Shown one piece after another: positions 1 to 64,000 of a DNA stretch of 64,000 nt. The notes beneath the pieces were generated by a model. It was given only the letters and a program-made list of their open reading frames with translations. It searched no databases and had not been told where the DNA came from. Origin of the DNA: Hirudo medicinalis (taxonomy: Eukaryota; Annelida; Clitellata; Hirudinida; Hirudinidae); assembly GCA_011800805.1 (NCBI GenBank), contig MPNW01000144.1, positions 20,259 to 84,258 of the forward strand, written 5' to 3'. Position 1 is the first letter of the stretch. Every line of letters starts with the position of its first letter. A program made the translations under genes and the position numbers.

Positions 1-370
1 GACAAGTAAATCGGATTGAATCGGTTGAACTGGTTGAAATCAACCGGTGATTGAAGTCACAATCTAAAAATAAAAAAAACTCGCCTGACTTTCTAGTCTC
101 AATGAACTTTTCAACTTATCGTCGCGAGCTAAAAACCATTGTCCAACTTTTCGTCAAAGTCACCCTTAACCACGCCCACACCATCACCTCATTGGTCGCC
201 ATCGGACACGCTCCGTTGGCCTCGGATGTGACTGACATCCCAGTCATCCGTAACGAGATGACGGAATGTCAAGGGTGATCGCTGATTGGTCGGAGCTGGT
301 TTTGGTCATTTATTGACATTTTCCTCCCTCGTCTCGAGGTTCAGTTGTGCGCGTAATTAATGTGATCCAG

Positions 371-690
<320 letters not shown>

Positions 691-1062
691 CTGTGTTGTC
701 GATGATGAACATCACAATTATCAAGCCATCGCGAGGTATTCGTACATTTGCACATCAATTTCAGACAAAATAATTTATTTATTTACAATTTATTTCTATG
801 AATAGATGTTCCGTTTAAGCTAATTAAAATTCAATTACTCCCCAAATAATTTAATTAATCAATTAATTACAGAAATTAATTGTGAGATCTCATTTGCAAA
901 ACAACAACACGGAAAGACACATGAAAAACTCCACCAACGACAAAACACAACAACAACAACAACAACAACTCGGACAAGGAACAGAGTCAGTCTTCGGTTG
1001 TTTCAGTTGCTCGGATGTGCAACACATTCAATCGTCTTCGACCCTTTGCAGTTGTTGTGAGC

Positions 1063-1206
1063 CAACAAATCAACAAACCAACAAATCAACAAACCAACAA
1101 ATCAACAAACCAACAAACCAACAAATCAACAAACCAACAAACCAACAAACCAACAAACCAACAAACCAACAAATCAACAAACCAACAAATCAACAAACCA
1201 ACAAAT
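1063..1206. repeat. 8-bp minisatellite, unit CAACAAAY, about 18 copies
   Basis: An uninterrupted array of CAACAAAC and CAACAAAT units. The two variants (C or T at position 8) alternate irregularly, which gives the array an internal pattern. Because 8 is not a multiple of 3, all three frames of a strand read the same repeated peptide, so the open frames over it are not evidence of coding. Confidence 0.95.
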
Positions 1207-1679
1207 TCATTCGCATCTCGTCGATAAAAAGGTTTGCCAATAAGAAGTTGGTTGACTGCGGTGTCTTGAGTGATGGTTGATCTCGTAGTGATTGAAATGT
1301 TCCGAGACCAATCGGTCTTGAACTGACGAGACCGAGTTATGATGATGATGAAATGTAAGATTTTTTAAAATATCTGAAATTGATATCTTTATCGTAAATA
1401 GTGCAATTTCTAATGGCGGGTTTTAACGCGTAATTAAATAATTAAAATAATAATAAAAATGTTACATTAAATGTTGAATTAATTAAAAATTATGAAATTA
1501 TTTAAAAAAAAAGAAGAAAAATCAAAGATTAAAATTTCAATTTCGAAGAGAACATCGCATTCGAACATTGTTAATGACATTGTTAGACGTCCACACGGAC
1601 GTGCTGGGTGTGTTTGTGCACGTGCCTGAAATAAATCAACATCCATTACATCAAACCATTACATTACCACCGTAAGTAA

Positions 1680-1790
1680 TTAGGACTGTGCTCCCAAAAC
1701 GGGGTTCGAATCCTGAACACTGCCATCGTGAGAGGCAGAGGAGATCTTGTGGACACCAGCGGACCTTGTGGAAGCACTGGACAAAGTTTA
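1680..1790 (+). repeat. tRNA-like short interspersed repeat, copy 1
   Basis: It contains GGTTCGAATCC at 1703-1713, a perfect Pol III internal B-box (T-arm) sequence, followed by TGCCATCGTGAGAGGC at 1721-1736. The same B-box-like core and the same 16-mer recur at 42837-42867. No tRNA cloverleaf can be drawn around it, so I read it as a tRNA-derived SINE-type repeat rather than a tRNA gene. The outer borders are estimates. Confidence 0.6.
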
Positions 1791-4700
1791 GCTCACATTT
1801 GAGCCAGGGATTTGTACTGAAATTTGTCTCGTGGGAGTGACCCAAGGATGTTAATCAGGAGCCAGGGTGCATCCCCAAATGGCTGTAGACTTGACCACGA
1901 ACATCTTCTGATCTTTTTTTTGCTCTTCCAAGACCATATCGAACCACCTTGATTGCTTGGAAGTGTACACCCCCCCTGCTGGGGATGCAGCCATTGGAAG
2001 GAATCCTCAAAATTTTAATTTATTTTTTTGGGGGTGGCGTGGCGTAAATAAACCCTCTAATTTGAACACCCTCCTGTCCTGCACTCAGATGCATTTAGAC
2101 GATTATTAATCATAGGTGATTAATTTTTTAATTTTGCGATTTTGCGACTGAGTCACTGTTTGACTGCACTGGTTGAGATTCTGAGAGAAAAACGTCTGCT
2201 GGTTTCATGGAAGTGTTTCTATCTTTTTTTCGTGCCGTGAGAATATTTTTGAGATCACATTTTTCATGTTCCGACGAGCTTTGGTTTTCTATTTTGAGCC
2301 TTTAAAGCAGAATTTGAAACATTACGAGAGCAGTTGTGGTGAACAATATATTTTGGGAAAATATAGGATCTAATGAAGGTTCGTTCCAATACATTTGAAC
2401 TGCGAGACGAGCTCAATAAATCGTTACATTGATGTCTTGATGTCTTATCCATCAAGTTGTGACATCTTCTTAAACAAGATTTTAATTCTACCGATTATAC
2501 ATTTTTACAACATTCCCATCACTTTCAAATGAACTCTGATCATCATTAATCGAGAACTTCATTCGGGTATTGTTGTCGTTGTTGCGCGTTGTTTTGTTCT
2601 TGTTGTTCTTGTTGTTCGGCTGCTTTGTGTGTTGTACAACTGCCCTTTTGTCTTCAGCAAACTCACTCTTACGAAAAATGATAACTTAATCGTTATTCTA
2701 ATTATCGCCATGTCGTCGACATCGTCGCCATCATCATCATTGTCACCGTCATCAACATTGTCGTCATCATCACCATCATCACCGACCAGAATGAACGGAC
2801 CACGGTTTCCGCGATTCCAACCTTTGGGGGGATGGCGCTGGTGGCACTGGCTGTGCCTCTGAGGACACGATGGCGTGCACATCCACGCGTGAGACAGCGT
2901 GTTTGAGGAGCAAATTCAAGACTTTATCTGAATCATTTGCTAGCTTTTTACTGTCGTGTGAGAAAGTTGCTCTTCTTGAATGGAGCGTTGACAATCTTTC
3001 TCATGACTGAGCAGTTCAAACTCATTGATTTAAAACCCGAGCTCACGCGAAGTCCCCTGATGCTCTCTGTCGTCTTCATTGTTCGCCTATGTACTTATCG
3101 CATCGTTAGTACTGGTCGCTAGTACTCCAACGCCGTGTACTGACTGAGGGCAGTCCGTGATAGCTGATTACCACCGCGATTCGTAGCACGTCGTAAATCA
3201 GACAATTGCTTAGTTCGGGTAGCGAATCGCTTGACAGATGTGTCCACATGTTAACGACGAGACCTTGCCGAGACCATCCTAGGAAGACAGTCTTGTAATC
3301 GCGAGATTCGTATTTGCTTGTACTGAACAGGTGGAAGGAAGACAAAGATGGTCTTGAGAGCTCGTGTCGTAAATAATTACTTTTTAAATGATCCTCCTTG
3401 TTACTGAATCTGAATCCGAATCTCTAATAAGGAGTCCAATTGTCGCACAGAATACAATCGACGGCCATTGTGATCGGTTCGGACCGAACGTTGCAAGCTC
3501 TTTGATGACGTCTTTTGCTGTGGCGCAATTAATTTCATTGTTTGAGGGCAACAAGACCAACAACTTACGAGCTCCGAGATCAGACAAGTCCAATATTCGC
3601 ATATGGATCATAGTTTCCTGTTATCTATCCTACTGTTAACAGCCAGGTTGTCTTGGTCTTGGTCATCATTTTAGCGAGATAGTTTTAAATTGAATAATCA
3701 CTTCATTGGTGGTCGGGTTTATTTTTCATCCGAGAACTTATGAAAAGAGGAATCACTCAGCTGAGTAACTTCATTTGATTGGAATCCCAGTGAAGTGTGA
3801 TTACGACAATCATACTTTTCTACTTGTCCATGTTTTCGTTGTTATTATGTTGTTATTGATTTATTCTGCATCACTGAATGCAATTGTGATTTCACAGAGA
3901 ATTGTTTAAAACCCGAATCGAGAAATTATAATCTTTTTGAAATGCCCACGACAATTTCATGTAAACTAAGTTGCTGATTACAGTCCATTCATAATTCCCT
4001 CGTCTTGGGCCTTGCTTGTCCGCCCTCCTCTTCGTCTTCATCATCATTCTAAACATAATCAACACTAATTAACAATAATTGCTGTTGTTAACTTAATTTA
4101 TTATTTCATTAACTGTTATTATTTATGACTCATGACAAGCTCTCCTCGAAATGGATGCAAATTCACAGGAAAGCGTGGAAGAAAGTCGAGAGTGAAATTG
4201 AAACCAAGTTGGACTGGACATCAGGCTTATGACTTTAATTATTATTTTTTTAATTTTCAAAACCCCAGTATCAGTAGTCGATGAACATTTATGCAAAAGT
4301 TTAAAAAAGGCAATATTTAGCATAATCTAGTAAAAAGACATCATCCACCACTTCGATTTTCCTCTTCCAAATAAACCAGTGGACACAGATGAAGGTCATG
4401 CCTTTTGCATCCTTTACATACTGCGAGAAACTTTAATTTTCAGGACCAAATCGAACCAATGTACACAGACGCATAAGACATATTTCTTATAATTTTCATA
4501 ATTCATAATTATTTTCTCAATATAATAACATTCCCTAAGATGTATTATTTTATTGATTACAAACATTAAAATTAGTGTTGTTATAAAAATTACAATCAAA
4601 TCAAATAAGAAATTGTCAACCTCCCCAAAAAAAATTTTATGAAAGGACCAACAAACACACTTTGGGAAATTTAGGGATTCAGACGGCCTTTTTTTAATTG

Positions 4701-5059
4701 GATTTCTTTTCAAATGTGTAACTTTTTAACCATATTCGTAAAAACTGCTTCGTGACTTTCAAACAAAACTCTCGTGGCTTTTAAATCATTTTATTTTCCT
4801 AAATTGATGACGCAGAATCAATATTCTGGGTCCTCTACCATCTGATAAAATATTTAATAAGAATGAAAACAGTAATAATAACAGCAGTATTAATCATAAT
4901 AACAATCGTAATAATAAAATGTGAGATTCCAAAATTAATAGCAGTAATTCGTTTAATAAATATTTATTCTCTTTTTCAGTCAAACATGAATTGTGATGAT
5001 TGGTCGGTCAAAAATGATGAACTTCAAATGGAAGTCAAATTGGATCTCCTTTTGTAGAA

Positions 5060-5436
5060 TTAATTAAAAACCTGTTTGCCTTTCGGAGCGTTTTCAATTT
5101 TAAATTGATCCAGTGAAAAATTAATTTCTAAACAAACCGCCATCAAGTTCTCGCCGAAGAATCTCTGCTTGGTTAATAGATTTGTCACCCCTTTGATAAA
5201 AACTTCATTGTCTCGCGTGCCTTGAAGCGGAAATTTCAACATTTGCCGATGTTTCCAAAAACTTCTCAGGCCATTAATCGTCTGCGTAGAAGATAAACAC
5301 AGATCAAAGCGATCCGAATGCTTTCCAGTTCGCCGAACGCGTGCAGTCCAGGTTAAGACGAGCGGAGGAGCAATGAAAGAATTCTTTTTATTTACCATTT
5401 TCGTGTTAATCGCTATGAAATGGAGAGATTAAGGCG
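5060..5436 (-). CDS. Possible exon of an unrecognised protein (weak)
   Basis: A minus-strand frame is open from just after a TAA at about 5437 down to the stop at 5060. With the ATG at 5398 it gives 112 residues. The composition looks more protein-like than other spurious frames (for example the stretch FWKHRQMLKFPLQG), and a plausible acceptor, TTTCATAG, lies just upstream. I recognise no family, found no partner exons, and there is no downstream donor because the frame ends in a stop. It could be a terminal exon, a decayed copy or chance. Confidence 0.2.
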
Positions 5437-6931
5437 CAGAAGGACGGCGGAGAACCGATGCCATTGTTTGTTGTGCTTCGGATGAAAATTCGAAATCGAT
5501 TCTGAGAAGGAGAGGAACACATTGCGAATTGGTTTTCCGAGTATTCTAAATTGAAGTCTTTGCCTCCAACAATGCAGCCATGATACACGTGAGATTAACC
5601 GCACAGAAGTTAATTAGCTGAAGATCAAAGTCGCTCCGAGTCTTTCCTGTTAGGGGCTGATAAATTATATTTAGCAAAACATTAGCTTAACCGATTAGGT
5701 AACCCCACCGACTGGTTGTAACAATTAATTGGCATTAACTTTCTATGGCTACAATTTATTTTATCGTAGTGTATTATTGTGTTTGTTGAGAAGCCAAAAG
5801 TCACGGGGCAACAAAGGATAATTGATACAGATCATTGGATTGTCAGAAAAGAATTGTGTCCATATCTTGAGATTAATAAGGTCGAAAAGATCATAAAGGC
5901 AATTGTACAACTGGGACAGGTAGCACATGCCTCAAGTTCATTCAATCTTGAGACCTCACTGATACCACAATTTATCCGTAGCTTAATCTATCTAGATATT
6001 TTATTGCAAAATATATTTTTATACATTTATATTTACACCACTTATTTATGCAAATAAATGAATTATAATTTATAAGAATTTTATTAACAGAAGTTTCTTT
6101 TCGATTCCCATTCTGAGGTTATCTATATACGACTTTAATTAAACCTTTAGGTCTTGTGACATGGAGGAAGTTTTTTTCATCTAAAGGACCTCTTGGAGGG
6201 GGACACTTGGCCCGGGCCTCCTCTTCAAAAGGGGAAAAAAGGCCACGAAAATTGAATCATGACCTTTTTGCTTTTCCATTACCTAAATTGACATAACATG
6301 ACAGAGGGGCCTCCTAAACTTTGTAAATGGTCCTGGTCTCCTCAAAGCTTTGAATGCCATCTATCCGAAACTTCGCAATTAAAATGAAATTTCAGATATC
6401 TTTTAACTTGTTTAGCGTCAATATGTCGCTCGGATGAAAAAGTTATCCAAACGATTTTTATCATCCGCAGATGATCGCCTGCGGACGGAAAACTCGGAAG
6501 GCCGACTAGATCACACCACTCACAGGCATTGGTGCTCTATAAGCAAAGTAGCAAATGGATCAATCAATTGCTTGAGAACCTCAGAAACTGTGTTGACTCA
6601 ACAAACATCCTGTGCACATCCAGGGATGTTCCCCACTTTTTTTTTTTTTAAGAGAACCAACCGAGTCACATCAGTTCCCAGACATAAGGTTGCATTTTTT
6701 TTAATGACAAATGCGCAAATCAAGCGCATTTTACAAGTTTGGAACACACCTCAAGCTGCCAATGGCTGTCAAGACATTAAGTACAATCCCTGAGTAATCT
6801 GATCTTATAGCAACAAAAAACAGAAAACGAAAACAAAGTTCCAGACGCATTCCAGACTTTACCCTTTACCACCACCAAAGTTTTCCAATTACAAGTAGGT
6901 AAATAAGCACTGATTCTGCAAATTGATGTAA

Positions 6932-6937
6932 TTTAAT
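6932..6937 (-). terminator. Possible UBE2J1 polyadenylation signal (ATTAAA)
   Basis: On the minus strand the hexamer reads ATTAAA, the commonest variant of AATAAA, about 185 bp past the UBE2J1 stop codon. No canonical AATAAA was found closer on that strand. Position is the only support. Confidence 0.3.
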
Positions 6938-7121
6938 CTCAAAATGATTTAACAACAACCATCCTGACTGAAGTTTACTCATATAACTTGAAGAATATAT
7001 GCCAAAACAAAGATGGTGAAGCAACCTCAAACTACCATATGATAATAACCATGTTGTGATCGATTCAAGTACTCGAGTAAAGGAAATCTTTCAATTGAAT
7101 AACTAAAACCACCAGATTCCA

Positions 7122-9600
7122 TCAAATGAACATGGAAACCCTCCTGGCTAGGAGACCAAAGATACAGAAGAGGAGGATGATGACAAAAATGTCGGCCATT
7201 GCATCCATGATTCCGGCCCTGGTAGCGTACCGGGGTCGAAGGGCGGCGACGGGCTCGGCGGAAACGTCGGTCGTACTTATTCGAGGCAGATTGGCCTGCT
7301 CGTCGACCCCCGCAGTTCTACCTCTTTGTCGCAAGGTGCTCGCCAAAGGTACGGGATCGCCGTCATCCATCCTGCTAAGACTCGGAGTGGGAGTGATTGG
7401 TGTCGAAGCGGTAGGCGCAGGTTTTTCCACATCGACTTCGTCTGCTTGCCGAGTCGCTTTGGCTTCTACGGACTTCTTTGCGGAGTCGATCGCATCGTCG
7501 GACCGGATCAATTTAGATTCTTCCTTGGAACTCGTGGCTCGGTCTGCTCCCGATTCTGGTGAAACGGTCGAAGAGGATGATTCGACTTTTGCCGAGCCCA
7601 CGGCCAGGGGTCGAGAAGCCAATTTTGGAGGTTCTTTCGGTCGAGCACCTGCATTAGAGGACGTCGTGGTCGAAGATATCGACGACATTTGCGAAGAGAC
7701 CGTCGTCGTGCCCATTTGGGAGGACGCTGCCGGTTGGGTGGCTCTCGGCGGGAAAGCATAAGCTCCACCGAAAATGTTCGGTGTAAGCACAGGAGGAAGT
7801 GGGGCATTTGGCACAGAGACCGGTATTTGATTGGCATTCATAAAAATATTTGGCATGAAAAGGGGAGGTGGAACGAGGAAGGGCAAATAAGGATTCACAA
7901 CAGGTTGAGGGAGAGTTTGGCCAGCATTGGATGTCGACGGAGCTTGAGGTTGAACTCCCGGATATGGAAAAGGAAATTGTGGCATCACAAAGGGCACTGG
8001 AGGAAATGGAAAAGCAATGTTTGAAAATGATCCCGGCGCTTGAATTCTCTGAGAAGTGTAAAATGTTGGAGCAGAGGGAACAGAAGACTGCGATGTTACG
8101 ATCGTATGAGCTTGTTGAGTTGCCGAAACCGGTTCTGGAACCGAAGAACTGCCGGCAGTACCATTACCGCCTCCAACAGCTTCAGCTTCACTCGAAGATT
8201 TCTGTTTTTCAGCCTACAAACATTTTATAATGCAAACTGTAATTTTTTTTTTTAACTGTAATGATATTTTAAAACATTTTCAAAATGTACAATGCTCTAA
8301 GAAATTGCAGTTTCAAACAAATTTATGCAACATCCATGGAAATCATTAAACCCAGGACCACCCTGATGGTTCAACAGGTCGAAATGTGTTATCAGATTAC
8401 TTATAACAAAACCTGCATGCTGATCTGTTGTCCAAGTTCTTTAGCTTCCTTGGTCAATTCCTTGCTGAGTTCAGTGATGGGCATGACGAGATCCTTTATG
8501 GGACCACACTGTGGGCATCTCCAATCCTGAGACCTGGTTTAGCAAATACAGTAATTTAAGGATTGTTGCTAGATATTGCATTTATTTAATGAAATATATT
8601 TTAGAACATTCACAAACATTAAGTCACTAAAACAATGTTCGGCCGCAAAATGTAAAGTCATTTAAAACACAAATGAGTTAAATAAAACCAACTTCTTAGC
8701 AAGCAATTTCCTCTCTTCCGGAGTGTAGTCCAAGGATCCGATAGCCCCGTTTCCGTGCGTGGGCATAAAACCAATTATGCCCAGTAATGCAGTTCTCACT
8801 GATTTAGTGTAATGTAAATGAGGTTAGAACTAGTTATAACATATTTTCAATTAACAAATTATTGTCACATGTTGGGATAACAAGGCCTAAACTAGAAAAA
8901 TAAATGTCCTTTACAAAAACAAGTTTTGAAAATTTCATTTATAGAGTTTCAACACAATTTCAAGTAAACAAAATTACAGACTAACAAGACCATGAAGGTT
9001 GCCATGACTCAGGGTGAAATCCAGAAATGCTGAGGCAAATTTTCCTGTTTGTTTCAAATCTCCCGCTGGGCTAAAATATTCACAACAAAGTATTACACTC
9101 ACTCTGGAAATACTAAAAGAGTATTAATCTCATTGCCGTTCTTTCTTACTGTCAATAAAATAATGCTGGGAGGTTTCATTGGATATTCGGGTGGTAAAAT
9201 AATCCTTCCATGATAAACTCCATTTTCAAAGTCACTATCTGCAGGTCCCCTGATGGTGAAGTGCCACTCGAACAAATTGTCCTGTAAAAATGTAATATGT
9301 TCGTCATTAAAATCTTGTTGTTTGTGGTTGTTGTGCACTTGGCGAGACTCAAGTGATGAGAAATTCATAAGCAGCTTCAAACTCTTTGCAAATCATGCAA
9401 TAAGTTTTAAGTTGCAGAAAAATGCAAATTACTTCAAGTGGATACGCAGAAAATTGCTCCGTTTTGTCCTTTAGTTCCTGGGCTTCTCTCATCAACCTTT
9501 TTACAGCTGATAACAAACGTTAATTTCAATTCTAAAAATCGTACCTACAATGTGCACAAAATGTTTTACCTGGATTACGTAAATTATATCCACCTTCCAT
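7122..9600 (-). CDS. UBE2J1: Ubiquitin-conjugating enzyme E2 J1 (tail-anchored ER E2), 7 exons, 546 aa
   Basis: Exons in transcript order: 9570-9600, 9433-9506, 9150-9281, 8986-9070, 8693-8798, 8413-8533, 7122-8213. All junctions are GT-AG and phases agree. Start MEGGYNLRNPAVKRLMREAQ is the family N-terminus. The E2 core spans residues 1 to about 170, with the catalytic cysteine at residue 91 in KICLSISG, the same number as in human UBE2J1. It continues through WQPSW, GIIGFMP and GAIGSLDYTPEER. The last exon adds a long Ser/Pro-rich linker and a C-terminal hydrophobic anchor (about residues 518-546, VIILLFCIFGLLARR) that ends in the cytosol-to-ER tail-anchor style. In the family this enzyme loads ubiquitin at the ER membrane for ERAD. 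Odd points: 546 aa against about 318 in human, all from the linker, and the usual NGRF motif reads SGRF. Divergently placed to the AKAP9 locus. Confidence 0.96.
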
Positions 9601-10018
9601 TATTTTCGGGATTCAGCAAAAGATTTTACAGCACAAATTTGGCCCTAAACAAATTTATAGAGAGTTGACATCTTGTTGTTTGATCATAAGTTACGTGGCG
9701 TTCAACTAAAGCCTCATCAATTTAAGCTAAAAATTTTCTAAAAACTTTTTATTATATTATTATTATTATTAATTAGTGTGAAAATAAATTTTGTAGTTAA
9801 TGAAAACTTGCATGACACAATTTAATCTGAGAGATAAGCGTTTAACTGTCAAAATTTGAAAATCAAAAGAAAATGTAATAACGGACAGACTTATTCGTTT
9901 AGAATTTCAGATTTGACAAATCAAAACCATTAAAGTTATATTCAGAAATTCCACGCCATTGCCGTCTGTTTGTTTAGGATTATGAAATGTGCTGAGCCTG
10001 GATCGAAAATCGATTTAG
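9601..10018. promoter_or_regulatory. Shared divergent promoter region of UBE2J1 and the AKAP9 locus
   Basis: The start codons of UBE2J1 (minus, 9600) and the AKAP9-like gene (plus, 10019) face away from each other with only 418 bp between them. Both promoters and both 5' UTRs must fit here unless upstream non-coding exons exist. No convincing TATA box or CpG-rich core stands out; the DNA is AT-rich. The call rests on gene geometry alone. Confidence 0.55.
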
Positions 10019-13000
10019 ATGGATAATGAAGACAAAATTAGGAAAATAGAAGCGGCGAAACGAAAGGTTGATTTTACTTTCGTTTTAGTGTTATTGGTTG
10101 AAAGCGTTTATGTTTATGCTGCGTCTTAGCTTTTTACGTGGCAGTTAACTAGCTTTTGCGATGTTTGGTCATCTTTGAAACATATGTGCAGGTGTTTTAG
10201 ACTAAACGAGTTTTTTAAAAGATAAAAACTTTGATGAATTGTGTACTTTATATTTGTTATATTAAAGCAGACGTCGTTGACATTGGTCATGGTGTAACAT
10301 TAACATATTTTGATTAGTAAATCATATCATATCGTTTTTAAGGGATTTATCTGTTTTGTCTTGTTCTTGAAACATAATGAGCTTCATATTAGTATGAAGA
10401 TACCATCCATCTTTAATTTATTAACTAGTTATTTTTATATTTGACAACAGCCTGTTTTTGCCTTAATTGTTTATGATCATCTACTTAAAATGATTAATTG
10501 CATTGATGAGAATTTTTCCATGAATTGATTATTGTCAGTAGTCTTCATTTTTCTAAGTAAATTAATGCTATTAACATGATATATTTCTTAATTCCTTGTG
10601 AAAACATGTCAAACCATGATGATTTTTGATTAAATGAAAATCATTGAATCATTTGATAGCTGGAAAAACACAAGAAGAAACAATTGGCTTTAAGCTTGAG
10701 TAGCACCACTCAAGTTGAAGCTCATTTTGAAGGAAGGAGCTCTGTGAATCCAACCTATGACAGACATCTTATGGCTTCTTCAGAAACTTCTTTATCTGTG
10801 AGTTTTTGCTAATGAAGTGTTACATTTTGAAAAAAGTTTGTTTCAATATTTGATAAATACTGAATTACTAATTGACAAAATGCAACAATTTTGGAATAAT
10901 GAACAGGCTACTAATGAAACGCATACTTAAACTTGAAAAGGATCATTGCTTATTTCTAATTTGTCAAATCAAATATTGTAGTGTTTCACCACTGTTTTTT
11001 GTTTATTTGTCAATCCTAAAACCCATAGGAATTTCCTGAAAATACATCATCCTGGTCAAATGAAAAAATTATTGAACTCGAAGAAATCTTGATCGGAAAG
11101 CAATCAGTCATCGATTCTCTGATAGAAGAAAATGAAGCTCTTAAAGCGAAACTTACGTCCGATGTGAGTTGCTCAAAATTTGTCGAAGTAGTTCTTTGTT
11201 TTTGGAAGTAAGGTTTGCTTCATTTTCAATTGCTTTATTAATCACAAATGTTTTCAGGATGTTAACGTAAACGACGTCGAGCTGCCGGTTCAAGATAAAG
11301 AAGTATTGAATTCTGTTGAAGAATATAATTTTAAGGTTGGTTTGGATCAAAAGAACAGAGTTTTAATAACTAGTTTGATAACTGTTTCTTGCACATACAC
11401 ATTTTCTTTAAAATGATTTTCCATTATCATATATTTGTTAAGTAAAAAAATAGTTGAGATCCTACTTCGATGTAATTGCTAGCTGACCGAACTGGAGTAT
11501 GCCTTAAAAGAAAGAGACGACGCCATCGGCAGGCTGACGGGCAACGTTCAAAACCTGACGAGAAACAGGGACGAGCTGCAGTTGGAATACACCAGTCAGA
11601 TTGATCAACTCACAACGCACGTTCACACTCTCCAATCACAGTTGAAACAGGTTTAAGGATGCCATTCTTTGTTTTTAATAATTATTCGTACCTGTCGTCT
11701 TTCAAGTATTCACATGAACATTTCTTTTCCTCAAGAGTTTTGCTCTTTCCCAGAACTAATTAGCATTTTTTAGTCGTCTAATGGATTTATTTGTTTGAAG
11801 GGCTGAGTTTCAACTTATTTTTAATGATTAAAATGTTGATAGGCTGGACAATGGCTTCACAACCAGATTGGTGAATCTTCAGCTTTGGCTCTCATAGAAG
11901 CAAAGGATGAAATTCTGGCTCTCCAGAAAGACTCATTGCAGAAAGAGTCACAGTTGAAGGCACTTCAGGAAGCCATCAGACAACGAGATACTGCCATGCA
12001 AACCCTGGTCATTCAAATTAATGAAAACAATCTCAACTATACGAACATTCATAATGAGATTCAAATCTTAAAGGTACAACTCGATGAAAAGACTGAGCAA
12101 CTTGCAAGGTACGAATCTGTTGGGCTCGACGGAGTCCGAGACGTCCAAACCGGAACGAGTTCGGAGGTTTACGACCAATTCAAGGAGTCCCTTAGAAGAC
12201 AACAACCTTTTGCCTTCAAGGATGTGGAGGGAATATCATATGATGAATTTAATGTCATGATGGAAAGAAGTCTTTCTGCACTAAGAGCAGAGCTGGATGA
12301 ATTTTATGGAATTGAAATAAACAAAATCAAAGACTGCCTTAACTCTCAACACCAGAGTGAACTACGGAGGTTGAAGACTGAAGTTGTCCATTTGGAGGAG
12401 GAAAGGTCAAGGTTTTCAAGTCAGGCCTCAAAATGGCAGGAACAGTATGTTTTACTGAGCCAGCAAAACATTTCTACCTCTGATCTTGTCCAAGAAGTTG
12501 GCAACGTACTCACAGAAAACATTCGACTCAACCAGCTAGTCGATGAGCTGAGGGCTCAAATTCATGTTTCTTCTTCAAAAATGACATCCACTGAGCTTAC
12601 TAGTCAAGCATCTCAAGCCATTGACATGAGTTCATTAATGGCCTTTGAGAAAGGTTTGCAAGAGCTTGAAAAATTAAAATCTGAGAATTTGAAAATGGAG
12701 AAGACATTTTACAGCAAGGATCAGTTGATACAAGGATTGGAAGAACAAATTATGAATTTGAAGGATGATTTGAGGCTGTCATATGATAAAGAGAAAGAAG
12801 CCATTAAGGAAATGCTGCAATCAGAATACTTCCAAGCCCTTCAGAAGAATAAAGAGGAAATTGAAAAGTTGTCTCGGGAAAAATTAAAACTCTCAAAAGA
12901 AGTTTCGTCCTGGCAACAACAATATATTCTTCTTAGTCAGCAAAATGTTTCTAGTACTGACCTTGTTGAACAGATAGGCTCTGTTGTCACAGAAAACATC

Positions 13001-16000
13001 AGATTGAATCAGCTTGTTGATGAGTTAAATTCAAAATCAGTTCTGAGATCAAGAGAGATGTTAGTAACTTCTGATAGTGCCAAACAATCTTCAAGCATTG
13101 AAGGATATGAAATTGATGCAAGTCTCAAGAAAGAGTTAGAAGAATTAAAAAGAGTGAAACATGAAAATGAGGCCTTAGAAAAGACATTTTTTACAAGAGA
13201 GCAATTTGATGCAGAATTGCAGGAAAAGTTTGATGCCCTGAAGAATGAATTTATGGAGATGTCAAAACATGAATTCAATCAGGCACTCTCTGATGTTACT
13301 GATGATTGTAACTCTCGAGTATCTAAGTTGAAGGACGAACTTGAAAACACCACCTTGCTAAAGCAGAGAGTGGATAAAGAACTTGCTTCATGGAGAGAGC
13401 AATATATCAAGTTGAGTCAGCAAAACTTATCACATTCTGACCTGTTAGAAGAAATTACCAACCTTAAGAATGAAAATTTGAGACTGATCAAATCACAAGA
13501 AACTGTCATTAAACAAAAGCTTTTGACTTCAGACAAGGCATCAGAAACTTCATCTATGGTGGTGACTCAATCAAGCCAGTGTGATTTAAAGACAGCACAC
13601 GATGATGAATTCAAAAGTTTATTCTTCACAAAAGAGCAATTAGATGATGAAATTGAAAGGCATTTGCTAGAACAGAAATCAAATCTGGAAGGATATCATG
13701 CCAAGAATATGTGTGACATTAAAAAAGAAATAACTTTTGACTTCAATAGAGATAGTGAAAGGTTGAAAAGAGAGCTGAAGGCCATTTCTGAGGAGCGGGA
13801 CAAATATTCTGAAGAAGCTAGACTTTGGCAAACTCAGTATTCTAATTTAAGCAATCAAAGCCTAATTCAGGATAATTTGGAAGAGCAGTTAAGCCTTTTG
13901 AGAAATGAAAATAATTGTCTGAAAGTTACCATTGAAGATTTGAATTCTCGTGTCAATTTTTTAACCGCTGATTTGAAGCAGAAGTCGTTAAAACATGATC
14001 AAGAAATGAGCGCTGCTATTGAAGAAAATAATAACCTCCAGTCAACCATAAGTTCTTTGAATGATACCTTAAAATCTGAAAAGGAATCCAAATTAAATTT
14101 CTGCAAGAAGATGGTAAGCTTGCAGGAAGAACTCGAAACACTCAAGCACCAATGCAATGAACTTGGAAAACATGACGAAGAGATGAGGCATGCCAAAGAA
14201 GTCTTAGAGTTTGAAATAAGGAGCCTAAGAATCCAACTTGAAACTTCTGAAGATGAAAAGAAGTTATTGGTTACAAAACAAGCAGAAGAAATTAACAGCC
14301 TTGAGTCATCATTGAGATCATTGCAATCCGATCACGTATCTCAGATGGAAAAATCAGAAAATGAATTTAATCAGAAAATCTTTGAGCTTCAATCTCTTCA
14401 TCAAGTTGAATGTGATCAGTTGAGGTCAAAACACCAGGGTGATGTTGACAGTCTCAACATTTTGATGACTCAGTTGAATTCTAAAGCCATAGCCATCGGC
14501 GTCGAAAGAGACGACACCGAAAGACATCTTGGCCAAGTTATCGAAACATTGCATCGTAAAGTTTCTACTTTAGAAGAAGATTTGAAGGATAAAAGTGACA
14601 AATTACAAGACAAAGCAAAATTAGAGACGACTTTAGAAGAAACAAAAAGTTTGTGCGAGGCCAAAATTACTGCATTGACCGAAGAGCATCAGAACTCTCT
14701 CCAAGAGCTAAAAGACAAACTTTTGTCATTTAATCAAATGCAGTTGAAGTTAATAGAAATAAGCGAGCAATTAGAAAGAGTTACCAAGGAGAGAGATTCG
14801 ACCATGGAATCTCTTCAAAATGTTTATTGTGAAAAAGTCGAACTAAAGCTAAACTTCGACAAGTTGGCATCAGAAAAAGAAAGGCTCCACAAGAAAGTGA
14901 GCAAATTATCAGATAAAAATAAATTCCTGGCAATGGCAAAGGCTACTCTGAATAAGTCAGTCAGTCTGAAGTCTGCAAGTGCATGCTCTTCTCATGTTAC
15001 CTCTGAGCCATCTGTTTCTAGTGATTTTGAACAGTCTGTGAATTTCATAACAGACCAAGAATATAAGGAACTGTTGGAGGAGAAACAGGTTCTTCAATCT
15101 GAACTGATCGAGTGTGTGCCAGAAAGTGTCATTGTCAATGTTGGCTCGAGGGTTGTCATTCCGAAAGACAAGAAAAGTGCCTTCGAAAAGTTAGGGGAGA
15201 CACATGAAGACATCCAAGAAGATTCTCATACTCTCTTAAATGACCTGAAAACTAAGCATGCCCTAGAAATGCTTCAAGCAAAGAAGAAGCAGATTGCATT
15301 GATTGAGAAACTACAAACATTCATGGAATCACAGATAAAGATGGAGACTCTTCACGAAACCGAATCTCAGAAGCCAGCTTTAAAATCAAAAGAGCATGAG
15401 AATGTTGACAAATTTTCAGGTAGTACATCAGAAAGAATGCAGAATAGCACAGAGTCTCCAAAGAGAGACTTTTCCACTCAGTGTTCAGAGGAAATTAGTT
15501 TACTTTGGGTAAAAACTTGGCTAAAAAGAATTATGATATATTTCGAAGATGAAAATAAGTTGCTGCTAGAGTCTGGCGATCAAGCTTATCACAAAATTTT
15601 ATCAGAGCTTTCTGAAAAGATATTAGACTTCAAATCTGAATTGGAACAATTTTCTTCCCAACAAATGATGCCTGGTGGCAAAGACGTCTCCTGTGATACT
15701 GATGGTCTTACTTCATATTTACTCGATGATAATGAAGGTGAATCGAAAGAATCAATTTCACAGATGGCCTTGGAGTTTGAATATAATCCGATTGGCTTCC
15801 AAGATATATATTTGGATGATTATTCAAGTACAGATGAAGTTTTAGTTTCTGATCTGAATCCCCTGTATGAATCCATTAAATTAACTGGTAAAAGTGAGCA
15901 TGCGATGCTCGATGAAGAACACAGCCCCAAGAAAGTTGTCAGTCATGCTCGTCTTCTGGAGATTCAGTACTTAAGATCACAACTTTCAAAAGCAACTGAA

Positions 16001-19000
16001 AAATTGCAAACATTTGACCATGAAAAAAATGTCATGGCTGCTGAGTTTGACATGAAATTGTTGTCTTTAATGGAAGAGCATGACATGAACAAAGTATCTT
16101 TAATGAATGAAGTTGAAAGCTTGAATAAGGAAGTAGGTGATCTAACTCAAAAGCTTAAACAGAATAATTTGAATTTTGAAAGAATTGTGGCAGAAAAAGA
16201 TTTAGATAATGATAATAAAATCTCAGAAATAAGGAGGATTGAGGAATTGCATAGGCAAGCCTTCAGTGATACAATTGCAAAACATGAAGAAAAGGAGGCT
16301 GCACTCAACCATGCTTTGTCCACTAGCAAAATGCAAATATCAGATTTGGAATCAAGGGTTGAAGCTGTTTGCAAAGAAAAAATTACTTTGGAGCAGGAAT
16401 TTCTTAATGAAATGGAAGAATTGATTAAGGAACATGATTCCAGGATAAAGAGTCTCAAGGAAAGTTTTGCTAAGGAAAACAGGGAGATGTCATCAAAGTT
16501 GAATGAATATCAAGAGAAAATGATAAATCTATCAGATGAATTGGAACTTTTTCAGTTGGACAACTTAAGGTTGTCTGAGACATTGACCAACATGAAAGCT
16601 GAAGCAAATTCTTCTCAAAGTGTGTCAGCTGAAGAGACTTGGGCGATGCGTTTAAATTCCCTGGAAGAAGCAAAACTTGACATTGAAATGAGCCTCGAAA
16701 GTGCTAAGGTAGATATTGATAAATTGACCATTGAAAACACCAAGTTATGCCACGAATTAGAAGGATTTAAGAATAGAAAAGTAAACAGTGTTTCTGTTGA
16801 AGTCGAGACTGATGCCATGTATGGTATCAGTGATGATGTTACGAACAGAATTCTGTGCCTTAGAGAAGAAAAGGCCCTATTAGCTAGCATGGTTGAAAGG
16901 CTGACCAATGAAAAAGATCAGCTGCTTGTTGCTATGATGTCTAGAAATCAGCATCTCGAATTTGATCTGTCCAATATGGAATTGGAAGACGATGAAGTGG
17001 AAAGGGATGAACGGTCCGACGATCCGAGGATAAAGCTTCTTGAAGCCGAAAAGGAGTTATTAGCTAATATGCTTGAGAAAGTTAGCACTGAAAATGAAAA
17101 GCTGTTATCTTACTTAAAGCAAAAAGAACATGTTGAGGTAGATGATGCTGTAGGAAATGAATTAAAAGGTGATGCCTTGCTTGCCAAATTGAAGAATGAA
17201 AATGTTCCGACGGTGGATCCCGATCGAGATAGTCCTGCATTTTCAGATCAACTGGAAGCTTTTCAGACGCTGGAAACGGAAAAGAGAAGTCTTGAACTAA
17301 CAGTTGAATCATTAAATTTGCTTCTTAATGAAAAACAACAAACAATTGAGTTACTTACAGGTCAACTTGACTCCAAAAATCAATATGCTGAAAACAAGTT
17401 ATCACTTGATGTTCGTGAGTTGTCAAATGAGTATTCCCGAGAACTTTTGCAAGTGAAGAATGATGGCTCAGAATTGTTGGCATTAAGTCTTCCAGAGAGG
17501 GAACAATCTGTTGAATTGTTGATAAACCAGTCCAAGGAATTTACAGATGAAGAAGTGCTGGCTTCAAAGTTACAAGGCATCATCGAATGCAAAACAAAGA
17601 ATTTGAGTCAAACTTCAAATTTAACATCCACAAGATGCAACAACATACAAGACAGTTTAATTGAATTGAGACAACAATTAGCAAGTGGGATAAAGAATCT
17701 TGCTCCTGAAAGTGTAGAAAGTTATGATATTAGTACCATCAATATTGATGAGCTTATTAAACTATTTACTAAGTTTGTAAATGAGGCAAGTATTGCCAGC
17801 ATAGCATCTTTCCCCAGTTATCCTGAGGGGCATGTTAATCCTCAGACAGAAAGAGTGGTTGGAATGAAGATTTTGGCCAGGAAGAAACCTAAAGTTGCTG
17901 TTGTTTTTGAGAATTCAGATCAACAAAAATTTGATAATTCAGGATTTGCGACTTCTAGCATATCTGATATTGAGCTTCAGAAACTTGCCAATTTTAATGC
18001 CATTTCTGACAACGACATTATTTTAGACACATCCCTTGATAATCTTATGGAACTAAAATCTAATGATCAACAGTCCAAGTTGTTAGCCCTAAAAAAAGCC
18101 AAGCTCTTAAAGTCTAGAAAATTACAGGAGAAAAATGAAGAAAAAGAATCTCTCAAGAAGCAAGTGGCTGATCTCATAGAGTCAAAGAGAGCTCTAGAAA
18201 ATGCAAATCAGGTCTATGCAAAAGAAATTGAAACACTTAGTTGCCTGTTATCTGAAAGAGATTTGCTTCTACAACAGCATTACGAATTCAAGACTTTGAA
18301 TGAAACTCAAACACTTAATAATGCTAAAGAAAATGAAAACAAGGAAATATGTACTTACAAGGCACAGATAGATGATCTTCAGGAAGAGATTTTCAATTTG
18401 AAGTCCGAGCTGCAAAACACGTTACGTGATATTGAAGAATATGAGCAGGACAAGCAATACTCTCTTAATGTCTCAGAAAGGTTAAAGAACATGTATTCAG
18501 ATGATGGTATAGGAACCAGTGTAATAGAAAGTAAAAATGAAGAAGTGGACAGTTTGCTGAATGCCTTCAGAGAAGAATGCAGTTCTTTAAAAGAAGAGCA
18601 ATATAACTTTGTTTCCATAAGAGCAAATCTTGAAGATTCTATTAACAAGTTGGAGTTGAATTTACAGAATAAAACTTTAGAGCTTGAACAACTGTGCGAG
18701 TCTTTAGAAACAGAAAGAGAAGCAAGGGAATTGGCAGAGCAGATTATAGAGGAAATGAAAGCACATGATATGAAGGCTAATGAAAATGATCAGCCATTTA
18801 CTGCAGAAGAAATCTCAGATCTAAAGATAGAACTCCAGAGAAAATGCGATGAGCTGATGCATCTTCAATTTGAAAAAGATTCACTAATCAAGCAAACTGG
18901 TGAAAATAACATCATAATTGATATGCAAGCTAAGGAAGCTGAGGAACTTCAAAAAATGTTGGATTCATCTAATGAGAAGCTATCAGAGTACATCCTGAGT

Positions 19001-22000
19001 GCCTCTCAGAAAGCAAACGTGATTGAAAGCTTGCAGTTCCAATTGCAATCTCATGTTGCACCTTCAGGTCTTGTAATTCCATTAACTGAATGTAAAGTTT
19101 TTGAAAATAGCTTGGCATCAACCATACAAAATTCACCTGCATTATCTAGCGTTAGTGATCGAGTTGAAGATGTGACATTGGATCTTAATGCTCTGTCCGT
19201 AACTAAAATCGAGCATGAATTCCCCACAACAACTAATTCTGAACATTCAGTGCCTCAGAATAAGTTGATCAATGAGGAACTTTCTTTGGCTGATGAATTT
19301 CAGACATCCATCGATCTTGAAAAGCAAAATCAAGAACAACAGAGCGAGGGTCTTGATCGTAACCAACCCTCCGAATTACATTTGATCGATGCCAACGATT
19401 CGGAAAAAGCAGTAACAAAAATTGAACAGCCTAAATTGTTGGAAAACAATTTGCACGAATCGACAATGAATTTTTCTGAAATAGAAATTATGTTGACATT
19501 AAAAAATGTTGAGTTAGAATCTGTCACTAAGGAGCTGCAAAATTTTGCCATTAGATGTGATGACTTAACTAAGGAGCTTCTTATTATTCAAGAAAGAGAG
19601 AGCAAAAAAGATGAAGATATAACGAAGATGAAGGACAATGTCTCAAAGTTGAATGACAATATTGTTTTGATAAAGGAGGAGAATACCTTGAATGTTGAAG
19701 AAATTAATCTACTTAAAGAAGAAATTAACAAATTGAGAGGTACCTGCTTGCAGTATGAAGATGATAAGCTACAGAAATCAGCCAAAGAAAGTTCTTTTGA
19801 AAAAGAACTAAATGCTCTTGTGGATAAGACTTACATTTTAAATCAAGAGTTAAATGTAAAAATGGAATGTGAACATGTTCTAAGACATGAGATTGAAGAA
19901 CTCAAGGAAAGAAATTCTTTCCTGGAAAGAAAGCTAAGTGAAATTGTATCAGCTGAAATGAAGGATCAAAACCAAATTAAAGAAAGATTGAAACTTGTGG
20001 CACACTTAGAAGAAGAAATTATTAATTTGAAGAGGAGCTTAGAAAATGCAGAATTAATCTTAAGCAGAAACCAGGAAGAAAAACTTCACTTGGAGCAAAT
20101 GGTGAAACAGCTCAGTGAAGAGGCACAAAGCAGAAGGATTGAATTGGAGGAAATGACAAAAACTGTATCTGAAAGTGAACAGGCCAAAGCTTTAATGAAA
20201 AATCAGATACATGAATTAGAAACTAACCTAGCAAGAGAAAAAAGTGATCATTCAAACAATTTAGAGGGTTTAAAGATTTTAGAACAGGAAGTGTCTCATC
20301 TCAACTTGAAACTAAATGAAGAGCAGTTAAGATTTCAGATATTTAAAGAAAAACATGACTTACACCTTGTGACTTCTGAGGATCAGACTAGGCAGCTCCT
20401 TGAGCAACTTAGCATTTTGGAAAAGGACTTTACTGCAAAATCAGACGATTACCAAAAGCTAAATCTGGCGTTGGAAGAATGTAAACAAAATTTGGATGAC
20501 AAATGTCACTACATTGAAAAAATTGATGTAGATAACAATTCATTAAAAATGCAGTTGAATGATTTTGCAAGTGTTCAACAAGAATTACAACTTCTTAAAG
20601 AAACCCTTGAAAATGAGAAAATTGCAAAAGCTGAGTTAGTAGATTTACATGGAAAAGAAGTTTCACAGATCAAAAATGAAATAGAACATTTGAAAAGTGA
20701 TTTGAAATATAAACTTGATGAGTGTCTCAGCTTGCACTCGGCCATTCAAGATTTGCACGTGAATTTGGATACAAAGTGTGAGAGGGCTAAAAGAGCAGAC
20801 GAAGCTAATACTTCCCTGAAGGTGCAAATGGATTCACTTGAGGAAGAATTAACTGTTCTGAGAGAAAATCTTGAACTTGAAAAGAGAGCAAAGCATGAGA
20901 TGGAAATCGGTCATGCAGCTGATGTTATTCGAACGAAGGCTGAACATCAAAAATTAAAAGAGGAATTGGAAGCAACAGCTGAAAAGTGCAATAATTTGCA
21001 ATTGGATCTTAATGTCCTCCAGGAATCATTAAATGAAAAATGTGCTATTCTGAAAAGCATTGAGGAGGAAAACATTTCTTTGAAAACTCAAATTGGGAAA
21101 TTGGAATCTTCTCAGAAAGAGTTACTAACTTCTAATGAAGTTTTGGAGCATGAAAATCTTGTCAAAGCCAATTCTGAATCTGAAATGACAAATAGAGTGC
21201 AAGATCTTGAAAAGAAAATGAAGGAGAAATGTGATGACTTTGAGGCAGAAAATACTTCTTTGAAAACCCAACTCGGGGGATTTGTTATTTTACAAAATGA
21301 ATTGACAACTGTCAAAGAGGATCTTCAAAATGAAAAGAATGCCAGAGCTGATTCTGAAAGTTTTTGTGCAAAAGAGGTCTTGAATTACAAGGATAAAATT
21401 GAGAACTTGGAAAGTGAATTAAGATCAAAGAGTGATGATTGCTTCAGCCTACAGGTGCTTACCCAAGAGCTGCAAAAGGATTTAGATGTAAAGCATGAAA
21501 TTCTTAAGAAAACAGAAGAATCTAACACTTCTTTGATAGCACAAATTAATTCTATTGAAGAAGAATTAATTGTACTTAGAGGAAGTCTTGAACATGAAAT
21601 GAATTTGAGACAAGATTTGGAAATGGGTTATGCAGCTGATATTATTGAAATGAAAGCTGAATACCAAAGATCAAAGGTGGAATTGGAAGCAAAAGCTGAA
21701 AAGTTTGATAATCTGCAATTGGATCTTAATGTCCTCCAGGAATCATTAAATGAAAAATGTGCTACTCTGAGAAGAATTGAAGAGGAAAACCTTTCTTTGA
21801 AAACTGAAATTGAAAAATTGGAATCTGCTCAGAAAGAGTTAATATCTTCTAAAGAAGATTTGGAGCATGAAAATCTTGTCAAAGCCAATTTTGAATCTGA
21901 AAGAACAAATATTGCACAAGATTTTGAGATGAAAATGAAAGAGAAATGTGATGCTGTTAAATCAATTGAAGAAGAAAATGCATCTTTGAAAGCACATGTA

Positions 22001-25000
22001 AAAGATTTTGTTGTTGCCATAAATGAATTGGCAGCTGCTAAGGAGGTTCTTCAAAATGAAATACATTCTAAAGCTCAATTAGAAGCTAAGTATGCAAAGG
22101 AACACAAAACTGAAATTGAAAATTTGAAAAATAACTTAGAGGCAAAGTTGAAATTAAAGGGTGATGAATGTCTCAAGATGCAAGAGGCAATTAAAGATAT
22201 GCAAATTAATTTGGATGAACAAAATGACATAATTAAGAACCTTGAGAAAAACAATAATTATTTGGCAGTCAAATTGAATGAAATGGAATTACTAGAGGCT
22301 GAATTAGCTATCCTCAGAAGATCTCTAGAAGAAGTTAATCATAATAAAATGGACATGAATGAGTCTCAAACAATTAAAGAAACAGAATTGAGAAGCGAGA
22401 TTGTGAAGTTAACAGAATGCCAAAATAAGTGCACCACCGAACTCGGCATGCTGACCAATGAACTAGAAGAGACGAAGAGGGCTTTAGTTCTAGAAAGACT
22501 TAAACTTGAAGAGAATTCTCAATGTTATAACTCAAACATTGAGCTACTAAAGAAGGAGCACGATCAGATATTTGATAAGCTGAATGAAAATATTGGCACC
22601 ATTGTATCATCTCATGAAATCACATCAAGGGAACATGAGATGGAGAAATCTCAAATCACTGCAGAAAATTTGAAGCTTCAGGAAGAGTGCCAGGAATTGA
22701 AAGCAGCAATTGTGCAGATTCAATGCCAGACTTCAGAACAGTCTTTAGAAGTTGACAAGGTTAAGAAAATGTTGGAAGTAGCTCAAAATTCCTTAATTCA
22801 GGTTCAAGTTGAAAATCAAAAGAGCTTAGATGATTTCCTAGCTAAACACAATGAATTATTTGAGAAAGACAAAATTCTTCAAGAATTGTCAAGAAAATGT
22901 AATGACCTGGAAAATGAGTTGCAATTAACAATGGACAAAGATCGACCGATCGAGGTAGAACATGAATGCTTGAAAATAACATGTGACCAAGCACTGAGTA
23001 CAATAAAAAATCTTTCTGATGAAATCATGGCTCTCAAAATTGAGAGAGATGTGTTGCATACTGAAATGAAGGAACTTGAACTTGATGCCTTAAACAAACA
23101 GAAAACTGTTGATGTTCTTCAAGAAACTCTGGAAAAGAAACTTATTGAATTTGACACGCTTCATAGACAATCTGAGGAAAATGAAAAATCCCAATTGAAA
23201 GTAACTGAAGCTTTAAACCAGGATATTTTGAAACTCAATGAACAACTAGATTCTTCTCTGACAAATGTCAAACTAATGGAGATGGAAATCTTAGCTTTCC
23301 AAGCTGAGAGGAAGTTGATTAGTGAAAAGCTTGGATCAACTTCTCTGGATTCTGAAGTGTTGATTGAGAAGATAGATAACTTACAACTTCTTATTGCTAC
23401 TTTTGATGCTCGGGAAGAACATTATCAAGATCAAATAAATTTATTGAATAGGCAGATTGAAGATTTAAAATGTACTACTTTTGAATTTGAAACACTCTAC
23501 AAGACTAAATGTTCTGAAATTGAAATCATGAAAAGTTCCCATGAACAGTTGGTCTCAACTTACTCCAGTGATTTGGAAGATTTGAAAAAGGCAACAACAT
23601 CGGGAAGATCAGAGTCCAATTTGCTGAAATGCTGTTTAATGGACATTGAAAACAGGTTGGAACTGTTAGAGAGTGATTCTAGGATTCTGGAAAATGAATT
23701 GCATCAGAAAGATTGTGAAATTTCTGATAAACAGTACATAATTAACAAGCTAGAAACTTCGGTGAAAGATTTAACTGTTTGCTTGCATTTAGAAAGGAAC
23801 CTAGCTTCAGAAAAAGATTTGAAACTACTTAATTTCAGAGCTGAAATTATGACCCTAAGAAATCATTTGGAACTTCAGCCTGATGAAGTCCTTACAAAAC
23901 AAGCTAAAGTGACAGATATTGTTGATGCATCAAGAAGTCAATTGAGCGATGCAAGTTCGTTCGTGGGAACCTGCTCTGAGGAAATAAAACGGGATAGCAC
24001 GCATTCGTCTGCCTCAGAGAATGTGGTCGATGGAGAATTTAAGAATGAGCTTGGAAGTGAACAAATCTTTTCACAGAGTGTTGGGACCCCTTATGAAATT
24101 TCAAGCCCGAGTGCAGTTCATGGCCTTGATTCACAATCTTATCATACAAATGATTTTGAAAAAGCTTCTGAATTTGGAATCTTTGGAAATGTCAAAAGCA
24201 GTAAAGCTTCAGAGGCTGATGATGATATTGATGAGGGCAAGCAGACCATTGGTGCAGAACTCTTGAAGCAAGAGAGCATTTCACTCAAAAAACAACTGTT
24301 TGAAATGGAAAGCATGCTGAAAGACACAAGAAATGAATTGCACATGACACTAAATGAGACAGGAAGTTCTGGAGAGACTTGTAACTCCCTATCTGAAGAA
24401 TGCTCAAAGGCTGTGGAAAGTGACAGAGAAAGTTTTCAAAGTAGTGAATTAAGAACAAGTTCCGAAAAAGAAGTCGAATCCATTGAATCTGCATTGTCTG
24501 TTGAGAACCAAGATGACGTTGAAGTCACATTAGATATAACAACAGATGTTTATAATTTCAGTGCTGAGGATATAATCATTGCAGTTGATAAAAGGGTGGA
24601 ATTAATGAATAAGAATAAGGCATCTTGTTTTGTATTTGACCATTCAACAATTGGTGAAGATGATAAGAACATTGCCTCTTCGTCTAAGATTGCCAAACTC
24701 GAGCATGCCAAGCTATTGAAAACCAAAAAACTCCAAGAAAAAGAAATGGAAAAGTTAAAGCTTAAAAGTGCTGAATTAGAAGATTTGTGCAACAAATTTA
24801 AGAATGATTATGCACTTGCAGCTGAGGAGATCAGTAAAATTAACAGTGAGAAATATGAAGCGATTAAACAGATTGCTTTGCTGAAAGAGCAACTCAGCCA
24901 GATAAGGTCGGAGAATGTTAACATCGACAAGATTGACCAATCGATTAGCTGTTGCATGCTGGATGATAAGAAATCTGAAAAAGCTGAAATGGGTTCTGGG

Positions 25001-28000
25001 GCTAAAATTGATCTGTCGGATCCATCTTGCCAAACATCTTCTGAATTTGGGTTAAGCAGTCCCTCTACTTCACAACTCATCAGTTCTAACATGGAAGGTG
25101 AAACTAATATGAATGAAGTTCCAGACACTTTCAGACATTTTCAGGAATATGAAGTTCAGGAAGTCCAAGGCGACATCAGAGAAGAAGGGAAGCCTGTTGA
25201 TGATTGTGCAATCCAAAAAGTTGATCACAAAATTTCTCGAGATACTCAAACTAATTCTTCTGCATTTTCTGTCATAACCCTCAAAGAGTTCAGGGACGTT
25301 TCTGTCGAGGCAACGATTTGTCTCGAAGCAATTGATATTCAGACGGATGCAAAAGTCTGCAACGATGTGTCAGTTGAAACCGTTGAGACTCAAAATGAAC
25401 AAAATTTAGAAGCTGAGCTGAGAGAATTGAAGATGTTAAATGACGAACTGAGGCAGGACGTTGTCGTGCTGGACGGTCAAAAATTGGATTTGATGAGCAA
25501 CTGTCAAGAAATGAAAAAAAGATGGTCTGAATTGTATTCTCAAAATGAGAATCTTGTGGTTGAACTGAAGTTGCTCTCCATTGAACAAAGGGAGAAACAA
25601 GATTTATATGAGATGGAACATGAAAAACTCTTATCAACATTAGATAAAGTCTCAACTTGTGATAAGGAAGTGGGAACCTCTGAATTATCTTTGGCTGAAG
25701 AACAAAGTTCTGCTTTTTCAAGCGAAGATAAAATCGACCCGAGAAGAATTTTGCACGGCGTCTTCAACATTCCGATCGAGATGGATGATAATAAAATTGA
25801 AGATAATTTACTCGATGTGAGGGATAACTTGGAGAAGCAAACTGAAGTCTCTAAGAAGATGATTGTAATTGATGACGAGGAGGAAAAGGTTAATCGCACG
25901 TTTTAATTTTTAAAATATAAATTTAATATATTTAAATATTTGTATCATAAAGCTGAACGATGTCGGCCTTGATAAAGTACAGCTGGAGACTTCCATTGCA
26001 GTTCTTAAGTCTTTAACTGTTAATAGCAGTGAAATGGGGGAGATTCTTAATGTTTTGGAGACACAGATTGAGGTAAAAGTGCATTTGCATCAGAAAATGC
26101 AATTTTGCTTTTCTTATTAAACTTTTAATGCTTTTCATTTTTCAGATGTTCTACCAATATCAAACCAATATGGCTGCAAAATGTGAGAAATTGCTCAGCC
26201 AGTGCAAGAAGTTAGAAGAAGATAATGGATTTTTGACCAATGAATGTGAGAAGTTGAAATCTGAATATGAACATTTGAAACAAGATTCAGAGAGAGCATA
26301 TAATGCCCTAAAGCTTTCTTGTTTTGATAATATAAATCGAAATGATGGCTGGAACAATGCCACAAACGAGGCTGGATTGAGCACTGGGCTTATGCCAGCC
26401 AGTCTTTTGTCTCCAGGTTTAAAATCTCCTTCTTCATATTCAGGATCAGAAACCTTCCTATTGTCAGATGATGGGAGAACCTCCTGTTTTGAAATTGATG
26501 AACTTCAAGCTAAAATTCATCATTTAGAAAGAGAAAATAATGAACTAAAATTGAATGCCAACAGAGACGATTCTAGCAGTAGCGATGGTCATTTGAGGCT
26601 ATCTTCTTTACAAAGTGATTCTTCAGCCTGTACACATGCCTTGCAAGGGGGCTCTGATGATAGTGACAAAATGAAGCTCGACTCACATTCTTCCCAAGAG
26701 AGTGAATGTCAGAGAGGAAGAAAAAGTTTTTCTCCATCTTCAACATCTTTACATGCAGAAAGATTCCTTATTAGGAGTCCTAGATCTATCACGTCAACAA
26801 GCAACGACTATCGACTGGAGGTTGAAGAAGCTAAAGGGAAGACGACCGAAGATTACGTATGTTTGCAGAATGATTTCAAGAAGTTTAAGATGAAGGTCAG
26901 AACCGAATATACGAAGCTTAAAACTCGTCTCGTGGAGACTTTAAAGGATTACAACTACTTGAAGATGAAGTATCAGGAGGCCTGCGAAGCAAGCAGATTC
27001 CACTTTCTCTGTGACAATAATTTGCTTTTAACTGAAAATAATGCTCTCAAGATTCAAATCCAGGACTTAGAGAATGCCATTTCACGATTGGTGCAAGAAA
27101 ATGAAACCTTGTCCGGAATAAATGATAGTGAAGGTGTACCTGATGCATCCTCAGATATGAAACAACTTAATGAAAAAATTAGCCAGCAGGAATTACAAAT
27201 CTCAATTCTTCAGTCTGATTGTAATTGTTTGTCTGAAAGAAACGCTATACTTGAAAAGCAACTGCTGGAAACTGAAAAGGTTTCATCATTTGAGCTCAAT
27301 TCCGATTTGCTTGAACCTAGATCTTTCGACTTGAATCAAACATCCGATGCATCGACACAAGTCGATGAAGTTCCTGAGACTTTTGAACAATCGAAAGCAA
27401 CGGTGTCTATAACCGAGATAAACAAAGAGATTCGTGTGGAATCTTTGACCTTAATCCAAAGTGAAACAGAGAAGAAGGAAGCCCAAAAAACTAGTAAATC
27501 TTCAAGACTTCCTTTGAGGAAAGTTCCAGATCAGAAGAATCAGAAATTAAAAGCTGAAATATCTAAAGTGCTCTCAAAGTCAACAAAACCATTAGACACT
27601 CAAGTTTCAGTTAAATCTCTTCTTCCTAAAGAAAGCAAAACCTCAAACCTTGCTGTTGCTTCCACATCCCAAATTCCTGAGCAGAGGTGTAAAAGATGTC
27701 AAGATCTGGAGAAGGAATGTGGCAAATTGAAGGATCAAGCATTGAAGTATGCAGAAGAACTGGAAGTACTCAGGACAAATGCTGATGCGGAGCCAGCTAA
27801 GGTAAGGTCGACTCGTTAGCATTGTTGTTCAGCTGTTCTTAGCACCTAACAAATGTTTCTTGTTTGAAAGTTGAAAGTTAAGCATGTTATTTTCTATTAG
27901 CATGCAAAGTTCCTTCCATATTTAAGTGCATGCTGCCTTAGTTTGGATGTTTGCAAATGGCTTAATTCCTAGTTAAGACATTCTGACAGAACATGTGGCA

Positions 28001-31000
28001 GCACTTTATTTTCAGCAGAAAAGTTTCCCCTTTCAATTTTAGTATAGGATGTACTTATAGGATGTACTTTTAGGATGTACTAGGAGATTTCTTGATTAAT
28101 GTTTAAATGTGATTATTTGTATCTCTGTGTACTTTGTCTTAATAAACCTTAATGTCTCGATAAATGTTAAAATGAGGGCGATTCAAGTGTGATTGAAATA
28201 ATAGATAGCTCAATGAGCCATCCTCATTATTCACAGCTTATAAAGCTGAGACAGCAGAAGAAAACTAAAACTGCAGACCTTCAAAGTACTTGCCACAAAA
28301 TGCCTACGCAAAGATCTTCCTTAAGTGCTTGGACAGACCTCCCCAGAAGCACTGCTAAACAAGAAAAGTTGACACAATCCCCGAGTCTGATAAAAGTCTG
28401 CGACTCGAAGAAAGAAAGAACCTTGAAATTAGTTAAAACCAATCTTAAACCGGAAAAGCCGAGCAGCTTTCCGTCACGTACCGTGCAATCTTTGGAGTCG
28501 GAGCTTGCAGAGATTAAAGCACACTATGAGGTTCTACTGGGTGACAAAGCTCGTCTATGTGTAACGTTTGAAAAAGAGAGAACTGTAATGATTGATGAAT
28601 TACACAGAGTAAAAACTCAACTTCAGAAAGAGAGATGTTATAGAGAACAGTTGAAAATTAAGATTGAACAAGTTGCAGTATTGAAGAGAGCTCTAACACA
28701 TAATCAAAAATGCACATTAGCACCAAAAATTACTTCTTTATCTGATAGCCTTCTTTTCAATCATGTGAACTTTAATCAAGATTCAATTTCTTTAGCTGGG
28801 GAACCATTTTCATTAGGAACTAACTCATCACAGATTTCCACACTTGGTCTCATATTGGATGACAGAGCTAGGTCAAACAGAAACTGTTGTGAAAGTTTTC
28901 AAATTGAAAGGTCGATCAGAGATGAAATTAATAACTTGAAGGAATCAATCTTATCTCTAAAACATGAAAACCAGCTGTTGAAATTGGATGCAACCAGCTT
29001 GAAGAGTCAGTTGGCACTCCTCCAGGCTCCAGATATTGATTACTTATTTAAGGAAGATGATCAATCTATCTCCAATGAGGAGAGATCCCCTAATAAAATG
29101 AGTGAGTCTCTTGAAATGATTCCTTTCAAAAATGTCATTGTGACTAATGAGAATGCACATTTGATGAATATGGGGATGAAATCATGTGACGTGATTTCTT
29201 TTAAGATGATGCATTCCATTGAAGATATTGCTAAAGAAGAATGGATGAAATCTGGAAGTTTGGAAACTCAAGATTTGTCTTGCCATGATTCTCTATTAAA
29301 TTCTGAATTTCCATTTATGATTCAAACAAATCTTGGCAAATATGATATTCTATTGAAAGCCTATGAAAATTTGAAAAGTGACTATGAAACACTTGAGAAA
29401 AGGTATATGTTAACATCTGATGAAAAGCAGTGCTTGTTGAATAACCCAGCATTATGCAAGCAAAAGGAATATGCATGGACAGAAAAAATAGAGCAATTAC
29501 TTTTAGATTTGGAGATTTGTCGAGGCGAAACATCAGAACTGCTTGAGGACAAAACGAATTTATGCATTAAAATTAGGAGACTTGAGGAAAAACAGCAGGC
29601 TCTTTTGGCTCAAATTGAGAATGCTCAGAAATCTTGTCACGAACTGGACGAAGCAGACAAAACTGAGATTCAAATGTTTTCTAAAGATACTCAAATTATT
29701 CCAGATGATCGTCACATGCACGAAGATTTTGCCGGGGAAGTTGAACTTTTGGGAATCGAGAGTAAAGATTTTAAGGCATCTTGTGAATATTCGGAAAAAG
29801 TTGTAATTGAGAAAGAGATATTCGTAGAGGCAACTAATCAATTGCAATCATTAAATTCTCAATTGGAAAGCCAGAAATCTTTACCATTACAAGAATTAGA
29901 AGAATTAAAAAGCTATTCATATTGCCTTGCATCATCCTTGTATGAAAATTCTGAGGAATTATCAATATTGCAGGATCAGTGCAAGAACATTCATTCCAAG
30001 AATCGAATTTTGGAAACAAAAAATGATATTTTACAGAAAGAATGTGATGCCATTTCTTTAAAGTATGCAACAATTTGTAGCTTTAATGAGAAAACTGAGA
30101 TTCTGAATGCTAAACACTCATTAGAGATTAAACTTTTGAAAGAAAATGTTGTGAAGTTATCACTGGAAAATGAATCATTATCAAGCTTCTCAAATTCTTT
30201 ACAGTTACAAATAGCTGACTTAAGCATTGAATTGACAGAAAATAAAATGGTACTTAAAAGCAAATGCTCGCTGGTAACAGAATTAATTAGAGAAATTAGT
30301 AACCTCATAGAAAATAAGAGGAAATATGGGGAGATTCTGAAGATTTTGAGAGATGAAATGTTTTCTATAAAATCCTCTTTGTTGACTTTTAAAGATTTGC
30401 ATAATTCCATGCTGTCGTGTGCAAAAGAACGTTTAGCAGAGTTGAATCTGATCTTTGATTTAAGAGGAAATGAAGTGATTGAGTTGAAAGAAAGTGCTTC
30501 TGCAATGAAATGTGAACTGGAAAGATTGGGTCATGAGAAGAATTTTGTGGATTTAAAATATTTCGAGATTCAAAATCAACTTGATATGTTGTTCGGTGAA
30601 ATAAAAACATCGGAAAACAAATTATGTGGTGCTTTGCAAGGCAACCACAGCTTAAAATGTGAACTTGTTGGTTTGGAAAAGTCAACCTGTGCATCGGAGG
30701 AAGAATCAAAAAAGCTCGTCAGTAGTTTAAAAGCATACAATTCCGAGTTAGAACAAAAGCTTTGCTGTGTTTCTCGAGCAGCCGACGCCGCCAAGAATAT
30801 CATTGATGACCTCAATCACGAAATCGCCAAAATTAATGAAAATTATGAATCCAAAGTCATCGAGCTGGAGAATTCCCGTGTTGAAAATAATTTGGTAAAC
30901 GATTCATTCCAACATCTCAAGTCTGACTATACTCAGTTACTCCTTAGCAAAGAACAAATTAGCAAAGAAAATGTGGAATTATTAGAGAAAATTGACCTCT

Positions 31001-34000
31001 TAAATAATGAACTGGAGTCTACCAGTAGAAGAAATAAGTTATTTGAAATGGATTCAAAGAGTGAATTAGATTCAATGAAAACTGAAAAAAGCAGATTGGA
31101 GATTGAATTGAAATCTATTATGATAGAGATGGACCTGTCCTCAAAGTTGTTAAGTGATTTGAAAGTGCAGAATTCGAATCTTGAATCAAAAATAGCATCC
31201 CTCCATGCTTGCCTAGATTTCAAAGACTCATCCTTAGAAGAGCTTGAGAATAGTTTGAATGTCTTAACTTTAGAAAATACAGAGTTAAAGAATTTCCTAG
31301 AGACTTCAAAAAATCAATTTTTGTCTGAAGTTCATGAATCAGATATTTTGCATGCAAAATGTGTAAAGAAATTACAAGATGAAAAGGATGACATTAATAA
31401 CACTTCTAATCGCTTATGGCAACAATTATCGGAGTTGCTTGACGAGAATAATCGGATGTCGGGGACCATGGCCGATTTACATATGCGCTCGAGGGAGGCT
31501 CGTGAGTCAATAAAAAGCCAAAAACGCAAAACTGAAGATGTTGAAAGCTCCAACCAGCAATTAATGATTACAAAATTAGAACTATCTAATGAAGTGGAGA
31601 AAGTCAAGGCCGACAACTTTAAATCAGCCGAACTGATTCAAGAATTAAACGACAAGCTATTTTTTATGGAAGAGTCTGCACAGTTGGAAAAGTCTCGAAT
31701 TCTGGGAGAACAGCAAAAGCTTCTTTTGATGTTGGAAAGCATGACTTCAGAAAAAGAATCTCTTGAAGAAACATGTTCCACACAAGAGTCAAAAGTCCAT
31801 CATATTACTGATGTCTTGAGAAGCACAAAAGAAGAACTCAACAGAAAAATACAAGATTTAGAAATAAAACTTGAAAATTACCTGGTGTTGGAGTCCAAAT
31901 ATGAAGGTGTTTTGAATGAGAATTCTTTCCTTAAAGTAGAAAAATGCACATCCAGTATTCTTTTAGAAAAATTAAATGGTAGGGTAAAAGATCTTACAGA
32001 AATGCTGAACCATCAGACTGTAATTTCAAATCATGAAAAGAAAACCATTTTTAATGGTCTGAAATTGTTGGCATCCGAAAACGACATTTTAGAGGATCTG
32101 GAAGCCATGGATTTGGAAAAAGCTGTTGAGTGTATTTCCATGAAATTAAATGAACGATTGAAATATTTTAAAGGATTGTGGGAAACAGAAAAACAAAACA
32201 TTGTCAGAAGTGAGCAGAAGGTCCAAGAATTGATTACAGAAATTGGATTAGTAAAATCTCAAAATGCATTTTTAGTCAAAGATGTTGACAAATTAAGGAC
32301 CGAACTACGGAGTTCGGTCGTCATGCAGAAAGAACATGCCGATAAGTTTGATTCTTATAACGAACACATCCATGCATTGGAACACAATATTCAAGCTTTA
32401 AAAGAGAAAAATTTAACTTGGAAAGAGACTCTGGATAGGGTCAATTCTGAAAATAGCCATGCCCAAAATGATTTGAAAGAGGCCTTAAATTGCTCTAAAA
32501 CTGAATTAGAGAATCATCAAGAAGAAAAGAGAATGGCTTACCTGGAAATAAATAAATTGCAAAGCATAATTTCTCATGTGGTTAAATCAATTGAGCTCTT
32601 TTTCAAAAAAGTTGATTGTGATTATGCTTTTCATGATGACTTTGTTGAATTAGACGAGGAATGTTTAAGTAATGCATTCAAAACTTTAGAAGGTGCTTAC
32701 TCTTCATCTGCTAATGAAAATATGAGACTGAGGGACAAAATCAAAGACCTGGAGATGGAATTGGACAGTTTAAAGACATTTTTTAAATTAAAAGAGGCTG
32801 AGCTTGAAAACACAATCCACGTTGCAGAAGAAAATCTTAATTCAGAAAAATCAAAATTGAAGGAAAAGGAAGGAATGCTCATCAGATTTATATCCTCATT
32901 CATGGAAAGTCTTGCATCTCTTAAATCTGATAAAGATATGTTCAATGTTGAAGAAAGTCTGAAATTGGAATCTCTGGTGAATAACTTGTCGCAATCGATT
33001 GCATGCGAGGATTATTTTTCAAAAATCATCTCTGTGCTCGAAATGCTTATTGTGAAGCTTCTTGAAAATTATGGAAAGACAAAGCAATTAATAGAAATTG
33101 AAAGCAGCTTTTCAGTCTTACAACACCAGGAGGGGAAGTACAAATTGGAAGCAGAATTATATTCGGGCGAACTGGATTATTATAAATCTGTAAATGCTGG
33201 CTTGTTAGAGGCAAAGTTGAAACTCGAAACAGAGTTTAAGGCTTTGAAAACTGAAAGTGATAACTTGGTAGCAGAATTGGATGAATTAAGGAGCAACTTT
33301 GAAAAGAATGAAATAGCACATGAACAAGAAATTAATGATTTGCAGAGTATTATAGAAACAGTATCAAAAGCTAAAGATAATTTGGAGAGTGATATGGTTA
33401 AAGAAAGGGCAGAATTTGTAGAAAAGCTTGACATGTCAAGATTTGATTGCCTCTCAAAAAGTGAAGGGAAGATTTCCCAGCTGTCCTTTGACTTGTCATC
33501 TATGGAAAAAACTATGGCACATTTGAAAGATGAGTCAAGAATGCACAAAGAAGAAAAAGAGCTGCTTCAGCTAAGACTCATGCATCTAACTAGAGAATGC
33601 CAGATGCAAGAGAAACACATAAACAATTTGAAAGAACAACTAAACCTCCAAACAAAGCAAATCTTGGAATCAGTCAAAGAGCATGAAGAAACAATAAAGC
33701 TTTTGCTGGAATTAAAAATGGGGCAGCAGTTAAGCAGAGAGGAACAAAAGGATGATATTGTCAGGTTAGAAGAGGAGATACTCAGAATTGAATCGAATAT
33801 TAGCCATAGCATTTCAGGCGAATCAAGGGTCGTTGCCCAAGAATTTCATGAAAAGAGCAGTGAATCTGAGTCTCAAGCTTGTTCTACTTGTGAAGCACTG
33901 AAGATGAGAAATGAACAACTTCTCAAAGAGGCTGCTACCTTTAAGACAATGTTGGCAGAACTAAGAATGGAAAATTCAAATCTATTCCAGGATAATAAAT

Positions 34001-35037
34001 CACTTGACAATGTAGTTGGAAAACAATTCCAGCCATTGCATAGATCATTTTCAAGACTAAGCCTGCAGAGACATTCTCCAGATCTGAGGAATTTTGCTGC
34101 ATGGAAAAGTAGAGAGAGTCTGGCAAAGGCAGAATCTGAGTCTCTGGGATCCTTGGTATCACTCGATCCAAGATTTTCATTTGATATTCCTGCTGAAGTT
34201 GTTAATTTGCAAGAGAGGTTGGTAGCATCCGAGAAAATTATCCAACAGATGCATGATGAGAATAATTTCCTCAGGGAAGGGTTATTCAATAGACAGGAAG
34301 AAGTGACCAACAATTTGGAATCTTTGATTGCCAAGAGCAGGAAGAAGAAAGGCCTTTTAAAATTTAGTACATCAGAAGTAAGTTATGAAGCATTGACTGA
34401 AATAACTGAGCAACAACTAAAAATTCTGCAAGAGGAAAAAGATGACTTAATAAAACAAGTGAAAGATCTGAAGTCACAATGTTTTGCAGCAGAGCAGCAC
34501 ATGGCTCGAGCCACATCGTTGACTGAAGAACTGAGGATTGAAAGGGATTCTCACCGAGCTCTTAGTCTGGAGAAAGAAAAACTGGAAGTTGATTTGCTTA
34601 AAGAAAGGCTGAATGTGGAGAGAGAGATGAGGGAGTTCCAACAGTTCAAAGAAATGCTTTCCAAAAAGGAAAGGATTGAAAGCCAAATTTTGACTTCTGA
34701 GGAGCAGAGAAGCACAACAGAGCAGATACTGGGGCCGTACGCCAGCAACGTCTTGAAAGAAGAGCAGAAAAACCTGACGATAAAGATCAGACGCACTATT
34801 TTCCTCAGGGATGTTGCAATTCAGTCTGGCAAGTCTTACCTCACCTGCCTCACAAGAAAATCTGCTCAAATTTACAAGCAAATAGCTAGCTCAAAAACCA
34901 AGGAAAAATCTGTGGTTTTAGACTGTGGCTGTGTCGCAGAACTTGGCACCATGAAGTTGAAAACCGGGTGTAGATATCACCACTTAGTCGAGAAGATGAG
35001 GAAAGAACTGAGAATTCAGGAAATGCAAAATAAATAG
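10019..35037 (+). CDS. AKAP9: Giant coiled-coil scaffold, 5' part of an AKAP9/pericentrin gene, 9 exons, 7,729 aa
   Basis: Exons: 10019-10066, 10660-10797, 11029-11163, 11258-11335, 11483-11650, 11843-25888, 25953-26072, 26146-27801, 28237-35037. All junctions are GT-AG and phase 0. The start MDNEDKIRKIEAAKRK resembles the AKAP9/pericentrin N-terminus. Further matches to AKAP9 are LTELEYALKERDDAIGRLT, the region around ALIEAKDEILALQ, and LRAELDEFYG. Nearly everything else is heptad-rich Glu/Lys/Leu coiled coil, with Ser-rich breaks and acidic patches. Known members anchor kinases, phosphatases and gamma-tubulin complexes at centrosome and Golgi. I cannot point to a PKA-binding helix here. This unit lacks the PACT domain, which lies in the next unit; whether they form one gene is unresolved. 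The stop TAG is at 35035-35037. Confidence 0.9.
12290..13900 (+). repeat. Four tandem protein modules of about 160 aa (W-x-x-Q-Y-x-x-LS-x-Q motif)
   Basis: The motif WQEQYVLLSQQN and its variants recur with the Trp codons at 12434, 12911, 13391 and 13826 (spacing 159, 160 and 145 codons). Copies 1 and 2 share the following block ENIRLNQLVDEL. The three module ends before the next copy share a TF(Y/F)(S/T)KxQ(L/F)-like segment. Divergence rises towards copy 4. This is old internal duplication of coding sequence, not a DNA satellite. Confidence 0.85.
20482..22340 (+). repeat. Tandem 717-nt duplication within the giant exon, two full and two partial units
   Basis: Unit 1 starts at 20717 and unit 2 at 21434 (period 717 nt, 239 codons). 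A partial third unit starts at 22163, and a partial unit precedes unit 1 from about 20482. The strongest DNA identity is between about 21001-21190 and 21718-21907, where long runs are identical, including the codons for NLQLDLNVLQESLNEKC. Both period and frame are kept, so the heptad register is preserved. Confidence 0.9.
26146..27801 (+). other. AKAP9: Exon 8 of the AKAP9-like gene (552 codons)
   Basis: Acceptor TTTTTCAG and donor AAG/GTAAGG, phase 0 on both sides. It encodes a coiled-coil start (residues about 4912-5000), a Ser-rich low-complexity segment around 26380-26790, further coiled coil with a KMKVRTEYTKLKTRL stretch, and a C-terminal Lys/Ser/Pro-rich segment with a CKRCQDLEKECGKL motif near 27690. 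I recognise no separate domain. Confidence 0.85.
28237..35037 (+). other. AKAP9: Exon 9, terminal coding exon of the 5' unit (6,801 nt)
   Basis: It opens at the acceptor ATTCACAG and runs to TAG at 35035. Most of it is coiled coil. The final 300 residues break this pattern: a Ser-rich stretch (RHSPDLRNFAAWKSRESL), a charged helix, then a compact tail with cysteines and histidines (C-x-C, later C-x3-H-H) and a final basic helix ending in QEMQNK. A consensus donor, GTAAGT, sits inside the frame at 34378 and could end the exon early. Four AATAAA signals lie in the 1.2 kb downstream, so the full-length exon probably serves as a true 3' terminal exon in at least some transcripts. Confidence 0.85.
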
Positions 35038-37227
35038 CCAATATACAGTTGTTGTTGTTTTTTTGTTTGTTTTTAAATGAACTGACTCAATCATGAATTT
35101 CATTTTTTTTAGTTGGACTTGTGAGGTGTTTTTAAATTATGTTGAAAGTCTTTCTAATTGAGTGCTTATCTTTAATATTGACTAATTTATAGTTTGTTTT
35201 TTGTGAAAAATCAGATGTCAAAGTGTGATTTTGTTGATTGCTTCTGCAATTATTCTCTTATTTATTTGTATATATTCACTTTTCCAAGGTTTTTGTCCAA
35301 TTTTGATAAGTCATCTTCATTATGTCCACTTTAAATATCTTAAATGGTTGTGGCATATTCTTTTATTGATGTTTTAATATCCTTATCTTGTTTTAAAAGA
35401 ATGTTTTCCATTTATAATTTTCCCTCTAAGCCACCTTTTGCATTAATCAAGGTTAGCAGCCCTGGTATCTTAAAAAAAACAACTCTTGTTTCAAACATGA
35501 CTTGCGCTGCTCCATATTTTGTCAGAATTAGGGTCCAATTTGAATAAGATGAAGCTTATTGAATTTTTTGTGAACTCAGGCAAATAAATTTCTTTTGCAG
35601 GACCACTTACTTCTCAGACTGACCATGCACATTCTGATTGTGATTCTTTCAGTACTAATAACATTTCAACATGATTCTTGGCTTGGCAAATGCAGATGAA
35701 AAACATTTCACTTGTTATAGTGGTTAATGAGTATTTTGATCTTACTACGAATAGCTGTTTAAAATAAACTGTAGGTAATTGGATTGTGATATTTGCCTTT
35801 TACTGGCTCTCTCCATATCTGGCTTTGAGTTCGACTAATGTGATTTCATTTTCAACTTTTGTCTGTAACATCTAATGTTCATTACTAAACTATTTTTCAT
35901 TGTGTAATCTGAAGCTTATAATTAATTAATTAATTTATTTATTGGTTATATATTGCTGTTATCACATCATTCACTTCTTGTTACTAGCTGGGGTCTTGAC
36001 ATGCTAACCTTGTTAATGTAACTTGTTTTAACTTTTAACCATTCCATGCAAAACCTCAAATAATATGGTTTGAGTTATTGTAAATGAATAATTGTATGTT
36101 GTACATAACTCATGATGCCTCACTTAAGGGAAGCCATGTGGTATTTTTGCTAGATATAAAATAAATTTAGATTAAATTGAGGCTAGAAATTTTTCTATAA
36201 ATAAATGTTTAGCTTGTGTTCAATTTGTTTTGACATGTTTTCTTAAATGTGGAAATGAGTAAAGGTTGGCATGAGCATGAAACAGTTGGCATGTTAGCTT
36301 GAAAGTCATTAGTTCACTAATTGATGACAGTTTTAATATTTTATTTTAGTTTTAAAATATTATGTAATTTTTTTGAAGGTCTTGTTTCGTCCGTAGAACT
36401 CATTCTAGATTAGTGGAAAATCATTTTAAATAATATGTGCTAGATGGGTAATTAAGAACAGAGGATACTAGGACATCACCAACTACAAGAACATTCAAGT
36501 ATTTCAAATCATGCCAAATATGTAGCAGAGATTTCCTTAATAATTTGCATAGTCTATTGTTTGAGAAGTATACTAATTATGCCTCAGAATGAATTATGAT
36601 CTTAATCCAGTTATATGTATGAGTAGCCATCTTTTAAGGGTACAAATTTTTTATTTTTATGTTTAGCTATCTCAACAAACAAAACCTAGGAAACAAGATT
36701 TCTGTGTAAATCAGTAATTAGATTAGAATAAGTAAGATTGGTCGCAACAACCTGTTGACTAAGCCAGCAGCGTAAGCGTTTGTGCGCATTTCGGACATGC
36801 CTGAACAGATTTTTGGACAGGTATATCCACTTTGGTCGGAAATTGAGGTCCTGAGTCAGCCCTCAAAACGTGCTGGATTGTTTCGTTGATGAAGCATTCC
36901 TATGATTACGATGGATTCGAGTGAGCCAGTTTGCGAGAGTTACTTGTTGAGGTAATAGTTCCTTAGAAGCAGGGGATTTATTGGCGACGAGCGGATGCTT
37001 AAGTTCCTCTACTTTTAGCAGATTTTCAATTGAATAAAAACATTTTGAAATTTTTAATGACGTACGGATTAAGCGGTAATATTTTTGGCGACCAATTTTA
37101 AAACATTGGAACCCGATAGGTAATCCCCAACAAACGCGGTTTCTCGTTCTTGTGTACAAATGTGTTGTTAGTTACGCATATTTACATCGAAGTTATGATC
37201 CGAATGTTTATGTAGATACCACACAGA
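35038..37227. other. Gap between the two AKAP9 units: 3' UTR, then probable promoter
   Basis: AT-rich DNA without a supported exon. The left half contains AATAAA at 35583, 35763, 36160 and 36200, compatible with a 3' UTR for the upstream unit. The right part should contain the promoter and 5' UTR of the downstream unit if that unit is transcribed on its own; no TATA box is obvious. A minus-strand open frame at 36863-37159 shows no family resemblance and no splice context. Confidence 0.5.
35583..36205 (+). terminator. Cluster of AATAAA polyadenylation signals after the 5' AKAP9 unit
   Basis: Hexamers at 35583-35588, 35763-35768, 36160-36165 and 36200-36205, 546 to 1,168 bp after the stop codon. 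In AT-rich DNA some are expected by chance, but four in this span behind a stop codon support transcript ends here. Confidence 0.4.
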
Positions 37228-40119
37228 ATGGATAAATCAAATGTAAGTTGAATAAGTCATTGTGATTATTTATTTTATCGGTTTTCGATCGATGTATCTT
37301 ATCGAATGGTTTGTTGTTGACCTAGTTAGTCGATGTTACTTTGAGAAGCTCACACGAATGTGTGTTTTGTGTGCTTAGAATGTTTTATTTTTAAATATAA
37401 ACACATTGAACAAAAATGGAAACTTAATAGATGACGAACAAAATTTTAGAATCATGAACATAATATGGATGACTGGGAAGTAAATGAGATATCAAAAGAA
37501 CCATCCATTGATAGATTACAAGTAACTTTGAAGATTAGACCTGATCAACTTTCACTGAAAAGGTTTGGAAGTGAAAAGCTAGATAGAAACTGCAATATTA
37601 ATTACATCCTAGAAGGGGAAGATCTAAATGACAGTGATGAGGGAAATTATGATATCGATGACGATCTCAGTCAATATGCCGAACAAGTCATCCAAGATAC
37701 GTCTAGACTGATACTGGATGACAGCTTTGGAAATCCAGAGTTGTCGTCGACCAGGAATGAAGATTTGTTACCCTTTGATAGTGACAGTAAAACTGAGAGA
37801 AGCAACACCCCAGACTCGAGTGCTGTCTTCACTCCGAGTCGGGATGCTGCAAACTCCAGTAGATTGTCGACCCTAACAATAGAAGAAGGCAATGAAGTCG
37901 AGATGTTCAGTGTCAAGCCTTTGTCTGAAGCAGAAGTAAAAAGAAAACTCGTCCAGACTTTTGACCACGGCGGTCGACACTCTCGCAACAGTGCCGCTTC
38001 GGAGAATGTCGGGGAGCTCGACCTGGAGTCGCTCAGCAGCCATCCTCAGCTGGAACGGCTGGAAAATGTAGAGGTTTCCATTAAGGTACTTAAACATTTG
38101 ATAGGTGTTCATATTTAGATAAGCTTCCCCTTAGTGTTTTTGATGCAAATAAGTGTTAAATGCTTTGCAGTCAGGCAGATTGCCTTAAGTTCTTAAGTTG
38201 GTCCTTTTTGTTGGCAATTATTAATTTTTAATTAAAATAACCTACCTTCGTTCTTGCGGCTTCATTGATTTTTAATGAAACGATCTACAGTGTGAGATTT
38301 CAACGGTTCTCACAAAATTTGGAATAAGTGCCTTGACGGACTTAGTGGCGAAAACCAATGTAAGTTTCCAACTTCTGGGGGTGTCTTATTGCTTGAAACT
38401 GTCTTTCAATTAACTGCCAGTAAATGTCAGGTGTCGTTTAGTTAAGGTTCATTGGAGTCTCTAGCTTTTGATTGATGGCTGATCAAATTGCTTGGCTTTG
38501 TTGCTTCGTTTCTTGACCTATATTTTATTAAAGTTTGGGGCTTTTAGCCATTTCTTACATGGGAGGTGATTGTTAACATTGAAGCATTTCAATAGCTAAC
38601 CAATCGATTCACACGAACGACTTGTTCCACGATCTTCATGACATTGGCTCGAGAGGTCGTTGCTCGGGAGTGGTTCATTGATTTTCCGTGTTCATCTCCC
38701 GTTAGAGAAACATATGATCTCTTTGGCTCCCATTTGTGTGCAGGTTCTTTTATTGATGACATAAATTACTGCTTCTTTTGACTTCCTGAACTCGACTGCC
38801 ATACAAAATAAATGATCGAGTACATTGCAATTTCTTTTTTGCGATTACACCTACTAACCCATTGAGTGCCCTCCTCTGAATAGATTTATAGATTTTAGAT
38901 TTCTGAGGAAAATTGATCAGCACTGGTGTTGTTTGTTTTCAGTTTCTTTCCTTCACCATCATCATCATCATCATCATTGTCATCAAATAAAATGTACATT
39001 GATAAATGAATGGAAATCTTTAAAGGCTAATGAATAAATAATCAGTCAATTTGTTGTTTTAACACTGGATAACAAACACAGTTTCAAGAAATTGTGAGCC
39101 AATGTTGTCTTGTTAAGTTGTGCACATCGAGGTTTTTTAGTTGGTCATTGGTGGTTGCTTTTGATTTGGTGGCTGTTGGTTTCGTTTTGATTGTTAGATT
39201 TTGAGGTTGCATCTTTACACTTGTAAATATCCTAGGCCAGGATTGTTCGTATGATAATCTTTTGTCAACATTATAACTTGATTTGTGACTAAATTTCATT
39301 GTACTGGACATCATTATCAACATGGGATTTGCATGCAGGAGCAACTCCTGAAGGAAAATGTGGTGAAGATGAGTGAGGTGATGAAAGAGTTGGAAGCCTC
39401 TTATAAGAAAGAAATTGAACTCCTTTGCTTAAAGCATCAAGGTGGGACATTAACGTCGTCGTCATTATCATTACCACTGCATTTCAGTCTAATTTAGTTG
39501 TTTAATGATTCCTGCATGCAATCATGACTTAATGTTAAGATGCTGTCTTTGTTTGAGAATGTGGTTTCATGTGATATCATCACTTCATGATTTCAGAGGA
39601 GATGGACAGGATGAGAGGTCGGATGAACTCGAGCTTTGAACATCCGCCCGTGACCCCGGCCTTGCTCTGCAGTTCAAACATCAATTTTAACAATAACAAG
39701 AACAATAACAATGATGGCAACGATGTTTCCCCCTGCTGGAGCAAAACCGGTCAGCACTTGGCGCGATTCTTTAGAAGCGTTTTTGTGATTGTGATAAGAC
39801 ATACTTATGTCGATATAATTAATTAACTTCCATAAAATTAATATTCATTAGTAATATTAAACATATTCTAACATCACTGGGGAAACCTTTCAAGTATTCA
39901 AACTTCTTAGATAAGTAATCTTTTAGGCATGACAAAGCTGCCAGGGAGATAATTACCTCTAGCCTGATAAGCCTGTTAACCTAATAACTCTCCGTAGATG
40001 TTATCGAGGACCGAGACCACTGGCAGGAAATCTGTCTCCTGAGGGAGTCCTATGACAAGGAGCTCAACTCTTTGTTGGAAAAACTAGAATTAGCCAAAGT
40101 GCAGACTGAAGAGAAACAG
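37228..40119 (+). other. AKAP9: N-terminal exons of the PACT unit
   Basis: Exons 37228-37242 (ATG plus 4 codons, donor AAT/GTAAGT), 37450-38085, 38291-38359, 39339-39441, 39597-39749, 39998-40119. Exon 37450 encodes an acidic, Ser-rich, probably disordered segment beginning near MDDWEVNEISKEPS. The later exons are coiled coil, with an Asn-rich insert NNNKNNNNDGND in exon 39597. Phases run 0,0,0,1,1,0. Acceptor 37450 has a poor pyrimidine tract. A better acceptor at 37379 would make ATG 37465 the start, because an in-frame TAG lies at 37447. Confidence 0.75.
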
Positions 40120-43100
40120 GTGCTTTTTTTTTATAATTACTTCCTCAGAGCAATGGTGGCTGCTGGTTTTTAATTGGTTGAAGTTATAACTGATGTTGTG
40201 GACGTGTCATCACGTTTATTTTTATTACAGGTTGTAATAAATGCATTGGAAGTGAAAGAGGTAAAATTGCAATCAGATTTGAATTCATCCATAAAGGAGA
40301 TTGAGAGATTGAAGTCTCTTGCATCACCTTCTCCTCTCGTTCAACTCTCTGATGTGTCACAGTCTAATAAAGACTGCATTTGCTGTCTCGAGAAGGATGA
40401 AACAATAGCGAGTCAGAATAAAATCATCGAGCAACTCAGAGAGGCCATCGGAGAATCTCGGGGAGATCAAAATCTTGAGAACATCGTCGGCCTTAAGGAC
40501 GGTCTGCCGCAAAATGTTGAGTTGGAAAAACTGAGTGCTCTGTTGGAGGAGAAAGATTCGGAGATTGCTTCTCTGAAGAACTTGATCGACGAACTCAACT
40601 TGAAGCTGGAGTCCCATGCAGACCCTGACTACATCAGGGCCTACGAGAGGTACCTCAGTGACATAGAGGAGGGAGATGTCGAGGACGGCGAGGAACTGGA
40701 CCAGAAGTTTCTTTGCAGCGCTACTGAAGTTGTAGGAAATGAGGACGGCGATGATGATGATAATAGTAGCGATGTTAGTGCTGATAGTAGTGATCGTGGC
40801 GATGATGGTGATGACGAGGACGATGATAATGATGTCGAGCAAGGCGCTGAGCAGGAATTGAAAGATGATGTTCGAGCGGCGAATCTCATCGATTTCAACA
40901 ATCCTGTTGATATAACTAACAACGCTGTGAAAGTTGGTGATGATGAGGATATGAAAGATCAATCCGGCGTCAGGTCTGGTGACGCTGCCGTCAGCGACGG
41001 AGCCGCTGATGAGGAAAGCGATTCTGAAGAGCCCTGCTTGAGGAGCACGAGATGGGAGCAGTTGATTGGAGAACACGTGGAGGAGGCCGTCTCTCTCGTC
41101 GGTACAACCTCGGTCGATCTCTCGTCAGACTTCAATAAAAAAGTCGACGGTGACGACGACGAGGATGAGGATCGCGATGATGATGTTGATGATGACGACG
41201 ATAATAATGGTAAGGACGACATTGCCAGTGACCATCTTCCTGACTATGGTGTCAAGATTGCTGGTCAAGCACTGGATCCTGGAGAAGAGGCCCAAGGAGA
41301 TGTTCACTCATCTCTGATTGATGAGGTTAGTCCTGGAAAAGGCTCGGCTAAAAAATTATCTCACCATTACGACGAAAGCGTTGATGTCGATGATGACGAC
41401 GATGACGATGGTGATGATGAGGAGAAGGAAGAGGAAAATGGAGAAGAACGAGTTGAAAATGAATGCAGTGCTAATGCTTCTGAAATGAAAGATTCCTGTA
41501 TTTCTGATAATGATGATGATCACGATAATGGTGATGATGGTGAGAATGTTGACCATCAAAGTGATGAACCTACTGAACCCCCAAAGACTGAAGCACATCC
41601 TATCGATTGCGGTGGTTATGGACCACTGGATGCAAGTTACCTTCTAAGTGATGAAGGGGGTGACGATGACGTCGGTCGTGACGGTGCTGATGATGATGAT
41701 GATGATGAAAAAGCTGACGATCACGAAGAGAATGTGGTTGCTGACAAAGAAGTCGCGCCTTGTGAAGACCTCCGCTACGTGGATGCTCTCCACAGATTGG
41801 TTGAAGACTGTGCCGTCGAGGTAGGTTTGGATCTCGGCCAATTGAAGCCTGAGAAGCTCAAGTATCGCATCATCTCTTTCATGAATGAACTCAAGCAGAA
41901 AGCTGAAACTCTCATTCCCAAGAACAAAGAAGAGGAAGACGATCATGATGATTACGATTGCGATGGTGGTGAGAGTGGTGCTGATAGTGCGGGAAGGGGT
42001 AAGGGCGTCCTCGACAATGATGTCACCAGGGATCCAAATACCCCTGAGATCCGTGTCTCGGACAGGAGACAATCTATTATCAAGGAGATGCAATTGGAAA
42101 TCGTGGGTCTCAAGGAGGCTGTCGGAAGAGAGGATCAACTGAGGATGACGCTAGAGTTCATGGAGGAGGAGCTGAAACGCGTGAGATGTTCATTCGAGGA
42201 GAGAGTGGTGGAAGAAGTCGAGAGGAGACTGGATGAATTAAAGGTAATAACATAATTATGTTGATTAATGTTAATATATGTATCGATGCTAATTAACAAT
42301 AATGTCTGTACCACTAATTGGCGACGATGATTGTGTGCTTATCATAGGAGTCAGTCGGTGATGAAATTGAGATGAGAGGGAACGACGAAGCAGTTGAAGT
42401 CGGTGATGATGACGATCACTACGGGGAGTGTGCCGATATTAGCGAAGGCCAAGATGTTGAACATATCCAGGTAATGGACTCATTGTATTGACGTAACACT
42501 TGACTTTGTTTGCTCATATCATTAATGAGAGGTCCTTGATTATGTAAATAAATGAATTTATTACTTAATTAAACATAATTATCTAATTATTTTTTAAATG
42601 GGAAACTCTAACCTAAACTTGCGCCCAATTATATAATGCGGAACCGGTTCTGCCGAGAATCACCTAATCCAGTTAAGTTAACCTTGAGAAAAGAAAAAGA
42701 TATGTTTTTAAGGCTGAATTTGAAGCAAACAATTTGAAGCCTGCTGATGTGATCAGTTCACTCGTAATTGTTGTTTATTGTTAACGTCCGTTACATATTA
42801 CATAACTGGACGGTTGGACATTTGCTCCCGCAACGAGATTCGAATCCGTGCTGCCATCGTGAGAGGCGAAGTCCATCAGACCGTGCGGGAGCACATGTTC
42901 GCTTACTAAGGCTAATTAGCTTCTTAAGTTACATTTAGAACTACAGTTCTAAGTGCAATCCTTGCTTGATTTTGATAAATAAGCACATCCACGTTATCAT
43001 TTAAGTTCGCTTTTATTCATTTATTTTATTTATTTTTGAAATTCTAAGTTATTGAGTGATAAATAGTTTATTATTGTTTACTGTAAATACGTTTGATTTT

Positions 43101-46100
43101 CACATTCGACACCACTTTATAAAGCTGTTTATTTGATCGAAATCATACGTTTTCAATTGAATGAAACGTTTGGAACATTTGAGTGCAAACCAAGGTTAAA
43201 ACCTGACTGCAATTTGACATTGAAACGCCATTATCGTCATTATCCGAACAGGACCACCCTTAGGTTAGATTTGAGTTTCGCGCGCTCGAAGATACGAAGC
43301 TCGTAGTTGCTATTCTAATAGGGATGAGTTTGTACATTGGAAAAGTGGTGTTGGTTTAGTTAATATGTGTCCAAACATCATCATCATCATCATTATGTAA
43401 CATTAACTTAATTAGCTAACATCTTAAGTGGTGAACATTGCATGCATTGCCTATTAACATAGGCAAACTTCATTTTCGAATGAACTTGTTCAATAATAAA
43501 CAGAAGCTCGTAAGCATCAAATTTCGCCAGATTTAGCAGGTTTGGTTTGATTGATGTCTCTATACATTTGACAACATACCAAACGCAAACATTGCTCCTT
43601 TGGAGAGAAAGGCAGTGACTGATTACCATTTAATTACTGCCTCATTCACATTGAAATGTTGAGGATGAGATCTCCCTATGACATTCATTTCATTTATGGT
43701 GGAATGTCATTTGTCACCACGACATCATTATTCAACTTGCAGGAGATTCCTCTCAAGATGTTGAAATTATCCTCTCAGTCTCAAACTAGAGACTTGAGTC
43801 ATGCCAGGGGTGGAGCAGGGGAGGAAGTTGTCAAAATTCGAGTGAAGGACCTGAAAGCGATCAAATCTCGATTGTTAGTGATGGTCTTTGTTTCCGAAAT
43901 GTAAAAGAATTAAACTCCTTGAAATAAACAAGTTATTTAATGAATTAGTCATTCCCTGAAACAACGTTATTTTCAATTTTTTTGACCCTTTGTACATTAG
44001 AATATACCTTGCAGGAAGTCGGCCGAGTCCTTCAACGAGCATTACCACTCCACCGTCTGCGACGTCGGAAAGATCATCCACGGCACGGAAATGAAATTCC
44101 TCGAGTTTTTTAAGAACTTCGGGCCGTGCGTCAGCAGCCGAGCCATCAGGACCACCGAAGAGCTGGAAAACAGAAGTAGCAACAATAACATCAACAACAA
44201 CGAACGACATGCCGAGTTCGGAGGAGGCCAAATGCCTCTGGAAGAGCTGGGTGGAATCGAGCAGATGATCGATCCTACGAAAACAGGTAAATTCCTTTAA
44301 CTCCTTCACGTCAGTCAGTCATAGTCAATACAGTCAATCAATGTCAGTAAATTGTGGTCAAGCAAACCAGAGTCGGTGTCATAATGTTGTTTGTATTTGA
44401 ACTTCCTGATGCAGATGTCAGAAGATACTCTCTGGCAGATCTCGAAAAAGATTACACATCTGATCAAAGTGACTGTGCACTGGTCCTAGGTTGGTAGTCC
44501 TAGTTGAACTTTTTCCCATGCACTTGCTTGATAAAGGTCAAGTGGCTGTCATGATGTGACATCCTGTAACTAATTAGTTGTGTTCAACAGAACTTAACAA
44601 CACACAGATTTACTCTTATGTAATCTAATTATTAATATTATATCTAATCTTTAATAAGTAACTTGGTGCTGCTGGTAACAAATAACGTTTCTAAGAACCA
44701 CGACCTTGTGAGGATGGTCGCATGATCTAGTGGGAAATAATTTATTATTTCATATTTAAGTGAAAATAAAAAGAAAGCTGAATGAAGCATTATCATTTCT
44801 AAAACCGGTCAAATATTTTAGCATTTTAAATGGGTCGATGAGTCGACAACAGAATAAAATAAACGACAAAACGAGAGAAATGAGAGTCAAACGTTTTTGT
44901 TGCAGAAGGAAGTTCGAGGATAGAAATGGCAGTTCGACACCTGCTTCGAGCCATCCAGGTTTACGAGGACAAAAACAAAGAGCTGGAGGATGTCGGGAGT
45001 AAACTAGTCGAGGAAAAGAAAATACTTCACCTGGAAACGAACCGACTGAACTCCGAACTGTTGGAAGCGACCGATCGGAATCACAGGCTAGACCTGGACT
45101 TGAACCTTGCCCAATGTTAGTGCTCATTGTGGGTGCTGCTGGTGATGATGATGATGATGCTGGTGGCATTGTGGGGATTTCACTCCCAGATGGTCATCTT
45201 GTTGTTTGCTTTAAAAATTCCCTCTAAATTGATATCTGGTGATAGTTGAATAGATAAGGCTCGGGTGATCTTTACCGAAACAAAAAGCTAATTTGTTATT
45301 AATCACTTTCTTAGTCAGTTGTCTCAACATCTCAATAAATAAACATAAGACATTAATGGTTTGTCGTTAGCTGTCATTGGAGGCTACCAAAGGGAAAGGG
45401 AAGAACTGGATGCCAAGCTGAAAGAGCATGAGGATGAGATCGTACGCCTGTCACTGAGAGTGCAGGAGTTGGAAGATGGCCTGAGGGATCACGCTTCTGC
45501 CAAAGAGGAACTGAGACTGAAAGAGGAGCACGTTCGACGACAATCGGAGCAACTCCAACATTCTGCCATCGAGGAAGGCATACAAGGTAGGGCGACATCT
45601 CAGATGACCTTTGGACTCCGTCCTCTCGTGTTTGTGGGTCGACGACACGAGCACCGAGAATTCGCACTGCTTTTCCATGCTTAATTCAACCATTTCTCCG
45701 TTTAACTCGTTTCAATCGTTTTATCCAAAAACCATGTCTTTGAGTGCGATCATGGCTTATGACAGTCGTTTGAATGCTTTTTACTGTCAACTAATGAGGT
45801 CTCTTTCTTGTTCTTGTCAGGAAAATCTGCTGAAGGTAGTTTATTACTTTAATTCTTTCACTGTGTGATTGTAAGATTGTAATTTATATCGTAAGATAAT
45901 AATTTATATCGTAAGATTATAATTTATATCACAAGATTATTATTTACATCATACGATTATGATTTTTATATCATCGTGTTCGTGCGGCCAGCTGTGCGAA
46001 CTGATTTTGTTTTTTGATTGTATTTCTTTGTCGATGTAATTTACATTGTGGCGTTTATTGTCAATATTTTTCAAATATCGTCTTGCGAAATATTATCGTT

Positions 46101-49100
46101 ATTAATTTGATTTAGAATTTAACCGCTTCTAATGAGCCCGATTTGATAGTTTTCATCTTAACATTACATTTTCCAATGCTTGTTGGACTTTTTAATAACA
46201 TCTCCCAGATTCGATTCAAAACCTTTCAATCAACTGGAAATTTGTGTGTTTATGTCTTGGATCATTGTTGTTGTTGTTGTTGTTAATATTACCACTATCA
46301 TCATCATAATTATCACTAGATTTGATTGGCATTGTGGTGTCTTTTTTTTAGAATTCTTTTTCTTATAATCCGTAAGGTCGGCCTTGCTTTGGTTAGCAGA
46401 GGATAAATTATTGCTTTGTTGTCAGTTTGAAATTAATTGTTCGCTATTTTGTCTGGAATTCATTTGTTGCTTTCCTACGAACGCAATGCACAATCTCATT
46501 CGATTGGATGAAACTGCTTGTTCAGAGCTGCTCCGAGAGAACAACCAGCTGAACGAAGAGTGCGCAGACCTCAGGGACAGACTGCGCAGGGACAAAGAGA
46601 GGTTCGAGTCTCAGTTGACGGAGCTGGATGCCAGCAACTGCCAGCTGCAAGCTCGTATCGAGGCCCTCCAAAAGGAGAATGTCGAAGCTGCCAACGACAA
46701 CAAGCTAAGAGTCGAAGCCCTAGAGAAACAGCTGACAGTGAACAAGAAATACATTGAGGTGATTCGACTAACATGTGATGATTCACTGGTGAATGAGTCT
46801 GTGATGGTTGTTATGATGATGAATTTCAAGAATCAGTTTCTTATATTGAGACACTGAATGAATTTATCTATCTATCCATCCATTCATTCATCCACCTATT
46901 ACACACTTGTATGATTGTTGAAATGCTCGTTGGTTGTCATTGTTTGTTCCTGCGTGCAGAATCAATCGATTGAAAGGGAGCAGGAGATTGATCGCCACCA
47001 AGAAAAGGTCAAAGAACTGGACTTGGTCCTTGTTGAGAAGGAACAAGTTGTCAGGAAGAATCAGAAATTGAAAAGTGAAGTGAGTAATTTGTGCTCAAAG
47101 TGACTGTTATGACTGTTGTTCTTGTTGTTACTTTAGTCGGTATTGTCGTTGTCATTGTTAATTACTGCAATGATGTTGATGAGTCTAAAACACTGGTTTT
47201 AAATTAACAAATGATTTTTACTGAATAACACAACAACGCAATTATTTCTTTTTAATTTCCACCTATTTAAGTAACTATAATGATTTAATTATCCATTGGA
47301 AAAATTCCTGATGATTCATTATTCGCAGAGCTCTGATATTTTGTTAGGTTAACCTTTAAATGTCTTGCATATTTGCAAAGCAATAATTAACTTCTCTGAT
47401 TGGCAATCCTTGTTATTGTAACCAACCTGAAACTTCACTAGATGCTTGGGTTAACTGATGACAGATCACTGCCTCTTGTAAGTGACATTGAACGTCTGTA
47501 ATGTCTTTGGCCTTTTTTGATGTCACTTGCATGCATTTTTCTTAATCGATTGAAATGCCATCGATCGCCAATGCTTCTAATGTGCTGTCAATCAAATTTG
47601 ATAAATGTTATGATTACTCGTGCCTCTCGATCCCTGGGTCCTACCTGATCAGCTACCTGAGATCAATTGATTGCTTATTGGCAGGATTTTAGTTGGTCTC
47701 CAAGTTCCAAACATGGTTTTAAGTCACCACCCCTACGACTAACCTTTTAGCTCGATTGAGGATTGTCAAAATGTGATTCAGAATTCTCATCATAGTCTCT
47801 GCTCAGCAATGAGCCGATGCAAACCTTTTTTTTTGTTCGTTTTTCCGATTTTCGTGTTCTTTTGATTTGAGTTGTTGTCGTGATGAGTGCTAGAATTATT
47901 ACTGAGCGAAAACTCCGTTTCAACGACGACTAAGTTTAGGAAGTCATTACATTTTGCTCATCCGTTTCATTTACTCACGAATGAAAGTCGCTTGATCGTC
48001 ACAAGATGCAAGAGCTGGAGGAGCAGCTGAGCAAGAAGTTGAATGCCTGCATGAGTCTCGACGAGGAGGTCTCCAGGTTGAAACAGCTTCTGAAAGGCAG
48101 GAACGAAGAAGTGGCACGACTCGCAGCTTCAAACAAGCTCTTAGAAGCAAACCTCAACAACTTTTATGAGAAGGAGGCTGCTTCAACAAAGGTGAGTCGT
48201 CCAGGCAGCCCTGGTGTCATAATGGCAATGATAATGACAATGGTGATAGTAATGCTAATGGTGATGGTAATTAGTCTAAATATTGTTAAAGTAACGCATA
48301 TTCTCTTGAAACTTGGAGTCCATTCGATTCTAAGTGTTTGTAAGCTGACTGTGTGGTCTATCAGTGCCAGGTGTGTGCTTATGTCCTTCTAAACCGACTT
48401 AGTCTTGCAAGATATTCATTCAATGTGAACTATTGCATTATTGAATTATTAATTTATTTTCCTCAGCTATCTGCTTTGATTGTTATCAATTTCATTAACT
48501 ATCGATATCATAAATCTAGGACTCCTCCGAAATGGATTCAACCATAGTGTCCAAGGACAATGAGGCGGAGTTCCAGGTAGTCCAGGAGATGGAATCTCTC
48601 AGGATGACCTTGTCGAAGGTCGAGGAGGCATTGTCCCTGGCCAGGAATTCTGAGAAGAATTTGGAAGAGAGGAATTCACAGCTCGAGAAGGAGGTGGCAG
48701 AGCACGAGAAATATGTGAAGGTGGGCGTCATGAGGAGTTCTCAAATGTTGAATTGATTTTTTTTAGGATTATTGACACATTTAAATGATTTAAATGACTT
48801 ATGAATAATTGATATGAATATTACAATTACTTGTAAAGTCAACAACTTTGAGGCAACAGAATGAGTTGATGTATTTTCGTTACAGGAGCTGAAACGAAAC
48901 TATTTGATGCTAGAAAGGCGTGAGGAGGAACTGAACGAGGAGCTGACCTCCCTGAAGATGGATGCCGAGCAGAGGTGTCTGGAGAGGCACGCCATGAAGT
49001 ACGAGGTCGACGACGTCAAGTCCAACCTTTCTGGGTTGTTGAAGGAGGAAAAAGAAAAGAATGTAAAGCTAGGAAGGGAGGTTGGTTGAATGCTTGAATA

Positions 49101-52100
49101 GTAGACTTTCTCATTATTATTTCATGGCTATTGTATCCATTGTTACATTTGTGCAAATTTAGAGGGTTGCAGTACTGGCAGCGGCTGTAATGTGTCGTGT
49201 TTAAACCCAGCTTGCACTGCAACGAGCATCCTCAGGCAGGAGTGCCGAGCGTTTAAGTGTTTAACAAAAACTGCCTCTGAAGCTAAGCTTGCCATGCTTT
49301 ATAAATGAACTTCAATCAGGATTTGTCAGTGGTTTTAATGTGGAAGGTTTTGTAATGACAAACATGATCTAAGTTACTAAGTTCACTATTTGGCATTTAC
49401 ACTTATTTGTTTATTTGAAGAATGCTCTTCTCTCCCTGGAGCTTGAAGAAATATCTATTAGGGTTGCCCTGCAGGCTGAAACTATTAACAAGATGACGAA
49501 AGAGTTGGAGACTCTGAGATTGGAAAAGGATCAATTCAACAATACCATCCATTCTCTCGAGAATCAGAATTCAGAGAATCAGATTAAAATTCTAGTCAGT
49601 ATACTTGAACTAACATCTTTCTATCTTATGACTTAGTGGTGCTCCATATTGGCTTGATTTTGAAGTCTAAATCGCTTGATCAATGCTTCGATTAGGAACT
49701 GTCAGCAAAAGCCAGTCAGGCCCAGCCAATAATAAAATTCGATCTTGCCAAGGAGGAGGCAGATTTAATGAAAGGATTGGAAGATGATTATGAGATGCTC
49801 AGGGCTGAAAATAGCAGACTCAAGGAGCAGCTCAGTGCCCATGTGGGTTTTATTGTGGAAATGTATTGTTTTGCTCCTGTGTCTAGTGTTGCTAGAAGTG
49901 ATGTTGTTACTGTTATTATTATTTTTATTATTATTGTTGTTGTTGTTGATCCTACAGATTCCCAATGGCAATGCATTCTCCTTGTTCTCCTCACTGTCTC
50001 ATGGAAGTCCAGAAGCAGTCAGGAAATCGACAGGAAGTTTGCCCGGCAAGAGTTTCAGCTTGGAGGAGAGCTCGGTTCTCAATGCTCCGAGGAAAAAGTT
50101 GAACTCCCCGAGTCTGGCTTCCATGAATGAAGACGACAAAAACAACTCTTACTCCAGCAGAAGAAGCAGTGGTGGAGTTAGAAATGACCTTGCTGGCAGG
50201 AAGGTGGTGTTTGCCAACGACATCCAGTCATCTCATCACGAAAGGGTTGGTCCGTTGTTGAAAAATGCACCTTTTCGTGTATTTCCAGCTTACCAATAAT
50301 TGAGCACATTTTTGCTCAATTGTTGATTTGCTTTAATTTAATTAGCTTAACCCAACTGATTTCATAATTAGAGAAAGAGACAATTCGATTTAAAAGTTCT
50401 CTGAGAATGAGAAATTGGATTCATTATATCTTTGCATGAATAACAGCAACAGTGAAGCTAACACTTCCATCTCCAGGTCATTGAGTCCATCCTGTCAAAG
50501 TTTGACATCCATGACCTTGAGGAAGTCGAAGAACTCGTCGAGGCAAAGTCGTCTGCAGTTCTCGAACTTACGACCAGGCTGGAACGAGAGCAGCAAGAAA
50601 AAGTTGCCGTCCACCAGTCGCTGACTTCACTTGAGGTTTTGTAACTTGTTGTGTTGTGATGTAATCATGAGTGTTATGAACCATGGTTTTGAATATGGAG
50701 GTGGTTCCAAGATAAAACTTAAACTTGCTGATATTGTCTATCACAANNNNNNTACTCTCAATATTCAGCATTAATCACAAAACACATGTAACCATAAATG
50801 CTATCATATTTTGACTAAACGTTTAATTTTCAGAACAAGATCAAAAATATAGAGTCTGAGTCACGTGAGTTGAGAGGTTCTTTGGCTTCAAGGGAGGCGA
50901 AAGTTCAAGAGTTGAGGGCACAGTTGGAGGTGGTGAACATGTCCCACCACGATGAGCTTTGCAATCTCAGCAGAGCCATGAGTGTGAGTTGTGCTCATAG
51001 ATAATTATGAATCCAGAAAATAGCAAATTACTATTTGAATGTAAGTTTACCAAAACATCATCGATAGGAAAAGGACGACAACATTTCAAGCCTCGCCTCT
51101 CGGCTAGAAGAACTGTCTCAAATTGAAGAAAAGAAAAGTCAACAAATAAACCAATTGAAGTCAAAGATGGCCTCCCAAGAAGCAGCAATAAAGGAGATGG
51201 AAGCCTTGAAAGCCCAGCACGAGCAACTTCTCGAGAAATGCACCCAGCTCGAAAGTCGCTTCAGGGCCGTCATGGCCGAAAACAGGAAGCTGATGCACGG
51301 AGATCTCGAGAAGAACGAAGTCGTCGAAGGTTTGCGTCGGGAGTTGAACTCCGCCAGAAAAATCTCCGAGGATGGCGAAAGGAGCGTCTGCGAAGAAATG
51401 AAACGACTCGTCAAAGAGAATGAGGCCACCAAGCAGAAGTTGCAAGCTGTGAGTTATTTTTTTTTAAGTTGCAAATGCATGAAATCTTTTGCTCGAAGCC
51501 AACGTCCCTTTTGGTCGATTGCAGGCTTACGGACAGCTTAAAAGCTCGGAGGACAGAGAACAACTGAAACTGGAGAGAATGAGGCTCATCCATGCCAAAG
51601 AGCTTCAGAGCCTGAAGATCGGCCACCAGGAAGAAATCCGAAAACTCGAGGAGGAGCACAATGATGCCTTAGAAGTCAGAAGCACAGTGGGAAGGACTTC
51701 TGTCAAGCCAGAAGGTGAATCATGATGATGTGTCACGACCGATGTAATCAAATGTTATTGCTCCTTATAAATACCGACCATTTGTATTTTAAATCTGGTG
51801 TTCCTTGCTAATGCTGTGGTGCTAATGTTGCAGACGTCAACATAACGCTCGCCGAATTCACGACAATTTTGCCAGAGACGTCCTGCGATGAACTCTCCGA
51901 CGACCTTCAGGTTTTTTAGATTATGATTATTATTGCCATTTTATTCAATTAACCAATTGAATTATATTATCGGTAATATTATAATATTTTCCAAATCCAT
52001 TTCGTTGGGAATCTCTTTTCATCCGTTCCGATCCGATGTTTCAGTCCATCTTGAAGAAACTCCACCAGGAAGCGATGAAGGTTCTCACACTTTCTGACTT

Positions 52101-55100
52101 CAAGTACCTCGAGCAGCTGGAGAGGCAGGGAGCCGAGTTGGAAAGGTCGAGGGTGGAATGGAACAGCGAAAAGCAGAGGATGATCGAACAACAGATGGTC
52201 TGTTTGTTAATTATTTTGCTATGTATTGCTATGTTTGAGTCAAAAAATATTAGGTGGCGATGCCAATCTAAGGTCGGTTGCTAATTGATATTGTTTTAAT
52301 TGATTGTCAGCTGGTTAGTAATAATGATGCGTTAATACAGATCGACTCGTTATGAATGACGAATAATTATTTCCAATGTGAACATTTGCAAAACATTGCA
52401 GGGCCAAATCAAATCGCTGGAGGAAAAGATTGTTGAACTCCAGTCGAGTCTAACAGAGGAAAGACAGAATAGTCAAAAGTTTGGCAAGTACTTGGAAGAG
52501 GGAGAACACAAGTTGAAGAAACTGAGAACAGAGAGGGAGAAGATTCGAGCGAAACTCGTGGCCGAAAGGGAGGCTTCCAAAGCCCTGACGAGGGGATTCG
52601 AGGTGAGTGCCTTCTGTTTTGGTTCGTTTTGCCTTCTTGGGGAGAATTGAAACATCATGATTTTCTTGTTGTCGAGTTTTTAGGATCGCATTTCTTGACA
52701 TTTAAAAGTTATGTGGTGACGAAGTAAATGCTGAAGAATGATTACATAATTGATGCACGGATAATGTGATGTAGTTGTTGCATATATAATTCAATAATAA
52801 GCAATTAATTATCCATCCATCCATTTACATCCGTTCCACTTGAAGTGTCAGAGGGACGAGATGGAGAGGGAGTTGAACCTGCAAAGGGAGGAGTTGAGCG
52901 ACTCGAATGCCCAGAAGGAGCTGCTTCAGAGGCAGCACCAAGAGATCAAGATGAAACTCCACAACATCGAGGAGCAGCTGAGGAGATCGAAGGATGCCGA
53001 AAGAAATGTGAGCGATGAAGAAGACTGCATTAGGATCCGAGATGATGACAAAACCTCCTTTTCGTTGCAGGCCGGACCATCTCCTGCCGGCAAGCAAATC
53101 ATGTCACTCGAGCTCATCGAACAGACTCTCAAGATGATAACGTCTCTCATCAAAGGAAGATGGTCAGACCATTTACTGATGATCAATGTCGGAAAGTTTT
53201 GCAATTTTAGTGATTGAATTGCGTTTATTAATTCAGCATCGAAAATGCGCTGGAGGCTCTGAGGTGCATTCAGTCGGACGTGCATGAAATACTGCGAGAG
53301 TACAATGAGGTGGGTGCTTGATCAGTTGTGCATTTTTTGCACGAGTGCTCTCTGTTCTGCCTCCAAATCTGCTCTCCTGCATGGCCTGCACAAGCATAGG
53401 ATCAAATGATTTCTAGTGACTGGTTCTCCAAACTTGATTCAAAAACTTTTAAGTATTTAATTGGTTAACTAACTAATTTACCTACCCCTAACTTATTTTC
53501 CATCGCTAATCCTACTCAACTCAGAAGTCTGGAGGCTGCAATCTCACTAAAGAGGTCTTGAATGGAAAGATGTTGGAGCACAATGCCACCTTGCTCAACC
53601 ACATCCATCAGATTTGTAACGAGAAGGCCGAACTGGTCGAGAAGATGGAACAGCTCAGGAAGGAAGCTGGCAGTCAGAGGAACTACAAACAGCTGGTGAG
53701 TGTTTCCCTGCAGAAGTGGCTCAAACTTTGACGGGCATCAAAGTTCGACTTTGTTAGGAGGGATTTGCTAATGAATGTAAAAGATAAGTTATGAAAATTT
53801 ATTGGTTCTGAATTCTGAGCTTGATTTTTCCAGTTGGAGTCGTTCGATGACGAGCGCAAAAGACTGCTGGAGGAAAACAAGATGCTGAGTGATAATCTGG
53901 TCGAGGCGAAGAAAGAACTGAGGTTTGCATCGTCAGACGACCGAAGGAAGGAGGTGAGATTTAATTGAACCCACCTGATCGGATAATTGAACGGAGGATT
54001 TCCAGTGTATCGGATTCAATTTAAAGTATTGCGAAAACATAGGAATTTTTTAAAAAGACTCACGTAAAAATGAATTACTTTCCTGAGGTGTTGATTGCAC
54101 AAGCTGATGAGTTAAACACTAAAAGAGCCGTTGTTTAAGTTGATGAGCGATAATTCGTGAGAGTGAAATTATGGAGCAGGTTCATTTGGTGCCTTTACGT
54201 TTGACAGCAGCTTGTTCGTGGCGAAGTCCTGCTCGTTCAGTTCATCTGGGAGGTATTTACGAAACGAACGAAAACATTTGTAGTTGCTTCTGTCGGTCGA
54301 GCTTGTAGCTTTTAGTCATGATAACGTGTCGTGTCGTCTTTGGAGCTCGTGTCGACGACCACGACTGTTTCGCGATGACGACGGTGTCGTTAAGTGATTT
54401 CAACCAATCGAAATGAAGCTTCAGTTTATTTGCTTCTGTCCATCTCTGCTTATCTTTTTGAGATAATTAATGTTTGTTGAGTTGATTTTATTTCATTGAA
54501 ATACAATATTGTGGTTATTGATTCTTCATCTTCATCTTAATAGTCGGCTTAATCTATGAATCATCAATTACGTTGTTGTGACTCGAGCAGTTAATGCTTT
54601 CATGAGCTAAATTCAAGCCGCTCAGGCCTGGCTTGAAACTTTGGTTGAATCATTTCATGAGTTTGAAGAGATTGTCTTTCTTCAATTGTAATATATCATT
54701 TAATGTATACATAATAATATATAATATATATAAATATATATATAAGTATGAGACAGAAGGGATATTTATGGTCGACAATGATTACAACTTATTACTACCA
54801 ATTGTTACCCGCTACTAACGCATTTAAATTACCGCCAATCTCGACAGTTGCAGAAACTCTACGGCAAGTACTTGAGGGCCGAATCGTTCCGGAAGTCCCT
54901 CGCCTACCAAAAGAAATACCTCCTCATGGTGCTGGAAGAGTTCCAGGAATCTGAGCAGGCCACTCTCAGGGCCATTGCTCGCATGACCTCGCATGCGCAC
55001 ACGAGGCACAGCTCGGGATGCGACGATTCCGTCTGCGACGAAGGCAGCGGCATTTTGAGCGGAATCAGGAGGGACTTCCAGAGGAGCATCAAGTTCTCTT

Positions 55101-56158
55101 CTGGAAAAGATCAAAAGAGGCACAACAACCTCGGACCCCTGGAAAGGTTCAGGAGTGCAGCGAGGGTCGTCGTTGCCGTGTCGAGGTGGGTCGGAATGAA
55201 ATGCTGGTACTGGTCGATCAATTAACGGTTAACTTACTAACTTATTATGTATTAATTATTAATTGCCGGTGGCTTCAGTAATCCGAAGATGTATTACGTT
55301 TTTAGAAACCTGTTTTTTTTTTAGTTTTAGAAGAAATTACAGTTTCTTATAACAGATGCAAAATTTCAGACAGGAAACATCGATTATTGTGGGAGTAAAA
55401 TACAATGTCTACAGAATTTTTAAGCCATTAAATCTACTTTTAGGCTGAAATTCCTCGCAAAGAAATGGCGGAAAACAGTTCAGCAGGGCCCGAGAGCGAG
55501 CAATTCGGAAATACTGCCCGGTAGTCTCGTATTTTATTTAGTTATTTCTTAAAACGTGGATTTATTGGCCATCGTTTGCATTCAAACAGCATCTCTTCCA
55601 TCTACATCTGCATTCCCGTCGTTCACCAGCATCAGTTCCCTGCTCGACTCTCGAGGAGCAGATGGATCCAATGTCAGAATTTCATCGATGCAAGGAACGT
55701 TCGAGGAGAGAGTTTTGAAATCGTATGCCAACCTGTCTCGGCATCTCCAACGAGCCTCGCACACCGACGTGGCCCGCGACCAAAACGCCGATGGGGCTCT
55801 CGGAGGCTTGAGTCGACCGACGGCGTCGGCCACGGCCATCCTCCAGACCTCACCCTCGGAAAGACCGAGCGCTAGAGACAAAAAGGCGATCGGCTTCACT
55901 CCTCCCAGTAAACTCCCATCAAAAATGTGGGTTTGATTGCCGCTCGCATTTCTTCGTTTAACTTTAACGGAGTTGGTTAATGTTCTCTAATGTTGCGAGA
56001 TTCGAAGGACGTCATTCATTTCGTGTCGTTTCAGACGCTCGGATGAACGCGACCTCGAGGATGCAGATTCTTCAAACTATCGTCTGCCTCCTCCAGTCAC
56101 TTCCAAAGAGTACATGGAACTGGTCAAGAATCTCAAGAAAAGGCTGGATGATAAGTAG
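37228..56158 (+). CDS. AKAP9: PACT-domain centrosomal scaffold, 3' part of an AKAP9/pericentrin gene, about 36 exons, about 2,855 aa
   Basis: All coding junctions are GT-AG and the summed exons keep one frame to TAG at 56156 (segments below list them). The C-terminal PACT domain targets AKAP9 and pericentrin to centrosomes and binds calmodulin. Seen here are KLYGKYLRAESFRKSLAYQ, then FRSAARVVVAVSR joined to LKFLAKKWRK, and a final EYMELVKNLKKRLDDK resembling the AKAP9 end. Upstream, YIENQSIEREQEIDRHQ and the following coiled coil match a conserved AKAP9/pericentrin block, as does SILKKLHQEAMKVLTLSD. The start is uncertain: ATG 37228 with a 5-codon first exon, or ATG 37465. An Asp/Glu-rich region (40231-42470) has no counterpart that I know in vertebrates. 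The unit may be an independent gene, an alternative-promoter isoform, or simply the 3' exons of the upstream unit. Confidence 0.88.
40231..42470 (+). other. AKAP9: Acidic Asp/Glu-rich exons of the PACT unit
   Basis: Exons 40231-42243 (671 codons) and 42348-42470 (41 codons), both phase 0. A coiled coil (residues encoded by about 40231-40680) is followed by at least six Asp/Glu tracts, at about 40741-40845, 41146-41214, 41389-41460, 41506-41550, 41665-41715 and 41934-41975, separated by 20-70 less biased residues, then coiled coil again to the donor. The tracts are built from GAT and GAC codons in microsatellite-like runs. I recognise no domain; the region is probably disordered. Confidence 0.85.
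42471..43742 (+). other. Long intron of the PACT unit
   Basis: 1,272 bp without a supported exon. It contains the tRNA-like repeat copy 2, a short ATC microsatellite at about 43377-43396 and AT-rich unique sequence. The minus-strand open frame at 43408-43629 has no family resemblance. Confidence 0.6.
42780..42910 (+). repeat. tRNA-like short interspersed repeat, copy 2
   Basis: GATTCGAATCC at 42837-42847 and TGCCATCGTGAGAGGC at 42852-42867, the same order and near-identical sequence as copy 1 at 1703-1736. Preceding TTGCTCCC and following GACCGTGCGGGAGCAC also resemble copy 1 (GTGCTCCC and GACCTTGTGGAAGCAC). It lies in the intron 42471-43742 of the PACT unit. Confidence 0.6.
45821..45835 (+). 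other. AKAP9: Candidate 15-nt micro-exon
   Basis: A 15-nt segment sits between a strong acceptor (CTTGTTCTTGTCAG) and a GTAGTT donor. Included between exons 45371-45586 and 46526-46758, both flanked by phase 1 junctions, it adds five codons (GKSAE) without changing frame. Skipping it is equally in frame, so it would be an optional cassette. Confidence 0.4.
45871..45972. repeat. 20-bp tandem repeat in intron, five copies
   Basis: The unit GTAAGATTATAATTTATATC repeats with period 20 from 45871. The first three copies keep GTAAGAT and the last two diverge. It lies 36 bp after the candidate micro-exon. Confidence 0.9.
47080..47987 (+). other. Long intron of the PACT unit
   Basis: 908 bp with no open frame of note and no clear repeat. 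I see nothing functional beyond the splice sites (GTGAGT donor; acceptor GAATGAAAG or, 18 nt later, GTCACAAG). Confidence 0.6.
50747..50752. other. Assembly gap (6 N)
   Basis: Six undetermined bases inside the intron 50636-50833. The gap is short and does not affect any exon, but the true length of missing sequence is not known. Confidence 0.99.
51834..53953 (+). other. AKAP9: Exons upstream of the PACT domain
   Basis: Exons 51834-51910, 52045-52197, 52402-52602, 52846-53162, 53237-53309, 53525-53695 and 53834-53953. Exon 52045 encodes SILKKLHQEAMKVLTLSD, resembling the short conserved helix that precedes the PACT region in AKAP9 and pericentrin. Exon 53525 (LTKEVLNGKMLEHNATLLNHI) matches the coiled coil just before the PACT domain in AKAP9. 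Exon 52846 contains a possible in-frame mini-intron at 53008-53070. Confidence 0.88.
53008..53070 (+). other. AKAP9: Candidate 63-nt in-frame retained intron
   Basis: The segment begins GTGAGC and ends CCTTTTCGTTGCAG, good donor and acceptor sequences, and its length (21 codons, no stop) leaves the frame unchanged whether it is removed or kept. Its translated content (VSDEEDCIRIRDDDKTSF) is less coiled-coil-like than its flanks. Confidence 0.5.
53954..54847 (+). other. Long intron before the PACT exons
   Basis: 894 bp. It includes a short (TA)n-rich stretch at about 54705-54745 and otherwise unique sequence. No exon is supported in it. Confidence 0.6.
54848..56158 (+). other. AKAP9: PACT domain and C-terminus exons
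   Basis: Exons 54848-55185, 55444-55520, 55590-55926 and 56035-56158. The PACT domain runs from the first exon (LYGKYLRAESFRKSLAYQKK, then LERFRSAARVVVAVSR) into the second (LKFLAKKWRK) and then stops. The third exon is Ser/Thr/Pro-rich, and the last ends with a short amphipathic helix (SKEYMELVKNLKKRLDDK). The first acceptor is a CAGTTGCAG tandem, so the exon could also start at 54854, losing two residues. In the family this domain docks the protein at the centriole wall or Golgi. Confidence 0.95.
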
Positions 56159-57646
56159 GAGTCACTGTGTATTGTTGTTTCAGATTAAGGATGTTGTTCC
56201 AATTTTATGTCATCGATCGTGTGATCAACATTTTGAAACTTAGTCTGGAAATATGTATTTATTAATTAACAAGTTGGTCAGGCATGCCTTCACTGAATGC
56301 CTCTGTTTTCATTCAGCAGAAAGTTGTAGAAGATGATCAGGTTCTTTGCGTTGAGATCCCCGTCATCATCATTCATTCTAGTCCAAATGAAGTCACCTTC
56401 GGGAATAAAGACCGAGCACGTCTGTTCGTTTGCCTAGTTCACCGCTCAGAATCGGACGGCAGCTGAGGAGCGTATTACACTTAACTGCTACTTTTTTACA
56501 CTGCTGACGATGTGTTATTACCGTTATTATTATTATTATTATTACCTGTCATAATTTTGCCAACAGAGTTTGTAGATAATTGTTACATTCCCTCTCACAT
56601 TTGATGATTTTAACGCTTGTTTGAAGCAACTTCCTGTACAAAAATCTGCATGGAAACTATTTATGGGTTTGTGTTTACGTTCTTGACGATTTGAATCGGC
56701 AGATGCTGATGCGGAGGATAACTTAAGGAAGAGGTATAGACTGAGGTGTGGTTTGCGAATGCGCGCCCAGGTCTGAGTGTCGTCGAGGCGGTGGTAGCTG
56801 CAGATCCGACAGCATTTAGTTCGTCGATTTCATTTTCATTCGGTGCGGTGGGTTTTATGCTGCGCATTCTGGACGATAGTAATGGAAACGAACAACTCAG
56901 CTGTCGGCTCTAATCCGACATAACGTCTTGGAAATATTCCTCTTAGGGGCTTAACTCCAAGTTTACAGTGGTTCTGAAGTTACCGGAACATAGTCACTCC
57001 GCTCAAACTCTGAACCACTGTCTAAGCTTGCAATCAAAACACTATATTAGATATAGATTCCGATTTACTTACGTTTAAGCAATATAATTTATACCTTCAT
57101 GGTTAAAATGTCAGTATAGCGAAGTACCTACAGCAATAAATCGAATGCAGTCTTTTCGCTTCCGCCATTTTTTTTATCATAGTCGGAGTCGCTCGGCAAA
57201 AGCAATGAATTGGCTCGTAGGTTCGAGATGCTTTCAAACCAAGAATTTGATGAATTTCCATTCACTGAATCTCGGTAAAACCTTTCGTAGATTTAAAACA
57301 AAACAAAAAGTAAACAGGGCGGACGTCTACCAATGCATCAACTGAGATTTTCGGACTGTTTGTATTTGATTCAGTAAAAATTATACGTCCACGCTTGCAG
57401 CTGGCCGGCGCCAGATTTACCCAGGTGGATGCCGGGGTGCAGGGGCACGTCCCGACTAGGCCTAAATATGGCACTGCAGCTGGCTAAAGAATAAACCGAC
57501 CATACTGACATGACAAGTGCCGTGCACGGAAAAGTTAGAACCAACTTAGAAGAATATTTAAAATCTTTTTGCTGCTGTTGACTCAGTCTTTAACAAATAA
57601 AACTTAACATTAGATATGTACAAAGGGGGTGTGACGCCAAAAGAAG
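56159..57646. other. Convergent intergenic region between the AKAP9 locus and RMND5
   Basis: The two genes end towards each other here. Candidate plus-strand AATAAA signals lie at 56404-56409 and 57135-57140; no clear signal was found for RMND5 on the minus strand. A short GC-rich island at 57397-57484 is flanked by a 9-bp direct repeat. No exon is supported. Confidence 0.55.
57397..57484. repeat. GC-rich island flanked by 9-bp direct repeats
   Basis: GCAGCTGGC occurs at 57397-57405 and again at 57476-57484, enclosing 70 bp that are far richer in G and C than the surroundings. This is the form of a small insertion with a target-site duplication, but no terminal inverted repeat or known element was recognised. 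Confidence 0.45.
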
Positions 57647-60600
57647 TCAGAAAAAGATTGGCCGAGCATCCGACGAGGACTGTTCCATGGGGCAGTAAGG
57701 ACATTTGACTCTGAAATGCAAGGATCTAATTATTAGTTGGAATGACTGCTTTCATTGGAATGTATGAGTCAAAGGTTTTGTGTTCAAAATCCAACTGCAC
57801 CCTGTCTAAGGTGGTCAAATCAACATTTAACCAAACTAACTTGTTGACTGAGGAGAGTCTGGTTAGAGCGTCCTGAGATATGACGTGCCCGCAAATCAGT
57901 CGAACGGGCGGATTTGTCTCTGTGCATTGCTGCCTCAGGATCGGACATGCGAAGACGGAGTGGAACATGCACTCGGTGCCGAGGTCTATCTCCACCTGGA
58001 GGGACAATTTTTTTATTGAATTGCAAGACATCATGATTGTAAACTTGAATTTTTTTATCTTTAAATATTTCATAATAAAATATTCACATTAATAATTTAA
58101 TTGCGACAAATATGTTTGTAATATATTTTTTACAGATAATCTCCGTCAATCAATCCGAGTTAATTTAATTTTGCAGGGAGTTTTTTGACAAACTGTAGGC
58201 AATCTGACGAAGCAACTTTCATGTCGATGTAAAAGCAAACAATACAAACCATTCGCTTCAATTTAGCTAAATAGACTTATAACAATTTGACAACAACCAT
58301 AATTTTTTTAGTTAATAAAATATTAAATATACTTAAAAACATTTAAATATAATTAAAATTAATACAATTAAAAATAAAATATTTAAATATACAAACGGGG
58401 AGTTCATCCTTGGCACTCCATACCCCTGAAAACTGTCTTTGTTGCATGACCTGTCTCAAGGTCAAGAGTGGAGGGATGGCTGTGCATCCTGCCCTGATGC
58501 TGTGTTCAACAACATGTTTCAAATATCAATTGCAACGTAACTTTAAGTTTGAACACATGAAACAATGCGACATCTGAATTTAAATGAATGGGCACACAAA
58601 TTTTAAATATTGCAGTCCGAGCCAGAATCACAAAGAACTTTGTATAACTTTGTTATGTAATTAAATATTACAAATAATAATTATGATAATAATAATAATA
58701 ACATAATTATAATAACAATAAAAACAAAATAGGCAACATGAAACAATGAGAACAAAATTCAAAATAAATTAAATTTATATAATTTATCATGTAATAATAA
58801 TAATAATAATAATAATAAATGAAATTTATCAAAACCACGAACACTGTGCTCAGGAGACTTTCGACTGGCAGACCCATGACTGTGCAGGACTCCCTCATGA
58901 AGATGTCAACTATTTCGTCCCACATGGTCGGCTCGAACAGCCTCGAGTATGGAGAGTTCCGTAGGCCTTAAAATTACTCATAATTATTATTTATTAATCT
59001 CGTCCGCATGGTTTTTATTCCCGTCGGTTATTTTTGTTTTTCGTGTTTAATCGTTTTCGGTTTGGAATTCAATAAGTTTTCTTGACTTTCGACGGCCTCA
59101 ATTTAAACAATTAATTGTTAATTGTGATCGACAAATATGTTGTTATTCGAACACCTTTCCAACACAATGACAATGACAAATCACAACGAAGGAGGACTGA
59201 CCTTGTTTCGCGAATAACAGAGACCCCATTAAAAACTGGATTTCTGGAATAGAAGAATTCAAAGATGCAGACATATTGACCCACTCCTGATAATCGTTTT
59301 GTACTAATTCCAGTCGCAAGTGTAGTTGAAAGTTGAAGTGATATTTAAATAAAAGTCGAAATGGATGCAAAAAATTCAGTCAATTTAATATATTACTGAG
59401 ATAGAATCTTCCTCGTGACATTCCACTGAGGAGAATTCCACCCGTCTTAGACGCACCTCGGTCAAACCGGACACCGTTGCTTACCTTCTTTGAACTGGCG
59501 ACCAAAAGGTGCAAAATTATGGGCATAGTAGATGGCTTCCCACTGGTGGATCGGCCCCTGCTCGAGGATTTGAATGAACCTCAGCTTGTGCAGCTTGAAT
59601 TCAAGGCAGCTGTCAAAGGAGGACAGTTTGTCTTTATTGGATGTGACCCAGCTGTAGTAAAATCAGAAGCGATCAGGTGATTAGGAAAGTTGATCAGATA
59701 ACCAATGACTAAATGAATGTTGATATGATGGATACTGATTGATTGGTTGTTTGTTAAGATACAAAATAAGTTTAGTTTTAAAAATTCAGCATCCCTACTC
59801 CCATTTCAAGTCAATGGTCTGATTGAGTAAGTCTAAGGTCATTAAGCCACTCAAATATGTAAACACAAACAAGTTATAATTTGATTCTTAGGCAGTGGTG
59901 TAGGTAGGGGTTTCAGTGCCCCATGCTTGACATTATCAACCCGGCCCTAGCACGGTACCGGGGCAGCCGCTCCCCCCCTAGTTAAGCCGCTCTTCTTAGG
60001 TTTCAATTAACTTCAAATTAATTAGCATACTTAATTATTCTTAAATTAACCAAACAGAAATAGTCCACGAACGTGAATCCTAACAAAGTTCTCACTTCAA
60101 GGCAGGGCTGAGATCATGATTCTTTAAGGCTTCGAGCACAAGGTGCATTTGCAAGAATGGTTCCCTTTCGTAGTCCTTCATATCCAACTGGGCCTCCTAA
60201 TGAGTAATTAACAAGGAAACCATTTTAATTACTGACATATGAATTAATGAGAATATTTGGGAATATTAAGAATAATATTTTTTTAAATCGAAATTTTATT
60301 CAATAAAATAAATATCTTAAACACAAACATTAAAATATTTGTGATTCCTAAGATGGTGCAAAATACAGGCAATTTATGATGCAATGTTTGGGCTTAAAAT
60401 GTCATTGTTTGGACTGAGCAATGTAAAAAGTAATCACTCATTTTAATGTAAAACACAAAAATTTCATCTTTATTCATTCAAGCTAATTTCTAGCAAAAGA
60501 ACCGCTTAAGAGATATCTATCTCTTCAAGTCAAGCTGGCTTTTGAATAAAATCCCACAAAATAGTTGCTCGTAACAATGACAATTACAGTAAAAATAATA

Positions 60601-61755
60601 TTGTAATAAACGACGGGGCTTAATTTATGCCGAGTTTATTGTTGGATTTATTCAGTAAATATTCAACTACCGAGTGAGTGGTATTACCTGTAAATACCAC
60701 GCTTACATAATAATCCTGAAGCCAGTTATTGCGTAACGATCAGTTGCGTGATTATTTGCTGAATAGGAATGTTCTTCAATGTCCAGTATTTTTGTGGGGC
60801 TCTATAATTTCCAATTTCTCAGATTCTGTGAGATATTGTGTGATCTTGTGTGATGTTATAAACTTAATCAGAGCACTTAGAGATAGTCCTAGAATGATTC
60901 TAAATACAACAACAAATTAATTAATAAACATAAACTTAATTACAAAAATAATTAATGGCATTTTGCAGGGGTTATAACAATATTTATAATGAAATCAAGA
61001 AAAAAATTGTACCTCGAGGAGTGAGTCGGCAACATCGAGCATTCCATGTTGAAGCAAATGTTCACTGACCGCTCGATTGATCTCTTTCTGACAGTGGGAA
61101 TCGAAAGCCCCTTCGACAAAAACTGAGCTGAAGTCCGACACAAAATTCTGAAATTTTTTTAATACTAAATACTTAAATTGCTATTAATACTTCGAATATT
61201 TTCTTATTAAATACATGCAACAAATTTATTATCAAAAAATCAATCAATTGGTCAGAATCAGAACCTCTTAAAATCAGAATTTTACTCAGCAATGCAACTT
61301 GCATTATAATTATCGTTACATAAATAACAACTATGTTAACTCCTCACTATAAATGCTGCCTTACCGAATATTTAAACATGAAGAGGTCAAAGAACCTTAT
61401 CGATGGATTTTCCAACTTTGGAAACGCAGGCGTGAAGCTCCTTGTGCTCCGAACTTATTCTTGAAATGGTATCCCTGATTTTGGTCAAACATTGAGTCAG
61501 GTCAATGTCACTGGTTTCTTGAGACACCTGGTTTCCTGTGTCAATCGAGTCAACTCTTAAATGAAATCACCCATCAAAACAAAAGCAGAATCAGATGTGA
61601 AGCAAATTCGAGCAAAAACCTTCTTCAAAACGTTTCTTGACCCCGTCCAAGGTGGCAATCAGTTCTTGTAAACTGTTTGCAGTGTGTTTATCGACGTAAT
61701 TAAATTTAGAAACGACTTTTTCAATCTCTTTCTCTATGCTATTCACCGCATCCAT
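57647..61755 (-). CDS. RMND5A: RMND5 / Gid2-type subunit of the GID/CTLH E3 ubiquitin ligase, 10 exons, 394 aa
   Basis: Exons in transcript order: 61620-61755, 61396-61553, 61013-61147, 60096-60196, 59485-59651, 59202-59243, 58843-58966, 58397-58499, 57841-57995, 57647-57710. All are GT-AG with matching phases. The length agrees with human RMND5A (about 391 aa). Domain order: N-terminal helices, a LisH-like segment (about residues 121-143, AVSEHLLQHGMLDVADSLL), CTLH (about 150-205, LEFKLHKLRFIQIL), CRA (about 210-305) and a degenerate RING (about 336-385) seen as CPILRQQ, LICGHVIS and VKCPYCPMEQ. It ends in a hydrophobic IFF, like the family. RMND5 with MAEA forms the catalytic RING pair of the CTLH complex, which ubiquitinates soluble targets. 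The human pair RMND5A/RMND5B cannot be told apart here. No defect was seen. Confidence 0.96.
59892..59988. repeat. GC-rich repeat-like segment in an RMND5 intron
   Basis: The segment begins GTGGTGTAGGTAGGGG and ends in a run of C after CCGGCCCTAGCACGGTACCGGGG. Its base composition stands out sharply from the AT-rich intron (59652-60095), which suggests an inserted mobile-element fragment. No second copy was found in the window. Confidence 0.3.
60197..61012 (-). other. Long RMND5 intron
   Basis: 816 bp of AT-rich DNA. The small plus-strand open frame at 60729-60920 has no family resemblance. Nothing functional seen. Confidence 0.6.
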
Positions 61756-62786
61756 TGTTTTCCTCTCAGTCCCTTTAATCCTAAAAGTGAACGCTCAAAA
61801 CTCTTATTGCGATGTTATCAGATATAACTTTTAGAAATAAATTAAGCAGTAATTTGGATGCTTTTAATTAGTTCTAGATTTATCACTCAAACACTCATTG
61901 CAAAATGGCAACGCAAAATAGATATTCAGGTAACAGTTTATTCGTAAATTGAAGTGAACCTGTAATGTCTGCAGGTTGACTGAAAGTTTATAAAAAAATA
62001 AAAATAAATTATGTTCCATGATGAAAACTTATTATAAAGAATTGTGTTTCAGATCATATTTTTACTGTCAAAAGTAACTTTTAAATAAAGACGATGAAAA
62101 TCTCGCACAAGATATCTGCCACAAGGCATTGAAATAGTATACTTACATACATTTACAGATAAAATATTTCTATTACAAACTGGTAAGAATATCATAACAA
62201 ATGCTGCTACAAATCAAACATCACAGGAATGTTTATCACTTTCAGCTGAAATTCAACATTCAAGCTGATCAAGTTGTTCTAAGAACTTGAGGGGGGAAAC
62301 CGCTAAAAATAGATTTCAAAGAATTAAGTTTTTACTTATGACTGTGGAAGATTACTAAAAGTCCTAATGTAGGGTTTTGTTTGAGTTTAAAAATACTCAG
62401 CTATTGTCAGACTTCTATGGAGGAGATAATTTGAATGAGTGCTTCGGAATTTTATGAAAATAGACGTTTTTCATTCAATGCTCGGACTGTTCGCATCAGT
62501 TAATAAAATTATGGGAAAAAGTTAAAACGCTTTTTAATGAGTCAATTATTCAATCATGTCTTTCCTTTTCCATTACGTTGATGCATCTCAACTCCACTTG
62601 TTCCAGGATCTTCTCGCTTAAAACGCCTCCCAGGGACCTCATTTTCTTCTTTCAACTCCACTCCGTCGGATTATCGACTTTCATTTCCATCGAAATGGAT
62701 GCTCCTCCTCGACCTTTTCCGTGTTTTTAAATCATTCTCGGAAGATTGCCTTGTCACCTTTGATGTGAGAGAACATTAAAAAAAAG

Positions 62787-62915
62787 AAGTGTGATGATGA
62801 TGATGATGATGATGACGATGACGATGACGACGATGATGATGAAGACGATACAAAATAATAGTGGTGACAATGGTGATGATGACGATGACGATGCTAACGC
62901 TGATGATGATGATAA
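62787..62915. repeat. (GAT/GAC)n imperfect microsatellite
   Basis: Runs of GAT and GAC with single-base interruptions, the same trinucleotide family that builds the Asp tracts of the AKAP9 acidic exon. Confidence 0.9.
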
Positions 62916-63230
62916 TATTAACGGACTTGCGCTTTAAAATCTGGTCGTCGTAGGATTGATGAAATTTTTCTGCACAGATCGAGGTCACGACAACATGGAA
63001 CTCACTGCCGAATGTTGATGTAAACTCTAAAAACTAATTGGCGTCTTAGCTACATGATTATTGTAATCGATTTTTCCTATTTGTTGACAAATACAAATGT
63101 TACAAGTGGACTTTTAGCTTCTCTGCCCACGACTTTACAATGTCCTTCTTGTTCGTTCCGCTCCAGACCGCAAGTCATTTATTTTTTGGTGAGCCGAACG
63201 GCCTCAGTGGCCTAAGGGTCCTTGTGGTGA

Positions 63231-63300
63231 TGAATGAACGAACGAACGAGCGAACGAGCGAACGAGCGATCGATCGAACGAACGAACGAACGAACGAATG
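63231..63300. repeat. (CGAA)n tetranucleotide repeat with CGAG and CGAT variants
   Basis: About 17 tetranucleotide units; CGAG variants cluster in the centre and a CGATCGAT pair interrupts the array. Confidence 0.9.
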
Positions 63301-63424
63301 AAATGGAATAAGATGAAATGACTATACTCGGCGGAGGGGGTCGTGCAACGTTAGGGAAATAAAACGTCTCAGTTGAGGGGTTCATTCAATACTTTTTGGC
63401 GGCTTGTAACGCGAAACCAGGGAC

Positions 63425-63657
63425 TGAAGAAGAAGATGAAGAAGAGGAAGAAGAAGAGGAATTTGAAGAAAAAGAAGATGAAGAAGTTGTATCACTTGCG
63501 AAAGTGTTAATGGATACGATGACAACGGTGACGACGATGGAGATGATGGTGGTGGTGATGATGATGATGATGACGACGACGGCGATGATGATGATGACGA
63601 GGGTAGTCATAAAGATGAGGGCATCCCTGATTTAGGTTAAGAAGATGGTGTAAATAT

Positions 63658-63691
<34 letters not shown>

Positions 63692-63700
63692 ACCATGAGA
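63425..63700. repeat. GAA/GAG then ATG/GAC microsatellite cluster
   Basis: A purine-rich GAA/GAG block (63425-63488) is followed by GAT, GGT and GAC blocks (63518-63605) and an ATG/GAT run (63656-63691). Confidence 0.9.
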
Positions 63701-63774
63701 ACAAAGATCAAATACAAAGATCACCATGGTGGAGATGATGATATATCGACGTTGCGAAAAAATGATGATGGTGG

Positions 63775-63804
63775 TTAGGGTTAGGGTTAGGGTTAGGGTT
63801 AGGG
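63775..63804. repeat. Interstitial telomere-type repeat (TTAGGG)5
   Basis: Five perfect TTAGGG units, then the related GGTGTGG sequence. It sits among GAT microsatellites, not at a sequence end, so it is interstitial. The same motif forms telomeres in vertebrates and most non-arthropod invertebrates. Confidence 0.9.
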
Positions 63805-64000
63805 TGGTGTGGTGTTGGTGATGATGACAATCATGATGACGATGATTTCCATCATCGGAATTTATTTGCTGTCTGCTGCCAACTTTGTCGGTTGGATGAT
63901 GCATGGGAAGGTTATGAGGTGAGGAGGACTATGATAGCGATAGTGTCCATGATAATGATAGTGACCGTGATAGCGATGATGACGATGTCGACGATGATGA

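Follow-up and report, generated by a model that had tools for sequence, protein, structure and literature searches.

A single ancestral gene of the AKAP9/pericentrin family has probably undergone fission into two neighbouring genes (probability roughly 0.7) in the window, by which we mean the whole 64-kb stretch of DNA analysed here. The evidence leans toward fission because the tail of the upstream unit (unit 1) is conserved, the CpG domain of the downstream unit (unit 2) is different, and the best donor for bypassing the tail is not conserved, at the protein level, in a sister. The parts of both units that were tested are single-copy and lie adjacent on one strand in the order expected of the family (Table 1). 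The initial annotation had proposed one ancestral gene present as two transcription units; collinear homology, single-copy adjacency, a conserved protein end and a CpG change point all agree with this. Separate transcripts, promoter activity at unit 2 and the localisation of the products are inferred.

Table 1. Features of the two units and of the gap between them (positions in the window).
Feature	Positions	Strand	Remarks
Unit 1 exon 1	10019..10066	+	Contains the ATG; N-terminal signature MDNEDKIRKIEAAKRK; donor in phase 0
Unit 1 exons 2-5	10660..11650	+	10660-10797, 11029-11163, 11258-11335, 11483-11650; phase 0 throughout
Unit 1 exon 6	11843..25888	+	14 kb; LRAELDEFYG block; four WxxQYxxLSQQN-type repeats
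Unit 1 exons 7-8	25953..27801	+	25953-26072, 26146-27801
Unit 1 last exon	28177..35037	+	TAG stop; conserved tail DCGC...GCRYH (C-x-C-x12-C-x2-H)
Candidate bypass donor	34378..34383	+	GTAAGT, phase 0; ranks first among 248 GT sites of the unit 1 last exon
Non-coding zone	35038..36650	+	CpG o/e 0.15; read as unit 1 3' UTR/termination zone
CpG-rich block	36650..37450	+	CpG o/e 1.29; read as unit 2 promoter
Unit 2 first coding exon (candidate)	37228..37242	+	MDKSN; donor GTAAGT at 37243
Unit 2 exon carrying ATG 37465	37450..38085	+	MDDWEVNE...
Unit 2 central exons	39339..53953	+	Approximate boundaries, forced single-gene model; include acidic exon 40231-42243
Unit 2 PACT exon	54854..55185	+	PF10495 match 54866-55189
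Unit 2 last exons	55444..56158	+	TAG stop; ending KEYMELVKNLKKRLDDK

Unit 1 is modelled as nine exons (10019-35037), with every intron in phase 0 and a predicted product of 7749 aa (~890 kDa), a coiled-coil scaffold. The frame of exon 6 stays open up to 25906, and the last exon has an alternative in-frame acceptor at 28237. As claimed initially, the N-terminal signature of the family lies in this unit: the AKAP9-type start encoded by exon 1 is followed by LEKHKKK from 10660, and it aligns without gaps to residues 1-23 of Polypterus AKAP9 (P0067) with 9 identities and a score of 55, which was reached by none of 20,000 shuffles (best shuffle 54). This first block resembles the N-termini of other golgin and centrosomal proteins. 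The LRAELDEFYG block (residues 325-368) shares 50% identity with AKAP9 420-463, where the vertebrate counterpart reads LRAELDEMYG, and a three-sequence profile of the block scored P0067 at 30.5 bits against 5.9 for the top shuffled or reversed decoy; the other eight real family proteins in the set, pericentrin P0008 included, were not reported by it. A family profile aligned residues 1-1224 with AKAP9 1-1589 at 42.8 bits (best decoy -3.8), with ~6500 aa of unit 1 falling outside the alignment. The signature and the AKAP9 N-domain, which place unit 1 in the AKAP9/pericentrin family, were found in this unit only, and the family profile gave no positive-scoring N-terminal match on unit 2.

Unit 2 begins at ATG 37228 or 37465, runs to 56158 and models as ~2770 aa. 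The fresh ATG with a consensus donor noted in the initial annotation is present at 37228, where ATGGATAAATCAAAT runs directly into GTAAGT in the frame of the exon at 37450, and the proposed end at 56158 coincides with the TAG of this unit. PACT (PF10495) was matched at 73.8-74.7 bits (cut-off 25), which assigns unit 2 to the family, and among the best-scoring candidates scored from the 133 Mb assembly it was the sole PACT match; none was found in unit 1, in agreement with the initial statement that the domain is only in the second unit. The family profile placed unit 2 on AKAP9 3602-3952 (65.4 bits) and 3963-4059 (47.7 bits), and a BLAST piece joined its residues 1360-1490 to AKAP9 2139-2269. 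A free gene model closes unit 1 at its stop and starts the next gene at 37465, but divides unit 2 into five predicted genes; unit 2 as one gene is a forced model, from which doubtful exons beyond 56158 were removed, several tiny or doubtful exons were omitted and to which one free-model exon was added. Six Ns lie within unit 2 (50747-50752). For unit 1, neither the 499 residues at the N-terminal end of exon 6 nor the last 329 residues of the protein matched anything else in the genome, apart from a repeat within the same exon. The two family ends do not occur together in one modelled protein: the stop at 35037 separates them, and a single hypothetical in-frame splice would join them.

The stop codon that had been noted between the two parts (TAG, 35035-35037) marks an end shared with other proteins. 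Records P0125 and P0126 end at the same point and P0127 five residues later, with identities to unit 1 of 99%, 90% and 43%, respectively (98%, 76% and 41% over the aligned stretches). The tail is among the best-conserved regions in the comparison with P0127 (28 of the last 41 residues identical, versus 44% over the whole 619-residue stretch), and the predicted C-terminus of unit 1 is, on these alignments, a conserved protein end. We rejected the possibility that the 35037 stop is accidental or due to a sequencing error, since all three records stop there (P0127 with five more residues). The tail was not seen in AKAP9 P0067 or in the other family members compared, and the idea that it is a hidden PACT or other Pfam domain was discarded after a Pfam search of the 2288-aa last exon, PACT included, gave no match. 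P0127 showed a sub-threshold match to TSC22, its precomputed PF24161 annotation was not reproduced in our domain search, and searches of solved structures returned nothing useful.

Between the units, all four of the poly-A signals previously listed are present (AATAAA at 35583, 35763, 36160 and 36200), with one more at 37033. Their value as proof of a 3' end is weak, as five on the + strand is only marginally above chance (shuffle mean 1.94, with 17 of 500 shuffles reaching this count) and the opposite strand carries seven. CpG content, an indirect and germline-averaged proxy, changes more sharply: CpG o/e is 0.41 in unit 1, 0.15 in the adjoining 1.6 kb of the gap and 0.83, a mild depletion only, in unit 2, and in a scan of 11.5-56 kb the best change point fell at 36,701 (gain in log-likelihood 59.6; maximum over 200 bin shuffles 17.8). 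The CpG-rich block peaks at 1.95 in 300 bp at 37025, and the top 300-bp window begins 200 bp 5' of ATG 37228; the start of unit 1 shows the same arrangement. Among control starts (proteasome and CCT genes), CpG o/e was higher upstream than in the body in 11 of 13, with two failing, and the start of an mTOR-like gene showed no clear pattern of this kind. A CpG-rich window by itself is not specific, because such windows also occur in arbitrary regions (n = 12; 16 of 190 N-free 500-bp bins with o/e >1.2, an earlier count of 240 having omitted 44 bins without C or G and retained two N-rich bins whose values were impossible) and inside unit 2, where 16.7% of 300-bp windows exceed 1.2 (maximum 2.50 at 45875); within unit 1 the figure is 0.6% (maximum 1.60 at 25675). 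The DNMT1 replication-foci domain was detected at two places in the genome. In the same genome a mitochondrial COX1 piece translates under the invertebrate code, and a search for arthropod cuticle domains gave no match, a negative that does not establish their absence. In oyster, methylation is described in an excerpt of PMC4378273 as rising past the start site, staying flat across the gene body and falling again past the end. Taken together, the CpG peak and the change point between the units favour a separate, predicted promoter for unit 2.

The initial annotation had left the choice between a true fission and the logic of vertebrate AKAP9, in which the short N-terminal form Yotiao arises through an alternative transcript. 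We consider the latter weakened and unlikely here, but it is the foremost alternative: one gene would make a short form ending at 35037 and a long form spliced in phase 0 from 34377 to 37450, skipping the tail, and an internal promoter may add a PACT-only form. The break falls between AKAP9 residues ~1589 and 2139, near the end of Yotiao at about residue 1640. A fused isoform could be made because GTAAGT following 34377, the top-scoring donor within the last exon of unit 1, joins 37450 in frame; on a hand-made matrix it outscores seven of the eight donors used in unit 1. Yotiao itself is given as the smallest AKAP9 transcript in the section of PMC5872362 consulted. Against a bypass, the codons at this donor are Val-Ser here and Val-Asn in the sister protein P0126, which, read from protein, makes GTAAGT impossible at that site in the sister. 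The rarity of GTAAGT was dropped as support for a real donor, since it occurs once among the 23,250 coding bases, no more often than synonymous-codon shuffles would give (mean 2.5, range 0-8). The skipped tail is moreover one of the most conserved stretches relative to P0127, and the units lie in different CpG domains, which would be unexpected for one commonly transcribed unit.

An operon is improbable, well below the shared-gene alternative. A polycistronic transcript from the promoter of unit 1 would be resolved by spliced-leader trans-splicing at the unit 2 acceptor (37449), in keeping with the use of spliced leaders in this phylum, the head-to-tail arrangement of the units 2.2 kb apart and the acceptor-like site directly 5' of unit 2's first large exon; the promoter-like CpG-rich block and separate CpG domain of unit 2 speak against it, and an Rfam search of the window at gathering score matched no family. 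Least probable of all is an assembly or annotation break, or an unrelated coiled-coil gene lying beside a PACT gene: coiled coils yield spurious matches, the first block of unit 1 resembles other N-termini as noted above, unit 2 contains Ns and the family alignment of unit 1 scores low for its length, but the same tail and terminus are seen in a further record (98-99% identity) and in two relatives, the N-domain and full-profile matches stand well above heptad-preserving shuffles, and part order and single copy fit the family.

Under fission into two genes, the product of the ancestral AKAP9/pericentrin gene would have been a single protein with the N-terminal part at one end and PACT at the other, and the interval between these parts would have gained a stop, a 3' end and a new promoter in this lineage. 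The upstream gene would then encode the 7749-aa scaffold, retaining the AKAP9 N-terminal region and ending in the conserved Cys/His tail, and the downstream gene a protein of ~2770 aa that contains PACT along with the conserved C-terminal region. In AKAP9 and pericentrin, one protein couples a scaffold for signalling and microtubules to PACT, which serves as a centriole address; Yotiao and the AKAP9 N-terminus act at the Golgi or at non-centrosomal microtubule sites. PACT may deliver only the downstream product to centrioles, and the upstream product may be a PACT-less scaffold elsewhere, such as these Golgi or microtubule sites, or, alternatively, may return to the centrosome through protein contacts. 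We see evenly balanced odds that the fission is ancient and clade-wide, with the centriole-anchoring PACT module as a gene in its own right and the N-terminal half turned into a giant PACT-less scaffold. If so, the Cys/His C-terminal module would be newly evolved, and centrosomal targeting would be physically uncoupled from the functions of the AKAP9 N-terminal scaffold. With the two parts separated naturally in a genome, one can ask which functions depend on being covalently joined to PACT; unit 1 is a candidate PACT-less N-terminal scaffold whose conserved tail may hold a replacement address. A further suggestion from the locus is that, in an invertebrate whose CpG depletion is of the gene-body type, CpG profiles computed from DNA alone can point to the boundaries of transcription units.

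At the level of titles and abstract openings, we found no literature report of a split AKAP9/pericentrin gene. Among the 120 PACT proteins listed of 593, the AKAP9/PCNT N-terminal signature was present in 47 and the AKAP9 N-domain in 10; these are without exception vertebrate records, and many are isoforms of a few species. Since N-terminus and PACT occur together in these records, the vertebrate state is one gene. None of the seven named invertebrate PACT proteins examined had the signature, which may reflect incomplete annotation or the same split. In lophotrochozoan AKAP9-like proteins (Solemya, scallops, Lingula, Mytilus) the C-terminal region and PACT match unit 2, as do those of pericentrin (PCNT), although vertebrate PCNT, unlike the locus described here, has the N-terminal signature and PACT in one protein. 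The likeness to vertebrate AKAP9 (AKAP450, CG-NAP) extends to the N-terminal start, the block near residue 430, the C-terminal PACT region and their order, but AKAP9 is one gene encoding one protein of ~3900-4100 aa, whereas here there are two units, the first alone encoding a predicted 7749 aa. With Yotiao, unit 1 shares a PACT-less N-terminal product, a predicted 3' end of its own and a break in a comparable region of the protein. No counterpart of the conserved unit 1 tail was found in AKAP9 P0067, and whereas Yotiao shares its gene with the long form of AKAP9, the PACT part here seems to have a promoter of its own.

The AKAP9/pericentrin locus is best read as a gene fission, with the two ends of the ancestral protein carried by adjacent gene models, unit 1 and unit 2. 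A family profile of 14 members aligned unit 1 residues 1-1224 with AKAP9 1-1589 and unit 2 residues 2199-2724 with AKAP9 3602-4059, and a BLAST piece paired unit 2 1360-1490 with AKAP9 2139-2269. Based on these alignments, unit 1 is assigned as the N-terminal part and unit 2 as the C-terminal part of AKAP9, the predicted break falling at about AKAP9 1589 to 2139. The only PACT (PF10495) match found genome-wide lies in unit 2; the initial annotation was right to place the N-terminal signature in the first unit and PACT in the second only. A search with the PACT region returned 593 proteins; the 120 listed include AKAP9s, pericentrins and lophotrochozoan AKAP9-like proteins. A profile of the LRAELDEFYG block of unit 1 exceeded 12 bits in 10 of these 120 (10/10 vertebrate AKAP9s), with decoys scoring at most 5.9. 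Both parts of unit 1 searched for (n = 2) occur just once in the genome. The family profile leaves the other 6500 residues of unit 1 unmatched; because the large protein collection was searched with just two unit 1 stretches, relatives of this remainder may exist.

The nine joined exons of unit 1 form a single 7749-aa open frame with phase 0 introns throughout and two very long exons (14.0 kb and 6.9 kb). Its start is divergent (head to head) with a minus-strand gene that, from its sequence, we take to be UBE2J1-like. The stop codon previously noted between the units closes this frame, and the fresh ATG with a consensus donor is likewise present, as a candidate mini-exon (MDKSN) joining unit 2 in frame. 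Unit 2 was modeled with a home-made splice and codon model. Run free, the model closed unit 1 at 35034 before beginning a new gene, with unit 2 falling into five pieces; with gene ends avoided, unit 2 became one open frame of about 2770 aa after trimming at its end, with approximate internal exon borders.

Coordinates of features in the window and of loci on other contigs (o/e, observed/expected)
Feature	Position	Detail
Low-complexity sequence	357-1280	His/Ile-type trinucleotide repeats; TNQQINKP-type tandem repeat
Minus-strand neighbor, ATG	near 9600	
Unit 1	10019-35037	CpG o/e 0.41 (11.5 kb to stop)
WxxQYxxLSQQN-type repeats	12434-13970	four copies from residue 387, spacing 145-160 residues
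C-x-C-x12-C-x2-H tail	34918-35034	conserved
GTAAGT site	34378	
Unit 1 stop (TAG)	35035-35037	
Sequence after unit 1	35038-36650	CpG o/e 0.15
CpG peak	36650-37450	CpG o/e 1.29
Best single CpG change point	36,701	
Mini-exon	37228	
Start in free model run	37465	
Unit 2, end	56158	CpG o/e 0.83
Unit 2 exon	40231-42243	very long Asp/Glu-rich runs
Six Ns in unit 2	50747-50752	surrounding exons uncertain
DNMT1 replication-foci domain	C27:269358-269956	
DNMT1 replication-foci domain	C887:14750-15575	
COX1 piece	L005:4203-5069	on C456

The assembly is that of an animal and totals 133 Mb, with the window on its contig C144. Elsewhere in it, a 112-kb contig (C456) holds a COX1 piece that reads under the invertebrate mitochondrial code, with one segment repeated around an undetermined codon; this is a nuclear mitochondrial insert or a misassembly. 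A 56-kb contig (C459, locus L006) carries bacterial-looking genes, presumably cytochrome oxidase genes and a heme A synthase-like gene, and represents a bacterial associate or contaminant.

Used as a protein-search query, the tail of unit 1 gave three matches, to P0125 (99%), the sister protein P0126 (90%) and P0127 (43%); P0125 and another protein, P0122, are probably from the same contig, their contigs being equal in length. All three matches terminate where unit 1 does, P0127 five residues later, and a stop at that place is suggested by where the protein records end. The tip, DCGC(V/I)(A/T)ELGTMK..TGCRYH..VEK.R.EL, is identical to P0127 at 28/41 positions, versus 44% over a 619-residue stretch, and nine family proteins (AKAP9, pericentrin and invertebrate PACT proteins) gave no match to a profile built from the last 619 residues. 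Given the shared end point, the tip identity and this absence, the tail has probably been under selection as a protein terminus within this clade. Its C-x-C-x12-C-x2-H pattern could bind metal; the tail is a possible metal-binding or docking module.

Alternatively, a single gene could splice 34377 to 37450, giving a long form that lacks the unit 1 tail. The join keeps the frame, and the GTAAGT at the donor ranks first of the 248 GT sites in unit 1's final exon under a hand-made matrix; however, one GTAAGT per 23 kb is no excess, P0126 reads Val-Asn at this site, which GTAAGT is unable to encode, and the CpG level of unit 2 differs from that of unit 1. Of the two options first proposed, Yotiao logic or a true gene fission, the latter gains from the conserved unit 1 end and the CpG difference, and we consider a Yotiao-like single gene unlikely.

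In many invertebrates, gene bodies are methylated and lose CpG there, while gene starts are less methylated. An excerpt from work on oyster describes methylation rising after the start site, staying flat along the gene and falling back after its end (PMC4378273). As the DNMT1 replication-foci domain occurs at two loci in this genome, there are perhaps two DNMT1 genes. Segmentation of 11.5-56 kb, fitted with one change point only, placed it between the units; the log-likelihood gain was 59.6, whereas 200 bin shuffles reached 17.8 at most. Within either unit, exons and introns have similar CpG o/e (0.79 vs 0.85 in unit 2; 0.40 vs 0.52 in unit 1, the latter value from 708 bases), so the CpG difference between units is not a codon effect.

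As controls we took 13 housekeeping gene starts from family searches (five proteasome alpha, eight CCT subunits). CpG of the upstream 700 bases exceeded that of the body in 11/13; it reached at least 0.9 in 9/13, and bodies fell below 0.6 in 12/13. Two CCT genes fail the test. The same test gave 0.99 vs 0.14 for unit 1 and 1.07 vs 0.70 for unit 2. An mTOR-like gene on another contig (C31), its N-terminus placed by resemblance, has neither a clear CpG peak nor a depleted body. Values above 1.2 occurred in 16 of 190 N-free bins from 12 arbitrary regions, and in 16.7% of 300-base windows inside unit 2 (maximum 2.50 at 45875) vs 0.6% inside unit 1. The peak between the units is promoter-like, short of proof, and gains weight because 1.6 kb of strongly depleted sequence precedes it and it sits at the predicted unit 2 start.

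Under gene fission, the unit 1 product (~890 kDa) would keep the AKAP9 N-terminal region and add the WxxQYxxLSQQN-type repeats and its own tail. Leu, Glu and Lys are abundant in it and Pro and Gly scarce, a composition to be expected of a coiled coil. From what is seen in the family, PACT would take the unit 2 product to centrioles, and the unit 1 product is predicted to act away from PACT-bound sites unless brought back by protein contacts.

Judged by titles and abstract starts, we found no report of a split AKAP9/pericentrin gene. The N-terminus was not found in any of the seven named invertebrate PACT proteins examined, which may reflect annotation or a split wider than this clade. Yotiao is described as a short AKAP9 transcript in an excerpt from PMC5872362, and one from PMC6861388 counts 16 AKAP9 splice variants. 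One protein carries both ends in each of the vertebrate records examined, whereas here they fall in separate gene models, unit 1 and unit 2.
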